Positions 1 to 64,000 of a stretch of DNA of 64,000 nucleotides are shown one piece after another. Position 1 is the first letter of the stretch. Each line of letters begins with the position of its first letter. The DNA is taken from positions 1,364,001 to 1,428,000 of the forward strand of contig NZ_AP024202.1 in NCBI RefSeq assembly GCF_021654855.1. Direction: 5' to 3'. Position numbers and translations under genes: made by a program. A model generated the notes under the pieces. That model was not told the origin of the DNA. It searched no databases and was given only the letters and a program-made list of their open reading frames with translations. The DNA comes from Thiomicrorhabdus immobilis. GTDB taxonomy: Bacteria > Pseudomonadota > Gammaproteobacteria > Thiomicrospirales > Thiomicrospiraceae.

Positions 1-212
1 GGCCCCTCTCCATAAGCAAGTAAATCAACCGCACTTGAATCAATTCCAGCTTCAAGCAACACCTCATCAACCATCGCTAATACTCTATGCGCATGCTTTT
101 GCGGCAGGATTTCATGACGTGAGTAGGTTTTATCCTTATATATCAGGGCGACAGAACAAGCGGCTGTTGATGTTTCAATAGCGAGTACATTCGGCATAGT
201 AGTTTGTGGCAT
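1..212 (-). CDS. tsaB: tRNA threonylcarbamoyladenosine biosynthesis protein TsaB (N-terminal part)
   Basis: Only the first 70 or so codons are in the window; the gene runs off the left edge. The translation begins MPQTTMPNVLAIETSTAAC and continues with SVALIYKD and a LLAYGEGP-type end, matching the TsaB N-terminal ASKHA-like fold. TsaB is the non-catalytic partner of TsaD in making t6A37 on ANN-decoding tRNAs. The start is the ATG at 210-212, preceded by AAGGG about 11 bases upstream; an ATG five codons later has no ribosome site. The neighbour yoaA, encoded upstream on the same strand, is the same as in E. coli, which supports the call. Confidence 0.85.
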   Translation of the reverse strand, partial: MPQTTMPNVLAIETSTAACSVALIYKDKTYSRHEILPQKHAHRVLAMVDEVLLEAGIDSSAVDLLAYGEG

Positions 213-308
213 CGTTAAGGCAACCCTTTATTTTCTATGTTTAACTATATTATTAATTAGATTGAAGAATTCATTATCGAATTTTTTTCATACAAACAGC
301 ATAAAAAG

Positions 309-2249
309 TTACTTCAATCTTTCGATTGCTTGACTGGCGTCATACACCCAAGGGAAATCCGGCAAGCTCTGTCTAATGGTATTGCCGTAACCTTTAGTTG
401 ATAAACGAGGGTCACACAACATTAAAACACCGCTATCACTGACATCACGAATCAAACGTCCAGACCCCTGCTTCATGGCAATGACCGCTTCGGGCAATTG
501 AAAATGCGCAAAACCATTTAGTCCCTTCTCTTTCAGGTAAGCTTCCCTGGCTTGCACAATGGGATCATCCGGCGGTGCAAAAGGAATACGGTCAATGATA
601 ACGAGTTTTAAATCATCCCCTTTAACATCGACCCCTTCCCAAAAACTACTGGTTCCGAGCAGGATGGCACTATCAGAGTCTTTAAATCGCTGTAACAAGG
701 TGAGTTTGGGTAAATCCCCTTGCACCAGAAGCTGTCCATCCCAATGACGTTCCAATATCGCCTTAGCCTCCTGCATTGCCTTATGGCTGGTGAAGAGCAT
801 GAAAGCATGTCCATTACTCGCTTTCAGCAATGGCCAAGCCGCCCTCAGCAAGACTTTAATGTATTCACTGCTTCTTGGTTCAGGCAATCCGATGGGATGA
901 TAGACCACACCTTGTTTTTGGTAGTCAAACGGGCTTTTCCAACAAGATGTTTTCGCATTATCCAGCCCAAGACGTTTAGCGAAATAATCAAAATTATTTC
1001 TTACACTCAAGGTTGCCGAAGTGAATAACCATGCACCGCCGATTTCTTCTCTTTGGCGACTGAATGGTCCTGCGACACTTAGCGGTGTCAGGTTAAATTT
1101 AAAACGTGCTTGCGAAGATTCAATCCAGCGAATTTTGTTTTCCGATTGACTTGTCAACCAATCATTAAACTGGGTCAATAACTCCTGACTACGTTTATGA
1201 ACCGCAGTCAGTTGCTTTCCCCTCTCGACCACGACTTTAAGTTCACCAATAACCAGGGTTAACACATCGATGAATCGCTTGATGGCGACTTGAAAAACCT
1301 TCTCATCCTGAAGTTGATTCCAGGTCCAACGTTTTTCCCACTTGCCCAATGCCTCATTGATTAGCTTTACCTGCTCTTCCAGCATGCTAGCCAAATCACT
1401 AATCTTTTTGGTTTCTGGCGCTTCGACCTTTTGAGCTTGCTTAATATCCCTAACCAGCTCTTCTAACTGCACACGGGAGATAGAGAAGCCTAGAAACTGC
1501 GCAGCAATATCGGGCAATTGATGGGCTTCATCGAAAATATAGATATCGGCATCGGGAAGGATCTCTCCATAACCCTGTTCGCGTAACGATAAATCAGCAC
1601 AGAAAAGGTGATGATTAACCACCAACACTTGAGATTCGAGCGCTTTTTGCTTGACGATAGGATAAAAACATCCGGAATCTTGATGGCATTCCGTTGCTTG
1701 GCAAAACTCCATGCGAGCACAAACCTTACGCCAAATAGGATCCGATTCTGGAACCAATTCCAATTCCGCCTTATCACCACTAAGGGTTTTGTTGTCAACC
1801 CAATCCCGAATTTGTGATAGTTTTTTCCAATCCAGTTTACTATGTTGCTCTACCGTTTCGGTAACTTCCAAACGCTGGGGGCAGACATAATTATCACGCC
1901 CTTTGAGCAGGCGTGCCTTGCCAGCAATTTCACAGGCTTTGAAGAGTATCGGCAAATCTTTTTGCACCAGCTGTTCTTGAAGAGTCTTGGTTGCCGTGGA
2001 GACAATGACTTTTTTACCTGACAATAAGGCTGGAACTAGATAGGCGAATGTTTTACCCGTACCGGTTCCCGCCTCTGCCAGAAGAGTTTCATCCTCTTCG
2101 ATTAAAGCCATGACTTCGTTAGCCATATCGATCTGTGCTTGTCTAGGAGCGTAACCTTCCACCAGTTTTGATAAGGTACCTTCACTACCTAATACACAAT
2201 CAATGGTTAGATTCGATGCGGTCTTGTTCTTATCGGTAGATGGCTTCAT
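309..2249 (-). CDS. yoaA: DinG/XPD-family ATP-dependent helicase YoaA
   Basis: Superfamily 2 DNA helicase of the iron-sulfur XPD/DinG type, 646 residues from the ATG at 2249, close to E. coli YoaA. Visible motifs in order: Walker A AEAGTGTGKTF, four clustered cysteines between roughly residues 120 and 205 (VCARMEFC, ATEC, SGCFYP) for a 4Fe-4S cluster, DEAH box in FDEAHQLPD, and motif VI KQGSGRLIRD near the C-terminus. Family members unwind damaged or forked DNA; E. coli YoaA partners with HolC in repair. A TTG six codons upstream (2267) is an alternative start; neither has a clear ribosome site. It sits immediately upstream of tsaB as in enterics. Confidence 0.9.
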   Translation of the reverse strand: MKPSTDKNKTASNLTIDCVLGSEGTLSKLVEGYAPRQAQIDMANEVMALIEEDETLLAEAGTGTGKTFAYLVPALLSGKKVIVSTATKTLQEQLVQKDLPILFKACEIAGKARLLKGRDNYVCPQRLEVTETVEQHSKLDWKKLSQIRDWVDNKTLSGDKAELELVPESDPIWRKVCARMEFCQATECHQDSGCFYPIVKQKALESQVLVVNHHLFCADLSLREQGYGEILPDADIYIFDEAHQLPDIAAQFLGFSISRVQLEELVRDIKQAQKVEAPETKKISDLASMLEEQVKLINEALGKWEKRWTWNQLQDEKVFQVAIKRFIDVLTLVIGELKVVVERGKQLTAVHKRSQELLTQFNDWLTSQSENKIRWIESSQARFKFNLTPLSVAGPFSRQREEIGGAWLFTSATLSVRNNFDYFAKRLGLDNAKTSCWKSPFDYQKQGVVYHPIGLPEPRSSEYIKVLLRAAWPLLKASNGHAFMLFTSHKAMQEAKAILERHWDGQLLVQGDLPKLTLLQRFKDSDSAILLGTSSFWEGVDVKGDDLKLVIIDRIPFAPPDDPIVQAREAYLKEKGLNGFAHFQLPEAVIAMKQGSGRLIRDVSDSGVLMLCDPRLSTKGYGNTIRQSLPDFPWVYDASQAIERLK

Positions 2250-2393
2250 ATTTTGACGAGTATACAATTGGTAAAAAGAGTTGAATAAAAGCCAAATTAT
2301 ACGCTAAACAACACTATATACAGTAGCGTGAGTCGCATTTATGCGGTAATAAACACAAAATAATCGAAATATGAATGTTTTTTAATAGTTTGC

Positions 2394-2422
2394 TAGACAA
2401 CGCCAAATTATGTCGTTATAAT
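2394..2422 (+). promoter_or_regulatory. Probable sigma-70 promoter of rpmJ
   Basis: TAGACA (2394-2399) and TATAAT (2417-2422) are separated by 17 bases and point towards rpmJ, leaving a leader of about 65 bases. The spacing is ideal and the -10 is a perfect consensus match; the -35 matches at five of six positions. No other gene on this strand could use it. Confidence 0.55.
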
Positions 2423-2493
2423 CCGCGACTTCAAATTTGAACTTAAGTCGAATTGGTTTTGAATATTCGGCAAATTTAAAATGGATATATCTG

Positions 2494-2619
2494 ATGAAAA
2501 TTTTATCTTCTTTAAAATCAGCTAAAACACGTCATAAAGACTGTCAAGTTGTTAAACGTCGTGGAAAAGTTTACGTAATTTGTAAAACTAACCCTAAATT
2601 CAAAGCGCGTCAGCGTTAA
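2494..2619 (+). CDS. rpmJ: 50S ribosomal protein L36, zinc-ligand-poor type
   Basis: A 41-residue basic protein beginning [17 protein letters not shown] and containing [15 protein letters not shown]. It aligns with the E. coli YkgO/RpmJ2 type of L36. It keeps two cysteines (17 and 30) but lacks the full CxxC...C...H set that binds zinc in the classical L36. The open frame continues upstream for 19 codons, but the family's first residue is the ATG at 2494. It is a single-gene unit with a promoter upstream and a strong terminator at 2640. In enterics this paralogue is Zur-regulated and replaces the zinc form under starvation; I see no convincing Zur box here, and it may be the only copy. Confidence 0.9.
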
Positions 2620-2639
2620 TATTTAGGTTCCATTACAAG

Positions 2640-2669
2640 AAAAGGCGCACTGATCATGCGCCTTTTTTT
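2640..2669 (+). terminator. Rho-independent terminator of rpmJ
   Basis: A ten-base stem (AAAAGGCGCA with TGCGCCTTTT) and seven-base loop, followed by a T run. It lies 20 bases after the rpmJ stop. The A run on the left arm means it may also stop cheV transcripts coming from the right. Confidence 0.9.
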
Positions 2670-2774
2670 ATGCCTGGCTATTTGTATTTATATCTCACCA
2701 TTGCCATTCATAAAATGAACTCCAGTTTGACTTTTGAGCCCACTCAAAAGCCACCAGAACGATGTTTTAATACA

Positions 2775-3758
2775 TCATTGACTCAACCAGTCAATAAAGT
2801 CCGTTTCTACTTTCATAATCGTTTCCACAATCAAATCGGTATCCACCTTCCCGATAAAGTAATTGGCCCCCATGGCAATCACTTCTCTACTGTTGTTTTC
2901 ACTTGTCATCGAAGTATGCACAATCACTGGCATAGGTTTGCTTCTAGGGTTTTCCCTTAATTCACGAATAACCGTATGTCCGGACGCGACAGGCATCTCT
3001 AAATCGGTAAACACCATAGAAATATCGTTTAATGACTCTTTTTTATCGATGTAGTCCAACAAGAGTCTTCCATTATCAAAACAGATGTATTTCAAACCTA
3101 ATTGATCGAACACCATGCCCATATACTTTTGAATTGACTTGCTATCTTCCGCAAATAGAATGGTTTTATCGTAGATTTCTTGCCTAAAGTCATGCTCGAC
3201 TTTACTGACATCCTTAGCAGAAGCGAAGATTTTTTCTGCCATGGTAGGCATGGCTTCAATCAACAATTTCTCTATATCCAAAATAAAACACAAGGTATCA
3301 CTGTTTTGTAGATAGGTATGGTTAACGATTTGATTAGTATTGACGTTGACATTGTAATTACCCGCCGGATGAATATCAGACCAGTTTTTCTCTTCAACAC
3401 CGTGGATATGCGAAACACGTAAACCTACAAAGTTATGACTGAAATCGGAAACGATGATAATAGACTTTTCTCGCTCCTCTTCGGTCATCTCAAACCCCAT
3501 CCATTTAGGTAGGTTAATGACTGGCAAGTAAACACCACGTAACTCGATCATACCCTCAATCAATGGGTTTGCATCAGGCATCTCTGATACGTCATAAGCT
3601 CTAGCCTCAAGAACTTCTCGCACCTTGAAAACATTCATTCCATAGTATGGTGGTTGATAATTTTCTTTAGGAAATTGAACCTGAAAAATCATCAGACTCA
3701 TCTGATTGTTTTTACTTAATTGGGCGGTCTTTTCAACCTGCTCTAAAGTTGTCGACAT
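2775..3758 (-). CDS. cheV: Chemotaxis coupling protein CheV (CheW-REC)
   Basis: 327 residues: an N-terminal CheW-like domain (about 20-165, with LIEGMIELRGVYLPVINL) that couples receptors to CheA, and a C-terminal response-regulator receiver domain (about 195-325). Receiver landmarks are the acidic pair in LFAEDSKS, the phosphoacceptor aspartate in VFTDLEMP, HTSM and the lysine in FIGKVD. CheV proteins adapt or sink phosphoryl groups in chemotaxis arrays. The ATG at 3758 follows AAGGCGA. It is not in an operon with other che genes here; the nearest chemotaxis gene is the chemoreceptor at 40405. Confidence 0.93.
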   Translation of the reverse strand: MSTTLEQVEKTAQLSKNNQMSLMIFQVQFPKENYQPPYYGMNVFKVREVLEARAYDVSEMPDANPLIEGMIELRGVYLPVINLPKWMGFEMTEEEREKSIIIVSDFSHNFVGLRVSHIHGVEEKNWSDIHPAGNYNVNVNTNQIVNHTYLQNSDTLCFILDIEKLLIEAMPTMAEKIFASAKDVSKVEHDFRQEIYDKTILFAEDSKSIQKYMGMVFDQLGLKYICFDNGRLLLDYIDKKESLNDISMVFTDLEMPVASGHTVIRELRENPRSKPMPVIVHTSMTSENNSREVIAMGANYFIGKVDTDLIVETIMKVETDFIDWLSQ

Positions 3759-3861
3759 AGCAATCGCCTTATTTGAGTTAAGCTAAGAATATGCAATCTA
3801 GAAATGTAATATTCATTATTTTCATCTTATACAATTGAATTCTAGAACATCATTTGTATAG

Positions 3862-3877
3862 TTACCAGGCCTGGTAA
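3862..3877. repeat. CAGGCCTG-family palindrome, 16-bp intergenic copy
   Basis: TTACCAGG followed by its exact reverse complement CCTGGTAA. It lies just past the rnhB stop, between rnhB and cheV. No T run follows on either strand, so it is not a standard terminator. Confidence 0.9.
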
Positions 3878-3891
3878 TTTTATAAATCCCA

Positions 3892-4509
3892 TTAACACAG
3901 TTCTTTAACTGGTTTGAATGACTTTCTATAACCAGGAATCATGCCAAATTGTTTTAAAGCCGTTAAATGTTTGGCTGTAGGATAACCTTTATGTTGATCA
4001 AAACCGTATTTTGGATATTTTTCATGTAATTCCAACATCTGCCTATCTCGATAGACCTTGGCTAAAATAGAAGCAGCACTGATTTCCATGACCTTGTCAT
4101 CCCCTTTGACAACCGACTGGCAGGAATGAGCAATCTTTGGGCAACGATTGCCATCAACATAAACTTGCGAAATGGCCAAACCTTGTTCAACAAGCCCAGA
4201 CACCGCTCGTTGCATAGCCAACATGGTTGCATGCAGTATATTCAACTCATCAATTTCTTCTGGAGTTGCTACCGCAATGGAATAACCGACAGCTTCCTGT
4301 TTAATTAATTCAGCCAAAGCATCGCGTTTTTTTTCACTGAGTTTTTTGGAATCTCTTAATGGTAGTTCGCAACCAATCGGCAAGATGACGGCACAGGCGA
4401 CAACATCACCAATCAAAGGGCCGCGCCCTACTTCATCAACCCCAACCGTCGTACCACTTAAACTTTGGAAATCGTGGTTTGTCGAATTCTCAAACAGGTT
4501 TTGTTGCAT
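3892..4509 (-). CDS. rnhB: Ribonuclease HII
   Basis: 205 residues; removes ribonucleotides misinserted into DNA and RNA from RNA-DNA hybrids. The catalytic VGVDEVGRG motif is at about residue 23, followed by the conserved VYVDGNRCP aspartate and [12 protein letters not shown]. Length is typical of the family. The ATG lies one base after the lpxB stop, so the two are translationally close. In E. coli dnaE follows rnhB; here transcription instead runs into the palindrome at 3862 and the separate gene cheV. Confidence 0.96.
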
Positions 4510-4510
4510 A

Positions 4511-5686
4511 CTATTTTTTCATCCATTCTTCAATGGCATCAGCGGCCAACTCAGAAGCATTTTGCTTAAGTTGGTGGTATTGATGACGAAACGCATCGAC
4601 CTGACGCTCCCTAAGTTGAGTATCCACAACCAAACGCCCCATATTAAAGGCAATTTTATCCGCAGTCGCATTCTCTTGAATCAATTCAGTCACCAACGGT
4701 TTGTTTGCCAGAATATTCGGCAAGCCTATCCATTGAGTGGTGGCTAAACGCTTCATTAACCAATAAGAAATCGGGTGCACGGCAATCGCCAACACGAGTG
4801 GTTTTTTCATCAATGCACACTCTAAGGTGGCGGTTCCCGAGGTAACCAAAGCCTGATCACAGGCTTCCAATACATCACGAGATTGACCAAGGAAAAGCTT
4901 GATTTTTAAACCCTTTCCAAAAGAGTTGATGGATTGTTGCACACGTTCGAGCGCCTTTTGATGAACACAAGGAATAGCGAATTGCATGGCTGGATAAATA
5001 ATCGCCAATTTCTTTGCCGCTTGTATATAGACATCCGACATTCTCTCGATTTCACTCATTCGTGAACCTGGAAGGATGGCGGTAATGGAGTCGTCAACCG
5101 AAAACCCCAACCGTTGTTTTGCGACACTGGTATTGGGTTCTTCTGGAAATTGGTTGGCAATCGGATGCCCAACAAACTTAACCGGAATGCCATAACGATG
5201 GTAATAATCAGGTTCAAACGGAAACAACACCAAGACACCATCCACAGCCTGTTTGATTTTGGCTAAACGTTTCTCACGCCATGCCCAGACCGAAGGGCCT
5301 ACATAATGAATCGCGGTAATGTTTTTGGACTTTAAAACAGACTCAACTTTGAAATTGAAATCTGGGGCGTCAATGCCGATAAAAACGTTAGGCTGAAGCT
5401 CGATCAGACGCTTAATCAGGTTTTTTCTGATCTTAAGAAGAGACGGTAAGTGTTTGATAACTTCAAAAAACCCCATAACCGAAAGCGCTTCCATCGGAAA
5501 CCAACTTTCAAAACCTTCAGCTATCATCTTAGGCCCGCCGATACCAACAAAACGAGCGTTGGGATAACGTCGTTTCAAGCTACGAACCAAGTCGGCACCC
5601 AAAGTATCACCCGAAGATTCACCTGCTACCATTGCGAAAACAGGTGACATTAGTAATGGAGTTTGTGGATTATCTAACGATGCCAC
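4511..5686 (-). CDS. lpxB: Lipid-A-disaccharide synthase
   Basis: 391 residues; glycosyltransferase family 19 enzyme joining UDP-2,3-diacylglucosamine to lipid X at the inner membrane. Recognised by [37 protein letters not shown] and the [10 protein letters not shown] donor-site motif. The frame starts with GTG at 5686, overlapping the end of lpxA by 17 bases; the ATG at 5650 is an alternative that removes the overlap. Neither has a strong ribosome site, so translation is probably coupled to lpxA. Confidence 0.95.
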
Positions 5687-6437
5687 GTTGAGATTTTTTT
5701 AGAAATACATTAAGAGAATCCAAGGTACCTTTGTCATCATTGATGAGCTCTAACTCATGTAAAGCTTCCTCTAAACGGTTCCCGGTTCTATATAAAATTC
5801 GGTAGGCTTTTTTGACCAATGAAAGTTGGTCCTTATCAAAACCACGACGTTTCAGACCTTCGAGATTGATGCCACGCGGACCAGCTAGATTACCTGAGAC
5901 AACCACAAAATTCGGTACATCTTGGTTGATCACACTTCCCATGCCACAAAAGCTATGCTCACCGATATGGCAAAACTGGTGTACCAAGGTATAACCACCC
6001 AAAATCGCCCAATCATGAACAACAACATGACCCGCTAAAGCCGCCGCATTGGCGAAAATACAGTGACTACCGATGATACAATCATGGGCGATATGGACAC
6101 CAGCCATCACCCAGTTATCATCACCGATAACTGTCTTGCCAATATCCTGAACGGTACCACGATTGATGGTAACGTTCTCTCTAAAGGTATTATTATTGCC
6201 GATTTCTACCGTAGTCGCTTCACCTGCATACTTTTTATCTTGGGGAGCCGCGATGGATACAAATGAAAAGAAATGGTTATTCTCTCCAATAACCACATCA
6301 CCTTCGATGACCACATGAGAATCTAAAACAGATCCTGAGCCAATACGAACATTACCCTCAATGACACAGAAAGGTCCGATTGTTACATCAGCCGCAATCT
6401 GAGCTTTAGGATCTACAATAGCGCTTGGATGAATCAA
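5670..6437 (-). CDS. lpxA: UDP-N-acetylglucosamine acyltransferase
   Basis: 255 residues; first committed step of lipid A synthesis, moving a hydroxyacyl chain from ACP to UDP-GlcNAc. It begins MIHPSAIVDPKAQIAADVTI, followed by many hexapeptide repeats forming a left-handed parallel beta helix to about residue 190. The catalytic histidine is in GVHIAHDC. It starts two bases after the fabZ stop and overlaps lpxB, so it is part of one transcription unit. Confidence 0.96.
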   Translation of the reverse strand: MIHPSAIVDPKAQIAADVTIGPFCVIEGNVRIGSGSVLDSHVVIEGDVVIGENNHFFSFVSIAAPQDKKYAGEATTVEIGNNNTFRENVTINRGTVQDIGKTVIGDDNWVMAGVHIAHDCIIGSHCIFANAAALAGHVVVHDWAILGGYTLVHQFCHIGEHSFCGMGSVINQDVPNFVVVSGNLAGPRGINLEGLKRRGFDKDQLSLVKKAYRILYRTGNRLEEALHELELINDDKGTLDSLNVFLKKSQRGIVR

Positions 6438-6439
6438 AA

Positions 6440-6874
6440 TTAAACCTTTCTTTCAGCACACATTAAGTCTGCAGAGGCGATCAATTTGCCGTCAACAGAA
6501 GTGGTACATTCAAATTTCCAAATACCGCGCTTATTCCCCAATGCTTTGACTTCAAAATCCAAACGGTCACCAGGAATAGCCGGTTGTCTGAAACGGCAAT
6601 TGTCTACCGCCGCTAAGTAATACATCGATGAACCATCCGGTTTTTCCGCTTGTGAACGGAAAGCAAGGATACCGGTACACTGAGCCATGGCTTCGATAAT
6701 CATAACGCCCGGCATAATCGGATTATTCGGGAAATGTCCAGTGAACTGCGGTTCGTTAAATGTTACATTTTTAAACGCCGTTAGTCTTTTACCCGCTTCA
6801 AAATCCGTCACTCTATCAACCAATAGAAATGGGTAACGATGCGGTAGATATTCAAATATTTCTTTAACTTCCAT
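6440..6874 (-). CDS. fabZ: 3-hydroxyacyl-ACP dehydratase FabZ
   Basis: 144 residues, hot-dog fold. Landmarks: [16 protein letters not shown] with the catalytic histidine, then [20 protein letters not shown] with the catalytic glutamate. It dehydrates 3-hydroxyacyl-ACP in fatty acid elongation, competing with LpxA and LpxD for the same acyl substrates, which explains its place between lpxD and lpxA. Confidence 0.96.
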
Positions 6875-6906
6875 TGTTTTAGTCCAGTAACATTAATTTT
6901 AAATTT

Positions 6907-7938
6907 TTAATTCGAGAGTATATCAATCTGCTTTTGCAGTGCTTTGACTTGTTTGGCCAATTTATCTAATTGGCGAACCCTAACACTGTTTTTTTGCCAA
7001 TCCGATGCCTTAATCGCGGGAAATCCGGCATAAGCCCCCGATTCGGTAATATCGTGGGTAACCCCTGCTTTGGCTAAAAAATGGACATTATCGGTTATTT
7101 CGATATGCCCCGCAAAACCAACCTGTCCGGCAACCGTACAATTTTTACCCAGAACCGTACTACCTGCAAAACCAGCTTGCCCCGCAATTGCCGAGCCTGA
7201 TCCGATTTTGACATTATGGGCTAAATGTACTTGGTTATCGATAATACAGTTGTCTTCGATGATGGTGTCTTCGATAGCCCCTCTATCAACCGTAACATTA
7301 TTTCCGATTGAGACATTATTTCCGATAATAACGCGGCCGACTTGAGGGATTTTAAACCACTGCCCTTGATTGTTAGCCCAACCAAAACCATCCCCACCAA
7401 TAACGGCACCCGCTTCGATGATGACATTATCTCCAAGTGAACAGTGATGGCAAATCGTCGCATTAGAGCCAATACGGCACTGTTTACCTAGGGTTGTAAA
7501 TTCCTCGATGACACAGCCTGCCGCCAAGTAACTACCACTCTCAATCTTAACCCCTTGTTGAACGACAACATTTTCGCCGATATATACGTCATCACCCACT
7601 ATGGCATCTTGGTGAACGACTGCGCTAGGGTGTATAAAATTGGAGGCCGGCTTAAGAGGGTTTAACAACTGGGCAACAAGTGCATAAACGTAATAAGGAT
7701 TATCCACCAATAGATGGGCTACATGGGTAGCATCAACCATCTTTTTATTAAGTATGACCAGGCCTGCCTGGGTTGTTTGAAGATAATCTAGATATTTTTT
7801 ATCTGTTAAAAAAGAGACCTGGTCAGCTCGAGCGTTATCCAAACCAGAAACTTGATTAATCTCTATGGAATCATCACCCACAAAATCATAATCAACCCCA
7901 TTCTCAGCTAGAAAAGCCAGTATTTTATGAAGCTGCAC
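6907..7938 (-). CDS. lpxD: UDP-3-O-(3-hydroxyacyl)glucosamine N-acyltransferase
   Basis: 343 residues; third step of lipid A synthesis, N-acylating the deacetylated intermediate. An N-terminal uridine-binding domain (about 1-100) is followed by hexapeptide repeats (about 105-310, with IIGGDGFGWA and the catalytic histidine region VHLAHNVKIG) and a C-terminal helix. A copy of the CAGGCCTG palindrome lies in its N-terminal third and encodes AGL. It follows skp by 13 bases. Confidence 0.96.
   Translation of the reverse strand: MQLHKILAFLAENGVDYDFVGDDSIEINQVSGLDNARADQVSFLTDKKYLDYLQTTQAGLVILNKKMVDATHVAHLLVDNPYYVYALVAQLLNPLKPASNFIHPSAVVHQDAIVGDDVYIGENVVVQQGVKIESGSYLAAGCVIEEFTTLGKQCRIGSNATICHHCSLGDNVIIEAGAVIGGDGFGWANNQGQWFKIPQVGRVIIGNNVSIGNNVTVDRGAIEDTIIEDNCIIDNQVHLAHNVKIGSGSAIAGQAGFAGSTVLGKNCTVAGQVGFAGHIEITDNVHFLAKAGVTHDITESGAYAGFPAIKASDWQKNSVRVRQLDKLAKQVKALQKQIDILSN
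7759..7766. repeat. CAGGCCTG copy inside lpxD
   Basis: Context GACCAGGCCTGC; read on the coding strand as Ala-Gly-Leu. Confidence 0.85.
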
Positions 7939-7951
7939 TCAGAACCCCAGG

Positions 7952-8497
7952 CTATTTATTAAATTCAGAACGCTGTTTAGTGCTGACTGTTTTTAAATGA
8001 TTTAAAACATCGTTGGTGATATCGATTCTTTCATTGGTATAGGCAATACCTTCATATAAAATCAGATCAAACCCTTCTTTCTTACCAATGGTCTTGATTG
8101 CTTCATTAACGACATTCTGCAATTTTGCCAGTTCTTCATTTCTTCTTAGGTTAAGCAACTCTTGAACATCATTGCGACGACGCTGAATTTCACGTGTCAG
8201 CATAGAAATCTCACGTTCCTTAGTGACTTTTTGAGCATCACTCATAACGCTTTTATTTTTTTGGTAATCAGCCTGCTGTTTCTCCAACTTTCCAGCCAAA
8301 CTTTTAAGCTCTGCCTGCTGTGGTGAAAACTCCTTTTCTAACGATGCTGTTGCTGATTTTGCTTGTGGCGCTTGTTCAAGTAACAAAGCAACATTCACCA
8401 CTCCTAACTTAACACCTGTATCGGCTAAAGATACCGTTGAAACTGCCATCATAAAAACAGCAAAAGTCAGTTTTAAAAATTTCTGCATTGAGTCCAT
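7952..8497 (-). CDS. skp: Periplasmic chaperone Skp/OmpH
   Basis: 181 residues. A signal peptide (charged start, hydrophobic LKLTFAVFMMAVSTV, ending near SLADT) is followed by GVVNVALLLEQAPQAK and a long lysine- and glutamate-rich coiled-coil region (about 55-130), then a hydrophobic C-terminal strand. Skp holds unfolded outer-membrane proteins between the Sec translocon and the Bam complex. Gene order bamA-skp-lpxD is conserved in gammaproteobacteria. An alternative ATG lies three codons in. Confidence 0.92.
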   Translation of the reverse strand: MDSMQKFLKLTFAVFMMAVSTVSLADTGVKLGVVNVALLLEQAPQAKSATASLEKEFSPQQAELKSLAGKLEKQQADYQKNKSVMSDAQKVTKEREISMLTREIQRRRNDVQELLNLRRNEELAKLQNVVNEAIKTIGKKEGFDLILYEGIAYTNERIDITNDVLNHLKTVSTKQRSEFNK

Positions 8498-8620
8498 CCA
8501 TCCGTTTTTTAATTTTTTATATGCATCCTGGAATTCTACCTTAAATAAAATCCCGATGTATACAAAGACGATGATAAATTCATCTTATCGCCATGCTCTT
8601 TGGCATCGTTTATTCAATAC

Positions 8621-10927
8621 TTAAAAACCACCACCCAGCGTAAACTGGAAGGTTTGTAGTTTATCAACCGATGACGTATAAGAAATAGGCTGGGCGATAC
8701 TGAAGGAAAGCGGTCCAACCGGAGTAATCCAAGAAACCCCCAGCCCCGTTGATGAGCGTAACTCACCCACTTCCAAATTATCCAAGCTATCAAATACGTT
8801 ACCGAAATCAAAGAACCAACTCATTCGCACATTACTTGAGTCTTCAATAAAGGGAACCGGGAAAACCAACGCGGCGGTACCGGTTAATTTAACACTACCC
8901 CCCTTAGGTCTATCCGAACCATCCTTTGCTAGGTCATAGGTTTCACCCAATGAGTTAGGTTCAAAACCTCGAACCGAGCCGATACCACCTGCATAGAACT
9001 TCTCGAAAAACGGTAATTCAGCTGTATCGCCATAACCATCACCAAACGCCAAACCAGTCTTCAACTGTAGGGTGAAGTTTTTACTCAATGGCTGGAACCA
9101 GCTCTCGTTTGCATACAGTTTATAGTAAGTCATATCGGATGTTGAAGGCACAACGGCTTCAAGAGACAAAGAGGTTTTCTGACCAGCGGATGGGAAATAG
9201 AACGCATTGGTCGTATTGTGACTCCAGCCGATTGACGCAATCAGTGAATTGGTCGATTTTCCATTCAAATCAACATAATCACTACAAAAACTAAAAGTAT
9301 CTGAGCAAACTAAATCCTGTGAATCCAACTTCAAACCATACGTCAAGGAGTCATTTTCACTTAAAGGATAACCCAAGGTCAGTCTTAACCCCATGTTATT
9401 GGTTGTATAATCCGCAATATCCAACTCGTTGGCATCAATTTCACTGTAATAGAAACCAACACCCAGGCTCACACCATCATCGGTAAAATAAGGATTGGTG
9501 ACCCCGATATCGGCCGATTTTTTTGCCGCACTGGTCGCCACGTTAAAATTCAATTTGTGGCCACTACCGATAAAGTTACGCTCGGAAACACCCAAATTGA
9601 AACTGACGCCGTCCAACTGGGAATAACCGATACCTGCTGAAAAAGAACCGGTTGGCTGCTCTTCGACCTTAACAACCAAGTCAATCTGGTCTTCAGATAC
9701 TCGTTTCGTTTCGATATCGGTACTCTTAAAGAATCCGACACGCTGCAAACGCTCTTTTGATTGACGAACCATTTTTAATGAATAAGGCGCACTTTCATAT
9801 TGGCGCAACTCTCGACGAATGACATGGTCACGTGTACGGGTGTTTCCTTCGACTTCAACACGTCTAATGTAGACACGTTTTTTAGGCTCTACCTTAAAAG
9901 CTAAAGAAACCGTATTATTCTCTTTATTCAATACCGTTTCTGGTACCACTTCGGCAAACGCATAACCTTCCTCACTTAGGCGGTCACGTATTGCATTCAC
10001 TGATTCAATCACCTTACTGCGAGAGAACACATCACCTGGGTTGACCTTGGTTAAGGATTTCAGCTCTTTTTCTTCAACAATCAGCTCGCCAACATAGGCA
10101 ATATCGGCAATCGTATAATTGGGGCCTTCAGACATGTTAATGGTGGTAAAGACCTTGGTCTTATCCGCTGAAATACTGACTTGTGATGAGCGTATCTTAA
10201 ACTCCGCAAACCCCCTATCAAGATAGTAGGATTTTATCGTTTCAATATCTCCTTCCATCTTAGGTTTGGAATATTTATCGCCACTGCCAAATGCGACATT
10301 CTCCGTCATTTGCATTTGCGATTTAAGGCGTTGGTCAGAATAAATCTTATTGCCGACCAAGTTAATGCGACCAATGGTAGCCGGCTCACCTTCTTTGATA
10401 TCGATCTTCAGCTCTACACGATTTCGAGGCAACTCGGTTGTGACAATATCGATTACCGCGGCGTAGTAACCTTGGTTCTGATAACGACGTTTCAAATCAA
10501 CAACAACGTGATCCATTTGCACTTGATTATAGATACGACCTTTTTTAATCCCTAAACCATCCAAGGCGGTTTTAAGCACATCGGTTTCAATCAAAGAGTT
10601 ACCAACGATTTTAATCTCGGAAATAGATGGGCGTTCCACCACCTTGATAACCAAGGTCCCGTCATCACGTTTATAAAACGACACATCCTGAAAAAATCCT
10701 GTCTTATATAAACGCTGGATGCTTTCTTGAATTTGGTCACGGTTTAATTCTTTACCTGGTGATACCGTCAAGTAACTATTGATTGTTTCAAAACCAATCT
10801 TATTAGCACCTTCTACTTCAACGTTTTTAACGGTAAAAGCATAAGCTAGACTCGGGGTGAACAATACAGAAGCGATTGCTGCCGACAAAATAGTATTCGT
10901 AGATTTTTTTTGAAACATATTAACCAT
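8621..10927 (-). CDS. bamA: Outer membrane protein assembly factor BamA
   Basis: 768 residues: signal peptide ending SLAYAF, five POTRA domains (about 25-425, beginning TVKNVEVEGANKI) and a 16-strand beta barrel ending in the outer-membrane signature QFTLGGGF. The L6-loop motif region RGFEPN is visible. BamA is the catalytic core inserting barrels into the outer membrane. It overlaps the rseP stop by eight bases, so expression is probably coupled; the ATG three codons downstream is an alternative. Confidence 0.96.
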   Translation of the reverse strand: MVNMFQKKSTNTILSAAIASVLFTPSLAYAFTVKNVEVEGANKIGFETINSYLTVSPGKELNRDQIQESIQRLYKTGFFQDVSFYKRDDGTLVIKVVERPSISEIKIVGNSLIETDVLKTALDGLGIKKGRIYNQVQMDHVVVDLKRRYQNQGYYAAVIDIVTTELPRNRVELKIDIKEGEPATIGRINLVGNKIYSDQRLKSQMQMTENVAFGSGDKYSKPKMEGDIETIKSYYLDRGFAEFKIRSSQVSISADKTKVFTTINMSEGPNYTIADIAYVGELIVEEKELKSLTKVNPGDVFSRSKVIESVNAIRDRLSEEGYAFAEVVPETVLNKENNTVSLAFKVEPKKRVYIRRVEVEGNTRTRDHVIRRELRQYESAPYSLKMVRQSKERLQRVGFFKSTDIETKRVSEDQIDLVVKVEEQPTGSFSAGIGYSQLDGVSFNLGVSERNFIGSGHKLNFNVATSAAKKSADIGVTNPYFTDDGVSLGVGFYYSEIDANELDIADYTTNNMGLRLTLGYPLSENDSLTYGLKLDSQDLVCSDTFSFCSDYVDLNGKSTNSLIASIGWSHNTTNAFYFPSAGQKTSLSLEAVVPSTSDMTYYKLYANESWFQPLSKNFTLQLKTGLAFGDGYGDTAELPFFEKFYAGGIGSVRGFEPNSLGETYDLAKDGSDRPKGGSVKLTGTAALVFPVPFIEDSSNVRMSWFFDFGNVFDSLDNLEVGELRSSTGLGVSWITPVGPLSFSIAQPISYTSSVDKLQTFQFTLGGGF

Positions 10928-12317
10928 GAGATATTCTTATTACATCATTAAATAAGGCCACAAACGTCAAGCTGACGATAAACATCAACCCAACCGTCTG
11001 TCCAACCACCATTACTCGCTCACTCACCGGTGAACCCTTAATCATTTCGATGAGGTAGTAGACTAAATGCCCCCCATCCAAAACTGGAATTGGTAATAGA
11101 TTTAAAATACCAATACTTAAACTCAATAACCCTACCAAACTTAAAAAAGCCACCAAACCAGTTTGAATTGCCTGCCCTGAAAACTGAGCGATACTGATTG
11201 GTCCCGATAGATTCTTGGTGCTGACCTCGCCTATTATCATGCGCTTAATCATCACGACACTCATAATAAACAGATCCACACTGCGCTGATAAGCCTTCTC
11301 AACCGCATTTAAAAAACCATATTGGATATTCACGGAATATGGTTTAAACGTCTGCTCATCAATCAAAACCCCCACTCCCATCTTGCCGATAGGCGGGCTG
11401 TTTTCTTGCTCGGCTTTCTCAAGCTGCACAAGTGTATCAAAAACAGCTTGGTTGCGTTCAAAGACAACCTGGATAGAAGCCCCAGGATTTGCCTGCACTA
11501 CTTTAACAAAGTCTTGCCAGGACTGAATAGGCTTTTCATTGATTGTTAGGATTTTATCCCCGTTAAGCATACCTGCTTTATCAGCCGGACCCTTCTCGAT
11601 GACCTCACCGATTACAGCCGGAATTAATGGCTTTGCTGGCACAAACCCCAAACGTTCCAACCAATTCTGTTCGGGCTGGTTAATATCAATCGAAGAGAGT
11701 GACACCCCATCAACCTTGATATCTCGACCACCATCAACTTGCTGAAAACTAAAACTGACACGCTGCTCGCCATTAGCCAAAGACTGCAACAACTGTTGAT
11801 GCACCGTTTGCCAACTATAAACATCTACATCATTAACCTTACTGACCACCCAGGCCTGTTGGCTTTCAAAATCAACAATGTTTTGCTGTGCAAGCGCATG
11901 CTGTAACGGAGAACCGGCTATAACACTGTTTGAAATCGGTTTCATTCCGCTTACGCCGACCATATACATGGCCGTAAACGCAAACAGGGCAAAAACCAAG
12001 TTCACAAGCGGTCCGGCAGCCACAACGGCAAAACGTTTGTAAACCGATTGACGGTTAAATGCCCTATCGACATCTTCTGGCGCAACATAATCTTCCCGTT
12101 CGTCAGCGAACTTCACATAGCCGCCTAACGGGATTTGGGCAATCACGAATTCTGTTTCTTGGCCTTTACGACTATAGATAGGCTTACCAAAACCGATTGA
12201 AAACTTAAGCACTTTGATATTGAACCAGCGTGCGACTTGATAGTGCCCCCATTCATGGATAGTGACAATCAAGCCCATGACCACTACGAATCCGAGTAAC
12301 GACCAAACCACACTCAT
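10920..12317 (-). CDS. rseP: Site-2 intramembrane zinc protease RseP
   Basis: 465 residues. The zinc-binding HEWGH sits in the first membrane helix, two PDZ domains occupy roughly 120-310, and the third zinc ligand is in LLPIPVLDGGHLVYY near the C-terminus. RseP cleaves RseA-type anti-sigma factors and remnant signal peptides. No sigma-E or anti-sigma genes are in the window. One CAGGCCTG copy encodes Gln-Ala-Trp in PDZ1. dxr, which often lies beside rseP or frr, is absent from the 61-base gap to cdsA. Confidence 0.95.
   Translation of the reverse strand: MSVVWSLLGFVVVMGLIVTIHEWGHYQVARWFNIKVLKFSIGFGKPIYSRKGQETEFVIAQIPLGGYVKFADEREDYVAPEDVDRAFNRQSVYKRFAVVAAGPLVNLVFALFAFTAMYMVGVSGMKPISNSVIAGSPLQHALAQQNIVDFESQQAWVVSKVNDVDVYSWQTVHQQLLQSLANGEQRVSFSFQQVDGGRDIKVDGVSLSSIDINQPEQNWLERLGFVPAKPLIPAVIGEVIEKGPADKAGMLNGDKILTINEKPIQSWQDFVKVVQANPGASIQVVFERNQAVFDTLVQLEKAEQENSPPIGKMGVGVLIDEQTFKPYSVNIQYGFLNAVEKAYQRSVDLFIMSVVMIKRMIIGEVSTKNLSGPISIAQFSGQAIQTGLVAFLSLVGLLSLSIGILNLLPIPVLDGGHLVYYLIEMIKGSPVSERVMVVGQTVGLMFIVSLTFVALFNDVIRISHG
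11851..11858. repeat. CAGGCCTG copy inside rseP
   Basis: Context ACCCAGGCCTGT; read on the coding strand as Gln-Ala-Trp, a different frame from most coding copies. Confidence 0.8.
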
Positions 12318-12378
12318 CGATCATAAACTCCAACAGCTATCACTTGAAACTGTAAACAACCATGTTCTAACATCAACA

Positions 12379-13191
12379 CTACACAGCCACACTATAGTGC
12401 CAAGCTAGATACAGCATTGGCACAGCAATCAACAAACTGTCAATCCGGTCCAATATACCACCATGCCCAGGTAGGATATTGCCACTGTCTTTTAACCCGA
12501 CCTGACGTTTTAAAACACTTTCAAACAGGTCGCCAAAAACCGAAAACAGGGCAATCAACGTTAATAGAAGCCCTAAAAAGACCATTGGGATTTTCAATGT
12601 TGGCTGAAGGCTATACAGAACGATCAAGGAGATTATCAATGTCAATAAACCGCCTCCGACAACCCCTTCCCAAGTTTTACCAGGGCTGACATGAACTGCC
12701 AATTTAGTTTTACCGAAACGTTTACCGCTGAAAAAAGCTCCGGTATCAATCGACCAAACAAGCAACAGGCTCAATAATAGAATCAAAGGTCCAAATTCGC
12801 CCCTAAATTGCGCCATAGCAACAACAAACAACACAATCGACAAAATCCCGGTAAGCAATGTAAACCCAACAGAGCTACCTTGCGATAGACCTTTAGCCAA
12901 TTGGTAACGACTGACAACCGAAATCAAAATTAACGATTCCAACAGCGTTAATATAGCGATATTCTGCATAATCAAATGGTCAACCGCATAATTCGCACCA
13001 ACCACAACAACCAAGGCATAGGTTAAACGTAATGCAGGTATTTTAATTTGAGCAAAAGCACTCCATTCCCAAGCCGCAATAAAACCGATAAATAACAACA
13101 CACCCTTCCAGACACTGTCCGTTGAATAGAATAGCGCCCAAATGGAAAGCGCAACTAAAACCAGTGCGGTAATCACTCTTTGTTTTAACAT
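12379..13191 (-). CDS. cdsA: Phosphatidate cytidylyltransferase
   Basis: 270 residues with about eight membrane segments. It makes CDP-diacylglycerol from phosphatidic acid and CTP. The family signature is complete: SVLKRQVGLKDSGNILPGHG followed by GILDRIDSL, and SPGKTWEG lies upstream. Its start shares one base with the uppS stop (TAATG), showing translational coupling. Confidence 0.96.
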   Translation of the reverse strand: MLKQRVITALVLVALSIWALFYSTDSVWKGVLLFIGFIAAWEWSAFAQIKIPALRLTYALVVVVGANYAVDHLIMQNIAILTLLESLILISVVSRYQLAKGLSQGSSVGFTLLTGILSIVLFVVAMAQFRGEFGPLILLLSLLLVWSIDTGAFFSGKRFGKTKLAVHVSPGKTWEGVVGGGLLTLIISLIVLYSLQPTLKIPMVFLGLLLTLIALFSVFGDLFESVLKRQVGLKDSGNILPGHGGILDRIDSLLIAVPMLYLAWHYSVAV

Positions 13192-13922
13192 TATTTATTT
13201 ACCTGCTCGCTTGTTTGGCCAAATCTACGCTCACGTTTAGAAAAAGATTCGATGGCCATATCAAGTTGTTTTTCGTCAAAATCAGGCCAAAGCGCGTCTG
13301 TAAAATAGAGTTCCGCGTAGGCCATTTGCCAAATTAAAAAGTTACTGATTCGCTGTTCACCACCGGTGCGAATCAACAGATCTGGCTCCGGTAAATCAGC
13401 TAAGGCGACAAAATGAGTTAAATCATTTTCACTTAGGTCATGGATTGTTTGAGCTGGGTTGGCAAGTTGCCACTGCTTGACAGCTTCAACGATATCGGCA
13501 CGACCACCATAATTGGCAGCGATACTTAAGACCAGGCCTGTATTGTTTTGAGTCATCTGTTCCGCTAATACAATGTGCTGTTGGATTTCTTCACTAAAAG
13601 CGGAACGATCACCAATAATGCGTAATTGCACATTATTTTCCGAGAGTTTTTTAACCTCTTTTTGCAATGCTTTTAGAAACAATCCCATCAGTTTGTTTAC
13701 TTCATCCTTAGGGCGTTTCCAGTTTTCGGTACTAAAGGCAAACAAGGTCAAAGCTTCGATCCCGATTTCAGAACTATAAGAAACAATGCGTTTAACCGCA
13801 TTCAAACCCTTTTGATGCCCGACAAAACGGGGTAAAAGGCGTTTTTTTGCCCAGCGTCCATTACCATCCATGATAATGGCAATATGTTTAGGCAAATGCG
13901 GGTTTTTAACGATTTCTGACAA
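13191..13922 (-). CDS. uppS: Undecaprenyl diphosphate synthase
   Basis: 243 residues; cis-prenyltransferase making the C55 carrier for peptidoglycan and O-antigen. Motifs: HIAIIMDGNGRWAKKR, FSTENWKRP and LIRTGGEQRISNFL. The start is probably TTG at 13922, which follows GGAG by five bases; an in-frame TTG six codons further upstream would swallow that ribosome site. A terminator hairpin ends about 26 bases upstream, so uppS either has its own promoter or relies on read-through. Confidence 0.93.
   Translation of the reverse strand: MSEIVKNPHLPKHIAIIMDGNGRWAKKRLLPRFVGHQKGLNAVKRIVSYSSEIGIEALTLFAFSTENWKRPKDEVNKLMGLFLKALQKEVKKLSENNVQLRIIGDRSAFSEEIQQHIVLAEQMTQNNTGLVLSIAANYGGRADIVEAVKQWQLANPAQTIHDLSENDLTHFVALADLPEPDLLIRTGGEQRISNFLIWQMAYAELYFTDALWPDFDEKQLDMAIESFSKRERRFGQTSEQVNK
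13533..13540. repeat. CAGGCCTG copy inside uppS
   Basis: Context GACCAGGCCTGT; read on the coding strand as Thr-Gly-Leu. Confidence 0.85.
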
Positions 13923-13947
13923 AACAACTCCAAGAAACAAATAAAAA

Positions 13948-13984
13948 ACGGCCCTAGAGTCGTTCCATTACTCTAAGGCCGTTC
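13948..13984 (-). terminator. Rho-independent terminator between frr and uppS
   Basis: A 14-base stem with one G-U pair (AACGGCC-type arms) and nine-base loop, followed on the minus strand by six Ts. It separates pyrH-frr from the uppS-rnhB unit. Confidence 0.85.
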
Positions 13985-14070
13985 CATGTAAGCAATTACA
14001 AAATTGACGATTACAATAAAACCCGTCAATTATGCCGCAAATGCGTATAAATATCGACTTAATTTTGCTT

Positions 14071-14628
14071 TTATACTTCCATCAAACTCGCTTCTTTTTC
14101 CGCCAGCAACGCATCGACTTTTTTAACCGCATCATCGGTTAACTTCTGAACCTGGTCCTCTGAACGGCGAGCTTCGTCCTCTGTGATCTCTTTATCTTTC
14201 AATAAATCCTTAACATCACCATTGGCATCACGACGAACATTACGGATGGCTACTCTTGCATTTTCAGCTTCTTGACGAGCAACCTTAGTTAAATCACGAC
14301 GACGCTCTTCTGTCAAAGCTGGCATTGGAATGCGCATCATATTGCCATTAGTCACCGGGTTTACACCCAGGTCAGACATCATAATCGCTTTTTCAACCAA
14401 GGAAACCATCGGCTGCTCCCAAGGCTGAACCGTCAAAGTACGCGCATCTTCAACATTGATATTTGCCACCTGACTTATCGGAACCTGTGAACCATAATAA
14501 TCCACCGTTACCGCATCTAGAATACTAGGGTGAGCACGACCGGTACGAATTTTCGCAAAGTTAGCCTCTAAGTTTTCAATAGACTTTTGCATTCTCGATT
14601 TAGCATCATTTTGAATTTCTGTTAGCAT
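14071..14628 (-). CDS. frr: Ribosome recycling factor
   Basis: 185 residues, the same length as E. coli RRF. With EF-G it splits post-termination ribosomes. Recognised by [33 protein letters not shown] and the C-terminal helix. The ATG at 14628 is chosen because AGGAG lies nine bases upstream; the longer frame from GTG at 14646 would place that ribosome site inside the gene. It begins four bases after the pyrH stop. Confidence 0.96.
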
Positions 14629-14632
14629 AATT

Positions 14633-15352
14633 TTATTCTCCTGCACTTACCAAGGTGCCTTCATCTTCACCTTGAACAATTCTAATTACCGCATCATCCT
14701 TAAACATATCAAAAACGCGGATAGGCATCTGATGGTCACGACATAAAACAAACGCCGTCATATCCATCACCTGTAGATTTTTCTGAATGACATCATCATA
14801 ACTCAAAGTTTGATAACGTGTCGCTTTAGGATCTTTAACCGGATCAGCCGTATAGATACCATCAACCTTAGTCGCCTTTAAAACGATATCGGCATCAATT
14901 TCAATACCACGTAATGCCGCAGCGGTATCAGTAGTAAAAAACGGACTACCCGTACCCGCGGCGAACACTAACACCTCACCGTCCGCCAGCTGTTTTTTTA
15001 CAACATTTGCATTAAAACCTGAAGAGACCCCTTCAATACTCATCGCTGAAAGCACCTGAGACTTCATCCCCATGCTCTCGATGACATCCCTTAAAGCCAA
15101 AGCATTAATCACGGTTGCCATCATACCCATATGGTCACCGGTAGTACGCTGAATACCAGAACCTTGAATTTGAGCACCACGAAAAATATTTCCACCACCA
15201 ACGACGATACCAACCTCAACACCTAAATCACGCAATGATTTAACTTGCGCCACAACACTTCTTAATGTGCCGGCGTCCAAGCCAAAATCACCCTCACCCA
15301 TTAAAGCTTCACCACTAAACTTTAACAATATACGTTTATATTTAAGTGCCAT
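14633..15352 (-). CDS. pyrH: Uridylate kinase
   Basis: 239 residues; UMP to UDP phosphorylation. Amino-acid-kinase fold with [14 protein letters not shown] at the N-terminus, [21 protein letters not shown] and the [11 protein letters not shown] segment. Located between tsf and frr as in most bacteria, but separated from tsf by a terminator. Confidence 0.97.
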
Positions 15353-15474
15353 GTCCCATCCTCTAAGTTCTTATCCAAAGCGTTTTATAAGTACCTGCAT
15401 CAACCATTGATAAACCAATCAATTCAAAAACTTATAAAAAACTTTACAACGTATTTATTCAATAAATAACACAT

Positions 15475-15524
15475 ACAAAAAAGCCATAGCGACCTCACTT
15501 TTCAGTAAGAATCCGCTATGGCTT
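15475..15524 (-). terminator. Rho-independent terminator after tsf
   Basis: Eleven-base perfect stem (AAGCCATAGCG at 15481 with CGCTATGGCTT at 15514), 22-base loop, then a run of Ts on the minus strand. It ends the rpsB-tsf unit. Confidence 0.85.
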
Positions 15525-15540
15525 CATCAATCCAACTGAA

Positions 15541-16425
15541 TTAACCAGTTACAGCTTTAGCTGCCAAAGCAACTTCATCTGCAAAGTTAGTTTGTTCAAT
15601 CTCAATCCCTTCACCCACTTCTAAACGAATGAAAGTTCCAACTGTCGCACCATTAGACTTCAATAGGTTTTCAACAGTTTGATCTGGGTCTTTAACAAAA
15701 GACTGACCTAGAAGCGTAATCTCACCAACGAATTTACGCATACGGCCCTCAATCATTTTTTCAATGATTTCCATTGGCTTACCAGAAGTTTGCGCTTGTT
15801 CGATTTGGAACGCACGCTCTTTCTCAACCACTTCAGGATCTAGATCTTCAGAAGATACTGCAGAAGGCTTAGCCGCTGCAACATGCATTGCGACATCACG
15901 TGCTAGAGCTTCATCACCACCTTCTAGACTGACAACCACACCGATTTTTTCACCGTGCTTGTATTGACCAATCTGACCAGTAGTTTCGATTAACTCAAGA
16001 CGACGAACACCCATGTTTTCGCCGATTTTAGCAATCATTTCGCGACGTCTTTCATCAACTGTCTTTCCAGAAGCCATTGCCATACCCATAACCGCGTCAA
16101 TATCAGTTGTGTTGTTAGCTAGTGCGATCTGTGCGATTTCATCTGCAAACTCATTAAACTCTTCGCCTTTAGCAACAAAGTCCGTTTCACAGTTAACTTC
16201 AGCAATCGCCGCTTTTTTCTTATCATCAGAAAGTGCAATCGCAACTACACCTTCAGCTGCAACACGACCTGCTTTCTTGTCTGCACCAGCCATACCCTTC
16301 TTACGAAGAAATTCAATTGCCGCATCCATATCACCGTCAGTTTCTGACAATGCTTTTTTACAATCCATCATACCTGCGCTTGTAATTTCACGCAGTTCTT
16401 TAACCATTGCTGCTGTAATAGCCAT
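15541..16425 (-). CDS. tsf: Translation elongation factor Ts
   Basis: 294 residues; nucleotide exchange factor for EF-Tu. The N-terminal UBA-like domain reads VKELREITSAGMMDCKKAL, followed by VNCETDFVAKGEEF and the dimerisation core. Transcribed with rpsB; the 84-base gap holds two copies of the CAGGCCTG-type sequence forming a hairpin. Confidence 0.97.
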   Translation of the reverse strand: MAITAAMVKELREITSAGMMDCKKALSETDGDMDAAIEFLRKKGMAGADKKAGRVAAEGVVAIALSDDKKKAAIAEVNCETDFVAKGEEFNEFADEIAQIALANNTTDIDAVMGMAMASGKTVDERRREMIAKIGENMGVRRLELIETTGQIGQYKHGEKIGVVVSLEGGDEALARDVAMHVAAAKPSAVSSEDLDPEVVEKERAFQIEQAQTSGKPMEIIEKMIEGRMRKFVGEITLLGQSFVKDPDQTVENLLKSNGATVGTFIRLEVGEGIEIEQTNFADEVALAAKAVTG

Positions 16426-16463
16426 TTTTTAAATCCTTATTTAAAGAAAATTTAATTAAATTT

Positions 16464-16493
16464 GGCCTGGTAAACAAAGCTACCAGGCCTGGT
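16464..16493. repeat. rpsB-tsf intergenic hairpin made from CAGGCCTG units
   Basis: A full ACCAGGCCTGGT (16482-16493) plus an inverted partial copy GGCCTGGTA (16464-16472) pair as a nine-base stem with an eight-base loop. No proper T run follows, so it is more likely a stability or attenuation element than a full terminator. Confidence 0.8.
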
Positions 16494-16509
16494 TTCTTAC
16501 GTAATTAAA

Positions 16510-17250
16510 TTATTGAGCTGCGTTCTCTTCAGCTTCAACAAAATCATCACCTTCAACTGCAGTCGTGATGGTAGCTTTACCTTCATTGATTGCATCTGCA
16601 GCAGCAGAAAGATATAGAGAGATTGCACGGATTGCATCATCGTTACCAGGGATAACATAATCAACACCACGTGGATCGTTGTTAGTATCAACAACACCAA
16701 TAACCGGAATACCTAGGTTTTGTGCTTCTTGGATAGCAATTTTTTCATTACCAGTATCGATAATGAAAATTGCATCAGGCATAGCGCGCATATCTTTAAT
16801 ACCACCTAAAGAAAGCTCCAATTTTGTTTTTTGACGACTTAAAGTCAAAGCTTCTCTTTTAGTGATCTTTTCAAAAGTACCATCTTGTTCCATTGTTTCA
16901 AGTTCTTTTAGACGCTTGATAGACTGCTTGATAGTTTTGAAGTTAGTCAACATACCACCTAACCAACGGTAATCAACATAAGGCATTCCACAACGCTGTG
17001 CTTCTTGAGCCACTAGCTCACGTGCCGCCTTTTTAGTACCAACAAATAAAACCTTACCTTTATTTGCAGCGATTCCGCCCATCATGTTTAACGCGTCGTT
17101 AAACATTGGTAAAGTTTTTTCTAAGTTAACGATATGAATATTGTTACGTGCACCAAAGATGTACTCAGACATCTTAGGGTTCCAATAACGTGTCTGGTGA
17201 CCGAAATGAACACCAGCTTCTAGCATTTGACGCATGGTTACTTTTGCCAT
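16510..17250 (-). CDS. rpsB: 30S ribosomal protein S2
   Basis: 246 residues. It begins [20 protein letters not shown] with [10 protein letters not shown], and carries the family block [14 protein letters not shown]. The C-terminal tail is acidic. A structured leader lies upstream and the gene is divergent from map, as in E. coli. Confidence 0.97.
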
Positions 17251-17292
17251 GATTTTTCTCCAATATAGTTTGGGTTAAGCCTCCGTCCACCC

Positions 17293-17350
17293 CATAAAAC
17301 GAACTAAAATAGCTTTAACTAAAGAAAGTTATTTAGCACCCCGTTTTATG
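17293..17350 (-). promoter_or_regulatory. Candidate structured leader of rpsB
   Basis: A perfect nine-base inverted repeat (CATAAAACG at 17293 and CGTTTTATG at 17342) encloses a 40-base AU-rich segment in the rpsB 5' leader. S2 represses its own operon through a leader RNA in gammaproteobacteria; assignment of that role to this hairpin is inference. Confidence 0.45.
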
Positions 17351-17543
17351 TGTCGGTAAACGTGCGGATTTTCTGTTAAAATTCCTCTCATTCGAAAGGC
17401 GCGGCATTTATACCATATCCAAGCCAAATTAACAATTTAAATTCATTAATTCCTTAACTATTTACACCTTGTTTATAGAACAAACAAATAGCAATCTAAA
17501 TTAAAAGTATTAGTGAATTCACAAACAATAAAGAATCGTTTCC

Positions 17544-18326
17544 ATGACCATAAAAATCAAAACTGCTGAAGAAATTCAAAAACTGCGTATTGCTGGAAAA
17601 TTAGCCGCCGATGTATTAGAAATGATTGAGCCATATGTGGTAGCCGGCGTTTCAACAGGTGAACTCAACTCAATCATGCACAAATATATGACAGAGGTTC
17701 AAAACACCATACCAGCAACCTTGAATTACCACGGTTTCCCGGCATCGAGCTGCATCTCAATCAACCAGGTAGTCTGCCACGGCATTCCTGATGACAATAA
17801 AACCCTCAAAAAAGGTGACATTGTGAATGTCGATGTCACGGTGATTAAAGACGGTTACCACGGCGATACCAGCCGCATGTTCGAAATCGGCGAAGTTAAA
17901 CCTTTCGCCAGCCGTCTATGCCAAGTTGCCCATGAATGTCTATGGTTAGGTATCGAACAAGTCAAACCCAATGCCACCTTATATGATGTTGCTTTTGCGA
18001 TTCAACAACATGCCGAAAAAAACAATTACTCGGTAGTGCGTGAATACTGTGGACATGGTATCGGCGCTGACTTTCATGAGGAACCACAGGTATTGCACTA
18101 TGCCTCACCTGAACTCAAGGAAATTGTGTTAAAGCCCGGCATGGTATTCACCATCGAACCCATGATCAACCAAGGTAAAGCGCCGGTTAAACTCCTTGGC
18201 GACAACTGGACCGTTGTCACCAAAGACAGAAAACTATCCGCCCAGTGGGAGCACACACTAGCGGTGACCGAAAACGGTTATGAAATATTCACCTTAAGAA
18301 CGGATGAACAACCTGTTTTACCATAG
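17544..18326 (+). CDS. map: Methionine aminopeptidase type I
   Basis: 260 residues; removes the initiator methionine. Metal ligands are visible as the two aspartates in VNVDVTVIKDGYHGDTS, the histidine in YCGHGIGADFHEEPQ, and the glutamates in FTIEPM and QWEHTLAV. Divergent from rpsB; glnD follows 66 bases later on the same strand. Confidence 0.97.
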   Translation: MTIKIKTAEEIQKLRIAGKLAADVLEMIEPYVVAGVSTGELNSIMHKYMTEVQNTIPATLNYHGFPASSCISINQVVCHGIPDDNKTLKKGDIVNVDVTVIKDGYHGDTSRMFEIGEVKPFASRLCQVAHECLWLGIEQVKPNATLYDVAFAIQQHAEKNNYSVVREYCGHGIGADFHEEPQVLHYASPELKEIVLKPGMVFTIEPMINQGKAPVKLLGDNWTVVTKDRKLSAQWEHTLAVTENGYEIFTLRTDEQPVLP

Positions 18327-18392
18327 TAAACTCATTTAGCTCAGTTAAACTAAACAGATTCTAAGCAATCATTCACCAATCGAGTTCAGATC

Positions 18393-21035
18393 ATGACGGA
18401 TAACGCCAGCATACCCAGCTTTATACAATCGCTATTGAATGAGGAAATCCCTCTTTTTGAAAAGATAAAGCTCGGTAGAGAGGTGTTATCCCGTTTCAGC
18501 AACTACCAATTCGACCAGTTTGAAAAAGGTGCCGCTGTTTCTGAGCTGATAAAAGAAAGATCCACATTCATTGACCAATTTCTAAAGAAAATCTGGCAAA
18601 CCTTAATTCCTGAAAACGCCGGCACCTTGATTGCAGTTGGTGGTTATGGACGCGGAGAGCTTCACCCCTATTCAGATATAGACATTCTCATTTTGTGTGA
18701 CGAAGTCAAACAAAACCAGGAGGAGCTTAGCCGTTTCATTACCTTTTTATGGGATTTAGGCTTTGATGTAGGACACGCTATCCGTACCATAGAGGATTGT
18801 AAGGTAGCAGGCTTAGAGGATGTTTCTACAGCAACCAATCTACTTGAATCACGCTGGTTGACTGGGGATTACGAACGTTTTCAAAAACTGCAAAAAATCT
18901 GGAACGACACGCCCATCTTCTGGGAACGTAAAGAATTTTTCAAAGCCAAGGTTAAGGAACAAAAAAAGCGTCATCAACGCTTTAATGACACCATCTACCA
19001 GCTTGAACCCAATATCAAGGAAAGCCCTGGTGGACTGCGCGACATTCAAACGATTTACTGGGTGGCAAAACGCCACTTCAACGCCAACTCAATCAATGAA
19101 CTGGTACAGAGAAACTTTTTAACCACCGAAGAGTTCCTCGAAATCGAAGCCGCCTATAAATTCCTAAACCGTGTTCGATTCGCATTACAGCACAGTAAAA
19201 GACGCCGAGAAGATCGATTGCAATTCGATTCTCAACAGTCTATCGCCGAGAGCTTCGGTTACAGCAACAATGATGAAAAGATGGCTGTCGAGCAGTTTAT
19301 GAGCAGCTATTATCGCAATGTGCATAATGTCGTAAAGTTGAATGAAATATTGTTACAGCATTTCCGTGAAGTTCTGTTTGATGATGAAAACACGGAAATC
19401 AAACCGATAAATACCCACTTCAATATTGTTAACAACTATCTAGACATTGCCCATCCCAAAGTCTTTTTAAAGAACCCTACCGCTTTACTAGAGTCATTCA
19501 TCATATTAGAAACACTTCCCGAACTTGAAGGCTTGCGCTCCAACGCCATCCGCTCGATACGCGACCACCTCTATTTGATCGATGACAATTTCCGTAAAGA
19601 CCCCATAAACAAAGCGTTGTTCATGGAGATTTTCAGGCAGCCCAGCGGGGTCAATGCCGCCGTGAAACGTATGCATAAATACGGGGTTTTGAGTGAATAC
19701 TTACCGGTATTTAAAAAAATCACCGGTTTGATGCAGTTCAATATCTTCCATGCCTATACGGTAGATGACCACACCATTTTAGTCATCCGCAATTTAAGAC
19801 GCTTTTTTGTTGACAAATTCACCTACGAATTTCCAACGGCTCATCAAATAGCCAAAAACCTTTGCAAACCTGAAATTTTATTTTTAGCCGGATTGTTTCA
19901 CGATATCGCCAAAGGCCGTAACGGTGCACACGAAGTTTTAGGGGCCATAGATGCATTAGAGTTTGCCGAAACCCATAACCTTTCTAAAAAAGATGGCGAG
20001 ATGATCAGTTGGTTGGTGCGCTATCATCTAGACTTCTCCAGTATTGCCCAAAAGAAAGACTTATCGGATCCTGCCGTGATTCAACATTTTTCCAAACTTG
20101 TTGGAGACCAAGAGCATTTAGACTACCTTTACCTGCTGACGGTAGCCGATGTCTGCTCTACCTCCGCCGATGTCTGGAACGATTGGAAAAACTCCTTGTT
20201 TTTAGAGCTGTATGACGAAACCTCAAAAGCGCTCGCCTTAAGTATCAATACACCTAAAGACCGACAGAAGAAAGCTTTGCAAACCCAAGAAAAATCAAGA
20301 GAAATCCTTGCCAAGCGCGGTATCGCATCCGTCGAATTCAACAACCTCTGGAAAAGCTTTGCCAACAGTGATTTCTTTAGTAAACAGAACCCGAACGAAG
20401 TCGCCCGCATCACCAAACTCCTCTATCAATGCAATCACGAAGAAAGCCATATTTTCTTAGAAGAACAATCTCAACGTGGTGCCTCGGAACTGATTATCTA
20501 CATGCCGGATAGAGACTACCTGTTTGCCTATATCGCCAATGCATTGGACTCTTTAGGTACCGACGTGGTGGAGGCTCGAATTTTCAGTAGCACCGACCAT
20601 ATGACGTTGGTGATGATCTACTTCCTGAATAGAGATACCCACGACTACTTGGATAAAAGCCGCCATTTCGAGGTGATTGATAAGATTAGAACCCAACTTA
20701 CTCGAGATGAAATTGAACCACTAGATACAACTAGCATGCTGAAAAATCGTCGCACCAGGCACTTTGATACCCCAACCGAGATACTGTTCACTCAAATCAA
20801 TGATTCATTGACTGAACTGAGCATCACCACTAAAGACTCACCAGGCCTGCTCGCTCGAATTGGCTGTGCCTTAAAGACTGAAAACATTCGCTTACACGAT
20901 GCCAAAATCCATACGGTCGGTGAAAAAGCGGAAGACGTGTTTTTAATCAGCAACACCCAAAACCAAGGAATAAAGAGCAAGGAACGTCAAACCAAGTTAA
21001 CCGAAGCGCTACTTGAAATGATTGAACGTGAATAG
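18393..21035 (+). CDS. glnD: Bifunctional PII uridylyltransferase / uridylyl-removing enzyme
   Basis: 880 residues; senses glutamine and (de)uridylylates PII. Domains: nucleotidyltransferase (about 85-200, VGGYGRGELHPYSDIDILIL), PII-UTase linker helices, HD domain (about 490-600, LFHDIAKGRNGAHE) and two C-terminal ACT domains (about 690 and 805). A CAGGCCTG copy encodes Pro-Gly-Leu in the last ACT domain. No PII gene is nearby. Confidence 0.96.
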   Translation: MTDNASIPSFIQSLLNEEIPLFEKIKLGREVLSRFSNYQFDQFEKGAAVSELIKERSTFIDQFLKKIWQTLIPENAGTLIAVGGYGRGELHPYSDIDILILCDEVKQNQEELSRFITFLWDLGFDVGHAIRTIEDCKVAGLEDVSTATNLLESRWLTGDYERFQKLQKIWNDTPIFWERKEFFKAKVKEQKKRHQRFNDTIYQLEPNIKESPGGLRDIQTIYWVAKRHFNANSINELVQRNFLTTEEFLEIEAAYKFLNRVRFALQHSKRRREDRLQFDSQQSIAESFGYSNNDEKMAVEQFMSSYYRNVHNVVKLNEILLQHFREVLFDDENTEIKPINTHFNIVNNYLDIAHPKVFLKNPTALLESFIILETLPELEGLRSNAIRSIRDHLYLIDDNFRKDPINKALFMEIFRQPSGVNAAVKRMHKYGVLSEYLPVFKKITGLMQFNIFHAYTVDDHTILVIRNLRRFFVDKFTYEFPTAHQIAKNLCKPEILFLAGLFHDIAKGRNGAHEVLGAIDALEFAETHNLSKKDGEMISWLVRYHLDFSSIAQKKDLSDPAVIQHFSKLVGDQEHLDYLYLLTVADVCSTSADVWNDWKNSLFLELYDETSKALALSINTPKDRQKKALQTQEKSREILAKRGIASVEFNNLWKSFANSDFFSKQNPNEVARITKLLYQCNHEESHIFLEEQSQRGASELIIYMPDRDYLFAYIANALDSLGTDVVEARIFSSTDHMTLVMIYFLNRDTHDYLDKSRHFEVIDKIRTQLTRDEIEPLDTTSMLKNRRTRHFDTPTEILFTQINDSLTELSITTKDSPGLLARIGCALKTENIRLHDAKIHTVGEKAEDVFLISNTQNQGIKSKERQTKLTEALLEMIERE
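20842..20849. repeat. CAGGCCTG copy inside glnD
   Basis: Context CACCAGGCCTGC; encodes Pro-Gly-Leu. Confidence 0.85.
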
Positions 21036-21050
21036 AAAACCGAAGCCAAC

Positions 21051-21066
21051 TGACCAGGCCTGGTCA
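21051..21066. repeat. CAGGCCTG-family palindrome, 16-bp copy after glnD
   Basis: TGACCAGG followed by its exact complement CCTGGTCA, 15 bases past the glnD stop, between convergent glnD and the VOC gene. Only a weak AT-rich stretch follows, so terminator activity is uncertain. Confidence 0.9.
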
Positions 21067-21100
21067 ATTGAATTTTAAAACCTAAATTTTTGACAGAAAA

Positions 21101-21481
21101 TCAAGCCGTCGCATACTCAAACAATTCAAAAGCATTATCATCCAAGTCTTTGCAAAACAACGCCTTTCTACCCGACTGACTCAAAGTGAAAGCCCACTGC
21201 ATAGCCGTCAGCTTTTCCACAAATTCCGCTATGGAATCCACACGTAATGCAAAATGGAAATCACGTCCGCCATGCTCTGGTCGCTGGGTTGATTCATTGG
21301 GGTTATCCAATTGCATGATATGCAAGCTCTGCCCGGCATGTAAATCGACCCAATAACCTGGAAAACCTAGGTTAGGTCGTTCCAATAGCTCAACCCCCAA
21401 CAAGGATTGATAAAAACCCAAAGAAGCTTCAGCATCCTTGACAATAATACTGACATGATCCAATCCAATAACTTTTGCCAC
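21101..21481 (-). CDS. VOC-superfamily (glyoxalase/bleomycin-resistance-like) protein
   Basis: 126 residues with two beta-alpha-beta-beta-beta modules: GLDHVSIIVKDAEASLGFY at the start and DFHFALRVDSIAEF in the second half, ending DDNAFELFEY. Candidate metal ligands are His9, a histidine near residue 54 or 76 and the terminal glutamate. The substrate is unknown; the family includes glyoxalase I, dioxygenases and epimerases. It stands alone, convergent to glnD. Confidence 0.8.
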   Translation of the reverse strand: MAKVIGLDHVSIIVKDAEASLGFYQSLLGVELLERPNLGFPGYWVDLHAGQSLHIMQLDNPNESTQRPEHGGRDFHFALRVDSIAEFVEKLTAMQWAFTLSQSGRKALFCKDLDDNAFELFEYATA

Positions 21482-21647
21482 AAAAACCTCTTAAATCAAT
21501 TTATTTAGCCGGTGAACAGTCGTTACATCAACCATAAATGAACAACACTAACAATCCAATTAGCGCATTATAGCAAAAGCCGAGAAGGACAAATGTGATT
21601 GAAAGGATTAAGAGACGTGTTACAGATAGTTTAGGAATTAGGAATCC

Positions 21648-21705
21648 GTTACTCAGCCAGAACAGCCGAGTAACGATCATTTTCAAATAAAGAGATTATT
21701 TGAAA
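21648..21705. other. Two hairpins in the 252-base gap after dapD
   Basis: One hairpin has an eight-base stem, CGTTACTC with GAGTAACG, and a 13-base loop. The second has a ten-base stem, TTTCAAATAA with TTATTTGAAA, and a five-base loop (21681-21705). Neither has a T run. They lie 3' of dapD and probably stabilise or end its mRNA. Nothing else is recognisable in 21482-21733. Confidence 0.45.
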
Positions 21706-21733
21706 ACATGCTGACCAATTAGTCGTTACTAAA

Positions 21734-22633
21734 TCAGTCGTTGCTATGTAGTGTGCTGTTTAGCCCACTCCATAAGGTACCGTCAGTCATGATTGCTTCA
21801 ACCGCACCGGTTTGGCTATGACGACGGAACAGCAGTTTTGACTGGCCAGAAAGTTCACGGGCAGAAACGATTGAACCATCAGGCATTTTCACTTTAGTAC
21901 CTGCCGTGATATACAAACCAGATTCAACAATACAGTCATCACCCAAAGAGATACCAAGACCCGCATTGGCACCCAATAGGTTTCTTTGCCCCATAGAGAT
22001 GACCTGCTTACCACCACCGGAAAGTGTTCCCATAATGGAAGCGCCACCACCAATATCAGAGTTATCCCCGACAACCACACCGGCACTGATACGACCTTCA
22101 ACCATAGAGTTACCTAAAGTACCCGCATTGAAGTTTACAAAACCTTCATGCATAACCGTTGTACCTGGAGCAAGGTGTGCTCCTAAACGAATACGATCCG
22201 CATTACCGATACGAACACCTTCAGGAATCACATAATCCGTCATACGAGGGAACTTATCGATAGACGTTACGTTCAATTGATGTGCTTCACCGGCAATCGC
22301 TTCACGCAAATTTTCAACTTCTGATGGCAAAACAGGGCCGGCACTTGTCCAAGCTACGTTGGTCAATAGACCAAAAACACCATCTAGATTGATTCCGTGA
22401 GGTTTAACGGCACATTCAGACAATAAGTGAAGACGAAGATAGGCGTCTTCAGCTGACTTTGGTGCATCGTCAACCGAAGCAATCTCTACCGTTACAAAAT
22501 CACTTTTAATCAAACCCGCCTTTAAAGCCAAACAGTTACGGGCGATCTCTTTATTAGAACGGGGAAACCATACATCCAAAGTTACGCCAGTTTTAGAATC
22601 GCTATAACGGTGTCCAATTCGCTTGATTGTCAT
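21734..22633 (-). CDS. dapD: Tetrahydrodipicolinate N-succinyltransferase (long type)
   Basis: 299 residues from the ATG at 22633 (a TTG five codons upstream opens the frame but lacks support). Left-handed beta-helix acyltransferase: an N-terminal domain, then hexapeptide repeats including [20 protein letters not shown] and [14 protein letters not shown]. It resembles the Pseudomonas and actinobacterial DapD form rather than the shorter enteric one. It acts in the succinylase branch of lysine/diaminopimelate synthesis; dapE, two genes away, works in the same branch. Confidence 0.92.
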
Positions 22634-22836
22634 AATGCTATCTCTCAATAATTGTTAAAAATAAATAAACAGATAAGTATACCTTCTCTGCAAGACAACG
22701 GACACTTTATTAAGGCAAAATTAAGACAAAAACAGAAAATTTAACCTGGCTAAATCCCCTAACTTTACTCTAAACACACTAAAATAGTGCGTTATATTTT
22801 ATAATTACGCAAACACAACTATCCGAGAGTTACTCC

Positions 22837-23178
22837 ATGAAGATGTACGGCATTCCAAATTGCGATACGGTTCGCAAAGCACAAAAATTTCTAGACAATG
22901 AAAAAATCAGCTATCAATTTCACGACTTCAAAAAACAAGGGCTCAGCTTAGCAACCATTCAAAACTGGCTGGAGTCACAGCCGATAGAAGTCTTGGTCAA
23001 CAAACGTAGCACCAGCTGGAAACTCTTGACTGAAGAGCAAAAAGAAAAACTGATGTCAAAAGAGGATTTAACGGTATTAACTGAAATGCCAACTCTGATC
23101 AAGCGCCCGGTATTAGAGACAAACTCGGGGATTTTAGTGGGCTTTAAAGCCGAAGAGTACCAAAAGCTTAATGGATAA
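22837..23178 (+). CDS. yffB: ArsC/Spx-like thioredoxin-fold protein YffB
   Basis: 113 residues beginning MKMYGIPNCDTVRKAQKFL, with the single active-site-type cysteine and the later IKRPVLE arginine motif of the ArsC/Spx fold. It lacks the extra features of true arsenate reductases, and its position directly before dapE matches enteric yffB. Function in the family is not settled; a glutathione-dependent thiol reductase role has been proposed. Divergent from dapD. Confidence 0.85.
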   Translation: MKMYGIPNCDTVRKAQKFLDNEKISYQFHDFKKQGLSLATIQNWLESQPIEVLVNKRSTSWKLLTEEQKEKLMSKEDLTVLTEMPTLIKRPVLETNSGILVGFKAEEYQKLNG

Positions 23179-23305
23179 AACTGATTTTTATTCCCGCGCT
23201 TTCCAAAGCCGATTCACTCAAAATCAATTTGCCTATTTATCACTTCTCAAATAGGCATTTAAAGCCTAAAATGGGCTTTCAAACATAGAACTAAAGATAC
23301 TAAAC

Positions 23306-24439
23306 ATGACAGAAACCATCCAGCTAGCCCAAAAACTCATTCAAATAGATTCGGTAACTCCAAACGATAAAGGCTGCCAAAAGATCATCGCCGACTATCT
23401 TAGCCCGCTTGATTTCAAAATCGAAAACTTGAAATTTGGAGATGTCGATAATCTATGGGCTCGCCGTGGAACTGAGTCGCCATGTTTTGCCTTTGCCGGT
23501 CACACGGACGTTGTTCCAACCGGCCCAGAAACTGCCTGGACACACCCGCCCTTCTCTGCGCATATTGAAGGCGACATGATGTTTGGGCGCGGTACCGCCG
23601 ATATGAAAAGCTCAATCGCATGTTTTATGGTCGCCAGTAAACGTTTTGTGCACAACTACCCAAACCACAAAGGTTCTATCGCGTATTTGATTACCAGTGA
23701 TGAAGAAGGGCCCGCGGTTGATGGAACCGTTAAAGTGGTGGAAACCTTGGAAGCGCGTAATGAAAAGATTGATTACTGCCTAGTCGGCGAACCATCCAGC
23801 AGTAAGAAACTGTGCGACTCGATTAAAAACGGTCGCCGTGGCTCTTTAAGTGGTCATTTGACCGTTAAAGGTATTCAAGGGCATATTGCTTACCCTGAAC
23901 TTGCCGACAACCCGATTCACAATGTCGCTCCTGCCTTGGAGCAACTGGTGCAGGTTCAATGGGATCACGGCAATGAATACTTTCCACCGACCTCTTTCCA
24001 GATTTCCAATATCAACGGCGGAACCGGAGCGACCAATGTGATTCCTGGTGACGTGGTCATCCAATTCAATTTCCGTTTCTCGACCGAACACTCTCCCGAA
24101 TCTTTACAGGAAAGTGTTCACGCGATATTAGACCATCACAACCTGGAATACACACTTGACTGGAACCTATCTGGACTACCATTCATCACTCCTGCGGAAG
24201 GCGAGTTGATTCAAGCGATTAGCAAAGCCTCAAAAGCGCAGTTAGGTTATGAACCAGAGCTTTCCACCGGCGGCGGCACATCAGACGGACGTTTTATTGC
24301 TCCGACCGGTGCCCAAGTCATTGAACTTGGCCCGCTTAATGCAACCATTCATAAAATTGACGAACAAGTGAGTGTCAGCGATTTAAACCAATTGACCGAA
24401 CTTTATTACCAGACTTTAGTGAATTTATTGGCTGAATGA
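23306..24439 (+). CDS. dapE: Succinyl-diaminopimelate desuccinylase
   Basis: 377 residues, M20 zinc metallopeptidase family. Visible motifs: [24 protein letters not shown], the catalytic glutamates in TSDEEGPA, and the late zinc-ligand histidine in [13 protein letters not shown]. It releases succinate to give LL-diaminopimelate for lysine and peptidoglycan. Follows yffB by 127 bases and works in the same branch as dapD. Confidence 0.96.
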
Positions 24440-24527
24440 TGTTTATGACAATTAATGCTTAATTTGGTTTTAGCATGCATGATCAACGCTGCCTGTTAAC
24501 ACCAAACATTCATAAAAAGAGCTTACT

Positions 24528-24767
24528 ATGACGGAATCAGAACTTCCAACCTCCATTCAGTTTCTTCTGATCGCTATACAACTTGTGGCTTTAGGGGTGT
24601 TTCTCTACTTTGTGATACCGCTTGTTAAGAGTGAGGATTGGAAGGCAAAGTTTATCGATAATAAAACCGCTCGCTCGATCCTTATCGTATTTATTCTCAT
24701 TCTTAGCTTTGTGTGGGGTTTAGGGGCTTTTTTCGATGCATTTTTTCCCGTTGAAGAACTCAAATAA
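24528..24767 (+). CDS. Small two-helix membrane protein of unknown function
   Basis: 79 residues with two hydrophobic segments (about 11-33, IQFLLIAIQLVALGVFLYFV; about 49-70, SILIVFILILSFVWGLGAFF) separated by a charged loop with DWKAKF. I do not recognise a family. The ATG follows an AAGAG-type ribosome site. It lies 88 bases after dapE and ends just before a CAGGCCTG palindrome, so it could share the dapE transcript. Confidence 0.65.
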   Translation: MTESELPTSIQFLLIAIQLVALGVFLYFVIPLVKSEDWKAKFIDNKTARSILIVFILILSFVWGLGAFFDAFFPVEELK

Positions 24768-24772
24768 AAAGC

Positions 24773-24786
24773 GACCAGGCCTGGTC
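24773..24786. repeat. CAGGCCTG-family palindrome, 14-bp intergenic copy
   Basis: GACCAGG plus exact complement CCTGGTC, six bases after the stop of the small membrane protein gene. Confidence 0.9.
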
Positions 24787-24929
24787 AGACTTTCAACCCT
24801 AAAAGACATCGCAAAATACCTATTCAATATCCCTTATTTTTTATAAGTATTGTTACCCTATTGACTGTAAAGTTTTTATAGATGGTTTAGAATGGATTCA
24901 ACTATTATCAATTGCCACTAGGATCTACC

Positions 24930-25409
24930 ATGAATATTGCAAAAACGATTTCAGAAACCATTTTAGGACAAGATGTCACGGTTGAAGAGTGTGAAACCCT
25001 TTCTGCTGCGGTGACCAAACGTAACTTAACGGCCGGTGAGGTTTTATTTGAACCGGGAACTAAAGATGAAACCTTATACCTATTGATTAGCGGTAAACTT
25101 GAAGTCATCAAGGTACTTGGTAATAACAAAACCATCCATATCGACACCCTTAAGGAAGGTGCCATGACCGGTGAATTAAGTTTTATAGATGGCAACACCC
25201 ATACCATGCGTTTAGTGGCCAAAAAAGACTCTGAAGTCTTGATGCTGCACAAAGACGCCTTTGAATCCTTAGTGGAGAAAGAGCCAATGCTGACTTACCA
25301 TGTGATGCGTTCGATCCTGCGTTATTCTCATGTGATGCAACGTAAGATCAACACTAAGTATTTAGAGATGCATCGCATGGTACAAAATCAATATACCGCT
25401 GAATATTGA
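24930..25409 (+). CDS. Cyclic-nucleotide-binding-domain protein without DNA-binding domain
   Basis: 159 residues: a single cNMP-binding beta-barrel (LFEPGTKDETLYLLISGKLE, GAMTGELSFIDG) and a C-terminal helix, with no helix-turn-helix. Residues of the phosphate-binding cassette are only partly conserved (TGELSFIDG, THTMRL), so nucleotide binding is uncertain. The ATG at 24930 follows AGGAT; a TTG six codons upstream opens the frame. Single-gene unit closed by a strong terminator. Possibly a regulatory subunit or sensor; partner unknown. Confidence 0.75.
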   Translation: MNIAKTISETILGQDVTVEECETLSAAVTKRNLTAGEVLFEPGTKDETLYLLISGKLEVIKVLGNNKTIHIDTLKEGAMTGELSFIDGNTHTMRLVAKKDSEVLMLHKDAFESLVEKEPMLTYHVMRSILRYSHVMQRKINTKYLEMHRMVQNQYTAEY

Positions 25410-25449
25410 TTGCCACGAAAACGCACACTAGAGTTAATACCCTAGTAAT

Positions 25450-25477
25450 AAAAAAGGAGGCACAAGCCTCCTTTTTT
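25450..25477. terminator. Bidirectional rho-independent terminator
   Basis: Perfect 12-base stem (AAAAAAGGAGGC with GCCTCCTTTTTT) and ACAA loop, between the cNMP-domain gene and the convergent NSS transporter gene. T runs on both strands. Confidence 0.95.
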
Positions 25478-25511
25478 ATCGAATCTAAAACACCTTAGAC
25501 AATGGCGATTA

Positions 25512-26939
25512 TCAACGCCCCCTATTCCAAATATAAACTACATAAACCGCCAAAGAGACAATCACCATTGGCCAGAGATTCTCTTCTGAAACGAGGTTTG
25601 AAGCAAACACCACAATAATCGCAACCGGTGTAATCCATTTCAAAACCACTAAGAAAAGTTTCATCATCCCAGCTGTTAAGGATAACTCTTGCTGACGGGT
25701 TTCATCTTTAAAGACCCAAGCGACAAACACCGCCATTAACAGCCCGCCTAAAGGCAACATAATATTAGCGGTGATAAAATCGATTGAATCAAAGAAAGTC
25801 CTATCCGCCAAGAAGTGAACATCAGCCCATTCATTGAAAGAAAGAACCGTTCCGATACCGATAAACCAAATTAAACCGCCCAATATCCAAGCCGCCTTGG
25901 TACGCTTGATCCCCCAGTTTTGATCAAACCAGCTCACTGCGGGTTCAATCAAGGAAATTGAAGAACTGAAAGCCGCCATAATCACCAAGGCAAAAAACAA
26001 AGTCCCAAAAAACCATCCCCCGGTCATTTCACCAAATGCGACTGGTAAGGTTTGAAACAGTAATCCTGGCCCTGCTCCCGGCTCTAAACCATTGGCAAAT
26101 ACAATTGAGAAGATGACCAGGCCTGCCAATAAAGCCACCGCGGTATCGGCAAAAGCGATCCACAACCCCGCTTTGACAATAGAATAGTCTTTTTGCAGAT
26201 AAGAGCCATAAACCATCATGGTTCCCAAACCGATACTTAAGGTAAAAAAGGCATGGCCCATGGCAATCAAGACCGCTTGCCAAGTCAATTTGGAAAAGTC
26301 TGGTGCAAACAAAAAGTTAAAACTTTGAGCAAATGCCCCTGTGGTGGTGGCATACCCCAATAAAACCAATAAAATCAAAAATAGACCGGGCATCATAAAG
26401 TTAATGGCTTTTTCAATTCCGCTCTTAACCCCTTTAGAGACCACAATCACCGTAAACAAACTCACCAGCGTATGCCAAAAAAGCAGTTCGAAAGGGTTGG
26501 CCAACAAATGACTAAAATGCTCACCGACACCTTTGGCATCAATACCAATGAACCCGCCTTGTAGACTTTCTACAAAATAGGCAACCGCCCAACCTGCAAT
26601 CACGGTGTAAAAAGAGAGGATTAAAGCACCTGCCAAAACGCCATTGAAACCCAATAAAGTCCATAAACGACTGGCACCATTCTCTCTAGCGATATTCGCC
26701 ATGGCTTGTACTGGGTTGGCTTTTCCTGAACGTCCCATAGCCAATTCTGAAAACAGCACTGGAATACCAATCAACAAAATACACGCCAAGTAAACAAGTA
26801 CAAACGCGCCGCCGCCATTTTCTCCAGTTATGTAAGGAAATTTCCATAAATTACCCAAACCAACAGCGGAACCGACAGCGGCCATAATAAAAACCGTTTG
26901 AGACGACCAATAATCTTTAGAAAGTTTTAACTGGCTCAT
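25512..26939 (-). CDS. Sodium-dependent NSS/SNF-family transporter
   Basis: 475 residues with about 11-12 membrane segments and a LeuT-type N-terminus: FIMAAVGSAVGLGNLWKFPY and GGGAFVLVYL hold the sodium-site residues. Bacterial members carry amino acids or similar solutes with sodium. Substrate is not readable from the sequence. A CAGGCCTG copy encodes Ala-Gly-Leu in a middle membrane helix. Divergent from murB with a 53-base gap. Confidence 0.9.
   Translation of the reverse strand: MSQLKLSKDYWSSQTVFIMAAVGSAVGLGNLWKFPYITGENGGGAFVLVYLACILLIGIPVLFSELAMGRSGKANPVQAMANIARENGASRLWTLLGFNGVLAGALILSFYTVIAGWAVAYFVESLQGGFIGIDAKGVGEHFSHLLANPFELLFWHTLVSLFTVIVVSKGVKSGIEKAINFMMPGLFLILLVLLGYATTTGAFAQSFNFLFAPDFSKLTWQAVLIAMGHAFFTLSIGLGTMMVYGSYLQKDYSIVKAGLWIAFADTAVALLAGLVIFSIVFANGLEPGAGPGLLFQTLPVAFGEMTGGWFFGTLFFALVIMAAFSSSISLIEPAVSWFDQNWGIKRTKAAWILGGLIWFIGIGTVLSFNEWADVHFLADRTFFDSIDFITANIMLPLGGLLMAVFVAWVFKDETRQQELSLTAGMMKLFLVVLKWITPVAIIVVFASNLVSEENLWPMVIVSLAVYVVYIWNRGR
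26118..26125. repeat. CAGGCCTG copy inside the NSS transporter gene
   Basis: Context GACCAGGCCTGC; encodes Ala-Gly-Leu on the coding strand. Confidence 0.85.
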
Positions 26940-26992
26940 TCATCTTCCTTTATAATAATCTCAATTTAAAACTCATTATACACAAGACTGAT

Positions 26993-28015
26993 ATGCACAT
27001 TCAGGCCAACCACTCCCTACTGCCCTACAACACTTTTAACATTAATGTTAAATCGCAATACTATATAGAAATCAGTAAACAAAGCGATATTCTCACCCTA
27101 AGAAGCGACCTTAAAATGGCCTCTTTGCCTTGGCGCATTATTGGCGATGGCAGCAATATCCTGTTTACCCAAGATATTGAAGGGGTGGTTGTTCGCTGCA
27201 CCTATGACAAACTCAAGATCGTTAAAGAGGATGATGAGAATGTTTGGTTATCCGTCGGCGCGGGAATGAAGTGGCATGATTTAGTGACCTATACCGTGAA
27301 GCACGATTGGTGGGGATTGGAGAATCTAGCGCTTATTCCTGGTACCGTAGGTGCTGCTCCGGTGCAAAACATCGGTGCTTACGGTTCAGAAGCCCGTGAC
27401 ACCATCACCCGTGTGCAAACCTTGAATATCTATGATGGTCAACGAATCGAGTATCGTAATGCCGATTGCAAATTCGGCTATCGAACCAGCATATTCAAAC
27501 AAGAATTCGTCAATAAACTGCTGGTACACCGTGTGACCTTTCGCTTAAGAAAGCTGCGTTTCGGTAAAGCCAATTTAGTTTATGAGCCGCTTAAAAATGC
27601 CTTGAGTGATTATTCCAAAGAGAGTCTGACACCACAAATGGTTTATGATGCGGTCGTCACCATTCGACAAAACCGCTTGCCCAATCCAGAACGTCAAGGT
27701 AATGCGGGAAGTTTCTTCAAAAACCCAATAATCGACCCCGATTATTTTGAAACCCTTTTGGCTCAGTATCCAGACATTCCTCACCATAAAACCTTGGACG
27801 GTAACTATAAAATCCCAGCCGCATGGTTAATCGAGCAGACGGGATGGAAAGGCCGCTCACATGGTCACTCTGCCGTTTCCGCTAAACACGCCTTAGTTCT
27901 AGTGAACCTCGGTGGTGCCAAGGGTTCCGACATTGTCGAACTTTATCAGCTCGTTCAGGAAGATGTGAACCATAAATTCGGTATTTATTTAGAGCCCGAA
28001 GTCATTGTTATGTAA
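26993..28015 (+). CDS. murB: UDP-N-acetylenolpyruvoylglucosamine reductase
   Basis: 340 residues, type I MurB; NADPH-dependent FAD enzyme of peptidoglycan precursor synthesis. Motifs: NTFNINVKSQYY, RIIGDGSNILF, LALIPGTVGAAPVQNIGAYG for FAD, GNAGSFFKNPI with the catalytic serine, and LEPEVIVM with the catalytic glutamate. Length matches the E. coli enzyme. Single gene. Confidence 0.95.
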   Translation: MHIQANHSLLPYNTFNINVKSQYYIEISKQSDILTLRSDLKMASLPWRIIGDGSNILFTQDIEGVVVRCTYDKLKIVKEDDENVWLSVGAGMKWHDLVTYTVKHDWWGLENLALIPGTVGAAPVQNIGAYGSEARDTITRVQTLNIYDGQRIEYRNADCKFGYRTSIFKQEFVNKLLVHRVTFRLRKLRFGKANLVYEPLKNALSDYSKESLTPQMVYDAVVTIRQNRLPNPERQGNAGSFFKNPIIDPDYFETLLAQYPDIPHHKTLDGNYKIPAAWLIEQTGWKGRSHGHSAVSAKHALVLVNLGGAKGSDIVELYQLVQEDVNHKFGIYLEPEVIVM

Positions 28016-28109
28016 AACAATACCTTGCATTTTTTTAACCGGGAAAAATCTTCGCTAACGATTTCGTCAATTTAAAGATTTACTCCCTGAATAGCTTGGC
28101 GATGAACAC

Positions 28110-29240
28110 TTACACATCTTTGGTCGGAATATTCGCTTCAATCATGCTTTCGATGTCTGAGTTTTGAATATGTAATGTACGGGTTGGGAACGCCATTTCC
28201 GCACCATGTGCTTCAACGATATCATTAACCTTCAATAAAACGTCTTGTTTGATTTCGTGAAACTCAATCCAATTGGTGGTTTTGGTGAACGTATAGATAA
28301 AGAAATCCAACGACGAAGCGCCAAAACCGTTGAAATTTACAATCAAGGTTTGTGTATTATCAATATCATCATGTTCTTTAAGCATCTCTTTAACTGCCGT
28401 TATGATTGCCCGCATCTTACTGGCATCCGCATAACGGATCCCCATGGTCTCTTTTATCCTGCGATTGGTCATGCGAGATGGGTTTTCAATGGCAATATTG
28501 GCAAAGATACCATTTGGCACATACAACGGACGTTTATCGAACGTACGGATAGTGGTTCTGCGCCAGCCGATTTCCTCTACGGTTCCTTCAATCTCTTTAT
28601 CAGGAGAGCGAATCCACTCACCGACCGTAAACGGCTTATCCATATAGAGCATCAAACCACCAAATAGATTGCTTAACAGGTCTTTGGCAGCAAAACCGAT
28701 GGCTATACCACCTACCCCACCAAAAGCCAGCAATCCGGTCAAACTCACACCAAACGCGTTTAAGAAGAATAGCCCCGTTAAGATGAACACCAACAAACGG
28801 ATGATTTTTGCAAAGGCTTCTACCGTGACCTCATCCAAACGCTCGTCGCCTCGTGCCAACTCTTTTAAATGAAACTCCAGACGTTGCACTAGACGAATCG
28901 CAAACCAACCAAAAGAGAGGGTTAATATCGTCTCTTTAAAAGACAAAATATAGGGCACTAAATTGGTATAAACCTCAAAATGGTTGATGCTGGTTGTCAA
29001 CATCAAGACCAGCCCCGTCACCCAGATGAAGAAAGAAGCCGGCGATCTAGCGGCATCCACAAAACTGTCTACCCAAACATGTTCGGTTTTTAATAGACGA
29101 TAGTGAACAATCCGCAAAACATAACGCTGTACGACATCCAAAATCATGGTGACGGTTAGAATCGATAAAAGCAATAACAGCCAAACCTGTCCACCAAAAA
29201 GTATCACTAAATCCGTCCAGACTTGTGTTAACCATTCCAT
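28110..29240 (-). CDS. MscS-family mechanosensitive channel
   Basis: 376 residues. About four or five membrane segments are followed by the pore helix GVGGIAIGFAAKDLLSNLFG and the MscS beta domain (SPDKEIEGTVEEIGWRRTTI). It belongs to the mid-sized YbdG/YjeP-like MscS relatives rather than the 286-residue MscS type. Starts one base after the nagZ stop, so it is co-transcribed with nagZ. Confidence 0.9.
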   Translation of the reverse strand: MEWLTQVWTDLVILFGGQVWLLLLLSILTVTMILDVVQRYVLRIVHYRLLKTEHVWVDSFVDAARSPASFFIWVTGLVLMLTTSINHFEVYTNLVPYILSFKETILTLSFGWFAIRLVQRLEFHLKELARGDERLDEVTVEAFAKIIRLLVFILTGLFFLNAFGVSLTGLLAFGGVGGIAIGFAAKDLLSNLFGGLMLYMDKPFTVGEWIRSPDKEIEGTVEEIGWRRTTIRTFDKRPLYVPNGIFANIAIENPSRMTNRRIKETMGIRYADASKMRAIITAVKEMLKEHDDIDNTQTLIVNFNGFGASSLDFFIYTFTKTTNWIEFHEIKQDVLLKVNDIVEAHGAEMAFPTRTLHIQNSDIESMIEANIPTKDV

Positions 29241-30311
29241 TTAAATTAAATCCTGTTGATCTTGTTGTTGATTGATTCTATCGACGACAGAAACCGCCGC
29301 TTGCCACAAAGGGTCATACTGTAACTTGGAATATTCGAATTTGCCGTGTGCATGCAAACGGATCAAACGTGCATGCGACAAGGTATTTGAGTGCCAATGC
29401 ACTTTACTGAGCACCTCATCCGCCGCAACAGGGTCATTACAGACCAGCACCAAATCGCAACCCGCTTGCAAGGCGTTGGCCACTCTTTCAGGAGCACTGC
29501 CAAATTCCGTAGCCGCTTTCATACTCATATCATCACTGATGATAGCGCCTTCAAAATGGCACTGTTGACGCAACACTTTTTGCAACCAAAACTCAGAAAA
29601 GCCCGCCGGATTTTTATCGACCTTAGGGTAAATCACATGGGCGGGCATCACCGCATCGACACCATTCTCTATCAAACGAAGAAACGGCTGTATATCGTGT
29701 TGCTGAATTTCAGCTAAAGAGCGGTTATCAACCGCCACTTCTAAATGGGTATCCGCCTCAATAAAACCATGCCCAGGAAAATGTTTGGCCACCGATGCCA
29801 TACCCGCTTTACGCATGCCGTTCATCAAGTGAAACGCTAAATGACCTACCGCAATCGGATTGGCATGAAACGCTCTGTCACCAATCACTTTGCTACCGCC
29901 ATAATCCAAGTCCAAGACTGGCGCAAAACTAAAATCCACGCCCACCGAGAGAAGCTCCGCCGCCAGCAACCATCCAAATTTTTCGGCCGTTTCAAAACTC
30001 TGCTTCTGGTCTTTCTCATACAGTTCGCCCAACACACGCATTGGAGGTATATGGGTAAAACCGCTTCTAAAGCGCTGTACACGCCCACCTTCATGATCCA
30101 CTCCAATCAACAGCTTTGGATGGCGTAAATCGTGAATCTCCTGGGTCAAGCTTTTGATTTGTTCAGGCGATTCAAAATTCCGGCTGAAAAGTATCACCCC
30201 TGCAACCATAGGGTCCATTAAACGTTCAATTTCGTGAGCTTGAAGTCGTACGCCTTCAATGTCCACCATAACACTACCTAATGACATGGATTTACCCGCT
30301 ACGTGTTGCAT
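29241..30311 (-). CDS. nagZ: Beta-N-acetylhexosaminidase NagZ
   Basis: 356 residues, glycoside hydrolase family 3. It removes GlcNAc from anhydro-muropeptides in the cytoplasm during wall recycling. Motifs: LIGVDHEGGRVQRF, the KHFPGHGFIEADTH loop with the catalytic histidine, and the nucleophile aspartate in AIISDDMSM. The ATG at 30311 follows AAAGGG. It is next to murB and near peptide permeases, consistent with recycling. Confidence 0.95.
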   Translation of the reverse strand: MQHVAGKSMSLGSVMVDIEGVRLQAHEIERLMDPMVAGVILFSRNFESPEQIKSLTQEIHDLRHPKLLIGVDHEGGRVQRFRSGFTHIPPMRVLGELYEKDQKQSFETAEKFGWLLAAELLSVGVDFSFAPVLDLDYGGSKVIGDRAFHANPIAVGHLAFHLMNGMRKAGMASVAKHFPGHGFIEADTHLEVAVDNRSLAEIQQHDIQPFLRLIENGVDAVMPAHVIYPKVDKNPAGFSEFWLQKVLRQQCHFEGAIISDDMSMKAATEFGSAPERVANALQAGCDLVLVCNDPVAADEVLSKVHWHSNTLSHARLIRLHAHGKFEYSKLQYDPLWQAAVSVVDRINQQQDQQDLI

Positions 30312-30452
30312 TGTTACCCTTTAATCCTGTATCTGAAACTGTATTAAAATAAATGAAGCATATCATACCCAAAAACTGGATTGTAAACACAAGCTTAACC
30401 CTACTGTAATATTCATTGATTACCATTGTGAGAAAAATAGAAGGAAAAATGA

Positions 30453-30902
30453 ATGGCTAAACTGATTGGCATTGCAACACATCAAGACTCTAGAGGTGAA
30501 ATCCACACTCACAATGAGATTCAAATCTCCCTGGAAACCGGATTGGAAAAAGACTACCAAGGTAAGAAAAACCCTAATACGAGTGTAACCCTACTTTCTA
30601 AAAAAAGCTGGGAGCTTGCTTGTGCACAAGCAGGTAAAGAGCTTAATTGGACCGAACGCCGTGCCAATTTATTAATCGATGATATCGAATTCTCAGACTT
30701 GATGGTTGGTCAGCAGATTCAGATTGGCAATGTCTTGCTAGAAATCACCAAAGAAACCGACCCTTGTAGCCGCATGGATGAACTGCAACCTGGCTTGAAA
30801 GAGGCATTATCCCCAGATTGGCGTGGAGGAGCGCGTTGCAAGGTTTTGCGTAAAGGTGAAGTCACCATCGGTGACAAGGTGACCATCCTAAAGCGCTTTT
30901 AA
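30453..30902 (+). CDS. MOSC-domain protein
   Basis: 149 residues covering one MOSC domain. The conserved cysteine lies in ITKETDPCSRMDE, with WRGGARCKVLRKG downstream. MOSC domains occur in molybdenum-cofactor sulfurases and YiiM/YuaD-type N-hydroxylated-base reductases. Here the domain stands alone, so a sulfur-carrier or molybdopterin-linked oxidoreductase role is inferred. Divergent from nagZ. Confidence 0.85.
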   Translation: MAKLIGIATHQDSRGEIHTHNEIQISLETGLEKDYQGKKNPNTSVTLLSKKSWELACAQAGKELNWTERRANLLIDDIEFSDLMVGQQIQIGNVLLEITKETDPCSRMDELQPGLKEALSPDWRGGARCKVLRKGEVTIGDKVTILKRF

Positions 30903-31004
30903 ACAGCTAGTACTCTTATCTCACTATCTGAATATCTAAATAAGTCCAAAAGACAAGTTGAATTTATTGTTCTCAAACAATTGTCTTTAAAAGCGACAAA
31001 AAAC

Positions 31005-31018
31005 GACCAGGCCTGGTC
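31005..31018. repeat. CAGGCCTG-family palindrome, 14-bp copy between convergent genes
   Basis: GACCAGG plus exact complement CCTGGTC. On the minus strand it is followed at once by CGTTTTTT, so it may terminate the permease operon; a second AAAAAACG/CGTTTTTT pair flanks it. Confidence 0.85.
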
Positions 31019-31047
31019 ATTCCATCTTAGCGTTTTTTATGTAAAAA

Positions 31048-31848
31048 TTATTTAACCGAACGGGTTCTTACATCTAAGTAATCGCGCCATTGGTCACCAA
31101 TCAGGTTGACCGCCAAAACCACCATCATCAAAGCTAATCCGGGCGCCAGCACCAAATGAGGTGCCACCAATAGATAACGGGTTCCCTCCTTAATCATACT
31201 GCCCCATGACGCTTCAGGCGGCTGCACACCCAAACCTAAAAACGACAATCCCGCTTCGGAAATCACCGCACCGGCAATCCCAAATGTCGCTTCAACCCCC
31301 AAGGGGGCAAGAATCAATGGTAAAACATGACGGTACAGCATGATTGGCGTCGGAACCGCTAAAGCCCTTGCTGCCAAAATGTGTTCACGGTGGCGAATAC
31401 TCATGGTTTGGGCTCTTGATAAGCGAGCATAGCCAACCCAGCCAACAACCACTAAGGCGAACACCACGTTCTCAATCCCAGGGCCAAGAATCGCTGCCAG
31501 GGCAATCGCCAACAACAAACCGGGAAAAGCCAAGAATACATCAATCACCTTGGTAATGACGCGGTCAACCCAACCCCCTAGATAACCGCTCAACACACCG
31601 ATGGTGGTACCGATAATGGCCGAGAAAAACACCACCCCTAGCGCCACAAATAACGAGGTTTGCGCCCCTAAAGCGACACGTTGCAAAACAGGACGCCCCA
31701 ACTCGTCGGAACCTAACCAGGCCTGCTGATTGGGTGCGGATAAAAAGGCATTTAAATCAACGAAATTAGCATCATCGCCAATCAAAAAGCCCAATATAGC
31801 CAAAGCCAACCAGGCAAAGACAATCACATAACTCACGACTCTCAACAT
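31048..31848 (-). CDS. dppC: Dipeptide/oligopeptide ABC transporter permease, DppC type
   Basis: 266 residues from the ATG at 31848, which overlaps the dppB stop as TAATG and has GGCGAG upstream. Binding-protein-dependent permease with about six membrane segments and the EAA loop (HVLPLILAPLGVEATFGIAGA, EAGLSFLGLG). Forms the channel with DppB. No ATPase subunits are in the window. One CAGGCCTG copy encodes Gln-Ala-Trp. Confidence 0.9.
   Translation of the reverse strand: MLRVVSYVIVFAWLALAILGFLIGDDANFVDLNAFLSAPNQQAWLGSDELGRPVLQRVALGAQTSLFVALGVVFFSAIIGTTIGVLSGYLGGWVDRVITKVIDVFLAFPGLLLAIALAAILGPGIENVVFALVVVGWVGYARLSRAQTMSIRHREHILAARALAVPTPIMLYRHVLPLILAPLGVEATFGIAGAVISEAGLSFLGLGVQPPEASWGSMIKEGTRYLLVAPHLVLAPGLALMMVVLAVNLIGDQWRDYLDVRTRSVK
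31718..31725. repeat. CAGGCCTG copy inside dppC
   Basis: Context AACCAGGCCTGC; encodes Gln-Ala-Trp on the coding strand. Confidence 0.8.
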
Positions 31849-32771
31849 TAACTCGCCACCCTGATTCTTGGATCCAGCCAAGCATAAACCAGCTCTGTAA
31901 GACCGTTGATGGTGATGTAGGCAACACTGATGACCAAGATACAACCTTGCACCACCGGATAATCACGACGTTGGATAGACTCCACCAACAATTGCCCCAA
32001 GCCTGGCCAATCGAAAACCACCTCGGTGATTACCGCGCCACCCAATAAGGTGCCAAGCTGTAAACCTAAAATGGTGACTACCGGCAGCAATGCATTCAAT
32101 AGAGCGTGCTTTCCGTATACGATAGAAGACGGCAACCCTTTGGCTTGTGCGGTACGAATATAATCTTCGTGCATCACCTCTAACAAGGAGGCGCGTAACA
32201 TTCTGGCCAAGATAGCCGCCAAGGCCGTTCCCAAGGTGATAGACGGCAAAACCCAAGCAAAAGGTTGTTCCACACCACTTACCGGTAGCCACGACAGGCC
32301 CAATGAAAACACCAAAATCAACATTGGCCCAAGCCAAAAATTAGGAATTGACACACCTATCAAAGAAACGGTCATCGAGAGATGGTCCGGCCATTTACCG
32401 GCACGTAATGCCGCCCAAAGCCCAAGCGGAAAAGCGATCAACACCGCCACCAACAAGGCCATGACCGCCAACTGCAATGTCATTGGAAACCGCTCGGAAA
32501 TCAGTTCGGCTACGGGTTGTTGAAAAAACAGCGATTGCCCTAAGTCAAACTGCAACAGGCCTGTTAGGTATTGGATATATTGTGTCCAAATCGGCAAATG
32601 CAAGCCCAGCTGTTGGCGTAAGGCGTTCTCATCTGTCGGGCTAGCCCAATCGCCTAACATCACCGCAACCGGATCCCCTGGGACTAAATGAATCAAAAAG
32701 AACACAAGAGTCCCGACAATCCAGGAAACGAATAACACCGAACCAATCAAACGAAGCATATAAGCGATCAA
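31848..32771 (-). CDS. dppB: Dipeptide/oligopeptide ABC transporter permease, DppB type
   Basis: 307 residues with about six membrane segments. It begins with the DppB-family N-terminus (FLIHLVPGDPVAVMLGDWA) and contains the EAA region YIRTAQAKGLPSSIVYGKHA. Its start overlaps the stop of the L,D-transpeptidase gene by four bases (ATGA type) and its stop overlaps the dppC start, so all three are translationally coupled. Confidence 0.92.
   Translation of the reverse strand: MIAYMLRLIGSVLFVSWIVGTLVFFLIHLVPGDPVAVMLGDWASPTDENALRQQLGLHLPIWTQYIQYLTGLLQFDLGQSLFFQQPVAELISERFPMTLQLAVMALLVAVLIAFPLGLWAALRAGKWPDHLSMTVSLIGVSIPNFWLGPMLILVFSLGLSWLPVSGVEQPFAWVLPSITLGTALAAILARMLRASLLEVMHEDYIRTAQAKGLPSSIVYGKHALLNALLPVVTILGLQLGTLLGGAVITEVVFDWPGLGQLLVESIQRRDYPVVQGCILVISVAYITINGLTELVYAWLDPRIRVAS
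32556..32563. repeat. CAGGCCTG copy inside dppB
   Basis: Part of a 12-base palindrome AACAGGCCTGTT; encodes Thr-Gly-Leu. Confidence 0.8.
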
Positions 32772-33250
32772 GCGACAATCTCCACTGGCGTCTGGATATC
32801 GATCAAATCGAACAGCTCGATAATATCCTGGTTACGCATACGGATACAGCCATGTGAAACAGGTTGCCCCATAGGCTCTCTGTCGGGGGTACCGTGAATA
32901 TAGATATAGCGTTGCATGGTATCCACTGAACCCAATCGGTTAATGCCTTTTTCAGTGCCGGATAACCAAAGGATACGGCTTAAAATCCAATCTCTATCTG
33001 GAAATTGTTGTGCCAACTCAGCCGAATAAATTTCACCGGTAGCTCTTCTAGCCACAAACACCGAGTTAATCGGCTGGTTTCTCCCTATCATGGCTCGCAC
33101 GATGTGTTTACCTAAAGGGGTTTGTCCAGAATCTTTCTGACAACCAATGCCATTAAAAGCGGTGCTGACCGGATAGGTTTTGGATAAAACCCTATTCTCA
33201 AAAAGCGTGAGGGATTGGTCTGAAATTGATATGCGGATTGAATACGACAA
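32768..33250 (-). CDS. L,D-transpeptidase (YkuD) domain protein
   Basis: 160 residues, essentially one YkuD domain. The active site is complete: IYIHGTPD followed by PVSHGCIRMRNQDI with the catalytic histidine and cysteine. Family members crosslink diaminopimelate residues or attach lipoproteins in the periplasm, or act as carboxypeptidases. No signal peptide is visible, and the start appears to be TTG. The gene heads the dppB-dppC unit. A cytoplasmic role on imported or recycled muropeptides is possible, though a missed export signal cannot be excluded. Confidence 0.85.
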   Translation of the reverse strand: MSYSIRISISDQSLTLFENRVLSKTYPVSTAFNGIGCQKDSGQTPLGKHIVRAMIGRNQPINSVFVARRATGEIYSAELAQQFPDRDWILSRILWLSGTEKGINRLGSVDTMQRYIYIHGTPDREPMGQPVSHGCIRMRNQDIIELFDLIDIQTPVEIVA

Positions 33251-33402
33251 AAATGATCACTGAACTAAATTAAAAAACAGCCATTATTCTACCCTTGATT
33301 CACCAAGCATTAAATGGATTACGAAAAATAAAACAACATGGGTGATATATTTTAAGATTGTAGACGGAAAACCAAAATATCGACACATAACAACATCTTA
33401 GC

Positions 33403-33431
33403 TTGATAGAAGGTACGCAAAGTCCTATATA
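33403..33431 (+). promoter_or_regulatory. Candidate sigma-70 promoter upstream of the riboswitch
   Basis: TTGATA (33403-33408), 17-base spacer, TATATA (33426-33431). It points towards the c-di-GMP riboswitch and the DUF2202 gene and would give a leader of roughly 360 bases. The intervening 33440-33596 also contains TCACCCTAGAGGGTGA, a short hairpin of unknown role. Confidence 0.4.
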
Positions 33432-33596
33432 ATCGGCAATGTCATAAATAAGTCTGTTTCAAATCCATAAAAATTTTCATAGAGTAAATCATTAAATCTC
33501 ACCCTAGAGGGTGATTTGCATAACCAAGCTATATCCCTAAACTAGAATTAAATCGACAAACTACTGCTTACACAGATTAGTTTTCGAATTTAAACA

Positions 33597-33690
33597 ATTA
33601 TTTGTTGCGCCAAACTTGTTGTGAAGCAAGGACGGAAAGCCAAGGGTCTTATTGATATCAAGCTTATAAGATAGCCGGTTGCCAAATAAT
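33597..33690 (+). ncRNA. Cyclic-di-GMP-I (GEMM) riboswitch
   Basis: The conserved GEMM core is readable: GCCAAAC, then AAGGACGGAAAGCC with the GNRA-like tetraloop, a variable hairpin (GGGTCTT ... AAGAT) and AGCCGGTTGCC. A perfect eight-base P1 stem closes it (ATTATTTG at 33597, CAAATAAT at 33683). The 3' P1 strand can instead pair with CATTATT at 33725, giving an alternative fold that could be the expression platform. The regulated gene starts at 33803. Whether c-di-GMP turns it on or off cannot be told from the sequence. Confidence 0.88.
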
Positions 33691-33802
33691 GAATGGTCTA
33701 ATAGTTCGCTCTAATAGGTCACTCCATTATTGTCCCTTCTCACATTTTTGTGCCTTCAATATCTCAATATCGAACAAAGATAAGATATTAAAGGAAATAA
33801 AA

Positions 33803-34510
33803 ATGAAAAATTCAATATTCAAAACAGCCTTAGTTACTTTTGCCATTTTAGCCGTAAGCAGTCCATATGCGGTTGCCGGTAAATGGAATCAACAAAGCTC
33901 AACATCAACCGACACTCAAACAGCAACCACCTCTTCCTTAACCAGTTTTGAAAGCGACAGCTTAAAGTTCATGCGTGAAGAAGAAAAACTAGCACGAGAT
34001 GTCTACCTAAGTTTATATGACGTTTGGGGTATGCCTATTTTTCAAAACATAGCCGATTCAGAACAGAAACATACCGATAGTGTTGCCAGTTTGTTAACTA
34101 AATATGGTATTGAAGACCCTGTTAAGTCGGATGCGATTGGAGAGTACACAGACCCAGCTTTTACCGAACTTTATCACGCATTGGTTGACTATGGTTCATA
34201 CAGTTATGAACAAGCATTGAAAGTGGGAACGGAAATTGAAGAACTTGATATTGCTGACTTAAACAACCAACTGAATATCGTGAAAAAATCCGACATCCAG
34301 AATGTTTACAGCAACTTACTGAAAGGTTCTAGAAATCACTTAAGAAGTTTCTACAGCCTTGTTGTTGACGGTGGATTCGAATACACACCGACACACATCA
34401 GCCAAGAAGAGTTTGATGCGATTGTATACTCTGAAAGCGAGACCGGAAACATTAACGATACAACCAGCACTTCAACGTCCACAACCTCGGGTGGAAAAGG
34501 AAGACGTTAA
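33803..34510 (+). CDS. Secreted DUF2202 ferritin-like protein
   Basis: 235 residues from the ATG at 33803, which has AAGGA seven bases upstream; the longer open frame from 33689 runs into the riboswitch and is not coding. Signal peptide (IFKTALVTFAILAVSSPYAVAG), then a four-helix ferritin-like domain with EEEKLARDVYLSLYD, SEQKHTDSV, GTEIEELDI and RNHLRSF, that is repeated Glu and ExxH-type metal ligands. The C-terminus is a low-complexity Ser/Thr tail. Function of the family is unknown. It is controlled by a c-di-GMP riboswitch. Confidence 0.88.
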   Translation: MKNSIFKTALVTFAILAVSSPYAVAGKWNQQSSTSTDTQTATTSSLTSFESDSLKFMREEEKLARDVYLSLYDVWGMPIFQNIADSEQKHTDSVASLLTKYGIEDPVKSDAIGEYTDPAFTELYHALVDYGSYSYEQALKVGTEIEELDIADLNNQLNIVKKSDIQNVYSNLLKGSRNHLRSFYSLVVDGGFEYTPTHISQEEFDAIVYSESETGNINDTTSTSTSTTSGGKGRR

Positions 34511-34608
34511 AAAAACCGAAGCATAAAAACTGAAGCATAGGGACAAAAGCGCTCTCTCCTCTGCACGACTCAAAACGTCTCTACCTGAAATGCTTTGAAG
34601 TTTGTTTG

Positions 34609-34650
34609 ATACGGCCTTTATGGTTACAAAACCATAAAGGCCGTATTTTT
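34609..34650 (+). terminator. Rho-independent terminator of the DUF2202 gene
   Basis: Perfect 17-base stem starting ATACGGCCTTTATGG, ACAA loop, then a T run on the plus strand. Between the DUF2202 gene and the convergent peptide-binding protein gene. Confidence 0.92.
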
Positions 34651-34688
34651 AGAACCACTAATCCTCTTTCTCGCCATTCGAAATCAAG

Positions 34689-36227
34689 TCACACTTTGTG
34701 ACAATCAAGCAAGCCATCCAAACGTCCATCCGAGTAGAGAACATTTCCGCTTACGCCCTTTCTCGCCACCGCATACTGGTCTTCGTACCACAAAGGCATC
34801 GTCGCTAAGGTTTTTTGCAAATGACGCTGCAAGGTTTGGTAGAGCTCGGCTTGTTTTGCCAATTCTTGGGTTTTACCGGCTGAACGAATCAACGCATCCG
34901 CTTCAGCATCACGGTAACGTCCCCGATTCGCTCCACTGGGGGGAATCGCTTCAGAATCGAATACATACTGGAAAATATCCGGGCTCTTTATGCCGACCCA
35001 CGCCAAGCTATAAAGCTGAAATCGGCCTTTTTTAATATCGCTGTAAAAGGTTCCCCAGTCATAACTTTGTATATTGAGGTGAATCCCCACTTGTTTTAAT
35101 TGCGATTGATAAATCGTCGCCAATCGTATACGCGTGGGATCATTGGAGGTTTTATAACTCAAGCTGATAATCGGTTCATTCTGTTCATTAAAAGTGACCA
35201 GGCCTGCTGGTAAAGAAGAGAAATCGAGCTCTTTTAATAAGGATTTCGCCTTCTGAGGGTTGTACTCATAAGCGGGCATATCCTCTACACCACACCAATG
35301 CTCCGGAACCAGCAAACCACCGGCTAGACGGGCATGGCCGGAAAACATCGCATCCACAATAGCTTGCCTATCAATACCGTGGGCGATGGCCTGGCGCAAT
35401 TCGGGCTGTGCGAGTAACGGGTCTTCAAAGTTGAAACCGATATAACCCAAATTGGTTCCTTTATGCCAAGTTACCGCTAATTCAGGTTGTTTTAAACAGT
35501 ACTGCACCAATTCTGGCGAAAGGTCGTTTTGAATAATATCCAATTCCCCTTTCTTAAGCTTCAAGACCCTGACCGTAGCGTCTTTAACCGGAATAAACAC
35601 CAGTTGGATGTGATCATTACGACGTTGAATCACCAGCTTCTGTTCCGATAATGACACGAACTCACATGCACCGGAACCGACCGGTTTCTCATGGAATGGA
35701 TGCTGTTGCTCAAGCAGATTTTTAGGCAGGATTCCAATCACCAAACGCCCTACAAACAAAGCATCGGCTTTCTCTAACACAAACTCTACTTGCTTAGGGT
35801 TCAACACCTTAATTGAAGTGATGCCTTTCAAAGAGCCTCTATGAGCAGAGCCAAAATCCGGGTCGAGAATACTTTGATAGGTCGCGGCCACATCTTCCGC
35901 AGTCAGGGGCTGGCCATTATGAAACACCGATATTTCTTGCAAAGTGAATACATAACGGGTATCGGAAACTTGTTGCCAAGAAGCCAAGTCTGGAACCGCT
36001 TCAAAACGCTCATTAAAATCAATTAACTGGCGATAGAGTAAACGGTTGATACGACTGGAAAGTGCATCCGTAGCTTTGCGAGGGTCTAACATTCTAGGTC
36101 GTGCAGTAATACCGACTAGGATTTGAGAAGATTGTGCCTGAGAGTGGCAACCAACCAGGCCTGCTAAACCAAGAGAACTGGTCGCCACTAAGGAGTTTTT
36201 AACAAACTGGCGACGATTAATATTCAA
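34689..36227 (-). CDS. Peptide ABC transporter substrate-binding lipoprotein
   Basis: 512 residues, solute-binding protein family 5. The N-terminus combines a twin-arginine motif (NRRQFVKN) with a lipobox (LAGLVGC), suggesting Tat export and lipidation. The mature part shows ITARPRMLDPRKATDALSS and HNGQPLTAEDVAATY, typical of DppA/OppA proteins. Likely partner of DppBC encoded 1.4 kb away on the same strand; the riboswitch gene lies between on the other strand. Two CAGGCCTG copies lie in this gene. Confidence 0.9.
   Translation of the reverse strand: MNINRRQFVKNSLVATSSLGLAGLVGCHSQAQSSQILVGITARPRMLDPRKATDALSSRINRLLYRQLIDFNERFEAVPDLASWQQVSDTRYVFTLQEISVFHNGQPLTAEDVAATYQSILDPDFGSAHRGSLKGITSIKVLNPKQVEFVLEKADALFVGRLVIGILPKNLLEQQHPFHEKPVGSGACEFVSLSEQKLVIQRRNDHIQLVFIPVKDATVRVLKLKKGELDIIQNDLSPELVQYCLKQPELAVTWHKGTNLGYIGFNFEDPLLAQPELRQAIAHGIDRQAIVDAMFSGHARLAGGLLVPEHWCGVEDMPAYEYNPQKAKSLLKELDFSSLPAGLVTFNEQNEPIISLSYKTSNDPTRIRLATIYQSQLKQVGIHLNIQSYDWGTFYSDIKKGRFQLYSLAWVGIKSPDIFQYVFDSEAIPPSGANRGRYRDAEADALIRSAGKTQELAKQAELYQTLQRHLQKTLATMPLWYEDQYAVARKGVSGNVLYSDGRLDGLLDCHKV
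35199..35206. repeat. CAGGCCTG copy in the peptide-binding protein gene
   Basis: Context GACCAGGCCTGC; encodes Ala-Gly-Leu. Confidence 0.85.
36156..36163. repeat. CAGGCCTG copy in the signal-peptide region of the binding protein
   Basis: Context AACCAGGCCTGC; encodes the Ala-Gly-Leu just before the lipobox cysteine. Confidence 0.85.
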
Positions 36228-36296
36228 ATAACGCTACTCCGCTTGATTTTGAATGAAGAGGAGTCAAAAACTTAACTGATGGCATAAAAATCAACG

Positions 36297-37688
36297 CTAT
36301 TTTTGCACCGTTTGCAATAAAGGCTCAAAGACCTGAAGGTCTTCGACCGTTAAATTACCCAAGCTCGCCTCAAGTTTTAAACGGTTAATCACTTGATTGT
36401 GTAAAGCTTCGATCAAGTTCTTATGTGCGTTTGTTTGATTGGTTCTGGCCGTTAAGACTTCAAGCAGGCTTTTCAAACCGACCTTATAACCTTCTTCGGC
36501 TGATTCCAAAAATGCATCGTTAGATTTGACCGCCTCTTTAAGGGCTAAAATCAACTGTTCTCCACGTTCAATATTGAGTACTTGGGTTCTGACACTCAAA
36601 CGCGCACTTTCTTGCGCATCCCTTAACGATTGCTGAGCAGCAACCGACTTGAATTTAGCCGCTTTGACTTCAGAGTTTGTGCCTCCACCAGAATACAAAG
36701 GCATAGAAACGGTTACCCCAACCGAAGTCTTGTTGCTATCATTGAACTGAGCCGCATAGGCGGAATGGTAATCGGAGTAGGCACTATCGCTATATTTTGC
36801 TTGTAAAGCCACTGTTGGCCAATACCCACTGCGTTGCACTTCAATCTCTTCACTTGCAGTGGCCAGTTGGGCTTGAGCTTGTTGAACACTTAGGTTTTGC
36901 ATCTCAGCTTGTTTTTCTAACGCGTTTAAAGCCAAAGAGATTTTCGGCAGGGCTACCGTTGGTAATAACGCTTTTAAGCCACTGTTTTTTAACTGCGACA
37001 TCGATTGACCGGTAATTTTCGCCAAAGCTTCTAGAGCGACATCTAGATTATTTTCGGCATTGATGGTCTCAGACTTTGACAAGTCATAACTCGACTTAGC
37101 CTGTAATACATCTACCCGACTCGATAAACCAAGTTCTTCTGACGCTTGTGCGGTCTGATATTGGGTATAGTCTGCCGCTTCTTTAGTTTTCGACAACTCC
37201 AAACTGGTTTGCGCCAATAAGACATCAAAATAGCTTTGAGACACTCTTAAAATCAGATCTTGTTCCGCATTTTTAAAGGTGGCTAAGGCGGCATCAGAAA
37301 CATATTTGGCTTGTTCATAACGTGCCCAGCTGCTGTGTTGGTACAGCGACTGATTCAGAGTCAAAGATAAATCACGGGCATTGACATCAGCAGAATCAAT
37401 ACTGCTATCGGTTACAAAATAACTACCATCCGCCTGGATTTGAGGCAGTAATGCCGCACGAGCACTTTCAACACCTTGAGAATCCGCTTTATAAAGAGAA
37501 TCCGCTTGCGCTAATTTGGCATCATGGTTCAAAGCCATTTGGTAAACATCGGTCAAGCCTAAAGCCGTTGCAAAAGCAGATGGACTGCTTAGCGCTAACA
37601 TAGAAGCGACTAATATGCTTTTACGGAATGATGGCCCAAGCGGTTTGGTTAATGATTTCATTACACGATGTTTATTACTGTTTTTCAT
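36297..37688 (-). CDS. tolC: TolC-family outer membrane efflux protein
   Basis: 463 residues: signal peptide ending SAFATA, then two OEP repeats rich in long helices (LGLTDVYQMALNHDAKLAQA, GVTVSMPLYSGGGTNSEVKA, VGLKSLLEVLTARTNQTNA). It forms the trimeric outer-membrane duct for type I secretion or RND/MFS pumps. No inner-membrane pump is adjacent. The start overlaps the end of the CYTH gene by 14 bases; a later ATG (37661) has no ribosome site. Confidence 0.9.
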   Translation of the reverse strand: MKNSNKHRVMKSLTKPLGPSFRKSILVASMLALSSPSAFATALGLTDVYQMALNHDAKLAQADSLYKADSQGVESARAALLPQIQADGSYFVTDSSIDSADVNARDLSLTLNQSLYQHSSWARYEQAKYVSDAALATFKNAEQDLILRVSQSYFDVLLAQTSLELSKTKEAADYTQYQTAQASEELGLSSRVDVLQAKSSYDLSKSETINAENNLDVALEALAKITGQSMSQLKNSGLKALLPTVALPKISLALNALEKQAEMQNLSVQQAQAQLATASEEIEVQRSGYWPTVALQAKYSDSAYSDYHSAYAAQFNDSNKTSVGVTVSMPLYSGGGTNSEVKAAKFKSVAAQQSLRDAQESARLSVRTQVLNIERGEQLILALKEAVKSNDAFLESAEEGYKVGLKSLLEVLTARTNQTNAHKNLIEALHNQVINRLKLEASLGNLTVEDLQVFEPLLQTVQK

Positions 37689-38172
37689 TTTCTGTCCAAC
37701 TGTTAAAGGGGTGTTTACTTAAACTGATATTGTAAAAACGTACTTCTTCGGTGACTTCTCTTCCCGCCCAGGAAGGGATTTCAAACTCTTCGTCTTCACT
37801 TTGCATTTCCACTTCAGCGATAACCAAACCTTGATTATCACCAAAAAACTCATCAATTTCCCAAATATGAGTATCTACCTTCACTAAATAACGGTCTTTT
37901 TCTATGACCGGTCCGGTAGCCAAGGTAGCTAAAATCTTACGACCCTCCTCTAACGGAATCTCATACTCATATTCGTCTCGACTTAATCCGATCTCTAAAC
38001 TTTTAATGTTCATATTGGCTTTATCACCTTCAATACGAACCCTGACGGAGCTTTTGGCGTTTTTATCTGATATATCGTTAAGATACCCTTGAGCGAAATG
38101 GGTTTTCTGATGCGCTAATGCTTTCCATTCTTGATTCTTTAATAAGAACTTACGTTCTATTTCTCGTGCCAT
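37675..38172 (-). CDS. CYTH-domain protein, probable inorganic triphosphatase
   Basis: 165 residues. Begins MAREIERKFLLK, the ExExK signature that chelates metal in the CYTH triphosphate tunnel; further charged strands include VRVRIEG, KDRYLVKVD, WEIDEFFGDN and AEVEMQSEDEE. Bacterial single-domain members usually hydrolyse tripolyphosphate. Overlaps tolC by 14 bases. Confidence 0.88.
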   Translation of the reverse strand: MAREIERKFLLKNQEWKALAHQKTHFAQGYLNDISDKNAKSSVRVRIEGDKANMNIKSLEIGLSRDEYEYEIPLEEGRKILATLATGPVIEKDRYLVKVDTHIWEIDEFFGDNQGLVIAEVEMQSEDEEFEIPSWAGREVTEEVRFYNISLSKHPFNSWTENEKQ

Positions 38173-38220
38173 GCTGTTCCTAAAACTTACTGAATAATGA
38201 TATGAGACTCGGATTTCGAG

Positions 38221-39114
38221 CTATGGATTATACACACCTGTTGATAGGTAGCGGTCACCTCGGTCACAAATAATACACACAATCACCGCATTCTCAACTT
38301 CCTCAGCCACCTTCAAAGCCGCGGCAACCGCACCGCCGGAAGAAACCCCTCCAAAAATTCCCTCTTCCACAGCTAAACGACGCATGGTATCTTCAGCCAA
38401 CTGCTGTGACATATCGATGGTTCGGTCTACCCGAGTAGCTTCATAAATTTTAGGCATATATTCGGCAGGCCAACGACGTATCCCGGGAATGGCGGCACCG
38501 TCTTCTGGCTGAACCCCGACAATCTGCACCTCAGCACTCTGTTCTTTTAAATACATCGACGTGCCCATGATTGTGCCAGTCGTTCCCATTGCACTCACAA
38601 AGTGAGTTATGGTGCCTTCGGTATCATGCCAGATTTCTGGCCCCGTCGTATGGTAGTGAGCCAAAGGGTTATCAGGGTTAGAAAATTGGTCTAAAACAAT
38701 GCCTTCGCCGTTTTTAGCCATTTTGTCGGCGAGATCACGTGCACCTTCCATCCCTTGTTCTTTGGAAACCTCAATCAACTCTGCGCCATAGGCTGCCATC
38801 GAAGCCTTACGCTCCATGCTCATATTATTCGGCATAATCAATTTCATTTTATAACCCATCATGGCTGCAGCCATCGCTAACGCGATACCGGTATTGCCGC
38901 TAGTTGCTTCAATTAAAGTATCTCCTGGTGCAATCTCACCTCTCAGCTCAGCTTGCTTAATCATATTAATGGCTGGTCTATCTTTTACAGAGCCGGCTGG
39001 GTTATTGCCTTCCAATTTCGCTAAAACCACACTATTGGTCTTAGGATTCACCATTCGTTGAAGTTTTACTAAAGGCGTATTTCCAACAAAATCCATTAAT
39101 GTTTTATATTGCAT
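38221..39114 (-). CDS. cysM: Cysteine synthase B
   Basis: 297 residues from the ATG at 39114, which has AGGA six bases upstream; the longer open frame is not supported. PLP fold-type II enzyme: the lysine in NNPAGSVKDRPAINMI, substrate loop EATSGNTGIALAMAA and PLP phosphate loop MGTTGTIMGTSMYL. It makes cysteine from O-acetylserine with sulfide or thiosulfate, the latter fitting a sulfur-metabolising cell. Confidence 0.94.
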   Translation of the reverse strand: MQYKTLMDFVGNTPLVKLQRMVNPKTNSVVLAKLEGNNPAGSVKDRPAINMIKQAELRGEIAPGDTLIEATSGNTGIALAMAAAMMGYKMKLIMPNNMSMERKASMAAYGAELIEVSKEQGMEGARDLADKMAKNGEGIVLDQFSNPDNPLAHYHTTGPEIWHDTEGTITHFVSAMGTTGTIMGTSMYLKEQSAEVQIVGVQPEDGAAIPGIRRWPAEYMPKIYEATRVDRTIDMSQQLAEDTMRRLAVEEGIFGGVSSGGAVAAALKVAEEVENAVIVCIICDRGDRYLSTGVYNP

Positions 39115-39187
39115 TGCTTTTCCTAATGTATTGTTTTTTTTGTAGTTAATGCATATCAGACTAATTAAACATAAATCCAGCACAAGT

Positions 39188-40090
39188 TTAATGAATCTGG
39201 TTAATCCATAACCCCACGGCCATTAACACCGGGGTGAAAACATTGATTATGACATTCATTGCCAAAGCGGGCATCAAACTTTTTGGATTATCATAATGCC
39301 TTAAAGCAATCTGTACCATAGGAATGGCGAGTACAAACATAACGGCAGCCAATAAAATTTCTACTGGCAGACCAAACCAATACACAGTGATTAAAAGGCT
39401 TAAAAAAGCCAATAACTCAAAACCTGCAAAAACATAGATACTCGGGCGCACACCGAGTTTCATTAAAATATTATAGCGACCTACTTTTTTATCCGCCTGC
39501 AGATCAGGTAACTGATTCAACAATAAGAGATTGTTGACTAAAAAGAATGGCACCATGGAAAGTGACAACACCAACCAACTTAACTGGCCGGTTAATACAA
39601 AATAACTTCCCAGCACCATTAAAGGGCCAAAAGCCAGGCCTGGTGAAATTAAACAGAACCATGGCGACTTGGTGATTTTTGAAGTATATAAAATGACGAT
39701 TGATAACCCGACCACACCTATCGGTAAAATTTGCCAGCCTTTCAAAAAGAGAAAAGCGATTCCCAACCCAATCAGCAATAAAACACTCACCCTAAAGGTA
39801 TTTAGAACAGCATTGGCGGCATTTGGATTTAACTGCAAGGCACCGCTTCCACCGCTAAATGGAGTTTTAGCGGTCATAAAATCCAACCCTGACAAATTAT
39901 CCTGGTATTCATTCAACAAATTAACCGCTATATGGGCTAAAAGCGCTCCCAACATAGTCATAGCCAACCACCACCATGACCAGTCAAACCCTTGATAATT
40001 AGCGGTTGATGCCGCTAAAACAACCACAGAAAAACTCAACAGCAAAAATTTCGGCCTAGCGGCCATAAAAACCGTTTTTATCTTTTGCAA
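39188..40090 (-). CDS. UbiA-family prenyltransferase (MenA-like)
   Basis: 300 residues with about eight or nine membrane helices. The first aspartate motif is NEYQDNLSGLD, followed by FSGGSGALQL; the second is LPDLQADKKVGR. Both resemble MenA (dihydroxynaphthoate prenyltransferase) more than UbiA. Whether this organism makes menaquinone cannot be told here, so the aromatic acceptor is open. A CAGGCCTG copy encodes Pro-Gly-Leu in the middle helix. It precedes cysM. Confidence 0.82.
   Translation of the reverse strand: MQKIKTVFMAARPKFLLLSFSVVVLAASTANYQGFDWSWWWLAMTMLGALLAHIAVNLLNEYQDNLSGLDFMTAKTPFSGGSGALQLNPNAANAVLNTFRVSVLLLIGLGIAFLFLKGWQILPIGVVGLSIVILYTSKITKSPWFCLISPGLAFGPLMVLGSYFVLTGQLSWLVLSLSMVPFFLVNNLLLLNQLPDLQADKKVGRYNILMKLGVRPSIYVFAGFELLAFLSLLITVYWFGLPVEILLAAVMFVLAIPMVQIALRHYDNPKSLMPALAMNVIINVFTPVLMAVGLWINQIH
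39635..39642. repeat. CAGGCCTG copy inside the UbiA-family gene
   Basis: Context GCCAGGCCTGGTG; encodes Pro-Gly-Leu. Confidence 0.85.
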
Positions 40091-40404
40091 TACAAATATC
40101 CCTTAAGCCTTTCTAATGGCATCAAGTTTGCTTTTTTGACTTAATGATACTCGGTGGTACTCGCTAAACAACCAGCCAAGCTAGTAATGCCAAACCGTAA
40201 TAATGAAATCTAAGCTGGCTTGAACCACATTGAAATTGATTGCTTAATATAAAGCAATTTAACTCAATTAGTGAAAAATTTATAAGCAACTAAGTCTTAA
40301 ATCGCATTTACCATGTAATAAGTACCCATTGTTTTTATATGGGATAATGAAATAATGATTAAAATTGACATACCTAGCCAACCGCAAATTCAAAGGATGA
40401 AAAT
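40091..40404. other. Intergenic region upstream of the chemoreceptor
   Basis: 314 bases between divergent genes. A short hairpin ATTGCTT/AAGCAAT (40239-40258) and AT-rich sequence are present. GGGATAAT at 40341 could be a -10 element but has no good -35 partner; no sigma-54 or sigma-28 promoter is convincing. Confidence 0.4.
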
Positions 40405-43032
40405 ATGCTTGCTAATTCCTCTTTAAACACCAAAGTAATACTTTCCGCCTCCATTATTGGTTCTTTAGCAGCATTGGTGATTGGTATTGTCATCTACAAC
40501 ACCTCAATCGTTCCAATCCAACAGAAAGAAAAAACACGCGTCATCAAACAGATGACCACTTACATCAATGACCAGATAAACCTGAAGATTCAGGCAGGCA
40601 TATTGGGTTCGACCTCTCTATCGATTCAAAAGTCTCTAGCGGATGCTTTAGAAGTTGAAGAAAGAGCCGAAGTTGTGCCACTACTGGCCAGTATTCGTGA
40701 CCGTTTTAAAAACCAAACCAACTACAAAAACATTCAAACCCAGTTAATTACCGCTGACGGACGCTCACTGGTGAAATCATGGGACACGGATAGTTATGGG
40801 CAAGACCTTTCTAGTAACCCTTTGATTAAAAGTGCCAAAAAAGATAAACAAGCATTCGGTTCTTTAGCGATTGGAGCTCGTGGTGTATCAGTCATCGCCA
40901 TTTCACCGGTTATAAAAGAAGGTGAGATGTTAGGTATGGTTGCGATGATTCAAGGACTGGCTTCGGTTAGAAAGGCTTTTACCAAAGATCTAAACGGCCA
41001 GTGGCTATTATTGGTTGACCGTGATTATATTAAACAGCGTTACGGCAGCATGCCGATTATTGAAAAAAATACCCCTTTTACGGATAAATATATTGTCGCC
41101 AACGACAAATGGTTCCCTAAAGAAGTGATCGATTTTGCTAAATCTGCATTCCAACCCATCGATGGCACTAATGAGTCGGTCTATAGCCACGCCGATAAAA
41201 TGCTGATTGACATCCCTGCATTGGACGAAGAAAACAAGGTGTTTGGACGTCATATCTTCATGATTGATAAAGCGGATTACGAAGCACCTATCGACGCTGC
41301 TGTTTCTGCTGCAAAAATTTCACTCGCCGGTATCGTGCTTGCCATCCTACTGGTCACCATTTCGATTGTTATCGTGGTTGGGCGCTTAGTCATCAAACCT
41401 CTTACAAAGGTTCAACAGAATACCGATAAAATCCTAAATTCAGGCGATTTCAGCATTCGAAATGAAGTCAATGCAAATGATGAGGTCGGTAAAACTTCAG
41501 CGGCAATCAATCAGCTTTTAGAACAGATTGGTAAGGCGCTTAACGAGGCGAACCATACCGTGCACGCGATTTCACAAGGTGATTTTTCAAGTCGGATTTC
41601 TAGCGACTACCAAGGTGATTTAGAAACTCTGAAAAACGGAATCAACTCAAGCACCGAGACAATCTCATCGGTTATGGAGAACTTATCTAATGCCATGGTT
41701 GCCATGCGTGATGGCAACTACAACACCCAAATTCAAATGGGCGATTCAAAGGGTCGTTACCGTGACATGTTGCAAAATGCCCAACAGGCATTCAATGAAA
41801 CCAATTTGGTTATCAGCGAAATCAATTCGGTAATGATGGCGATGCAGCAAGGTAACTTCAATGAACGTGTAAACATTGAAGCTAAGGGTGATTTGAACAC
41901 CTTGAAAACCCATATTAATGAATCGATGCAAAGTTTGAATTCGGCCATTAATGACATTGTAAAAGTTGTTACGGCAATGAGTGCGGGGGATTTGACGCAA
42001 AACATTACCAATCAGTATCAAGGAGATCTTCTACAGCTGAAAGAAGCGACCAATCAATCTATCAGCACCCTTTCAGCCATCGTTTCTGAAGCGATTCAAG
42101 CCGGCATTGTCGTTAACAATGAGGCCAACAGCTTGTCATCAGACTCGGAAGTCTTAAGTGAGAAAGTGCAACAACAGGCCGCTGCCATCGAAGAAACTTC
42201 TGCCACTATGGAAGAGATGAACGCCGCTGTGCAAAATAACACGCAAAATGCTATTCAAGCTTCTGAAGTCGTTGAAAAAGTTCAAGGTGAATCTGAACAA
42301 GCCAGTGAAGTCATGAATCGCACTATTGAAGCGATGAACAGTATTCAGGATTCAAGTAATGAAATTGCCGACATTGTGACCTTAATCGATAGCATCGCTT
42401 TCCAAACCAATCTACTTGCCCTAAACGCCGCTGTTGAAGCGGCCAGAGCGGGAGAACATGGTAGAGGCTTTGCCGTGGTTGCCGGTGAAGTGCGTGCTCT
42501 AGCACAAAAATCAGCGGATGCGGCTAAAGACATCAAGACCCTGATTGATTCGAGTGTTCATAGAATCGACCAAGGCACGAAACTTGCCAGCGAATCCGGA
42601 GACGTGTTACGCGAGATTACACAATCGATTAATGATGTTTCAGTAATGATTCATCAAATCAATTCCGCCTCTCAGGAACAGGCGGAAGGGGTTTCTCAAG
42701 TCTATCAAGCGATTAGTGATATCGACTCGGCAACCCAGTCAAATGCCAGTTTAGTGGATAAGACATCCAGTTCTGCTAACAACATGAAACAGCAGGCTAG
42801 CGATTTAAATAGAAGCATGTCTTTCTTTAAAACCAACAATGTGAATAGTAACTATATAGCCCCTAAATCGACACATTCACCAAGCAGTAGTTTATCGACT
42901 GATAAAAGTGTAAAAAAAGAGAGTTTACCAGCACCTAGCCGTGTAGAAAGCCAGACAACACCTAAAACGGCTTCTGTCACTAAACCTGTCGCTTCACAAA
43001 GTCAGGACAGCGACGAATGGTCTGAGTTTTAA
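40405..43032 (+). CDS. Methyl-accepting chemotaxis protein with Cache-type sensor and multiple HAMP units
   Basis: 875 residues. First membrane helix about 12-31, periplasmic Cache-like sensor (about 35-290, [14 protein letters not shown]), second helix about 305-328. Then several HAMP-type units recur at about 90-residue intervals ([59 protein letters not shown]). The signalling hairpin tip [20 protein letters not shown] is intact. The protein ends EWSEF, a WxxF-type tether for CheR/CheB. Single-gene unit. ATG is preceded by AAAGGATG. Confidence 0.93.
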
Positions 43033-43162
43033 ACAACTTTCCAATCAGGATAGAAGATTAAAACCCAGCTTCTCAATAAAAAAACAGCTAGCGAAATGAC
43101 CTTATAAAAATCAGATATTTTGATTAGAGGGTATATTGCTAGTGATTTTGTTTAGCAATACT

Positions 43163-43204
43163 AAAAGGCCTGACTTCGGTACTCCACCGAAGTCAGGCCT
43201 TTTT
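43163..43204. terminator. Bidirectional terminator with AGGCCTGA in both arms
   Basis: Perfect 18-base stem (AAAAGGCCTGACTTCGGT and its complement), five-base loop ACTCC, flanked by A and T runs. Lies between the convergent chemoreceptor and secreted-protein genes. Confidence 0.95.
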
Positions 43205-43261
43205 ACTTTTATCTAGGATAGATGTTTGGGGGATGTTGGATTGTAGGATATTGGGTTATGC

Positions 43262-44200
43262 TCAATTTTCCAAATAACCTTCTAATCGTTTAAACCAGCC
43301 CGCCAACCACCTTGTTTCATCCCTTTCTGGCGGAGCTAAACGTGCCCTTAAAGCCAAACGTGATTTAGCCGACAACACAAATTCACTCAACAACGTATCA
43401 GTTGAAATTGAATCAAATTGTTCGTCCTTTATCTGCATGGCATCCAGCACGGAAAACAAGCCCCAACCTTGCCCTTGATAGTTTTCTTGCTGACTGCCAA
43501 ACCCTTTAAAATTGACATAATCAATCAAGGCAAAACGCCCTTGTTTAGTTTCTGCCAGGCGCCCTACCAGCTTAGTGTAATATTCTTGTTTATTTACTCT
43601 ATAAGGCTGCAACAACGCTTTGGCAAAACGTTTTTGAAAGCGTTGGACAATAAACTCGGCCTGATAAGCTTGTGTGTCTAACAACCAATCTCTTAAAGCC
43701 TTTAATTCCATAGATGACCAGGCCTGGTCAAACTGTTTTTTGCTTTGCCAAGGCGCATTGAAAGGCTCGAGTTGTTGTAAAAAAAACGGGGCTTTTTGGT
43801 AATGGTTCACGTAATTCACCATTTCGGGAAAGGTTTCATCAAAGGTTTGGGCAACACCTGTTGGATACCAAATGAAATGGCCGATCCCAAAAGAGGGAAA
43901 ATCCTCACCGTTGCCCCAATAGGTTAGATATTCCGGTTTGGAGGCACACTCGTTTTGAAATATCCTGTTGCCGATCCATAAGGTTTCCTGTGGACTGAGT
44001 TGACCAATGGAAACCGTTGTCGTTTCTTTGGCATAAACCGTTGTGGAAACCATAACGAAAGCACCAAGAATAAAACGCAAACTGTATCTGAAAAAGACGT
44101 TGAAAACCGTAAAAACCAGCTTGTTCGAACAACGTGGATTCAACGTTACCAGGCCTGGCAGCGTTGAATGAAGGTGAAATAAATCATGATTCAAACGCAT
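43262..44200 (-). CDS. Putative exported protein, possibly lysozyme-like
   Basis: About 312 residues from the ATG at 44200; TTG at 44218, overlapping the GST stop, is an alternative. A hydrophobic segment (FILGAFVMVSTTVYA) near residue 45 suggests an export signal after an unusually long N-terminal region. The domain IFQNECASKPEYLTYWGNGE followed by FPSFGIGHFIWYP resembles the catalytic Glu plus GxGH spacing of T4-type lysozymes; this is inference. Other blocks are IDYVNFKGFGSQQENYQGQG and ALRARLAPPERDETRWLAGW. I know it only as a conserved uncharacterised protein. Confidence 0.6.
   Translation of the reverse strand: MRLNHDLFHLHSTLPGLVTLNPRCSNKLVFTVFNVFFRYSLRFILGAFVMVSTTVYAKETTTVSIGQLSPQETLWIGNRIFQNECASKPEYLTYWGNGEDFPSFGIGHFIWYPTGVAQTFDETFPEMVNYVNHYQKAPFFLQQLEPFNAPWQSKKQFDQAWSSMELKALRDWLLDTQAYQAEFIVQRFQKRFAKALLQPYRVNKQEYYTKLVGRLAETKQGRFALIDYVNFKGFGSQQENYQGQGWGLFSVLDAMQIKDEQFDSISTDTLLSEFVLSAKSRLALRARLAPPERDETRWLAGWFKRLEGYLEN
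43715..43730. repeat. CAGGCCTG-family palindrome, 16-bp coding copy
   Basis: TGACCAGG plus exact complement CCTGGTCA inside the exported-protein gene, encoding Gln-Ala-Trp in frame. A full-length copy despite being in coding DNA. Confidence 0.9.
44150..44157. repeat. CAGGCCTG copy near the 5' end of the exported-protein gene
   Basis: Context TTACCAGGCCTGGC; encodes Pro-Gly-Leu if translation starts at 44200. Confidence 0.8.
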
Positions 44201-44214
44201 CAAACAAACACGAA

Positions 44215-44880
44215 TCAATCAACTAACAGGGTCGATAAATAGCCGTCCATGTGCTTGAGCATGCCTTTATACATCGTTGGCAACCCAGGTACCACAGATT
44301 GTTCAACACAATCCAAAGCCAATAAGTTCTGCGACCACGTTGATAGTTTTGGTGTAGCTTCCAATAAATCGATAGCGGTTAGATTCTTAATAAACTCCAT
44401 ACGCATAAACATTGGCGCATAAGCGGCATCAATCATATTGAATTCAGAACCGTTAAAAAACGCCTTACCCGAGTGAACCGCTTCCAACTGTTGCAACTTC
44501 CCCAACACCACGGCTCGCTTTTCATTGGAGATGGCTTCGTCCTTACTGGTCACCATAGCATGCAGAGCCATTAGAATATCGCCACCGAAACTAATCCAGG
44601 CGCGGTTTTTAGCTTTAACCAAGGGGTCGCTGGGCTGAAGCGATGGCGGGGTAATTTCATCCACATATTCTTGAATAACCGAAGATTCAAAAAGCACATC
44701 GTCCCCTACCTTAAGGACTGGCACTTGTCCTAGAGGGGATATTTCCTTAAACCATTGTGGAGGATTATTGAGGTCGATATAAGTGATATCAAAATCTATG
44801 TTTTTTCTCTTCAATACAATTACCGCACGTTGCACAAACGGACATAATTTAAAACTGATCAACTCCAACCTGTGAAACAT
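44215..44880 (-). CDS. Glutathione S-transferase family protein
   Basis: 221 residues from the ATG at 44880, which has AAGGTGG upstream; a TTG five codons earlier opens the frame. N-terminal thioredoxin-like domain with ISFKLCPFVQRAVIVLK and SPLGQVPVLKVGDDVLFESS, then an all-helical C-terminal domain. The CPFVQR site suggests Cys-type (omega/beta) chemistry. Stringent starvation protein A is a relative but lacks this cysteine. Coupled to the downstream exported-protein gene. Confidence 0.85.
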   Translation of the reverse strand: MFHRLELISFKLCPFVQRAVIVLKRKNIDFDITYIDLNNPPQWFKEISPLGQVPVLKVGDDVLFESSVIQEYVDEITPPSLQPSDPLVKAKNRAWISFGGDILMALHAMVTSKDEAISNEKRAVVLGKLQQLEAVHSGKAFFNGSEFNMIDAAYAPMFMRMEFIKNLTAIDLLEATPKLSTWSQNLLALDCVEQSVVPGLPTMYKGMLKHMDGYLSTLLVD

Positions 44881-45034
44881 AACACCACCTTGCAATAAAC
44901 ATTAACACTAAGTTGATTACCATAATACCGATTCGCATCCGAGGGGTAAACACAAAACCCACATCAACCGCTTATATAGATACTATAAATCGGTATAATT
45001 AATCAGATACGATATTACAAAATAGTAGGTATTT

Positions 45035-46366
45035 ATGTTTTTTCCCTATATAAAAGATATTGCTTCTACAGAGATCACCACTCTTTCAATCAACCATACG
45101 ATTGGTGAAGCGATTCAAACCATGATTAAAAGTGACCATAGAAGCATCGTCATAATTGATGGGCATTTTAATCATATATTACTGGCACAAGACATCCTTA
45201 CCTTAAACAGCGATGAGTTGGATTTAGATTTACCGATATCGGAAGCGGTCATTCACCGTTTACCTAAAATCAACCAAGAAAAAAACATTCTCGATGCCAT
45301 CCATTATCTACAAGAGCCGATTGAATATATCGCCACCACCGATGATGAGGGAAATTTAGTCGGCTTATTAAGCCACTCGGATCTAATCAACTCAACCGAT
45401 CCGGAAATTTTGATGGAGAGTTACACAATTGGTGATGTGGTTAAAAGCCAGAAAAACGATATTTGGGTAAAATCGACAGATTCAACAGAGTTTGTACTGA
45501 AGAAAATGAAACAATCTGATAAAGATTGCGCCACCGTCATTGAAGATGGAATCCCGGTTGGGGTTTTTACTATAAAAGATGTTTTAAGGCTTTATCGTGA
45601 CCATAATGATATCCAGCTCCCCATCTCAAACTACATGACCCAACCTGTTGAGGTTTTAACGGCCAGCTCATCCGTGAAACAAGCGATTGAGTTCATTAAA
45701 TCCAAGCCGTTCAAACGCTTGATTGTAGTTAATTTAGAGCAGCAGATGATAGGGATGATACTACAAAAAGAGCTGATTTCCCTTGCTTACAATAACTGGT
45801 CATCAATCATGAAGCAGCATCAACAAGAGTTGTTTGAGATAAACCACCTACTGTCTGAACAAGCAGACCGTTATAAACATCTTGCCGCTTTTGACCCTTT
45901 AACCAAACTGTACAATCGTTATAAGTTCATCGAACTTTATGCAACCGAATCGCTTGCCATGCAGCAACGACAACATGCCATGTCCATCATTATGATTGAT
46001 ATCGATTACTTCAAAAAGATAAACGATGAATATGGCCATAATACGGGTGATGATGTGTTGAGAATAACGGCTGAAACCCTGAAAAAACCGATACGTAATG
46101 TGGATATTGTTTGTCGTTGGGGTGGCGAGGAATTTATTGTTTTACTGCCGACAGTGGATGAACAACAGGCCATGTTGATAGCTGAAAAATTACGCCTGGC
46201 GATTGAACAGGAAACCTTTCCTCAAGGGTTAAGGGTGACTGCAAGCCTCGGTGTTTGTGAAGCGCAAGATGATGAAGGCCTTGAAGAGGTGGTGTCGCGT
46301 GCTGATTACGCACTTTATCAAGCTAAAAAACAAGGCCGAAACAGAAGTGTACTATTTAAACAGTAA
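45035..46366 (+). CDS. Diguanylate cyclase with four CBS motifs
   Basis: 443 residues: two CBS pairs (about 1-120 and 128-250) that usually bind adenosyl ligands, a short coiled linker, and a GGDEF domain (about 275-440). The catalytic loop is intact as WGGEEFIVLL, with DPLTKLYNRYKF at the domain start and IDIDYFKKINDEYGHNTGD. No RxxD inhibitory site is obvious immediately upstream of the loop. Predicted cytoplasmic c-di-GMP synthase gated by nucleotide status. Single gene. Confidence 0.9.
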   Translation: MFFPYIKDIASTEITTLSINHTIGEAIQTMIKSDHRSIVIIDGHFNHILLAQDILTLNSDELDLDLPISEAVIHRLPKINQEKNILDAIHYLQEPIEYIATTDDEGNLVGLLSHSDLINSTDPEILMESYTIGDVVKSQKNDIWVKSTDSTEFVLKKMKQSDKDCATVIEDGIPVGVFTIKDVLRLYRDHNDIQLPISNYMTQPVEVLTASSSVKQAIEFIKSKPFKRLIVVNLEQQMIGMILQKELISLAYNNWSSIMKQHQQELFEINHLLSEQADRYKHLAAFDPLTKLYNRYKFIELYATESLAMQQRQHAMSIIMIDIDYFKKINDEYGHNTGDDVLRITAETLKKPIRNVDIVCRWGGEEFIVLLPTVDEQQAMLIAEKLRLAIEQETFPQGLRVTASLGVCEAQDDEGLEEVVSRADYALYQAKKQGRNRSVLFKQ

Positions 46367-46384
46367 ACCAATCGCTACTACTGA

Positions 46385-46642
46385 TTAAATTTTATCGTTT
46401 TTGACTAGTTGGGTGAACTTTTCATAAAGCGAATCCTTATCTTCAACTCGGTCAGGATCCGTGATGATGCAGTCTAATGGACACACACTGATACAGGTCG
46501 GTTGGTCATAAAAACCAACACACTCTGTACACAGGTCGGGGTTAATCTCATAGATTTTATCCCCCATGTAGATTGCCTTGTTCGGGCATTCCGGCTCGCA
46601 CATATCGCAATTGATACAGCCTTTAATGATCTTCAAAGCCAT
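46385..46642 (-). CDS. YfhL-type 2[4Fe-4S] ferredoxin
   Basis: 85 residues with CINCDMCEPECP and CTECVGFYDQPTCISVCPLDC, the second site containing the long insert typical of the YfhL/Alvin ferredoxin group with unusually low and separated potentials. It follows trhP by nine bases, so it may supply electrons to that enzyme's pathway (inference). Confidence 0.92.
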   Translation of the reverse strand: MALKIIKGCINCDMCEPECPNKAIYMGDKIYEINPDLCTECVGFYDQPTCISVCPLDCIITDPDRVEDKDSLYEKFTQLVKNDKI

Positions 46643-46651
46643 CGATAAAAC

Positions 46652-48178
46652 CTACGCTTTTGCAGCCGCCGCACGATTAACGGCGTCTATCGCTTCTTGC
46701 TCTTGTTTCACCTTTTTGGCAGCGGCATCACGCTTGACATCACCACCCCAAGACTCATTACGCATCACTAAACAGAACTTAAGAACAGATTCATCCAAGT
46801 CTTTGAACGGATTAGGGATTCTCACCAACCAACCTGAACCTTTCGCGCAATCCACCACTTCATCATGATGGGTTTGCATGTGATCCAACACCATGGAAAC
46901 ATTACCCGCCGGGCTCATGATTTCAATTGAATCCCCCACGCAGAATTTGTTTTTCACATCGACTTCCAAGAAAGATTTACCATCACGTTCAACCACATCA
47001 ACCACTTCACCGACAAAACGCTGACGCTCTGATTTAGAAACCCCGTATTCATAGTTTTGATATTCAGAGTGCACATGGCGACGCAGGAAACCTTCGGTGT
47101 ATCCACGACTGGCAAGGCTCTCTAAATCGGTCAATAAAGTTTGGTCGAACTCTTTACCTGCAAGTGCATCATCGATGGCTTTACGATAAACCTGTGCGGT
47201 TCGAGCAACATAATAGTGTGACTTAGTACGCCCTTCGATTTTCAACGAATGCACACCCATATCAACCAATTCAGGAATCAACTCGACGGCACGAAGGTCT
47301 TTTGAGTTCATGATATAGGTGCCGTGCTCATCTTCAAATGCAGGCATCAACTCACCAGGACGCCCTTCTTCTTCTAACAACATGGCCACTTCTGTGGTTT
47401 CACCCAAGCCTAAAGTTGGTTCTGGAGAGTAGCTTGTCACTTCCGGAGCCGCACGTTCAGTACTACCGGTCAAGTCGGTGATATTAGCGACTTCAATACG
47501 AGGTGTGCCGACCACATCGCCGGTTTCATCTTCCTTAGCTTCATAGGTGTTGTAGTTCCAACGACATGCATTGGTACAAGTCCCTTGGTTGGCATCACGT
47601 TTATTGATATAACCTGACAGCAGACAACGCCCGGAATAGGCGATACATAAAGCGCCATGGACAAACACTTCCAGTTCCATCTCGGGCACTTTTTCACGGA
47701 TTTCACGAATTTCGGCAATCGACAGTTCACGTGACAACACCACACGACGCACCCCGTTTTGATACCAAAACTTGACAGTCGCCCAGTTAACTGCGTTCGA
47801 CTGCACCGATAGGTGAATCTCTTGCTCCGGGAATTTCTCATGCACCATGGCAATCAAACCTGGGTCAGACATAATTAACGCATCCGGTTTCATCGCAATA
47901 ACCGGCTCGATGTCTTTCATGTAGGTATTGACTTTGGAGTTATGTGCCGCGATGTTACTCACTACATAAAACTTTTTACCGAGTTCATGGGCGCGTGCAA
48001 TCCCTTTCGCCAAATTCTCTTCATCAAACTCATTATTTCTTACACGCAAGCTGTAACGAGGCTGCCCGGCATAGACCGCATCGGCACCGTATGCAAACGC
48101 ATACTCCATGTTTTTCATTGTGCCGGCAGGCGATAAAAGTTCTGATACAACGGGTGTATTAAGGTTGTCTGCTTTCAA
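46652..48178 (-). CDS. trhP: tRNA 5-hydroxyuridine synthesis protein TrhP (peptidase U32 family)
   Basis: 508 residues. U32 family with LLSPAGTMKNMEYAFAYGAD at the N-terminus, VFVHGALCIAYSGRCLLSGY and CTNACRWNYN, the cysteines proposed to hold an iron-sulfur cluster. TrhP (YegQ) makes ho5U34 in tRNA from prephenate without oxygen. The adjacent ferredoxin gene supports a redox role. Original annotation in many genomes is collagenase-like protease. Confidence 0.9.
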   Translation of the reverse strand: MKADNLNTPVVSELLSPAGTMKNMEYAFAYGADAVYAGQPRYSLRVRNNEFDEENLAKGIARAHELGKKFYVVSNIAAHNSKVNTYMKDIEPVIAMKPDALIMSDPGLIAMVHEKFPEQEIHLSVQSNAVNWATVKFWYQNGVRRVVLSRELSIAEIREIREKVPEMELEVFVHGALCIAYSGRCLLSGYINKRDANQGTCTNACRWNYNTYEAKEDETGDVVGTPRIEVANITDLTGSTERAAPEVTSYSPEPTLGLGETTEVAMLLEEEGRPGELMPAFEDEHGTYIMNSKDLRAVELIPELVDMGVHSLKIEGRTKSHYYVARTAQVYRKAIDDALAGKEFDQTLLTDLESLASRGYTEGFLRRHVHSEYQNYEYGVSKSERQRFVGEVVDVVERDGKSFLEVDVKNKFCVGDSIEIMSPAGNVSMVLDHMQTHHDEVVDCAKGSGWLVRIPNPFKDLDESVLKFCLVMRNESWGGDVKRDAAAKKVKQEQEAIDAVNRAAAAKA

Positions 48179-48223
48179 GGCAAATCTCCTAAAATAATGA
48201 TTTTGATTAAGTGAGGCGGTATT

Positions 48224-48736
48224 CTATACCAAATGAGATAAATTTTCTTGCCAAAACAACCATTTATCTTCTACGGTTATTGTTGCATTCGCTGGACTGG
48301 TTGAGGGTAGAACAATATAAGTAATCTCCTGCGGAATCCGTTGCCTCTTCAAGACATGGCGTTTAAACAATTGCTCGGCTTTTTTGCCATTAAAACAGAT
48401 GGTCTTAATGGTTGGGTTTTCTGACAAAAGTGATTCAAAATCATTTGCTTGCGGTTCTTTAATATCACTGTCTAAACTTCCTTGACGCTGACAACTCTGC
48501 AACACATCCCATAGCACCAGGCCGGCCTGTTTTATTAAACGCTCTTTTTCTTGCTGGGTATTGATTGGTCGCTGAGTCAGCGAATGCATGATTGGCCAAA
48601 AGGCGTTTCTAGGATGAGCATAGTAAAACGCCTGATTCAATGATTCTACACTGGGCATGGTACCTAAAATCATCCAGTGAGGGTTTTGAGCTGAGATATA
48701 CTCAAAACCCTGACAAAAATTTGGTTCTCTATTCAT
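48224..48736 (-). CDS. Family 6 uracil/hypoxanthine DNA glycosylase
   Basis: 170 residues from the ATG at 48736 (GTG at 48751 also opens the frame; neither has a clear ribosome site). Motif 1 reads ILGTMPSVESLNQAFYYAHP followed by RNAFWPIM; motif 2 is LPSTSPANA. This pattern is that of the hypoxanthine-DNA glycosylase (family 6) branch of the UDG superfamily, close to Mug. It removes deaminated bases. It contains the related palindrome CAGGCCGGCCTG (48518-48529). Confidence 0.85.
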   Translation of the reverse strand: MNREPNFCQGFEYISAQNPHWMILGTMPSVESLNQAFYYAHPRNAFWPIMHSLTQRPINTQQEKERLIKQAGLVLWDVLQSCQRQGSLDSDIKEPQANDFESLLSENPTIKTICFNGKKAEQLFKRHVLKRQRIPQEITYIVLPSTSPANATITVEDKWLFWQENLSHLV

Positions 48737-48967
48737 AGTCACTATTTTCACACCGTGTAGACAGCTTCAATAACCGGGTAAAACGCAAAAAACAAAGTAT
48801 TCTGCAAAACCACCCAAATTCTTAAATCATTTATAAAACAAGTTGTTATATCAAAACATTTAATATTAAAATCAACAATTATTAGTATATTTCATTATTA
48901 ATAGTGGGTTATTATGTAAAACAACTTAGCTGAGTTTAAAATCAACCATGCCGCTGTGGGTACCGTG

Positions 48968-51688
48968 ATGACGTTAAACAAAAATTTAGTGTTGGTTATA
49001 TTAATTTTAATACAGCTGACCTTTCCCAATTTGATTCAAGCCAATGAAAAAATCGCCATAGGGATTTTAGCTTTTCGTCCTAAACCTCTGGTTGAAGCTC
49101 AATGGCAACCTCTTGCGGATTACCTCAACCGTACAATTCAAGGTGTCGATTTTAAAATCGTTCCCTATAACTATACTGAACTCGAACATGCTATTGAAAA
49201 TAAAAGCATCGATTTTGTTTTCACCAACTCCTCGCATTTCGTCCAATTGGCACATAAAACCGTACTCTCTTCACCATTAGCCACACTCATCAATAAAAAA
49301 AGCGGACAACCCATTCGAAGTTTTGCCGGTACCATCCTCGTGAAAAAGGACAACCGAGAGATCAAAGAACTCAAAGACTTGATCGGCATGGTCATCGCCA
49401 CCCCGTCAATCAAATCTTTTGGGGGATATAAAATGCAAGCCTATGAACTTCAACAAGCGGGTATAAGGGTTCCAGATCAAATCACCATCAAACAAACAAA
49501 AATGCCCCATGATAAAGCGGTTTTTGCGGTTATTTCCGGTGAAGCGGATGCGGCCTTTGTTCGCAGCGGAGTACTGGAAAGCCTTGAAAAACAAGGTCTA
49601 ATAAAACCTGACCAGGTTCGGGTTCTAAATCAGCAACATGTCAAAGACTTCCCTTTTTTAACCTCGACTCGACTTTATCCCGAATGGCCTTTTGCGTCAA
49701 TGCCGCATGTTGGTGAAACATTGGCAGGTCAAGTGGCTGGAGCACTGCTTACTCTGCCACATGATGGCGAAGTTTCTCAATCAATCAATATTTATGGGTT
49801 TAGGGTACCGGCTGATTATGAACCGGTACGTGAAGTGTTGCGTTCATTGAAAGTCTACCCTTTTAATAAATCTCCAGAGATCACTTTCTATGATTTATGG
49901 AAACAACACCAACCTGAGCTTATCGCTTTAAGTTTATTAATCATAACTGTTTTGATTTTAACCATTTTGCTTCTCATATTTTATCGCCGATTGAAAGCAA
50001 CCAATATAGAGTTAAAAAACAATAATGAATCCTTAAGGATTGCCGCGGTCGCTTTTGATACCCAAGAATCCATTTTCATTACCGACCGGGATGAAAAAAT
50101 AATCAGAGTCAATAATGCCTTTACTCAAATTACCGGTTTTTCCCCAAAAGAGGTTAGCGCAAAAACCCCACGCATTCTTAAGTCAGGGAAACATGACCCA
50201 CAATTTTATAAAGCGTTATGGGAAGAGCTTTTAAATAACGGGTTTTGGCAGGGAGAAATCTGGAATAAACGTAAAAATGGAGAGATTTTTCCAGTAGGTC
50301 AAACCATTACCGCAATAAAAGATGAGCAAGGCAAAATCACCCATTTCTTATCGACTTTCAATGACATCACCAAAGCAAAAGCGAATGAAGAACGTATCAA
50401 TAAATTGGCGTTTTACGACCCGTTAACTTCTTTAGCGAATCGCCGTTTATTAAATGACCATCTTCAGCAGGCGCAAGCCCACAGCGACCGCAATAAAGAT
50501 TATTTTGCCCTCTTGTTTATCGATTTAGACCGCTTCAAAACCTTAAATGATACCTTAGGTCATGACATCGGAGACTTACTACTCATTGAAGTCGGTAAAC
50601 GTTTACTCGACTCGGTACGTGAAATAGATACCGTCTCTAGAACCGGTGGCGATGAGTTTATTATTTTATTGGAACAACTCGGCAAAACGGATAACAGTGC
50701 GGCAAAACAAGCCAAGAAAATCGCTGACAAGATATTGCAGCAACTTGCCATTCCCTATTCCATCAAAGGCCTGGAGCAGAAGATCAGCGCAAGTATCGGC
50801 ATCAGTATCTACACCGATCACCAAGAAACCATCGATGAGATGATGGTACGTTCCGATTTAGCGATGTATCAAGCTAAGTCAGATGGCCGAAATACCGTCA
50901 GGTTTTTTGATCCGAGCATGCAACAATCCATTCAAGCTCGCACCCAGATGGAAACCGAATTGCGCCATGCCATTCAAAAAAATGAATTTATCCTACACTA
51001 CCAACCCAAAGTAGACATCGATGGCAATATACTGGGCTATGAAGCCTTAATCCGCTGGCAGCATCCAGAAAAAGGACTGTTACTTCCTGGTGAATTCATT
51101 AGTTATGCTGAAGACAGTGGATTGATTATCGAAATCGGTACCTGGGTTATCCATAAGGCATGTCTACAGCTAGCACAATGGAGTACCGTAGAAAAAACCC
51201 GACATCTTACCCTTGCCGTCAATATCAATGAACAACAGATTGCACGTGATGATTTTGTGGAAATCATATCCCAAGCACTTGAGCAAACCTTATGCCCTCC
51301 TCACCGCTTACAATTAGAGATAACCGAAAGCTTATTAATGAAAGAAATGGAGCAAAACATCGACAAAATCAACCAACTTAAGGAGAAAGGCGTTACCTTC
51401 GCGATTGATGATTTTGGAACGGGATACTCTTCACTTAACTATCTAAAAAAACTTCCAATCGATTGGCTCAAGATTGACCGGTCATTTGTCAGCGACATGT
51501 TACATGATCGGCACGATGAAGCGATTGTTAAAACCATCTTGGCGTTATCAAACACCCTTCATTTAACCACCATTGCCGAAGGTGTGGAAACCCCCGCTCA
51601 AGCGGAGCATTTAATTGAATTAGGCTGTCCTATTTTACAAGGCTATTTGTTCAGCGAACCCAAACCGATTGAAGAGCTGGACATTTAA
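48968..51688 (+). CDS. PhnD-like sensor / PAS / GGDEF / EAL c-di-GMP protein
   Basis: 906 residues from the ATG at 48968 (GTG codons at 48956 and 48965 are alternatives). Signal peptide or first helix (LVLVILILIQLTFPNLIQA); a periplasmic phosphonate-binding-like domain (about 30-290, IGILAFRPKPLVEAQWQPL); membrane helix about 318-340; PAS (about 360-460); GGDEF with intact GGDEFIILL; EAL with EALIRW, DDFGTGYSSLNYL and EGVET all intact. Both synthesis and hydrolysis of c-di-GMP look possible. The input domain suggests a small anionic ligand such as phosphonate or phosphite (inference). Confidence 0.9.
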   Translation: MTLNKNLVLVILILIQLTFPNLIQANEKIAIGILAFRPKPLVEAQWQPLADYLNRTIQGVDFKIVPYNYTELEHAIENKSIDFVFTNSSHFVQLAHKTVLSSPLATLINKKSGQPIRSFAGTILVKKDNREIKELKDLIGMVIATPSIKSFGGYKMQAYELQQAGIRVPDQITIKQTKMPHDKAVFAVISGEADAAFVRSGVLESLEKQGLIKPDQVRVLNQQHVKDFPFLTSTRLYPEWPFASMPHVGETLAGQVAGALLTLPHDGEVSQSINIYGFRVPADYEPVREVLRSLKVYPFNKSPEITFYDLWKQHQPELIALSLLIITVLILTILLLIFYRRLKATNIELKNNNESLRIAAVAFDTQESIFITDRDEKIIRVNNAFTQITGFSPKEVSAKTPRILKSGKHDPQFYKALWEELLNNGFWQGEIWNKRKNGEIFPVGQTITAIKDEQGKITHFLSTFNDITKAKANEERINKLAFYDPLTSLANRRLLNDHLQQAQAHSDRNKDYFALLFIDLDRFKTLNDTLGHDIGDLLLIEVGKRLLDSVREIDTVSRTGGDEFIILLEQLGKTDNSAAKQAKKIADKILQQLAIPYSIKGLEQKISASIGISIYTDHQETIDEMMVRSDLAMYQAKSDGRNTVRFFDPSMQQSIQARTQMETELRHAIQKNEFILHYQPKVDIDGNILGYEALIRWQHPEKGLLLPGEFISYAEDSGLIIEIGTWVIHKACLQLAQWSTVEKTRHLTLAVNINEQQIARDDFVEIISQALEQTLCPPHRLQLEITESLLMKEMEQNIDKINQLKEKGVTFAIDDFGTGYSSLNYLKKLPIDWLKIDRSFVSDMLHDRHDEAIVKTILALSNTLHLTTIAEGVETPAQAEHLIELGCPILQGYLFSEPKPIEELDI

Positions 51689-51812
51689 TTCTGTTCAAGA
51701 AACCTCTAAACCCATAAAAAAAGCGCTAACCCTGATATGGATTAACGCCTTAGATTGAACCTGACACAAAGTCTTAACTAGAGAGAAGGCAAAACCATAA
51801 CCTCGCTAATCA

Positions 51813-53186
51813 TCAGCCTAACTCTATATAAGAACTCTCTTGCTCGACAAACTCGTCAACGGGTTTGGCCCATAGATCGTATTCATCCGCACCGATAATT
51901 TCTACTGTGACAAACTCACCTGGCTGAAGATGAAAGGCATCATCGATAAAGACCATACCATCAATTTCAGGGGCATCCGCCATAGAACGTGCTACGGCAC
52001 CCTTATCGTCAATTTCATCTACCAATACCTTCATGATTTTGCCCACTTTGGCCTGCATTTTTTCAGCACTGATACGTTGCTGAAGTTGCATAAAACGGTC
52101 AAAGCGCTCCTGCTTAACCTCATCAGGAACCTGCTCAGCGATTTCATTAGCGGTAGCTCCTTCAACAGGAGAATACTGGAAACACCCAACACGGTCTAAC
52201 TGAGCCGCTTCCAAGAAATCCAACAAGTCTTGAAACTCTTCTTCCGTTTCCCCCGGGAAACCGACAATAAAGGTTGAACGAATGGTTAAATCAGGAACCG
52301 CTTCACGCCATTTATTAATACGCTCCAAGGTTTTTTCAACATTGCCTGGGCGCTTCATGGCTTTTAAAACCCGCGGATTGGCATGCTGCAGAGGCATATC
52401 CAGATAAGGCAAAATTTTCCCTTCCGCCATCAAAGGGATCACCTCTTCGACATTTGGGTAGGGATAGACATAATGCAAACGCACCCAAAACTCATCCACT
52501 CCGCCCATTTCTCCTAAAGCTTCCGCCAACCCCACCATTGAAGTTTTAGTTGGTCGTCCTTCGGCAAATTCGGTTTTGTACTTTACGTCTACACCGTAAG
52601 CGGCGGTATCCTGCGATACCACCAATAACTCTTTAACACCCGCTTCTTTTAGACGTTTGGCTTCATTAATCACATCCGCCACTGGGCGGCTTACCAAGTC
52701 ACCACGCATCGAAGGAATAATGCAGAAAGTACAACGGTGATTACACCCTTCCGATATTTTCAAATACGCAAAATGTTTGGGGGTAAGCTTAATCCCTTGA
52801 GGTGGAACCAAATCAATGAACGGGTTATGTTTTGGAGGGGCTATGACATTATGTACCGCCGTTAACACCTCTTCATAAGCCGCAGGGCCTGAAACCGCTA
52901 AGACCTTGGGATGTACCTCGGTGATTTGGTCCGCTCTAGCACCTAAACAACCTGTCACAATCACCTTACCATTCTCTTCTAAGGCTTCGCCAATCGTATC
53001 TAAGGATTCCTGCACCGCACTGTCAATAAAACCACAAGTATTCACAATCACCGTATCAGCATCTTCATAACTGTTTGTCAGCTGATAACCTTCCGTTCTC
53101 AACTGAGTCAAAATGCGTTCACTATCAACGGTTGCTTTAGGGCATCCTAAACTGATAACACCGACGGTAGGCTGCTGTTTAGACAT
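51813..53186 (-). CDS. rimO: Ribosomal protein S12 methylthiotransferase RimO
   Basis: 457 residues: N-terminal MTTase domain with [27 protein letters not shown] and VTGCLGAR; radical-SAM CxxxCxxC as [19 protein letters not shown]-terminal TRAM domain. The [12 protein letters not shown] start separates RimO from MiaB. It adds a methylthio group to Asp88 of S12. Single gene. Confidence 0.95.
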
Positions 53187-53392
53187 AACTATTATTCTCC
53201 AATTAATTTGCAGGCTATTTTAACGTATTAACAAAACGCTAACCTACAAAATAGAGCATCGATTTAAGAATACTACGTTGACAACAAGCGTTAGCAAAAC
53301 AACAGCGAAACACTAATTTCAAAAGAACGGTGGAAAAATCCTGAAATATCCAATACCGTTATAGCAATACAGGTGGATTAATCAGGCCTGCT

Positions 53393-53400
53393 TGTTTTGT
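53393..53400. repeat. CAGGCCTG copy, intergenic
   Basis: Context ATCAGGCCTGCT, in the rimO upstream region; a short (eight-base) copy. Confidence 0.8.
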
Positions 53401-53490
53401 TTTAATTTGTTTTCAATCCAATCCAATTCCCTCAATCTTCAGACCCTATCTTTTTACAAAGTGAAAAACCACCCATTTATGATACAGGTA

Positions 53491-53575
53491 ATGCAAATCA
53501 TTATCATTTATATTTGACTTTAGTGAATTTTTCCTTATCATTCAATCTAAATGCAAATTATTAACATTTAGATTT
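53491..53575 (+). promoter_or_regulatory. Two Fur-box-like sites as a 60-bp-spaced direct repeat
   Basis: TGCAAATCATTATCA at 53492-53506 matches the 7-1-7 Fur consensus TGATAATCATTATCA at 13 of 15 positions; TGCAAATTATTAACA at 53552-53566 matches at 11. The two sit in 25-base direct repeats that agree at 22 positions and start exactly 60 bases apart. They lie upstream of the GTG at 53598, where AAGGAAA is the ribosome site. Confidence 0.75.
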
Positions 53576-53597
53576 ACAAATAAACAAGGAAAACAAC

Positions 53598-54506
53598 GTG
53601 AATAACAAAACATTGCTTTTAGCCTCCACACTAGCATCTATGACTCTTTCATCAACCTATGCAACGATGGCCTTTGCCGGAGAAAACTTACTTGGCTACA
53701 CTAAGGGTTCAGAGCCCTTACCTAAGGGGGCATTGGAGTTTTATCAGATATTCACCCAACGAAGCGATAAAGGTCAAGGTAGCTACTCCGCCCTAGATAG
53801 CATCACTGAGTTGGAATATGGTGTCAGCAATCGATTCACCGTTTCCGGAGCCCTGATTGGTCGCTCGGTTGACACCAAGGGATTGATTATCGGTGGTTAT
53901 CTGCCACAAGAAAAAACTCAAGGCCTAACCCTATCTGGTTTTGAAGCAACGGCCAAATACGCCTTTTTAACGCCCGCTTTAAATGATATTGGGCTGTCAA
54001 CCAGTGTGGGCATTGAATATGACACCATCGACAAACACTCAGGCCAGGATAAAGAGACCATTTCGATCAACTTAGGGCTTCAGGCACAAAAGTATTTCAT
54101 GGATGGGCAAATGGTTTGGTTGGGTAACCTTGACATGGAAACCACCCATGCAACCAGAGCCAAAATTGATGGAATTAATGATGAAGAAGAATGGCCAACC
54201 AACCCTGAAATGGAAATTGGCTTAGGGATGAGCACAGGTCTATCTTACCGTTTTGCCTCTAACTGGTCATTTGGTGCGGAAGCCTTGTATGAAATGGAAT
54301 ATGAAACTGAAGTCGGTCTAGAGCGCTGGTCGCTGTTTGCAGGTCCGTCCATCCACTATGGCGATAAACATTTCTGGTCAACCTTGACGTTTCTATCGCA
54401 AATTTCTGGAGGGGGGGAAACTTACGAAAACCAGTCAGACACCAATCTTCACCTGATTGAAAAAACGAAACAAGAGATAAAATTTAAGATTGGTTATAAC
54501 TTTTAA
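53598..54506 (+). CDS. Outer-membrane-barrel-like protein of the Fur-type operon
   Basis: 302 residues starting at GTG with AAGGAAA upstream. Signal peptide ending near TMAFAGENL. The mature protein is rich in alternating polar and aromatic strands (LEFYQIFTQRSDKGQGSYS, YGVSNRFTVSGAL, MSTGLSYRFASNWSFGAEAL) and ends FKIGYNF with a terminal phenylalanine, typical of an outer-membrane barrel. I do not recognise a characterised family; it could bind or conduct an iron ligand (inference). First gene after the Fur-like sites. Confidence 0.75.
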   Translation: MNNKTLLLASTLASMTLSSTYATMAFAGENLLGYTKGSEPLPKGALEFYQIFTQRSDKGQGSYSALDSITELEYGVSNRFTVSGALIGRSVDTKGLIIGGYLPQEKTQGLTLSGFEATAKYAFLTPALNDIGLSTSVGIEYDTIDKHSGQDKETISINLGLQAQKYFMDGQMVWLGNLDMETTHATRAKIDGINDEEEWPTNPEMEIGLGMSTGLSYRFASNWSFGAEALYEMEYETEVGLERWSLFAGPSIHYGDKHFWSTLTFLSQISGGGETYENQSDTNLHLIEKTKQEIKFKIGYNF

Positions 54507-54531
54507 CTCTAATCCACGCTCCTAAAAACCC

Positions 54532-54553
54532 GCCCTTTTTATCAAGGGCTTTT
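54532..54553 (+). terminator. Weak terminator or attenuator inside the operon
   Basis: GCCCTT and AAGGGC form a six-base stem with a six-base loop followed by four Ts, between the barrel gene and the FMN-protein gene. Probably gives less downstream expression rather than a stop. Confidence 0.45.
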
Positions 54554-54579
54554 CAATATATAGAAAATGGATCTTGAAA

Positions 54580-55116
54580 ATGAAATCAATAGCTCCGCTA
54601 TTTTTATTGCCTGTTGCCGCAATCACTTGTCCCGCCTATGGCATTCAGTACCTCAGTGTGCAACAAGCTCAGACCGCTCTTTATCCGCAAGCCAACCAGT
54701 TTACCGAAAACTTCATCGAATTGACTGCAACACAAAAAGAGCAGATTGAATCGATCAGTGATGTTCGCCAAAGATGGAAACAACAAAAAACCTGGAAAGC
54801 TTATAAAGGTGACGAGTTTTTGGGTTGGTTTATCGTAGACAAAGTGATTGGCAAACATGAATTCATCACCTATGCGGCGGCCATTTCAGCCCAAGGCGAA
54901 ATCTTAAACATCGAGATAATGGATTACCGTGAAACCTATGGTGGCGAAGTCAATGAAGCCAGCTGGAAGTCGCATTTCAAAGGGGTAGATAAAAACAGCC
55001 CGTTAGAGTTGGAGCAAGACATACCGAATATTAGCGGTGCCACCCTGTCTTGCCGTAACGTTACCAATGGGGTAAAACGCCTACTTGCTTTATATGAAGT
55101 GGCTCTAAAACCATGA
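54580..55116 (+). CDS. Exported FMN-binding-domain flavoprotein
   Basis: 178 residues from the ATG at 54580. Signal peptide (IAPLFLLPVAAITCPAYG), then an FMN_bind domain (about 85-175) with AAISAQGEILNIEIMDYRET and the flavinylation motif SGATLSC (SGATxS) near residue 152, where ApbE attaches FMN through a phosphodiester to the threonine. It overlaps apbE by four bases (ATGA), matching enzyme to substrate. Predicted periplasmic electron carrier. Confidence 0.85.
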   Translation: MKSIAPLFLLPVAAITCPAYGIQYLSVQQAQTALYPQANQFTENFIELTATQKEQIESISDVRQRWKQQKTWKAYKGDEFLGWFIVDKVIGKHEFITYAAAISAQGEILNIEIMDYRETYGGEVNEASWKSHFKGVDKNSPLELEQDIPNISGATLSCRNVTNGVKRLLALYEVALKP

Positions 55117-55952
55117 AAACCACCAATTACATTAAACGTATGAAACCCCTATTGGGCACCTTTGTAGAGGTGGGGATACTTGACTCGGAGACGAAGGATA
55201 TCCATCAACAGAACCGCTATTTTGAGGTCGCATTCAAAGCGCTTCAGACCATTGCGAGCCAAATGAGCTTTCACCATGAAGACAGTGCCCTGTCTCAATT
55301 GAATAAATCACCACGAAGATGGGTTTCCTTACCAAAAGAAACCCTTAAGGTATTGGCTTTGGCCAAACAATTGGGAGAACAATCCGCCGAACTGTTTAAC
55401 TGCACGGTGGGCGGCCATTTGGTACAAAACCAGAAATTACCCGATCACTTCCCACATCGGTTCAATTTGTCGGGTTCATCCATGGATATTGAAATCAAAC
55501 AGAACCAAGCTCGACTGATCACCCCGGTATTAATCACCCTGGACGGTATCGCTAAAGGGTATGCCATTGACTTCGCATTGGAAAAACTCCAGTCTCTTGG
55601 GGTGCAGTCGGCCTGGATTAATGCTGGCGGAGATATCAAAGTGATTGGCGAAATAAAACTACCTATCCATCGTCGAAAAGTCTCGCAAACAAACTCGCTT
55701 GAGCCGCTAACCGAATTGACAAATTGTGCCTTGGCAACTTCTCAGATTAGCCGCGACCTAAGTGTTACGCTTCCAAGCCAAATTGTCGATACACAAGGAA
55801 TCGAGGCGCAAGAAGGCTTGATCAGTGTCGCCACCAGCCAAGCTTGGCTAGCCGATGGCTTAACCAAAGTATTGGCACTGCTACCTGAAAATGAAAGACA
55901 GCAGATGGCTCATCAATTTTCTGCCGAATACTTCTGCTCGAAAGCAAGTTGA
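55113..55952 (+). CDS. apbE: FAD:protein FMN transferase ApbE
   Basis: 279 residues. Motifs: MKPLLGTFVEVGI, FNCTVGG, LDGIAKGYAIDFALEKL and INAGGDIKVIG, ending with SQAWLADGLTKVLALL. It transfers FMN from FAD onto the threonine of flavinylation motifs; the target is presumably the preceding gene product. No signal peptide or lipobox is visible, unlike most periplasmic ApbE lipoproteins, so this copy may act before export or may be exported in another way. Confidence 0.9.
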   Translation: MKTTNYIKRMKPLLGTFVEVGILDSETKDIHQQNRYFEVAFKALQTIASQMSFHHEDSALSQLNKSPRRWVSLPKETLKVLALAKQLGEQSAELFNCTVGGHLVQNQKLPDHFPHRFNLSGSSMDIEIKQNQARLITPVLITLDGIAKGYAIDFALEKLQSLGVQSAWINAGGDIKVIGEIKLPIHRRKVSQTNSLEPLTELTNCALATSQISRDLSVTLPSQIVDTQGIEAQEGLISVATSQAWLADGLTKVLALLPENERQQMAHQFSAEYFCSKAS

Positions 55953-56013
55953 ACAGGACGATTGCAAGCCGATTAAATTAAACAAAAATACACCAAAGAT
56001 TTCCAGAGATTTT

Positions 56014-56469
56014 ATGAACGGTTACCCTAAATTTTTTCTGCCATCCTTAATGGCAACCACAACGCTACTCTTCATCAGCGGCTTATTATTACTGCCATCG
56101 TTAATCATCTTTCGTTTGCAATGGGACATCGATTGGCTCATGGAGCTGCCTTTAAGCAGTGGCGACCTACGGCTTTGGACAACCGCAATACATGTTGTAT
56201 TTGGCTGGTTAATGGTCTGGTTCATTGGAAGTTTATGGACGATTCACATTCGCAACCACTGGCGCAGAAAAGAGAACATCACAAGCGGACTGGTTTTCAT
56301 GCTGTTTTGGGCGCTGATTATTTTCAGCAGTCTGTTTATTTACTACTCATCTAACGAGACGTTATCTGAATACAGCAGTTTAGTGCACAGCGTTTTGGGC
56401 ATGCTTGTTCCACTTGGGTTATTCATACATCGTTATCACGGTAAAAAAAGCAGCAAACCGATTCCATGA
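56014..56469 (+). CDS. Small four-helix membrane protein, possible di-heme cytochrome b
   Basis: 151 residues from the ATG at 56014 (AGAGA upstream); an overlapping longer frame from 55891 is unlikely. Four membrane helices at about 12-33, 54-76, 88-113 and 121-140. Helix 2 holds two histidines 18 apart (AIHVVFGWLMVWFIGSLWT then IH); helix 4 holds histidines 14 and 17 apart (VHSVLGMLVPLGLFIHRYHG). This pattern can bind two b hemes across the membrane. Predicted to pass quinol electrons to the periplasmic flavoprotein (inference). Confidence 0.65.
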   Translation: MNGYPKFFLPSLMATTTLLFISGLLLLPSLIIFRLQWDIDWLMELPLSSGDLRLWTTAIHVVFGWLMVWFIGSLWTIHIRNHWRRKENITSGLVFMLFWALIIFSSLFIYYSSNETLSEYSSLVHSVLGMLVPLGLFIHRYHGKKSSKPIP

Positions 56470-56484
56470 TTTTTCGACAAAAAA

Positions 56485-56508
56485 AAAGCTACCAGGCCTG
56501 GTAGCTTT
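56485..56508. terminator. 24-bp perfect CAGGCCTG-centred palindrome acting as terminator
   Basis: AAAGCTACCAGG followed at once by its exact complement, with an A run on the left and Ts on the minus strand after the stem. It lies between the convergent cytochrome b and hemJ genes and ends hemJ transcription; it may work both ways. Confidence 0.92.
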
Positions 56509-56542
56509 CAAATTGAAATGATTTGGAACCGTTTGAAAATTG

Positions 56543-56965
56543 TTAAAACGGCTTAACCACCACCAATATGAGAATGACGGTGACTAACAATAGCGGAATC
56601 TCATTTGCCCAACGGTAGTAAACACCACTGTGGTCTAAATGCCCTTGCTGCATCTCCTGCATACGTTTTTTGGTCCACATATGGTAAGCCAGCATGAGAA
56701 TCACAAAGACAATCTTGGCGTGTAGCCATCCCATGCCTTCGGCCAGAGGAAAATACGCCAACCACAACCAAATACCGGTACCCACCGCCAACATCATCAT
56801 AATGGTCATAAAACCATAGAGTTTTTTCGCCATGATCGCTAAACGAGCAACGTCTTGACCGGCCTCTTTACCCTCAACAAAATGCACAAAAATTCTAGGC
56901 AGATAAAAAATCCCCGCCATCCAAGACATCATAAATAAAATATGAAAGGTTTTAAGCCATAACAT
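56543..56965 (-). CDS. hemJ: Protoporphyrinogen IX oxidase HemJ
   Basis: 140 residues with four membrane helices. MLWLKTFHILFMMSWMAGIF followed by YLPRIFVHF, a conserved arginine-lysine loop (MAKKLYGF) and WLHAKIVFVILMLAYH are the HemJ family marks; His8 is a proposed heme ligand. It oxidises protoporphyrinogen in heme synthesis. Its position beside a b-type cytochrome and iron-type operon may be incidental. Confidence 0.88.
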   Translation of the reverse strand: MLWLKTFHILFMMSWMAGIFYLPRIFVHFVEGKEAGQDVARLAIMAKKLYGFMTIMMMLAVGTGIWLWLAYFPLAEGMGWLHAKIVFVILMLAYHMWTKKRMQEMQQGHLDHSGVYYRWANEIPLLLVTVILILVVVKPF

Positions 56966-57037
56966 GGGTATTTCTCCAAGGGTGATTTAATTTTTAGTAT
57001 CATACCTGTTTTTTAAAAAACTAATAGTTGAGTCGTC

Positions 57038-57520
57038 ATGAAAATCGAAAACAATAAAGTGGTACAAATCAAATACGTTCTTACCGATGCCGAAGGGAAT
57101 CAGCTTGATGCTTCGGGTGACGAACCTTTAGCTTACCTACATGGTAACCATAATTTGATTCCTGGTTTAGAGGCCGAACTTACCGATAAACAAGCGGGTG
57201 ATAAATTCACAGCAACCATTCCGGCTGAAGAGGCTTATGGTCCTGTCCAAGAACACCTTGTCCAATCTGGTGTGCCTATCGATATGTTTCAAGGCGTTGA
57301 ATCTTTGGAAGTGGGCATGCGTTTTGAGGCCCAATCCGAACAAGGTTTCCACTCGGTGGTGATCACTGAAGTAAACGAAGAAACCGTTACGGTTGATGGC
57401 AACCATGAAATGGCTGGTATGGATTTAACCTTTGAGATTGAAGTGGTGGATGTACGTGATGCGACTGAAGAAGAGATTGCACACGGCCATGCACATGGCG
57501 TTGGCGGTCACCACCACTAA
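57038..57520 (+). CDS. SlyD-like FKBP-type peptidyl-prolyl isomerase (copy 1)
   Basis: 160 residues: FKBP domain split by an insert-in-flap chaperone domain (about 65-130), with LAYLHGNHNLIPGLEAEL and EEAYGPVQEHLVQ. The tail GHAHGVGGHHH is histidine-rich and could bind nickel or other metals as in SlyD. Paralogous with the next gene (57685), about 160 bases away. Likely a cytoplasmic folding helper and metallochaperone. Confidence 0.9.
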   Translation: MKIENNKVVQIKYVLTDAEGNQLDASGDEPLAYLHGNHNLIPGLEAELTDKQAGDKFTATIPAEEAYGPVQEHLVQSGVPIDMFQGVESLEVGMRFEAQSEQGFHSVVITEVNEETVTVDGNHEMAGMDLTFEIEVVDVRDATEEEIAHGHAHGVGGHHH

Positions 57521-57684
57521 GCCCTTTTGAAAGACACCAGATAAGGCAGAATCAATTAGGCTACAAACCGTGCACAAAGTTCGCTGACACGTTATCATAG
57601 TCGGAACTTTTTAAATTATCTGCCATATGAATGGTGTTGAAAAGAGACCTTTTAGACTTAACGGATTTACCAGGAAATACAGAG

Positions 57685-58164
57685 ATGAATATTCAAAAAG
57701 ACAAAGTCGCCCTAATCGAATACACCTTAACGAATGAACATGGTGAGCAAATTGATGCTTCCAACGGCAATCCGCTTGCCTATTTACATGGTCATCACAA
57801 TTTGATTCCTGGCCTTGAAGCTGAGCTAGAGGGTAAAAAAGTCGGTGACAAATTCACCACGACCATCGCCGCTGATCAAGCGTACGGTGAACGTGTCGAT
57901 GCTTTGGTGCAAACCGTGCCTCAATCGATGTTTCAAGGCGTTGAAGAGTTGGAAATCGGTATGCGTTTTGAAGCTCAGTCAGAACAAGGTATGCACTCGG
58001 TTGAAATCACCCATATTGAAGACGACCAAATCACCGTTGATGGCAACCACCCGCTTGCAGGTCAGGCATTGACCTTTGAAGTTGAAGTCGTGGGTTTACG
58101 CGAATCGACTCCTGAAGAGCTTGAACATGGTCATGCACATGGCGAAGGTGGACATCACCACTAA
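57685..58164 (+). CDS. SlyD-like FKBP-type peptidyl-prolyl isomerase (copy 2)
   Basis: 159 residues from the ATG at 57685, which has AGGA nine bases upstream; an 18-codon extension opens the frame. Same layout as copy 1 (LAYLHGHHNLIPGLEAELEG, ADQAYGERVDALVQ, tail GHAHGEGGHHH). Blocks such as GMRFEAQSEQG and the FQGVE segment are identical between copies, so this is a tandem duplication. The two differ most in the flap insert. Confidence 0.9.
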   Translation: MNIQKDKVALIEYTLTNEHGEQIDASNGNPLAYLHGHHNLIPGLEAELEGKKVGDKFTTTIAADQAYGERVDALVQTVPQSMFQGVEELEIGMRFEAQSEQGMHSVEITHIEDDQITVDGNHPLAGQALTFEVEVVGLRESTPEELEHGHAHGEGGHHH

Positions 58165-58447
58165 CATATTCGGTTATAACCGTTTCATAGCACTAAGCCC
58201 CGCCTCTCTGGGGCTTTTTCATACTTAGATTTCGATAGAACAGCCAGTTGCACCTAAAAAATACATCGCCAAGAATCCTCTTATCAGCTAACCCATACCG
58301 TATAAGCCGCAAACCGTTTCTAGCCCGATGCACACAAGCCCACTCTTTCTTATAGACAACTATTAAATACCTTTATTTTCAATCCCCCGCAAGCCGAGTA
58401 AAATCACCTCCTACCTTTACTTTACTTGAAAGAGCGGAAATTTGATT

Positions 58448-59545
58448 ATGGAGAATCAGACCCTTGCCAAATTAGGCAATATTAATGAACCTTATCTTGG
58501 TAAGACACTAAAAGAATTGGATGCCCTCTCTTTTGCAGATAAGTTAATGACCATAACCCTGCCTTACCCGGCCAAAGGCAACGAAGCGGCAATTTCTCAA
58601 GCTATCCGCCAAATAATTGGCGAGGACTCTCATTCACAAATCGCATTTGAATATCAGATACGCCCTTCGGCAAGAGTTTCTGCAGAACAACCAGGCCTGG
58701 CCAATATCAAAAACATTATTGCGGTCTCTTCTGCAAAAGGGGGGGTCGGTAAATCCACGGTTACCGCCAACCTGGCTTTGGCCTTACAAGCCGAAGGGGC
58801 AAAAGTAGGTGTGTTAGACGCCGATTTATATGGTCCAAGCCAAGCTAAAATGTTTGGTATCGATGATTTACGCCCTGAAATCAACGGTGACAAAATCAAA
58901 CCGATTAAAGCCCACGGAATCGAAATCGCCACCATCGCCAACCATATCACTCGTGAATACACTCCGCTGATTTGGCGTGGAGCGCAGTTGGATTCGGCGT
59001 TAAAAACCCTTTTGTTTAACACGGAATGGCCAGAACTGGATTATCTGGTGATTGACATGCCTCCAGGAACAGGAGATGTTCAACTGACCATTTCCCAGCA
59101 GATTCCAGTATCCGGTGCGGTGGTGGTCTCCACTCCGCAGGAGATTGCATTGCTGGATGCCAAAAAAGGGCTAAAGATGTTCCACCAGGTGGACGTTCCA
59201 GTATTGGGAGTGGTTGAAAACATGAATATGTTCATTTGTCCTAAATGCGGTCATGAAGAACATATCTTCGGTCATGATGGTGCGCAACTGATGTCTTTGC
59301 AATACATGGTCAACTTCTTAGGTTCTTTGCCGTTAGACAAACGTATTCAGGAGGAGACCGACAGCGGTAAACCGACTGTCATGGCTGAGCCGGAATCTAA
59401 GATTGCCCTTAACTTTAGAGAAATTGCACGCAAGGTGGCTTCGGCTCTATATATACAAGACAGTCAAGCTCCGGTGGTTCCGCAGACGGAAGAGCAGCTT
59501 AAAGCTCAGTCATCCAATCAAAAAACCATCCAATGGAATATTTAA
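58448..59545 (+). CDS. apbC: Iron-sulfur cluster carrier ApbC/Mrp
   Basis: 365 residues. N-terminal MIP18-like segment, then a deviant Walker A SSAKGGVGKSTVTANLALAL, VLDADLYGPSQ, DMPPGTGDVQLT and the CxxC of MFICPKCGHEE that binds a bridging cluster. P-loop ATPase delivering Fe-S clusters. A CAGGCCTG copy encodes Pro-Gly-Leu. ATG at 58448 is preferred; TTG at 58442 is possible. Confidence 0.93.
   Translation: MENQTLAKLGNINEPYLGKTLKELDALSFADKLMTITLPYPAKGNEAAISQAIRQIIGEDSHSQIAFEYQIRPSARVSAEQPGLANIKNIIAVSSAKGGVGKSTVTANLALALQAEGAKVGVLDADLYGPSQAKMFGIDDLRPEINGDKIKPIKAHGIEIATIANHITREYTPLIWRGAQLDSALKTLLFNTEWPELDYLVIDMPPGTGDVQLTISQQIPVSGAVVVSTPQEIALLDAKKGLKMFHQVDVPVLGVVENMNMFICPKCGHEEHIFGHDGAQLMSLQYMVNFLGSLPLDKRIQEETDSGKPTVMAEPESKIALNFREIARKVASALYIQDSQAPVVPQTEEQLKAQSSNQKTIQWNI
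58692..58699. repeat. CAGGCCTG copy inside apbC
   Basis: Context AACCAGGCCTGGCC; encodes Pro-Gly-Leu. Confidence 0.85.
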
Positions 59546-59569
59546 GGTCATCTTTGATGTCACATAAAA

Positions 59570-59603
59570 AAGCGCCTTAACCGTGTAGTCGGTCAAGGCG
59601 CTT
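59570..59603 (-). terminator. Terminator between apbC and the chaperone genes
   Basis: 14-base stem with one G-U pair (AAGCGCCTTAACCG) and loop TGTAGT; the T run is on the minus strand, so it serves the hybE-like gene and may slow apbC transcripts too. Confidence 0.85.
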
Positions 59604-59680
59604 AACGACTCGATGTTTGTCATGCATACTTTGGCATCAAGAGACTTTTCAAAACAACCCAAAATCAACCCAAAATCCAC

Positions 59681-60343
59681 TTACAGCCATTTCGATAAAA
59701 AACCTCGCCTATCCAATACTTCATTTTCATCAACCGCAATACCATCTTCGGTATTGTCTTTGGCTTGTTGTTCGGCTAATTGCCTAGCCGCCAATTCCTG
59801 CTCGACTTTTTCATAATGCGCTTTTCTGAAAGCTATCACCTCCGACCAAGCGGCAAAGGCTTTTTCATTATCCGCATACTTATCCATGATTTGCACCAAA
59901 GGCTGTAATAGATAATGGCCTAATTCAACGTGATAATTCAAATAGCCCTTTTGCTCAGCCCCGCCAATTTCAAACGTCTTTAAAGGCCCAATCACCATAT
60001 AATCTTGATCAAGCCTTGCTTGAGCTTGCCACTCTTCCTCAATTTGCAAATCTTCCGTTAATTCAGCTAGAACCGGTACATAGAGATTGCACAACATCCA
60101 AGGTGTAAGTAAGAACCCGGTAATCCATCCATCCACAAATTTCACGCCACGTAACTCAACCTCAAGATTGTGATTGACCCCCATCCACTCATCCTCAAAA
60201 TTTTTATGATAAGTGTTTTTGAAGGTGTCGATAATCAAGTCATGCGCCTCTTGTAAGGTTTTGGCTTGAATGAATTGCCAATCAGACTGACCAGGCCTGG
60301 TTGGTTGGTTGATTTCGCTTTTTTGGCTTGAATTTGACATCAT
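59681..60343 (-). CDS. HybE/HupJ-like assembly chaperone
   Basis: 220 residues. The core FVDGWITGFLLTPWMLCNLY matches the GxWxGxxxTPWM block of [NiFe]-hydrogenase chaperones HybE/HupJ, with GYLNYHVELGHYLLQPL downstream. The C-terminus has LDRRGFLSKWL, resembling a twin-arginine core. Coupled to the TorD-like gene by a four-base overlap. No hydrogenase is in the window; it more likely helps the molybdoenzyme or its Fe-S subunit (inference). Confidence 0.7.
   Translation of the reverse strand: MMSNSSQKSEINQPTRPGQSDWQFIQAKTLQEAHDLIIDTFKNTYHKNFEDEWMGVNHNLEVELRGVKFVDGWITGFLLTPWMLCNLYVPVLAELTEDLQIEEEWQAQARLDQDYMVIGPLKTFEIGGAEQKGYLNYHVELGHYLLQPLVQIMDKYADNEKAFAAWSEVIAFRKAHYEKVEQELAARQLAEQQAKDNTEDGIAVDENEVLDRRGFLSKWL
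60292..60299. repeat. CAGGCCTG copy inside the HybE-like gene
   Basis: Context GACCAGGCCTGGTT; encodes Arg-Pro-Gly, a third reading frame. Confidence 0.85.
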
Positions 60344-60855
60344 TTCATCTCAAACAAGGCTTCTAAACGTTTGGCGTAGTCGCGATAGAAACTCAAATCA
60401 GCGTGAATGCGCACAGCCTTGGCAAACTTGGGAACCCAGCCATGTAAATGCTCTAGAATTTCTACCAGAAAGGCTTGCTGCTCGTTGTAATTCTCTAACA
60501 CAAAGGCTAAAAACTCTAATTCGGAACCCAAATAATCTGCGGGTAACTCCGCATCAGGCTTGTATTGAACTTTATTGTATAAAGTCTGAATCGAAAACGT
60601 GCTGTCCCCGATCATGCGCCCTTCTGCCCATACCGATTCAAACGGCGCACATTCGGTTTTTGGGTGTCCGGACACAAACAAACGGGTATGCTCCATCTGC
60701 CATCTCTCCAATGGCGTTGAGGCAACCTCTTCAACCGCCTCTTTTGAGAGCCAATCCAGTTGAGGTGCAAGCTCTTGAATCGCTTCCATCGATTCTTCAC
60801 ATGGCTCGCCTAATAAACCGGCTAAAACAATCAATTCTTGGATTTTCTCTGACAT
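60340..60855 (-). CDS. TorD/DmsD-family molybdoenzyme chaperone
   Basis: 171 residues, all-helical. Family marks are EHTRLFVSGHPKTECAPFES and LGSELEFLAFVLENYNE. TorD-type proteins hold the Tat-exported catalytic subunit until cofactor insertion. It lies 3' of the PsrABC-like genes, so that enzyme is the likely client. Separated from them by a terminator, and translationally coupled to the HybE-like gene. Confidence 0.88.
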   Translation of the reverse strand: MSEKIQELIVLAGLLGEPCEESMEAIQELAPQLDWLSKEAVEEVASTPLERWQMEHTRLFVSGHPKTECAPFESVWAEGRMIGDSTFSIQTLYNKVQYKPDAELPADYLGSELEFLAFVLENYNEQQAFLVEILEHLHGWVPKFAKAVRIHADLSFYRDYAKRLEALFEMK

Positions 60856-60925
60856 ATACTTTCCTTAGTTTTTGAGTCAACCGAACTCAATTCGGTTGAT
60901 TCTTAAAACCTCATTCTAAATGCAT

Positions 60926-60950
60926 AAAAGCACCCAACTTGAGTGCTTTT
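60926..60950. terminator. Terminator after the PsrABC-like operon
   Basis: AAAAGCAC and GTGCTTTT pair with a nine-base loop. A second hairpin, TCAACCGAA with TTCGGTTGA (60877-60899), sits just beside it. They separate the NrfD gene from torD. Confidence 0.75.
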
Positions 60951-61004
60951 AGATAATTAAGGGTAAAGCGAATTTAGTTTAGCTTAAATTAAACTCACTT
61001 AACT

Positions 61005-61934
61005 TCATTTTGGATATGGCAGTTCCCAGATTCCGGCCAATAACATGTAATGACGAAGGATATACCCCCCAATCAAAACCAAGATAGCGGAAACAATGAC
61101 CAAGAATCCATTGGTCGGTAACTTATGCGTTACCATGGCCAGGTTGATGATGAAAGGCAACAGTAAACCACCCACTACAAAACCATATAGCCAAACGGGA
61201 TCACTCCATAGTAAATCATGAGATGCCTGAGCGTTTAATGAACCATTGAATAGGTAGAAGAAGAAACCCAAAACAATGATTAACTCAATACCAATCAACC
61301 AGGTATCGATCAATTCAAAACGGTGACGCAGTTCATGATCATTTTCTCGCACCACAACATATTGCAATACCAGCAAAGTCGCTAACGCGGTCGATACCGC
61401 CGACACGGTAAACAAAACTGGAATACCAGGGTTATGCCATAAGGCAACGGCTGGGAAAGACTGTAACAGCATACCCGTATAAACCGCCGTGAACACTGAC
61501 ATGAATACCGTACCCCAAGCCATTGGGCCAGCGTATTTGCTACCAAACCATTTAAAGAACTTCAGTAACTGACACCAGCCTAAAAATTTTGGTGTAGGAA
61601 TATGCGGCAAAGTGTAAATAAGTCCCCAAACCATACCAAATATAATCGACCAGGTACCCCAGGCAATCCAGGAATCGGGCTTGTTAAACACTCCCAACAA
61701 TACGTGCCAAACCGCCAGATGGTCTAACAGGTGATAGAACAACATGGCCGAACCGACCGACAACATCGCAAAACCTGTCAGGTTACCCCAAATCATCAGT
61801 AAGGTGTTATCCTGCCCAAAGGCTTTAACACGATGGATAATGGTTGAAATAGCCATTACCATCGCCCCCATCCCCCCTAAAAAGAGATAAACGGCAACTA
61901 ACCAGTTCCATTGCTCTTGTCCGAAATAGAACAT
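61005..61934 (-). CDS. NrfD/PsrC-family membrane quinol oxidoreductase subunit
   Basis: 309 residues with about eight membrane helices. NWLVAVYLFLGGMGAMVMAI is the conserved NrfD/PsrC first helix. It exchanges electrons between the quinone pool and the Fe-S subunit. The start is three bases after the end of the Fe-S gene, forming one operon with the catalytic subunit. Confidence 0.88.
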   Translation of the reverse strand: MFYFGQEQWNWLVAVYLFLGGMGAMVMAISTIIHRVKAFGQDNTLLMIWGNLTGFAMLSVGSAMLFYHLLDHLAVWHVLLGVFNKPDSWIAWGTWSIIFGMVWGLIYTLPHIPTPKFLGWCQLLKFFKWFGSKYAGPMAWGTVFMSVFTAVYTGMLLQSFPAVALWHNPGIPVLFTVSAVSTALATLLVLQYVVVRENDHELRHRFELIDTWLIGIELIIVLGFFFYLFNGSLNAQASHDLLWSDPVWLYGFVVGGLLLPFIINLAMVTHKLPTNGFLVIVSAILVLIGGYILRHYMLLAGIWELPYPK

Positions 61935-61937
61935 AAT

Positions 61938-62759
61938 TTACGCCTCCTCTCTCAATAAGTCTGTTATTTGCGCATTTGGTGTGTTCGCAAATGGGCTATT
62001 GGCGTCAAAAGCCGCATGATGCTCGGTGTGTCCGTGCATATCCTCATTCTGTTTACGTTCGAATGTTGTGCCGTTTTCACCCCCCATCGGATGCAAACCA
62101 CCTTCTGATTTTTGGCCATTGAAGGTGCCACGTTCAAAATGCACCGTCTGCTTTTTAACCGGAATATAGTAAACATTGGGTTTTGTGCCTAAATGGGCCA
62201 TTAAGGGTTCTGCAATTCCAGAGTTGATGATTTGCGTCACCGGATCGTTTGGATTATCCAAGTCAGCAAACTGACGAGCATTCCCCACACAGGTTTCCAC
62301 ACAAGCCGGTAAACGGTTGTCTTCAACTCGGTCACGACAGAAGTTACATTTATCGACCCCTGGACGTGTTTTTTTCAGGGTTTCTTCACCAAATACCGCT
62401 TTCTTCTCGGTATTGTCATCGTAATCCAATGCATAACGGGCATCGTATGGGCAAGCCAAGGTACAGGCTTGACAGCCCATACACATATCGTCATCGACAT
62501 CGACAATCCCGTTATCCATCTTGTAAGTCGCACCCGTTGGGCAAACCGTTACACAAGGAGGGTTATCGCAGTGGTTACATAAGCGCGGGAAGAAAACTCG
62601 CATGGCATCTTCATCGCTCTTACCCTTAGAAATATCATGTACCTGAGTACGCCATTTATCAGACCAGAACGGCGTTTGGTTTTCTACCGCACACGCCGCC
62701 ATACAAGCGTTACAGCCAGTACAAGTGTTTAGGTCAATTAACATTGCATAATGAGCCAT
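61938..62759 (-). CDS. Four-cluster [4Fe-4S] electron-transfer subunit (PsrB/DmsB type)
   Basis: 273 residues with four cysteine groups: CTGCNACMAAC, CNHCDNPPCVTVCP, CMGCQACTLACP and CNFCRDRVEDNRLPACVETC. This is the dimeric ferredoxin fold of molybdopterin oxidoreductases. The C-terminal fifty residues are histidine-, asparagine- and glutamate-rich and lack clusters. Passes electrons between the catalytic subunit and NrfD protein. Confidence 0.93.
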   Translation of the reverse strand: MAHYAMLIDLNTCTGCNACMAACAVENQTPFWSDKWRTQVHDISKGKSDEDAMRVFFPRLCNHCDNPPCVTVCPTGATYKMDNGIVDVDDDMCMGCQACTLACPYDARYALDYDDNTEKKAVFGEETLKKTRPGVDKCNFCRDRVEDNRLPACVETCVGNARQFADLDNPNDPVTQIINSGIAEPLMAHLGTKPNVYYIPVKKQTVHFERGTFNGQKSEGGLHPMGGENGTTFERKQNEDMHGHTEHHAAFDANSPFANTPNAQITDLLREEA

Positions 62760-62771
62760 CCGTGACCTCCT

Positions 62772-64000
62772 TTAAACTTTTTCAACTTTGATAGTGAATT
62801 CTTGCGAACGGAAACCGGCCACCACTGGATCGACCTTGTAACCAATCACTTTATTGATTGCACTACCAAAACCAACTGCTCGGCTTAAGGCCGCGTTTTC
62901 CGTTCCGAAAGAGGAATACATAAAGACCGACTCTGGCTGAACTTGGTTGGTCACATAGGCTTTACCATCGACATTCAAGCTTTCATCTTCCAGGTTGGTG
63001 ATTTTAATTTTGTCACCGGTTTTGATATTCAACTTATCCGCACGGGTTGGGTTAATCCAAATACCGGTGTAAATGTCTTCTTTGAATGTATTGATGGCCG
63101 ACAATACCGGGTTGTTGGCGTTGGTAGAGCCATGCGAAACCGTCGGTGACTTACCATAAGTGAAGTAGAATTCACCGTCACCCAACATGCGGTCTTGTAA
63201 GACTTTCTCACCCAAAATCCCCGATGGGAAATGGGTGGCCAACACACCAAAGTTAGGCGCACGGGTTGTGCTGTTACCACGTATCATTTCAAATAAGCCT
63301 GAATAGAACTCGATACGTCCAGACTTGGTTGGTACGGGCATTTTTTGAGGCATGGCCGCTTCTTCAAGCAGTTCATCCATGGTTTTGATGTAATAAACCC
63401 CTTTTTCACGCAACACTTTCTCAAAAGTTTCCGGCGTTTCACCCACTTCATGTGCCGCATGTTCCATGCTCACACGGCGGTAAGCCGCCGCGATAGGTGC
63501 TGCTGTGCCCTTAGCTTGTTCTTCGGCCACATACTTTTTGGCTTTTTCGGCTGACAGGCCTGCTAGGTTATCGATGGTTTGATAATAGGCTTCAACCCCA
63601 GCTTTACCTGAAATGATTTCTGTCATTTTGAACATCACATCGGTCACTTCTTGGGTATCGTATAAAGGGTCAATCGCTTTGAAACGAGTGGTCAAACCTA
63701 AATCTTGGTTCACCCCGTTGCCGTAAACACCCGGTTCGTCACGCTCTAGATAAGTCGAGTTTGGAAGAATGACATCGGCATAAGCGGTGGTATCAGAAGG
63801 TAAAACATCCATACAGACCACACAACTGACGTTTTCATGGTTTAGCATCTCTTTCCAGTAAGAGTCCGGGAAATAGTGATGTACCGGGTTAGCGCCATTG
63901 ATGAAGAATGCTTTGGTGAGGTATTTTTCACCCTTGTACTCCACCTCACCACGAACCGATTCAAACAGACCGGTATCGGCCATGACCGGTAAAGAGACCC
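62772..64000 (-). CDS. Molybdopterin oxidoreductase catalytic subunit (C-terminal part)
   Basis: About 409 residues of the C-terminal half; the frame stays open through the right edge, so the N-terminus with Tat signal and first cluster is outside the window. Visible are FINGANPVHHYFPDS, DVLPSDTTAYADVILPNSTY followed by LERDEPGVYGNG, and the MopB C-terminal domain (GIWINPTRADKLNIKTGDKI). It resembles polysulfide/thiosulfate reductase PsrA/PhsA; sulfite dehydrogenase SoeA or TtrA cannot be excluded. Confidence 0.82.
   Translation of the reverse strand, partial: VSLPVMADTGLFESVRGEVEYKGEKYLTKAFFINGANPVHHYFPDSYWKEMLNHENVSCVVCMDVLPSDTTAYADVILPNSTYLERDEPGVYGNGVNQDLGLTTRFKAIDPLYDTQEVTDVMFKMTEIISGKAGVEAYYQTIDNLAGLSAEKAKKYVAEEQAKGTAAPIAAAYRRVSMEHAAHEVGETPETFEKVLREKGVYYIKTMDELLEEAAMPQKMPVPTKSGRIEFYSGLFEMIRGNSTTRAPNFGVLATHFPSGILGEKVLQDRMLGDGEFYFTYGKSPTVSHGSTNANNPVLSAINTFKEDIYTGIWINPTRADKLNIKTGDKIKITNLEDESLNVDGKAYVTNQVQPESVFMYSSFGTENAALSRAVGFGSAINKVIGYKVDPVVAGFRSQEFTIKVEKV
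63555..63562. repeat. CAGGCCTG copy inside the molybdoenzyme gene
   Basis: Context GACAGGCCTGCT; encodes Ala-Gly-Leu. Confidence 0.8.

What the first reader, a model, noticed from the sequence alone, without database searches (positions are those of the whole stretch)
3862..63562. Highly over-represented palindrome ACCAGGCCTGGT (core CAGGCCTG)
Seen by eye: 22 copies of CAGGCCTG in 64 kb, with first bases at 3866, 7759, 11851, 13533, 16484, 20842, 21055, 24776, 26118, 31008, 31718, 32556, 35199, 36156, 39635, 43719, 44150, 53393, 56493, 58692, 60292 and 63555. A hand estimate at about 42% GC gives roughly 0.5 expected. Most extend to ACCAGGCCTG(G)(T), some to 14-24 bases. Seven are intergenic although noncoding DNA is a small part of the window. 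The coding copies use all three frames (GL in 11, QAW in 3, RPG in 1), so selection is on DNA rather than on a peptide. Candidates: a DNA uptake sequence of a competent cell, a HIP1-like methylation or repair element, or a nucleoid-organising site.
Basis: partly seen in the sequence, partly recalled or inferred. Interest (0 to 1): 0.88.

Follow-up and report, generated by a model that had tools for sequence, protein, structure and literature searches.

The report
Palindromic DNA-uptake-type sequence with dialects
A short mirror-symmetric DNA word is scattered about 800 times through this bacterial genome, changes its spelling between related species and is missing from others, much like the 'self' tags that let some bacteria take up DNA of their own kind.

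Summary
In detail: 22 copies of CAGGCCTG in 64 kb (shuffle mean 0.68), 812 in the 2.54-Mb genome against 7 for the reversed word. The full element is about 24 bp, AAA-N-Y-N-ACCAGG|CCTGGT-N-R-N-TTT. Copies lie mainly after genes (convergent gaps 2.64/kb, same-direction 1.09, inside genes 0.22, divergent gaps 0.17; 16 genomes). Gene-internal copies keep the flanks without pairing; intergenic copies add hairpin pairing. Gene-internal copies are conserved above background in close relatives.

Within one genus the motif comes in dialects (ACC-, AAC-, AGC-, TACCGG-type; one asymmetric with inverted pairs), which replace one another in the same gap, and some lineages lack it. In 365 genomes outside the family the 12-mer occurs 0-5 times. 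Methylase families PF00145 and PF01555 are absent from this genome.

Best explanation: it works like a DNA uptake (self-recognition) sequence of natural transformation, unusually palindromic. Uptake and receptor are not shown; one candidate pilin failed a presence/absence test. Rivals: HIP1-like methylation element, nucleoid-protein site, terminator family.

The parts
3866..3873 (.). CAGGCCTG in TTACCAGGCCTGGTAA; intergenic, same-direction genes
7759..7766 (.). CAGGCCTG in GACCAGGCCTGCCT; inside gene 6907-7938
11851..11858 (.). CAGGCCTG in CCCAGGCCTGTT; inside M50 peptidase gene 10920-12317 (QAW); exact in 11 of 18 aligned relatives
13533..13540 (.). CAGGCCTG in GACCAGGCCTGTA; inside gene 13191-13940
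16484..16491 (.). CAGGCCTG in CTACCAGGCCTGGTT; intergenic between tsf and rpsB; 15 of 22 relatives with this gap carry a copy in their own or a mixed dialect
20842..20849 (.). CAGGCCTG in CACCAGGCCTGCT; inside the glnD-type gene
21055..21062 (.). CAGGCCTG in TGACCAGGCCTGGTCA; convergent intergenic
24776..24783 (.). CAGGCCTG in CGACCAGGCCTGGTCA; intergenic, same-direction genes
26118..26125 (.). CAGGCCTG in GACCAGGCCTGCC; inside SNF-family transporter gene 25512-26939
31008..31015 (.). CAGGCCTG in AAAAAACGACCAGGCCTGGTCA; convergent intergenic
31718..31725 (.). CAGGCCTG in AACCAGGCCTGCT; inside ABC permease-like gene 31048-31944 (QAW)
32556..32563 (.). CAGGCCTG in AACAGGCCTGTT; inside gene 31848-32771
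35199..35206 (.). CAGGCCTG in GACCAGGCCTGCTG; inside SBP_bac_5 gene 34689-36227
36156..36163 (.). CAGGCCTG in AACCAGGCCTGCT; second copy inside SBP_bac_5 gene 34689-36227
39635..39642 (.). CAGGCCTG in AGCCAGGCCTGGT; inside gene 39188-40090
43719..43726 (.). CAGGCCTG in GACCAGGCCTGGTC; inside gene 43262-44218 (QAW; G020 has its own dialect here, giving QAG)
44150..44157. CAGGCCTG in TTACCAGGCCTGGC; intergenic by my caller, inside a TTG-start ORF
53383..53390 (.). CAGGCCTG in AATCAGGCCTGCT; divergent intergenic gap
56493..56500 (.). CAGGCCTG in AAAGCTACCAGGCCTGGTAGCTTT; convergent intergenic, perfect 24-bp palindrome (two-way terminator shape)
58692..58699 (.). CAGGCCTG in AACCAGGCCTGGCC; inside ParA/NUBPL-type ATPase gene 58442-59545
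60292..60299 (.). CAGGCCTG in TGACCAGGCCTGGTT; inside gene 59681-60343 (Arg-Pro-Gly frame)
63555..63562 (.). CAGGCCTG in TGACAGGCCTGCT; inside molybdopterin oxidoreductase-type gene 62772-63983

Best explanation
The word is the core of a 24-bp near-palindromic element (A-tract, Y, ACCAGG|CCTGGT, R, T-tract) that works as a DNA uptake (self-recognition) sequence of natural transformation. A surface DNA receptor prefers DNA carrying it; preferred uptake and recombination drive copies into the chromosome, where they settle where harm is least (after genes, in tolerant codons, seldom in promoter gaps) and are co-opted as terminator hairpins between genes. When the receptor's taste drifts the genome follows and a dialect arises; when it is lost the copies decay. 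Shown by computation: the element, its density, placing, conservation, dialects, patchy presence and lineage restriction. Inferred: that its reader is an uptake receptor, that it reads the dyad symmetrically, and the drive itself.
For: Density 812 per 2.54 Mb, control 7. Lineage-bound: 12-mer 446 / 181 / 660 in three family genomes, 0 in two (G026, G297), 0-5 in the 365 non-family genomes of the 370 searched. Dialects in related species at about 0.2-0.4 copies per kb, with the A-tract in the same register in G000, G005, G017, G020 and G023; G020's dialect is asymmetric and forms 4 close inverted pairs. Same gap, different dialect: 15 of 22 relatives between tsf and rpsB, the 7 without all motif-poor. 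At one coding site G020 carries its own dialect, giving QAG where six of eight aligned relatives have QAW. Convergent 2.64, codirectional 1.09, genic 0.22, divergent 0.17 per kb over 16 genomes. Extended motif kept inside genes without pairing. Genic sites of G000 exact in G030 10 of 13 against 8.4% of other 8-mers. Motif-poor genomes fall in several places of the BamA tree. ComEC in 35 of 39 family genomes.
Against: No transformation or uptake data for this organism in anything I read. No receptor found: the orphan pilin is absent (no hit of 40% identity or more) from motif-rich G009, G017, G018, G027, G033 and G035 and present in motif-poor G003. ComEC is as common in motif-poor genomes, so loss of the motif does not track loss of competence genes. 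Single-mutant copies of the 8-mer are not in excess (178 seen, 185 expected in 7 genomes), whereas in Neisseriaceae one-off copies outnumber exact ones (PMC3630211). Known DUS/USS are directional; this one is palindromic in most genomes sampled. The A-tract is missing in G035 and weak in G036. Conservation of genic sites is not significant for G018 (1 of 5) and G017 (2 of 9). G000 has 5 copies in divergent gaps. No foreign island was available to test depletion.
Confidence: 0.7

Rival explanations
1. A HIP1-like element: an orphan methyltransferase modifies the palindrome (AGGCCT or CAGGCCTG), and methylation-directed repair creates and maintains the sites.
For: Palindromic, GC-rich, replaced by other palindromes in some relatives, as Elhai describes for cyanobacteria (PMC4390886).
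Against: No PF00145 and no PF01555 methylase in G000; PF00145 is in 16 of 37 and PF01555 in 12 of 37 family genomes, without following the motif. The asymmetric dialect of G020, A-tracts 10-12 bp from the dyad and the strong 3'-end placing are not expected. Other methylase classes (PF02384, PF07669, PF02086) were not searched.
Confidence: 0.1
2. Binding site of an abundant chromosome-organising (nucleoid or segregation) protein whose specificity drifts between species.
For: A symmetric 24-bp site with A-tracts one helical turn from the centre suits a dimer that bends DNA; even spread (20-kb counts mean 5.9, variance 4.8); few decayed copies.
Against: No regional clustering in 21 sampled 20-kb pieces; asymmetric dialect in G020; 17 of 31 same-genus genomes have few copies (two of them, G020 and G023, carry another dialect), unlikely for an essential organiser.
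Confidence: 0.12
3. A family of intrinsic terminators with a stereotyped hairpin, acting at RNA level only.
For: Convergent and post-stop placing; intergenic copies show extra complementarity at -3 to -5 (0.51/0.63/0.49 against 0.31/0.41/0.27 expected) and stronger folds.
Against: 332 of 539 copies in 16 genomes lie inside genes; the genic copies of G000 keep A-tract and Y(-4) against genic near-sites (P 4e-9 and 6e-12, both flanks of each site counted) with no pairing.
Confidence: 0.05
4. Operator of a global transcription factor.
For: Palindrome of operator length.
Against: Divergent gaps hold only 8 copies in 46.0 kb (0.17 per kb) and 62% of copies lie inside genes.
Confidence: 0.03

Closest known systems
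DNA uptake sequence (DUS) of Neisseriaceae, receptor ComP
   Same: High copy number, clade-wise dialects with a short invariant core, copies inside genes and in terminators; in Simonsiella 1294 copies are arranged as overlapping dyads, from which the authors consider dimer recognition (PMC3630211).
   Different: Here the unit itself is palindromic in most species; A-tract flanks; one-off copies not in excess; no ComP-like pilin common to all carriers was found; gammaproteobacteria.
Uptake signal sequence (USS) of Pasteurellaceae, receptor proposed ComN/PpdA
   Same: Strict inner core plus AT-rich tracts, terminator use, dialects (PMC12616744; PMC7811141; PMC1852404).
   Different: USS is not palindromic and is unrelated in sequence; its two AT-rich regions lie downstream on one side, here the tracts flank both sides in G000 and one side in G020.
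HIP1 and alternate HIPs of cyanobacteria
   Same: Highly iterated GC-rich palindrome replaced by other palindromes in some lineages (PMC4390886).
   Different: No cognate methylase in the two families searched; asymmetric dialect; 3'-end preference; about 320 per Mb here against roughly 500-2500 per Mb there.

Membership tests
DUS/USS (uptake sequences) | Raises uptake or transformation of DNA that carries it | not testable with these tools
   needs cells; therefore not filed as a proven member, only as working like one
DUS/USS (uptake sequences) | Hundreds to thousands of copies spread over the chromosome | tested here: met
   812 copies; 20-kb counts near Poisson
DUS/USS (uptake sequences) | Clade-specific dialects and lineage restriction | tested here: met
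DUS/USS (uptake sequences) | Enriched after genes and in terminators, present inside genes too | tested here: met
DUS/USS (uptake sequences) | Carrier has transformation machinery | tested here: met
   ComEC (PF03772) in G000 and 35 of 39 family genomes, motif-poor ones included; prepilin-type N_methyl genes in 36 of 37, which include type II secretion pseudopilins. Other competence genes not searched
DUS/USS (uptake sequences) | Dedicated receptor pilin that follows the motif | tested here: inconclusive
   one candidate tested by presence/absence and failed; PF12019 (GspH) gave no hit in G000; the other pilins were not tested
DUS/USS (uptake sequences) | Single-mutant copies in excess, as in Neisseriaceae (usual, not strictly defining) | tested here: not met
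   8-mer: 178 seen, 185 expected in 7 genomes; 12-mer: mutants nearly all at the outer two positions
HIP elements | Methylase able to modify the palindrome in the genome | tested here: inconclusive
   PF00145 and PF01555 absent from G000; other classes not searched
HIP elements | Palindromic | tested here: inconclusive
   yes in G000 and most relatives sampled, no in G020
Intrinsic terminators | RNA hairpin plus T-tract after genes | tested here: inconclusive
   16 of 53 intergenic and 4 of 84 genic copies of G000 fold at -10 kcal/mol or below with at least 4 T of 8 beside them

The most novel reading that the evidence does not exclude
A third, independent uptake-sequence system in bacteria, in which the cell surface reads a 24-bp dyad symmetrically (a receptor pair or dimer), with palindromic, shifted-palindrome and asymmetric dialects in one genus and repeated loss: a natural series showing how self-recognition in transformation is built, drifts and dies.
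Probability: 0.45. Interest if true: 0.85.

Novelty: new variant of a known kind. Interest (0 to 1): 0.75.

Why it matters
The papers I read name uptake sequences in two families only, Neisseriaceae and Pasteurellaceae. A third family with palindromic units, dialects and several lineages without the motif inside one genus would let one test how receptor and motif coevolve, whether recognition is by dimers, and whether such motifs are drive or adaptation. It could also give a handle for transforming these bacteria.

Tried and rejected
Orphan pilin as receptor: orthologs at 53% identity or more in G000, G003, G004, G005, G008, G015, G020, G021, G025 and G030, but not in motif-rich G009, G017, G018, G027, G033, G035 (hits there are 29% or less or none; G036 34%). 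The stretch just upstream of glmS in G009, G017, G018, G027 and G007 holds no pilin; the other location (beside xerC and hslV) was not looked at in these genomes. Rejected as a universal receptor.

The pilin stretches turned out to be a type II secretion pseudopilin cluster, judged by gene order from the G000 copy. PF12019 found nothing in G000. The PilA-like clusters differ in layout among genomes without an evident link to the motif (judged by eye). Methylases PF00145 and PF01555: no enzyme shared by the motif-rich genomes. Foreign-DNA gap: the largest gap between the first 100 sites (to 315 kb) is one 5,282-aa ORF, so no depletion test. Other motifs in motif-poor genomes: none above noise in G003, G013, G014, G019, G024, G026, G028 (33-114 kb each); G031's top word is a local 9-bp tandem repeat. 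Naming the organism: the genome-contig scan gave no match above 60% identity, plasmid searches nothing, so the family name (sulfur-oxidising Thiomicrospiraceae such as Thiomicrorhabdus) is only my guess from memory; signatures of RuBisCO, a carboxysome protein and NiFe hydrogenase were not found in the held stretches, which neither supports nor excludes it.
Full report
Observation. CAGGCCTG occurs 22 times in the window (shuffle mean 0.68; order-2 Markov 0.63) and 812 times in the complete 2,539,444-bp chromosome, while the reversed control word occurs 7 times. In 424 kb of sampled chromosome there are 125 copies of the 8-mer (4.6 expected) and 85 of CCAGGCCTGG (0.3 expected). Counts in 21 pieces of 20 kb have mean 5.9 and variance 4.8, i.e. 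an even spread.

Anatomy. Aligned on the dyad, 125 copies of G000 show A (84%) and C (81%) before CAGG, a pyrimidine at -4 (86%) and an A-tract at -6 to -8 (60, 58, 47% A against 29%). The tracts are on both sides and not anticorrelated (r 0.17). Half-sites alone are not enriched: 179 of 194 ACCAGGCC continue with TG. In G000, single mutants of the 12-mer are found at the outer two positions (30 copies) and at position 4 (4), none at positions 3, 5 and 6, beside 70 exact copies; in six relatives pooled, 29 at the outer two positions and 0, 2, 2 and 1 at positions 3 to 6, beside 58 exact. For the 8-mer in seven genomes, 231 exact copies stand beside 178 one-off copies where 185 are expected. 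So the inner core is read strictly, the outer bases loosely, and decayed copies are rare. The last point differs from Neisseriaceae, where one-off copies outnumber exact ones (PMC3630211, section read).

Placing. By a simple gene caller of mine, 76 of 125 copies in G000 lie in genes and 49 between them although 87.6% of the sequence is coding; of the 49, 16 are in convergent, 27 in codirectional, 5 in divergent gaps and 1 unassigned. Pooled over 16 motif-bearing genomes (1,719 kb; CAGGCCTG, or the own word of G020 and G023): 332 genic (0.22 per kb), 136 in codirectional gaps (1.09), 56 in convergent gaps (2.64), 8 in divergent gaps (0.17), 7 unassigned; six control palindromes together gave 102 genic, 1 codirectional, 0 convergent, 0 divergent, 1 unassigned. 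Intergenic copies of G000 show extra complementarity outside the 12-mer, as terminator stems do; genic copies show none. Yet genic copies keep the extended element against genic near-sites: Y at -4 in 83% versus 50%, A at -6 to -8 in 46% versus 29% (84 exact, 108 near; both flanks of each site counted). The 13 intergenic near-sites lie between (73%, 49%) and may be decayed copies. The element is therefore recognised as DNA and used secondarily as a terminator.

Relatives. Of 31 same-genus genomes, 14 carry 236-1173 copies of CAGGCCTG and 17 carry 3-74; of five genomes of other genera of the family, three carry 409-840 and two carry 7-10; 21 further genomes of the class carry 0-222, with controls of 0-91. 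The 12-mer is the cleaner probe: in 370 gammaproteobacterial genomes it numbers 446, 181 and 660 in three family members, 0 in two (G026, G297), and 0-5 in the other 365, of which 86 have at least one. Samples of 14-134 kb per relative and 456 kb of G000 show dialects: ACC-type in G000, G009, G015, G018, G021, G027, G030, G033, G036; AAC- and AGC-type in G005, G008, G017, G025; ACC and AGC together in G035; TACCGG|CCGGTA in G023 (ACCGGCCGGT 46 times in 134 kb, CAGGCCTG none); and in G020 the asymmetric AACAGGCCGGG (25 in 114 kb) with an A-tract on the AAC side and four inverted pairs under 60 bp apart. Measured from the dyad, the A-tract begins at 10 nt and a T or pyrimidine stands at 8 nt in G000, G005, G017, G020 and G023. 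In G035 no A-tract is seen and in G036 it is weak. Motif-poor genomes G003, G013, G014, G019, G024, G026 and G028 show no other dominant word in 33-114 kb each.

Turnover. Of eight window gaps with a copy, the clearest is the one between tsf and rpsB (16426-16509; names): 15 of 22 relatives with that gap carry a copy in their own or a mixed dialect, and the seven without are all motif-poor. In another (3759-3891) 9 of 21 do, and motif-rich G005, G018 and G036 are among those without; the place inside the gap differs, so copies come and go. In a coding site (43719) six of eight aligned relatives have CAGGCCTG encoding QAW, and G020 has GAACAGGCCGGGTCC, encoding QAG; that QAW is older is my inference. 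Genic sites of G000 are exact in G030 10 of 13, G015 7 of 13, G009 6 of 11, G021 6 of 10, where 7-11% of the other 8-mers of the same genes are; in G027 3 of 9, G005 3 of 11, G025 3 of 10, G017 2 of 9 (P 0.064), G018 1 of 5 (P 0.2), where 4-6% are; in motif-poor G003 and G014 and in G020 0 of 10, 0 of 9, 0 of 11. On a BamA tree of 33 genomes (midpoint root) the motif is in the outer genera and early branches of the genus, and the label 'CAGGCCTG-rich' needs 4 changes (shuffled mean 11.3, 0 of 500 as low; G020, G004 and G023 counted as poor). Losses or shifts fall in the clade of G028, G012, G001, G022, G016, G029; in the weakly held group of G023, G014/G031, G019/G026 and G013/G024; in G003; and in G020/G004.

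Mechanism. Density, lineage restriction, dialects, patchy loss, post-gene placing with terminator use, strict inner core plus AT tracts, and inverted pairs of the asymmetric form are together what is described for DUS and USS (PMC3630211, one section and passages; PMC12616744, abstract and passages; PMC1852404, passages; PMC7811141, passages; PMC13020248, passages). ComEC is present in 35 of 39 family genomes, motif-poor ones included; N_methyl prepilin genes are in 36 of 37, pseudopilins of type II secretion among them. An orphan pilin with a well conserved C-terminal half (9 of the 10 orthologs aligned) occurs in eight motif-bearing genomes, in G004 (whose dialect I infer from its closeness to G020) and in motif-poor G003, but is missing from at least six motif-rich ones. 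I therefore say that the element works like an uptake sequence, not that it is a proven one.

Rivals. A methylation element like HIP1 (PMC4390886: two sections whole and the first of three parts of the discussion) would need a methylase: PF00145 and PF01555 have no member in G000; other classes were not searched. A nucleoid-type protein cannot be excluded; dialects, losses and the asymmetric form speak against it. A pure terminator family is refuted by the genic copies.

Prior work; 848 papers hold the letters CAGGCCTG, of which only the 15 listed were seen, none about such a motif by title. Uptake sequence with Thiomicrospira or Hydrogenovibrio: no paper; listings only, 15 of 62, 15 of 66, 2 of 2, 1 of 1 and 20 of 50 papers seen, none on uptake sequences in this family by title and abstract. 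The survey papers searched inside do not hold 'Thiomicrospira' (or, 'Thiomicro'). The library holds open-licence papers only, so this is no proof of absence. That the organism belongs to Thiomicrospiraceae is a guess from memory; no call names it.

Noticed in passing
L237:1495-2010 (G000:C1:553,227-553,742): Orphan pilin gene in front of a glmS-like gene with two CAGGCCTG copies 23 bp apart upstream; in G003, G005, G020, G025 the ortholog lies between genes that look like xerC and hslV (names by eye). C-terminal half well conserved.
   Followed up: partly
L034-L036 (G015:C1:1309000-1368999): MITE-like element of about 200 bp with inverted ends containing GTGCAAAGGTCTC, five paired copies in 60 kb.
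   Followed up: no
G000:C1:130221-146069 (L226, L130): One open frame of 5,282 aa with higher GC (up to 55%) and no motif copy: a very large protein, adhesin-like by its size only.
   Followed up: no
L114 (G031), near its 3' end: Nine-bp tandem repeat CGGCTCTTT, about 11 units, explains the top word of that genome.
   Followed up: yes
window: CGATCG is absent (13.5 expected by order-2 Markov, 4.2 by the maximal-order estimate) and AGATCT and GTCGAC are rare, while CGATATCG and CATCGATG are in excess: possible restriction avoidance.
   Followed up: no
L180 (G015:C2:231001-246000): 11 CAGGCCTG copies in 15 kb of the 443-kb second contig, so it carries the motif too.
   Followed up: no
L148 (G029), L147 and L223 (G028): Runs of C (CCCCCCC and longer) are in excess in these motif-poor genomes.
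   Followed up: no
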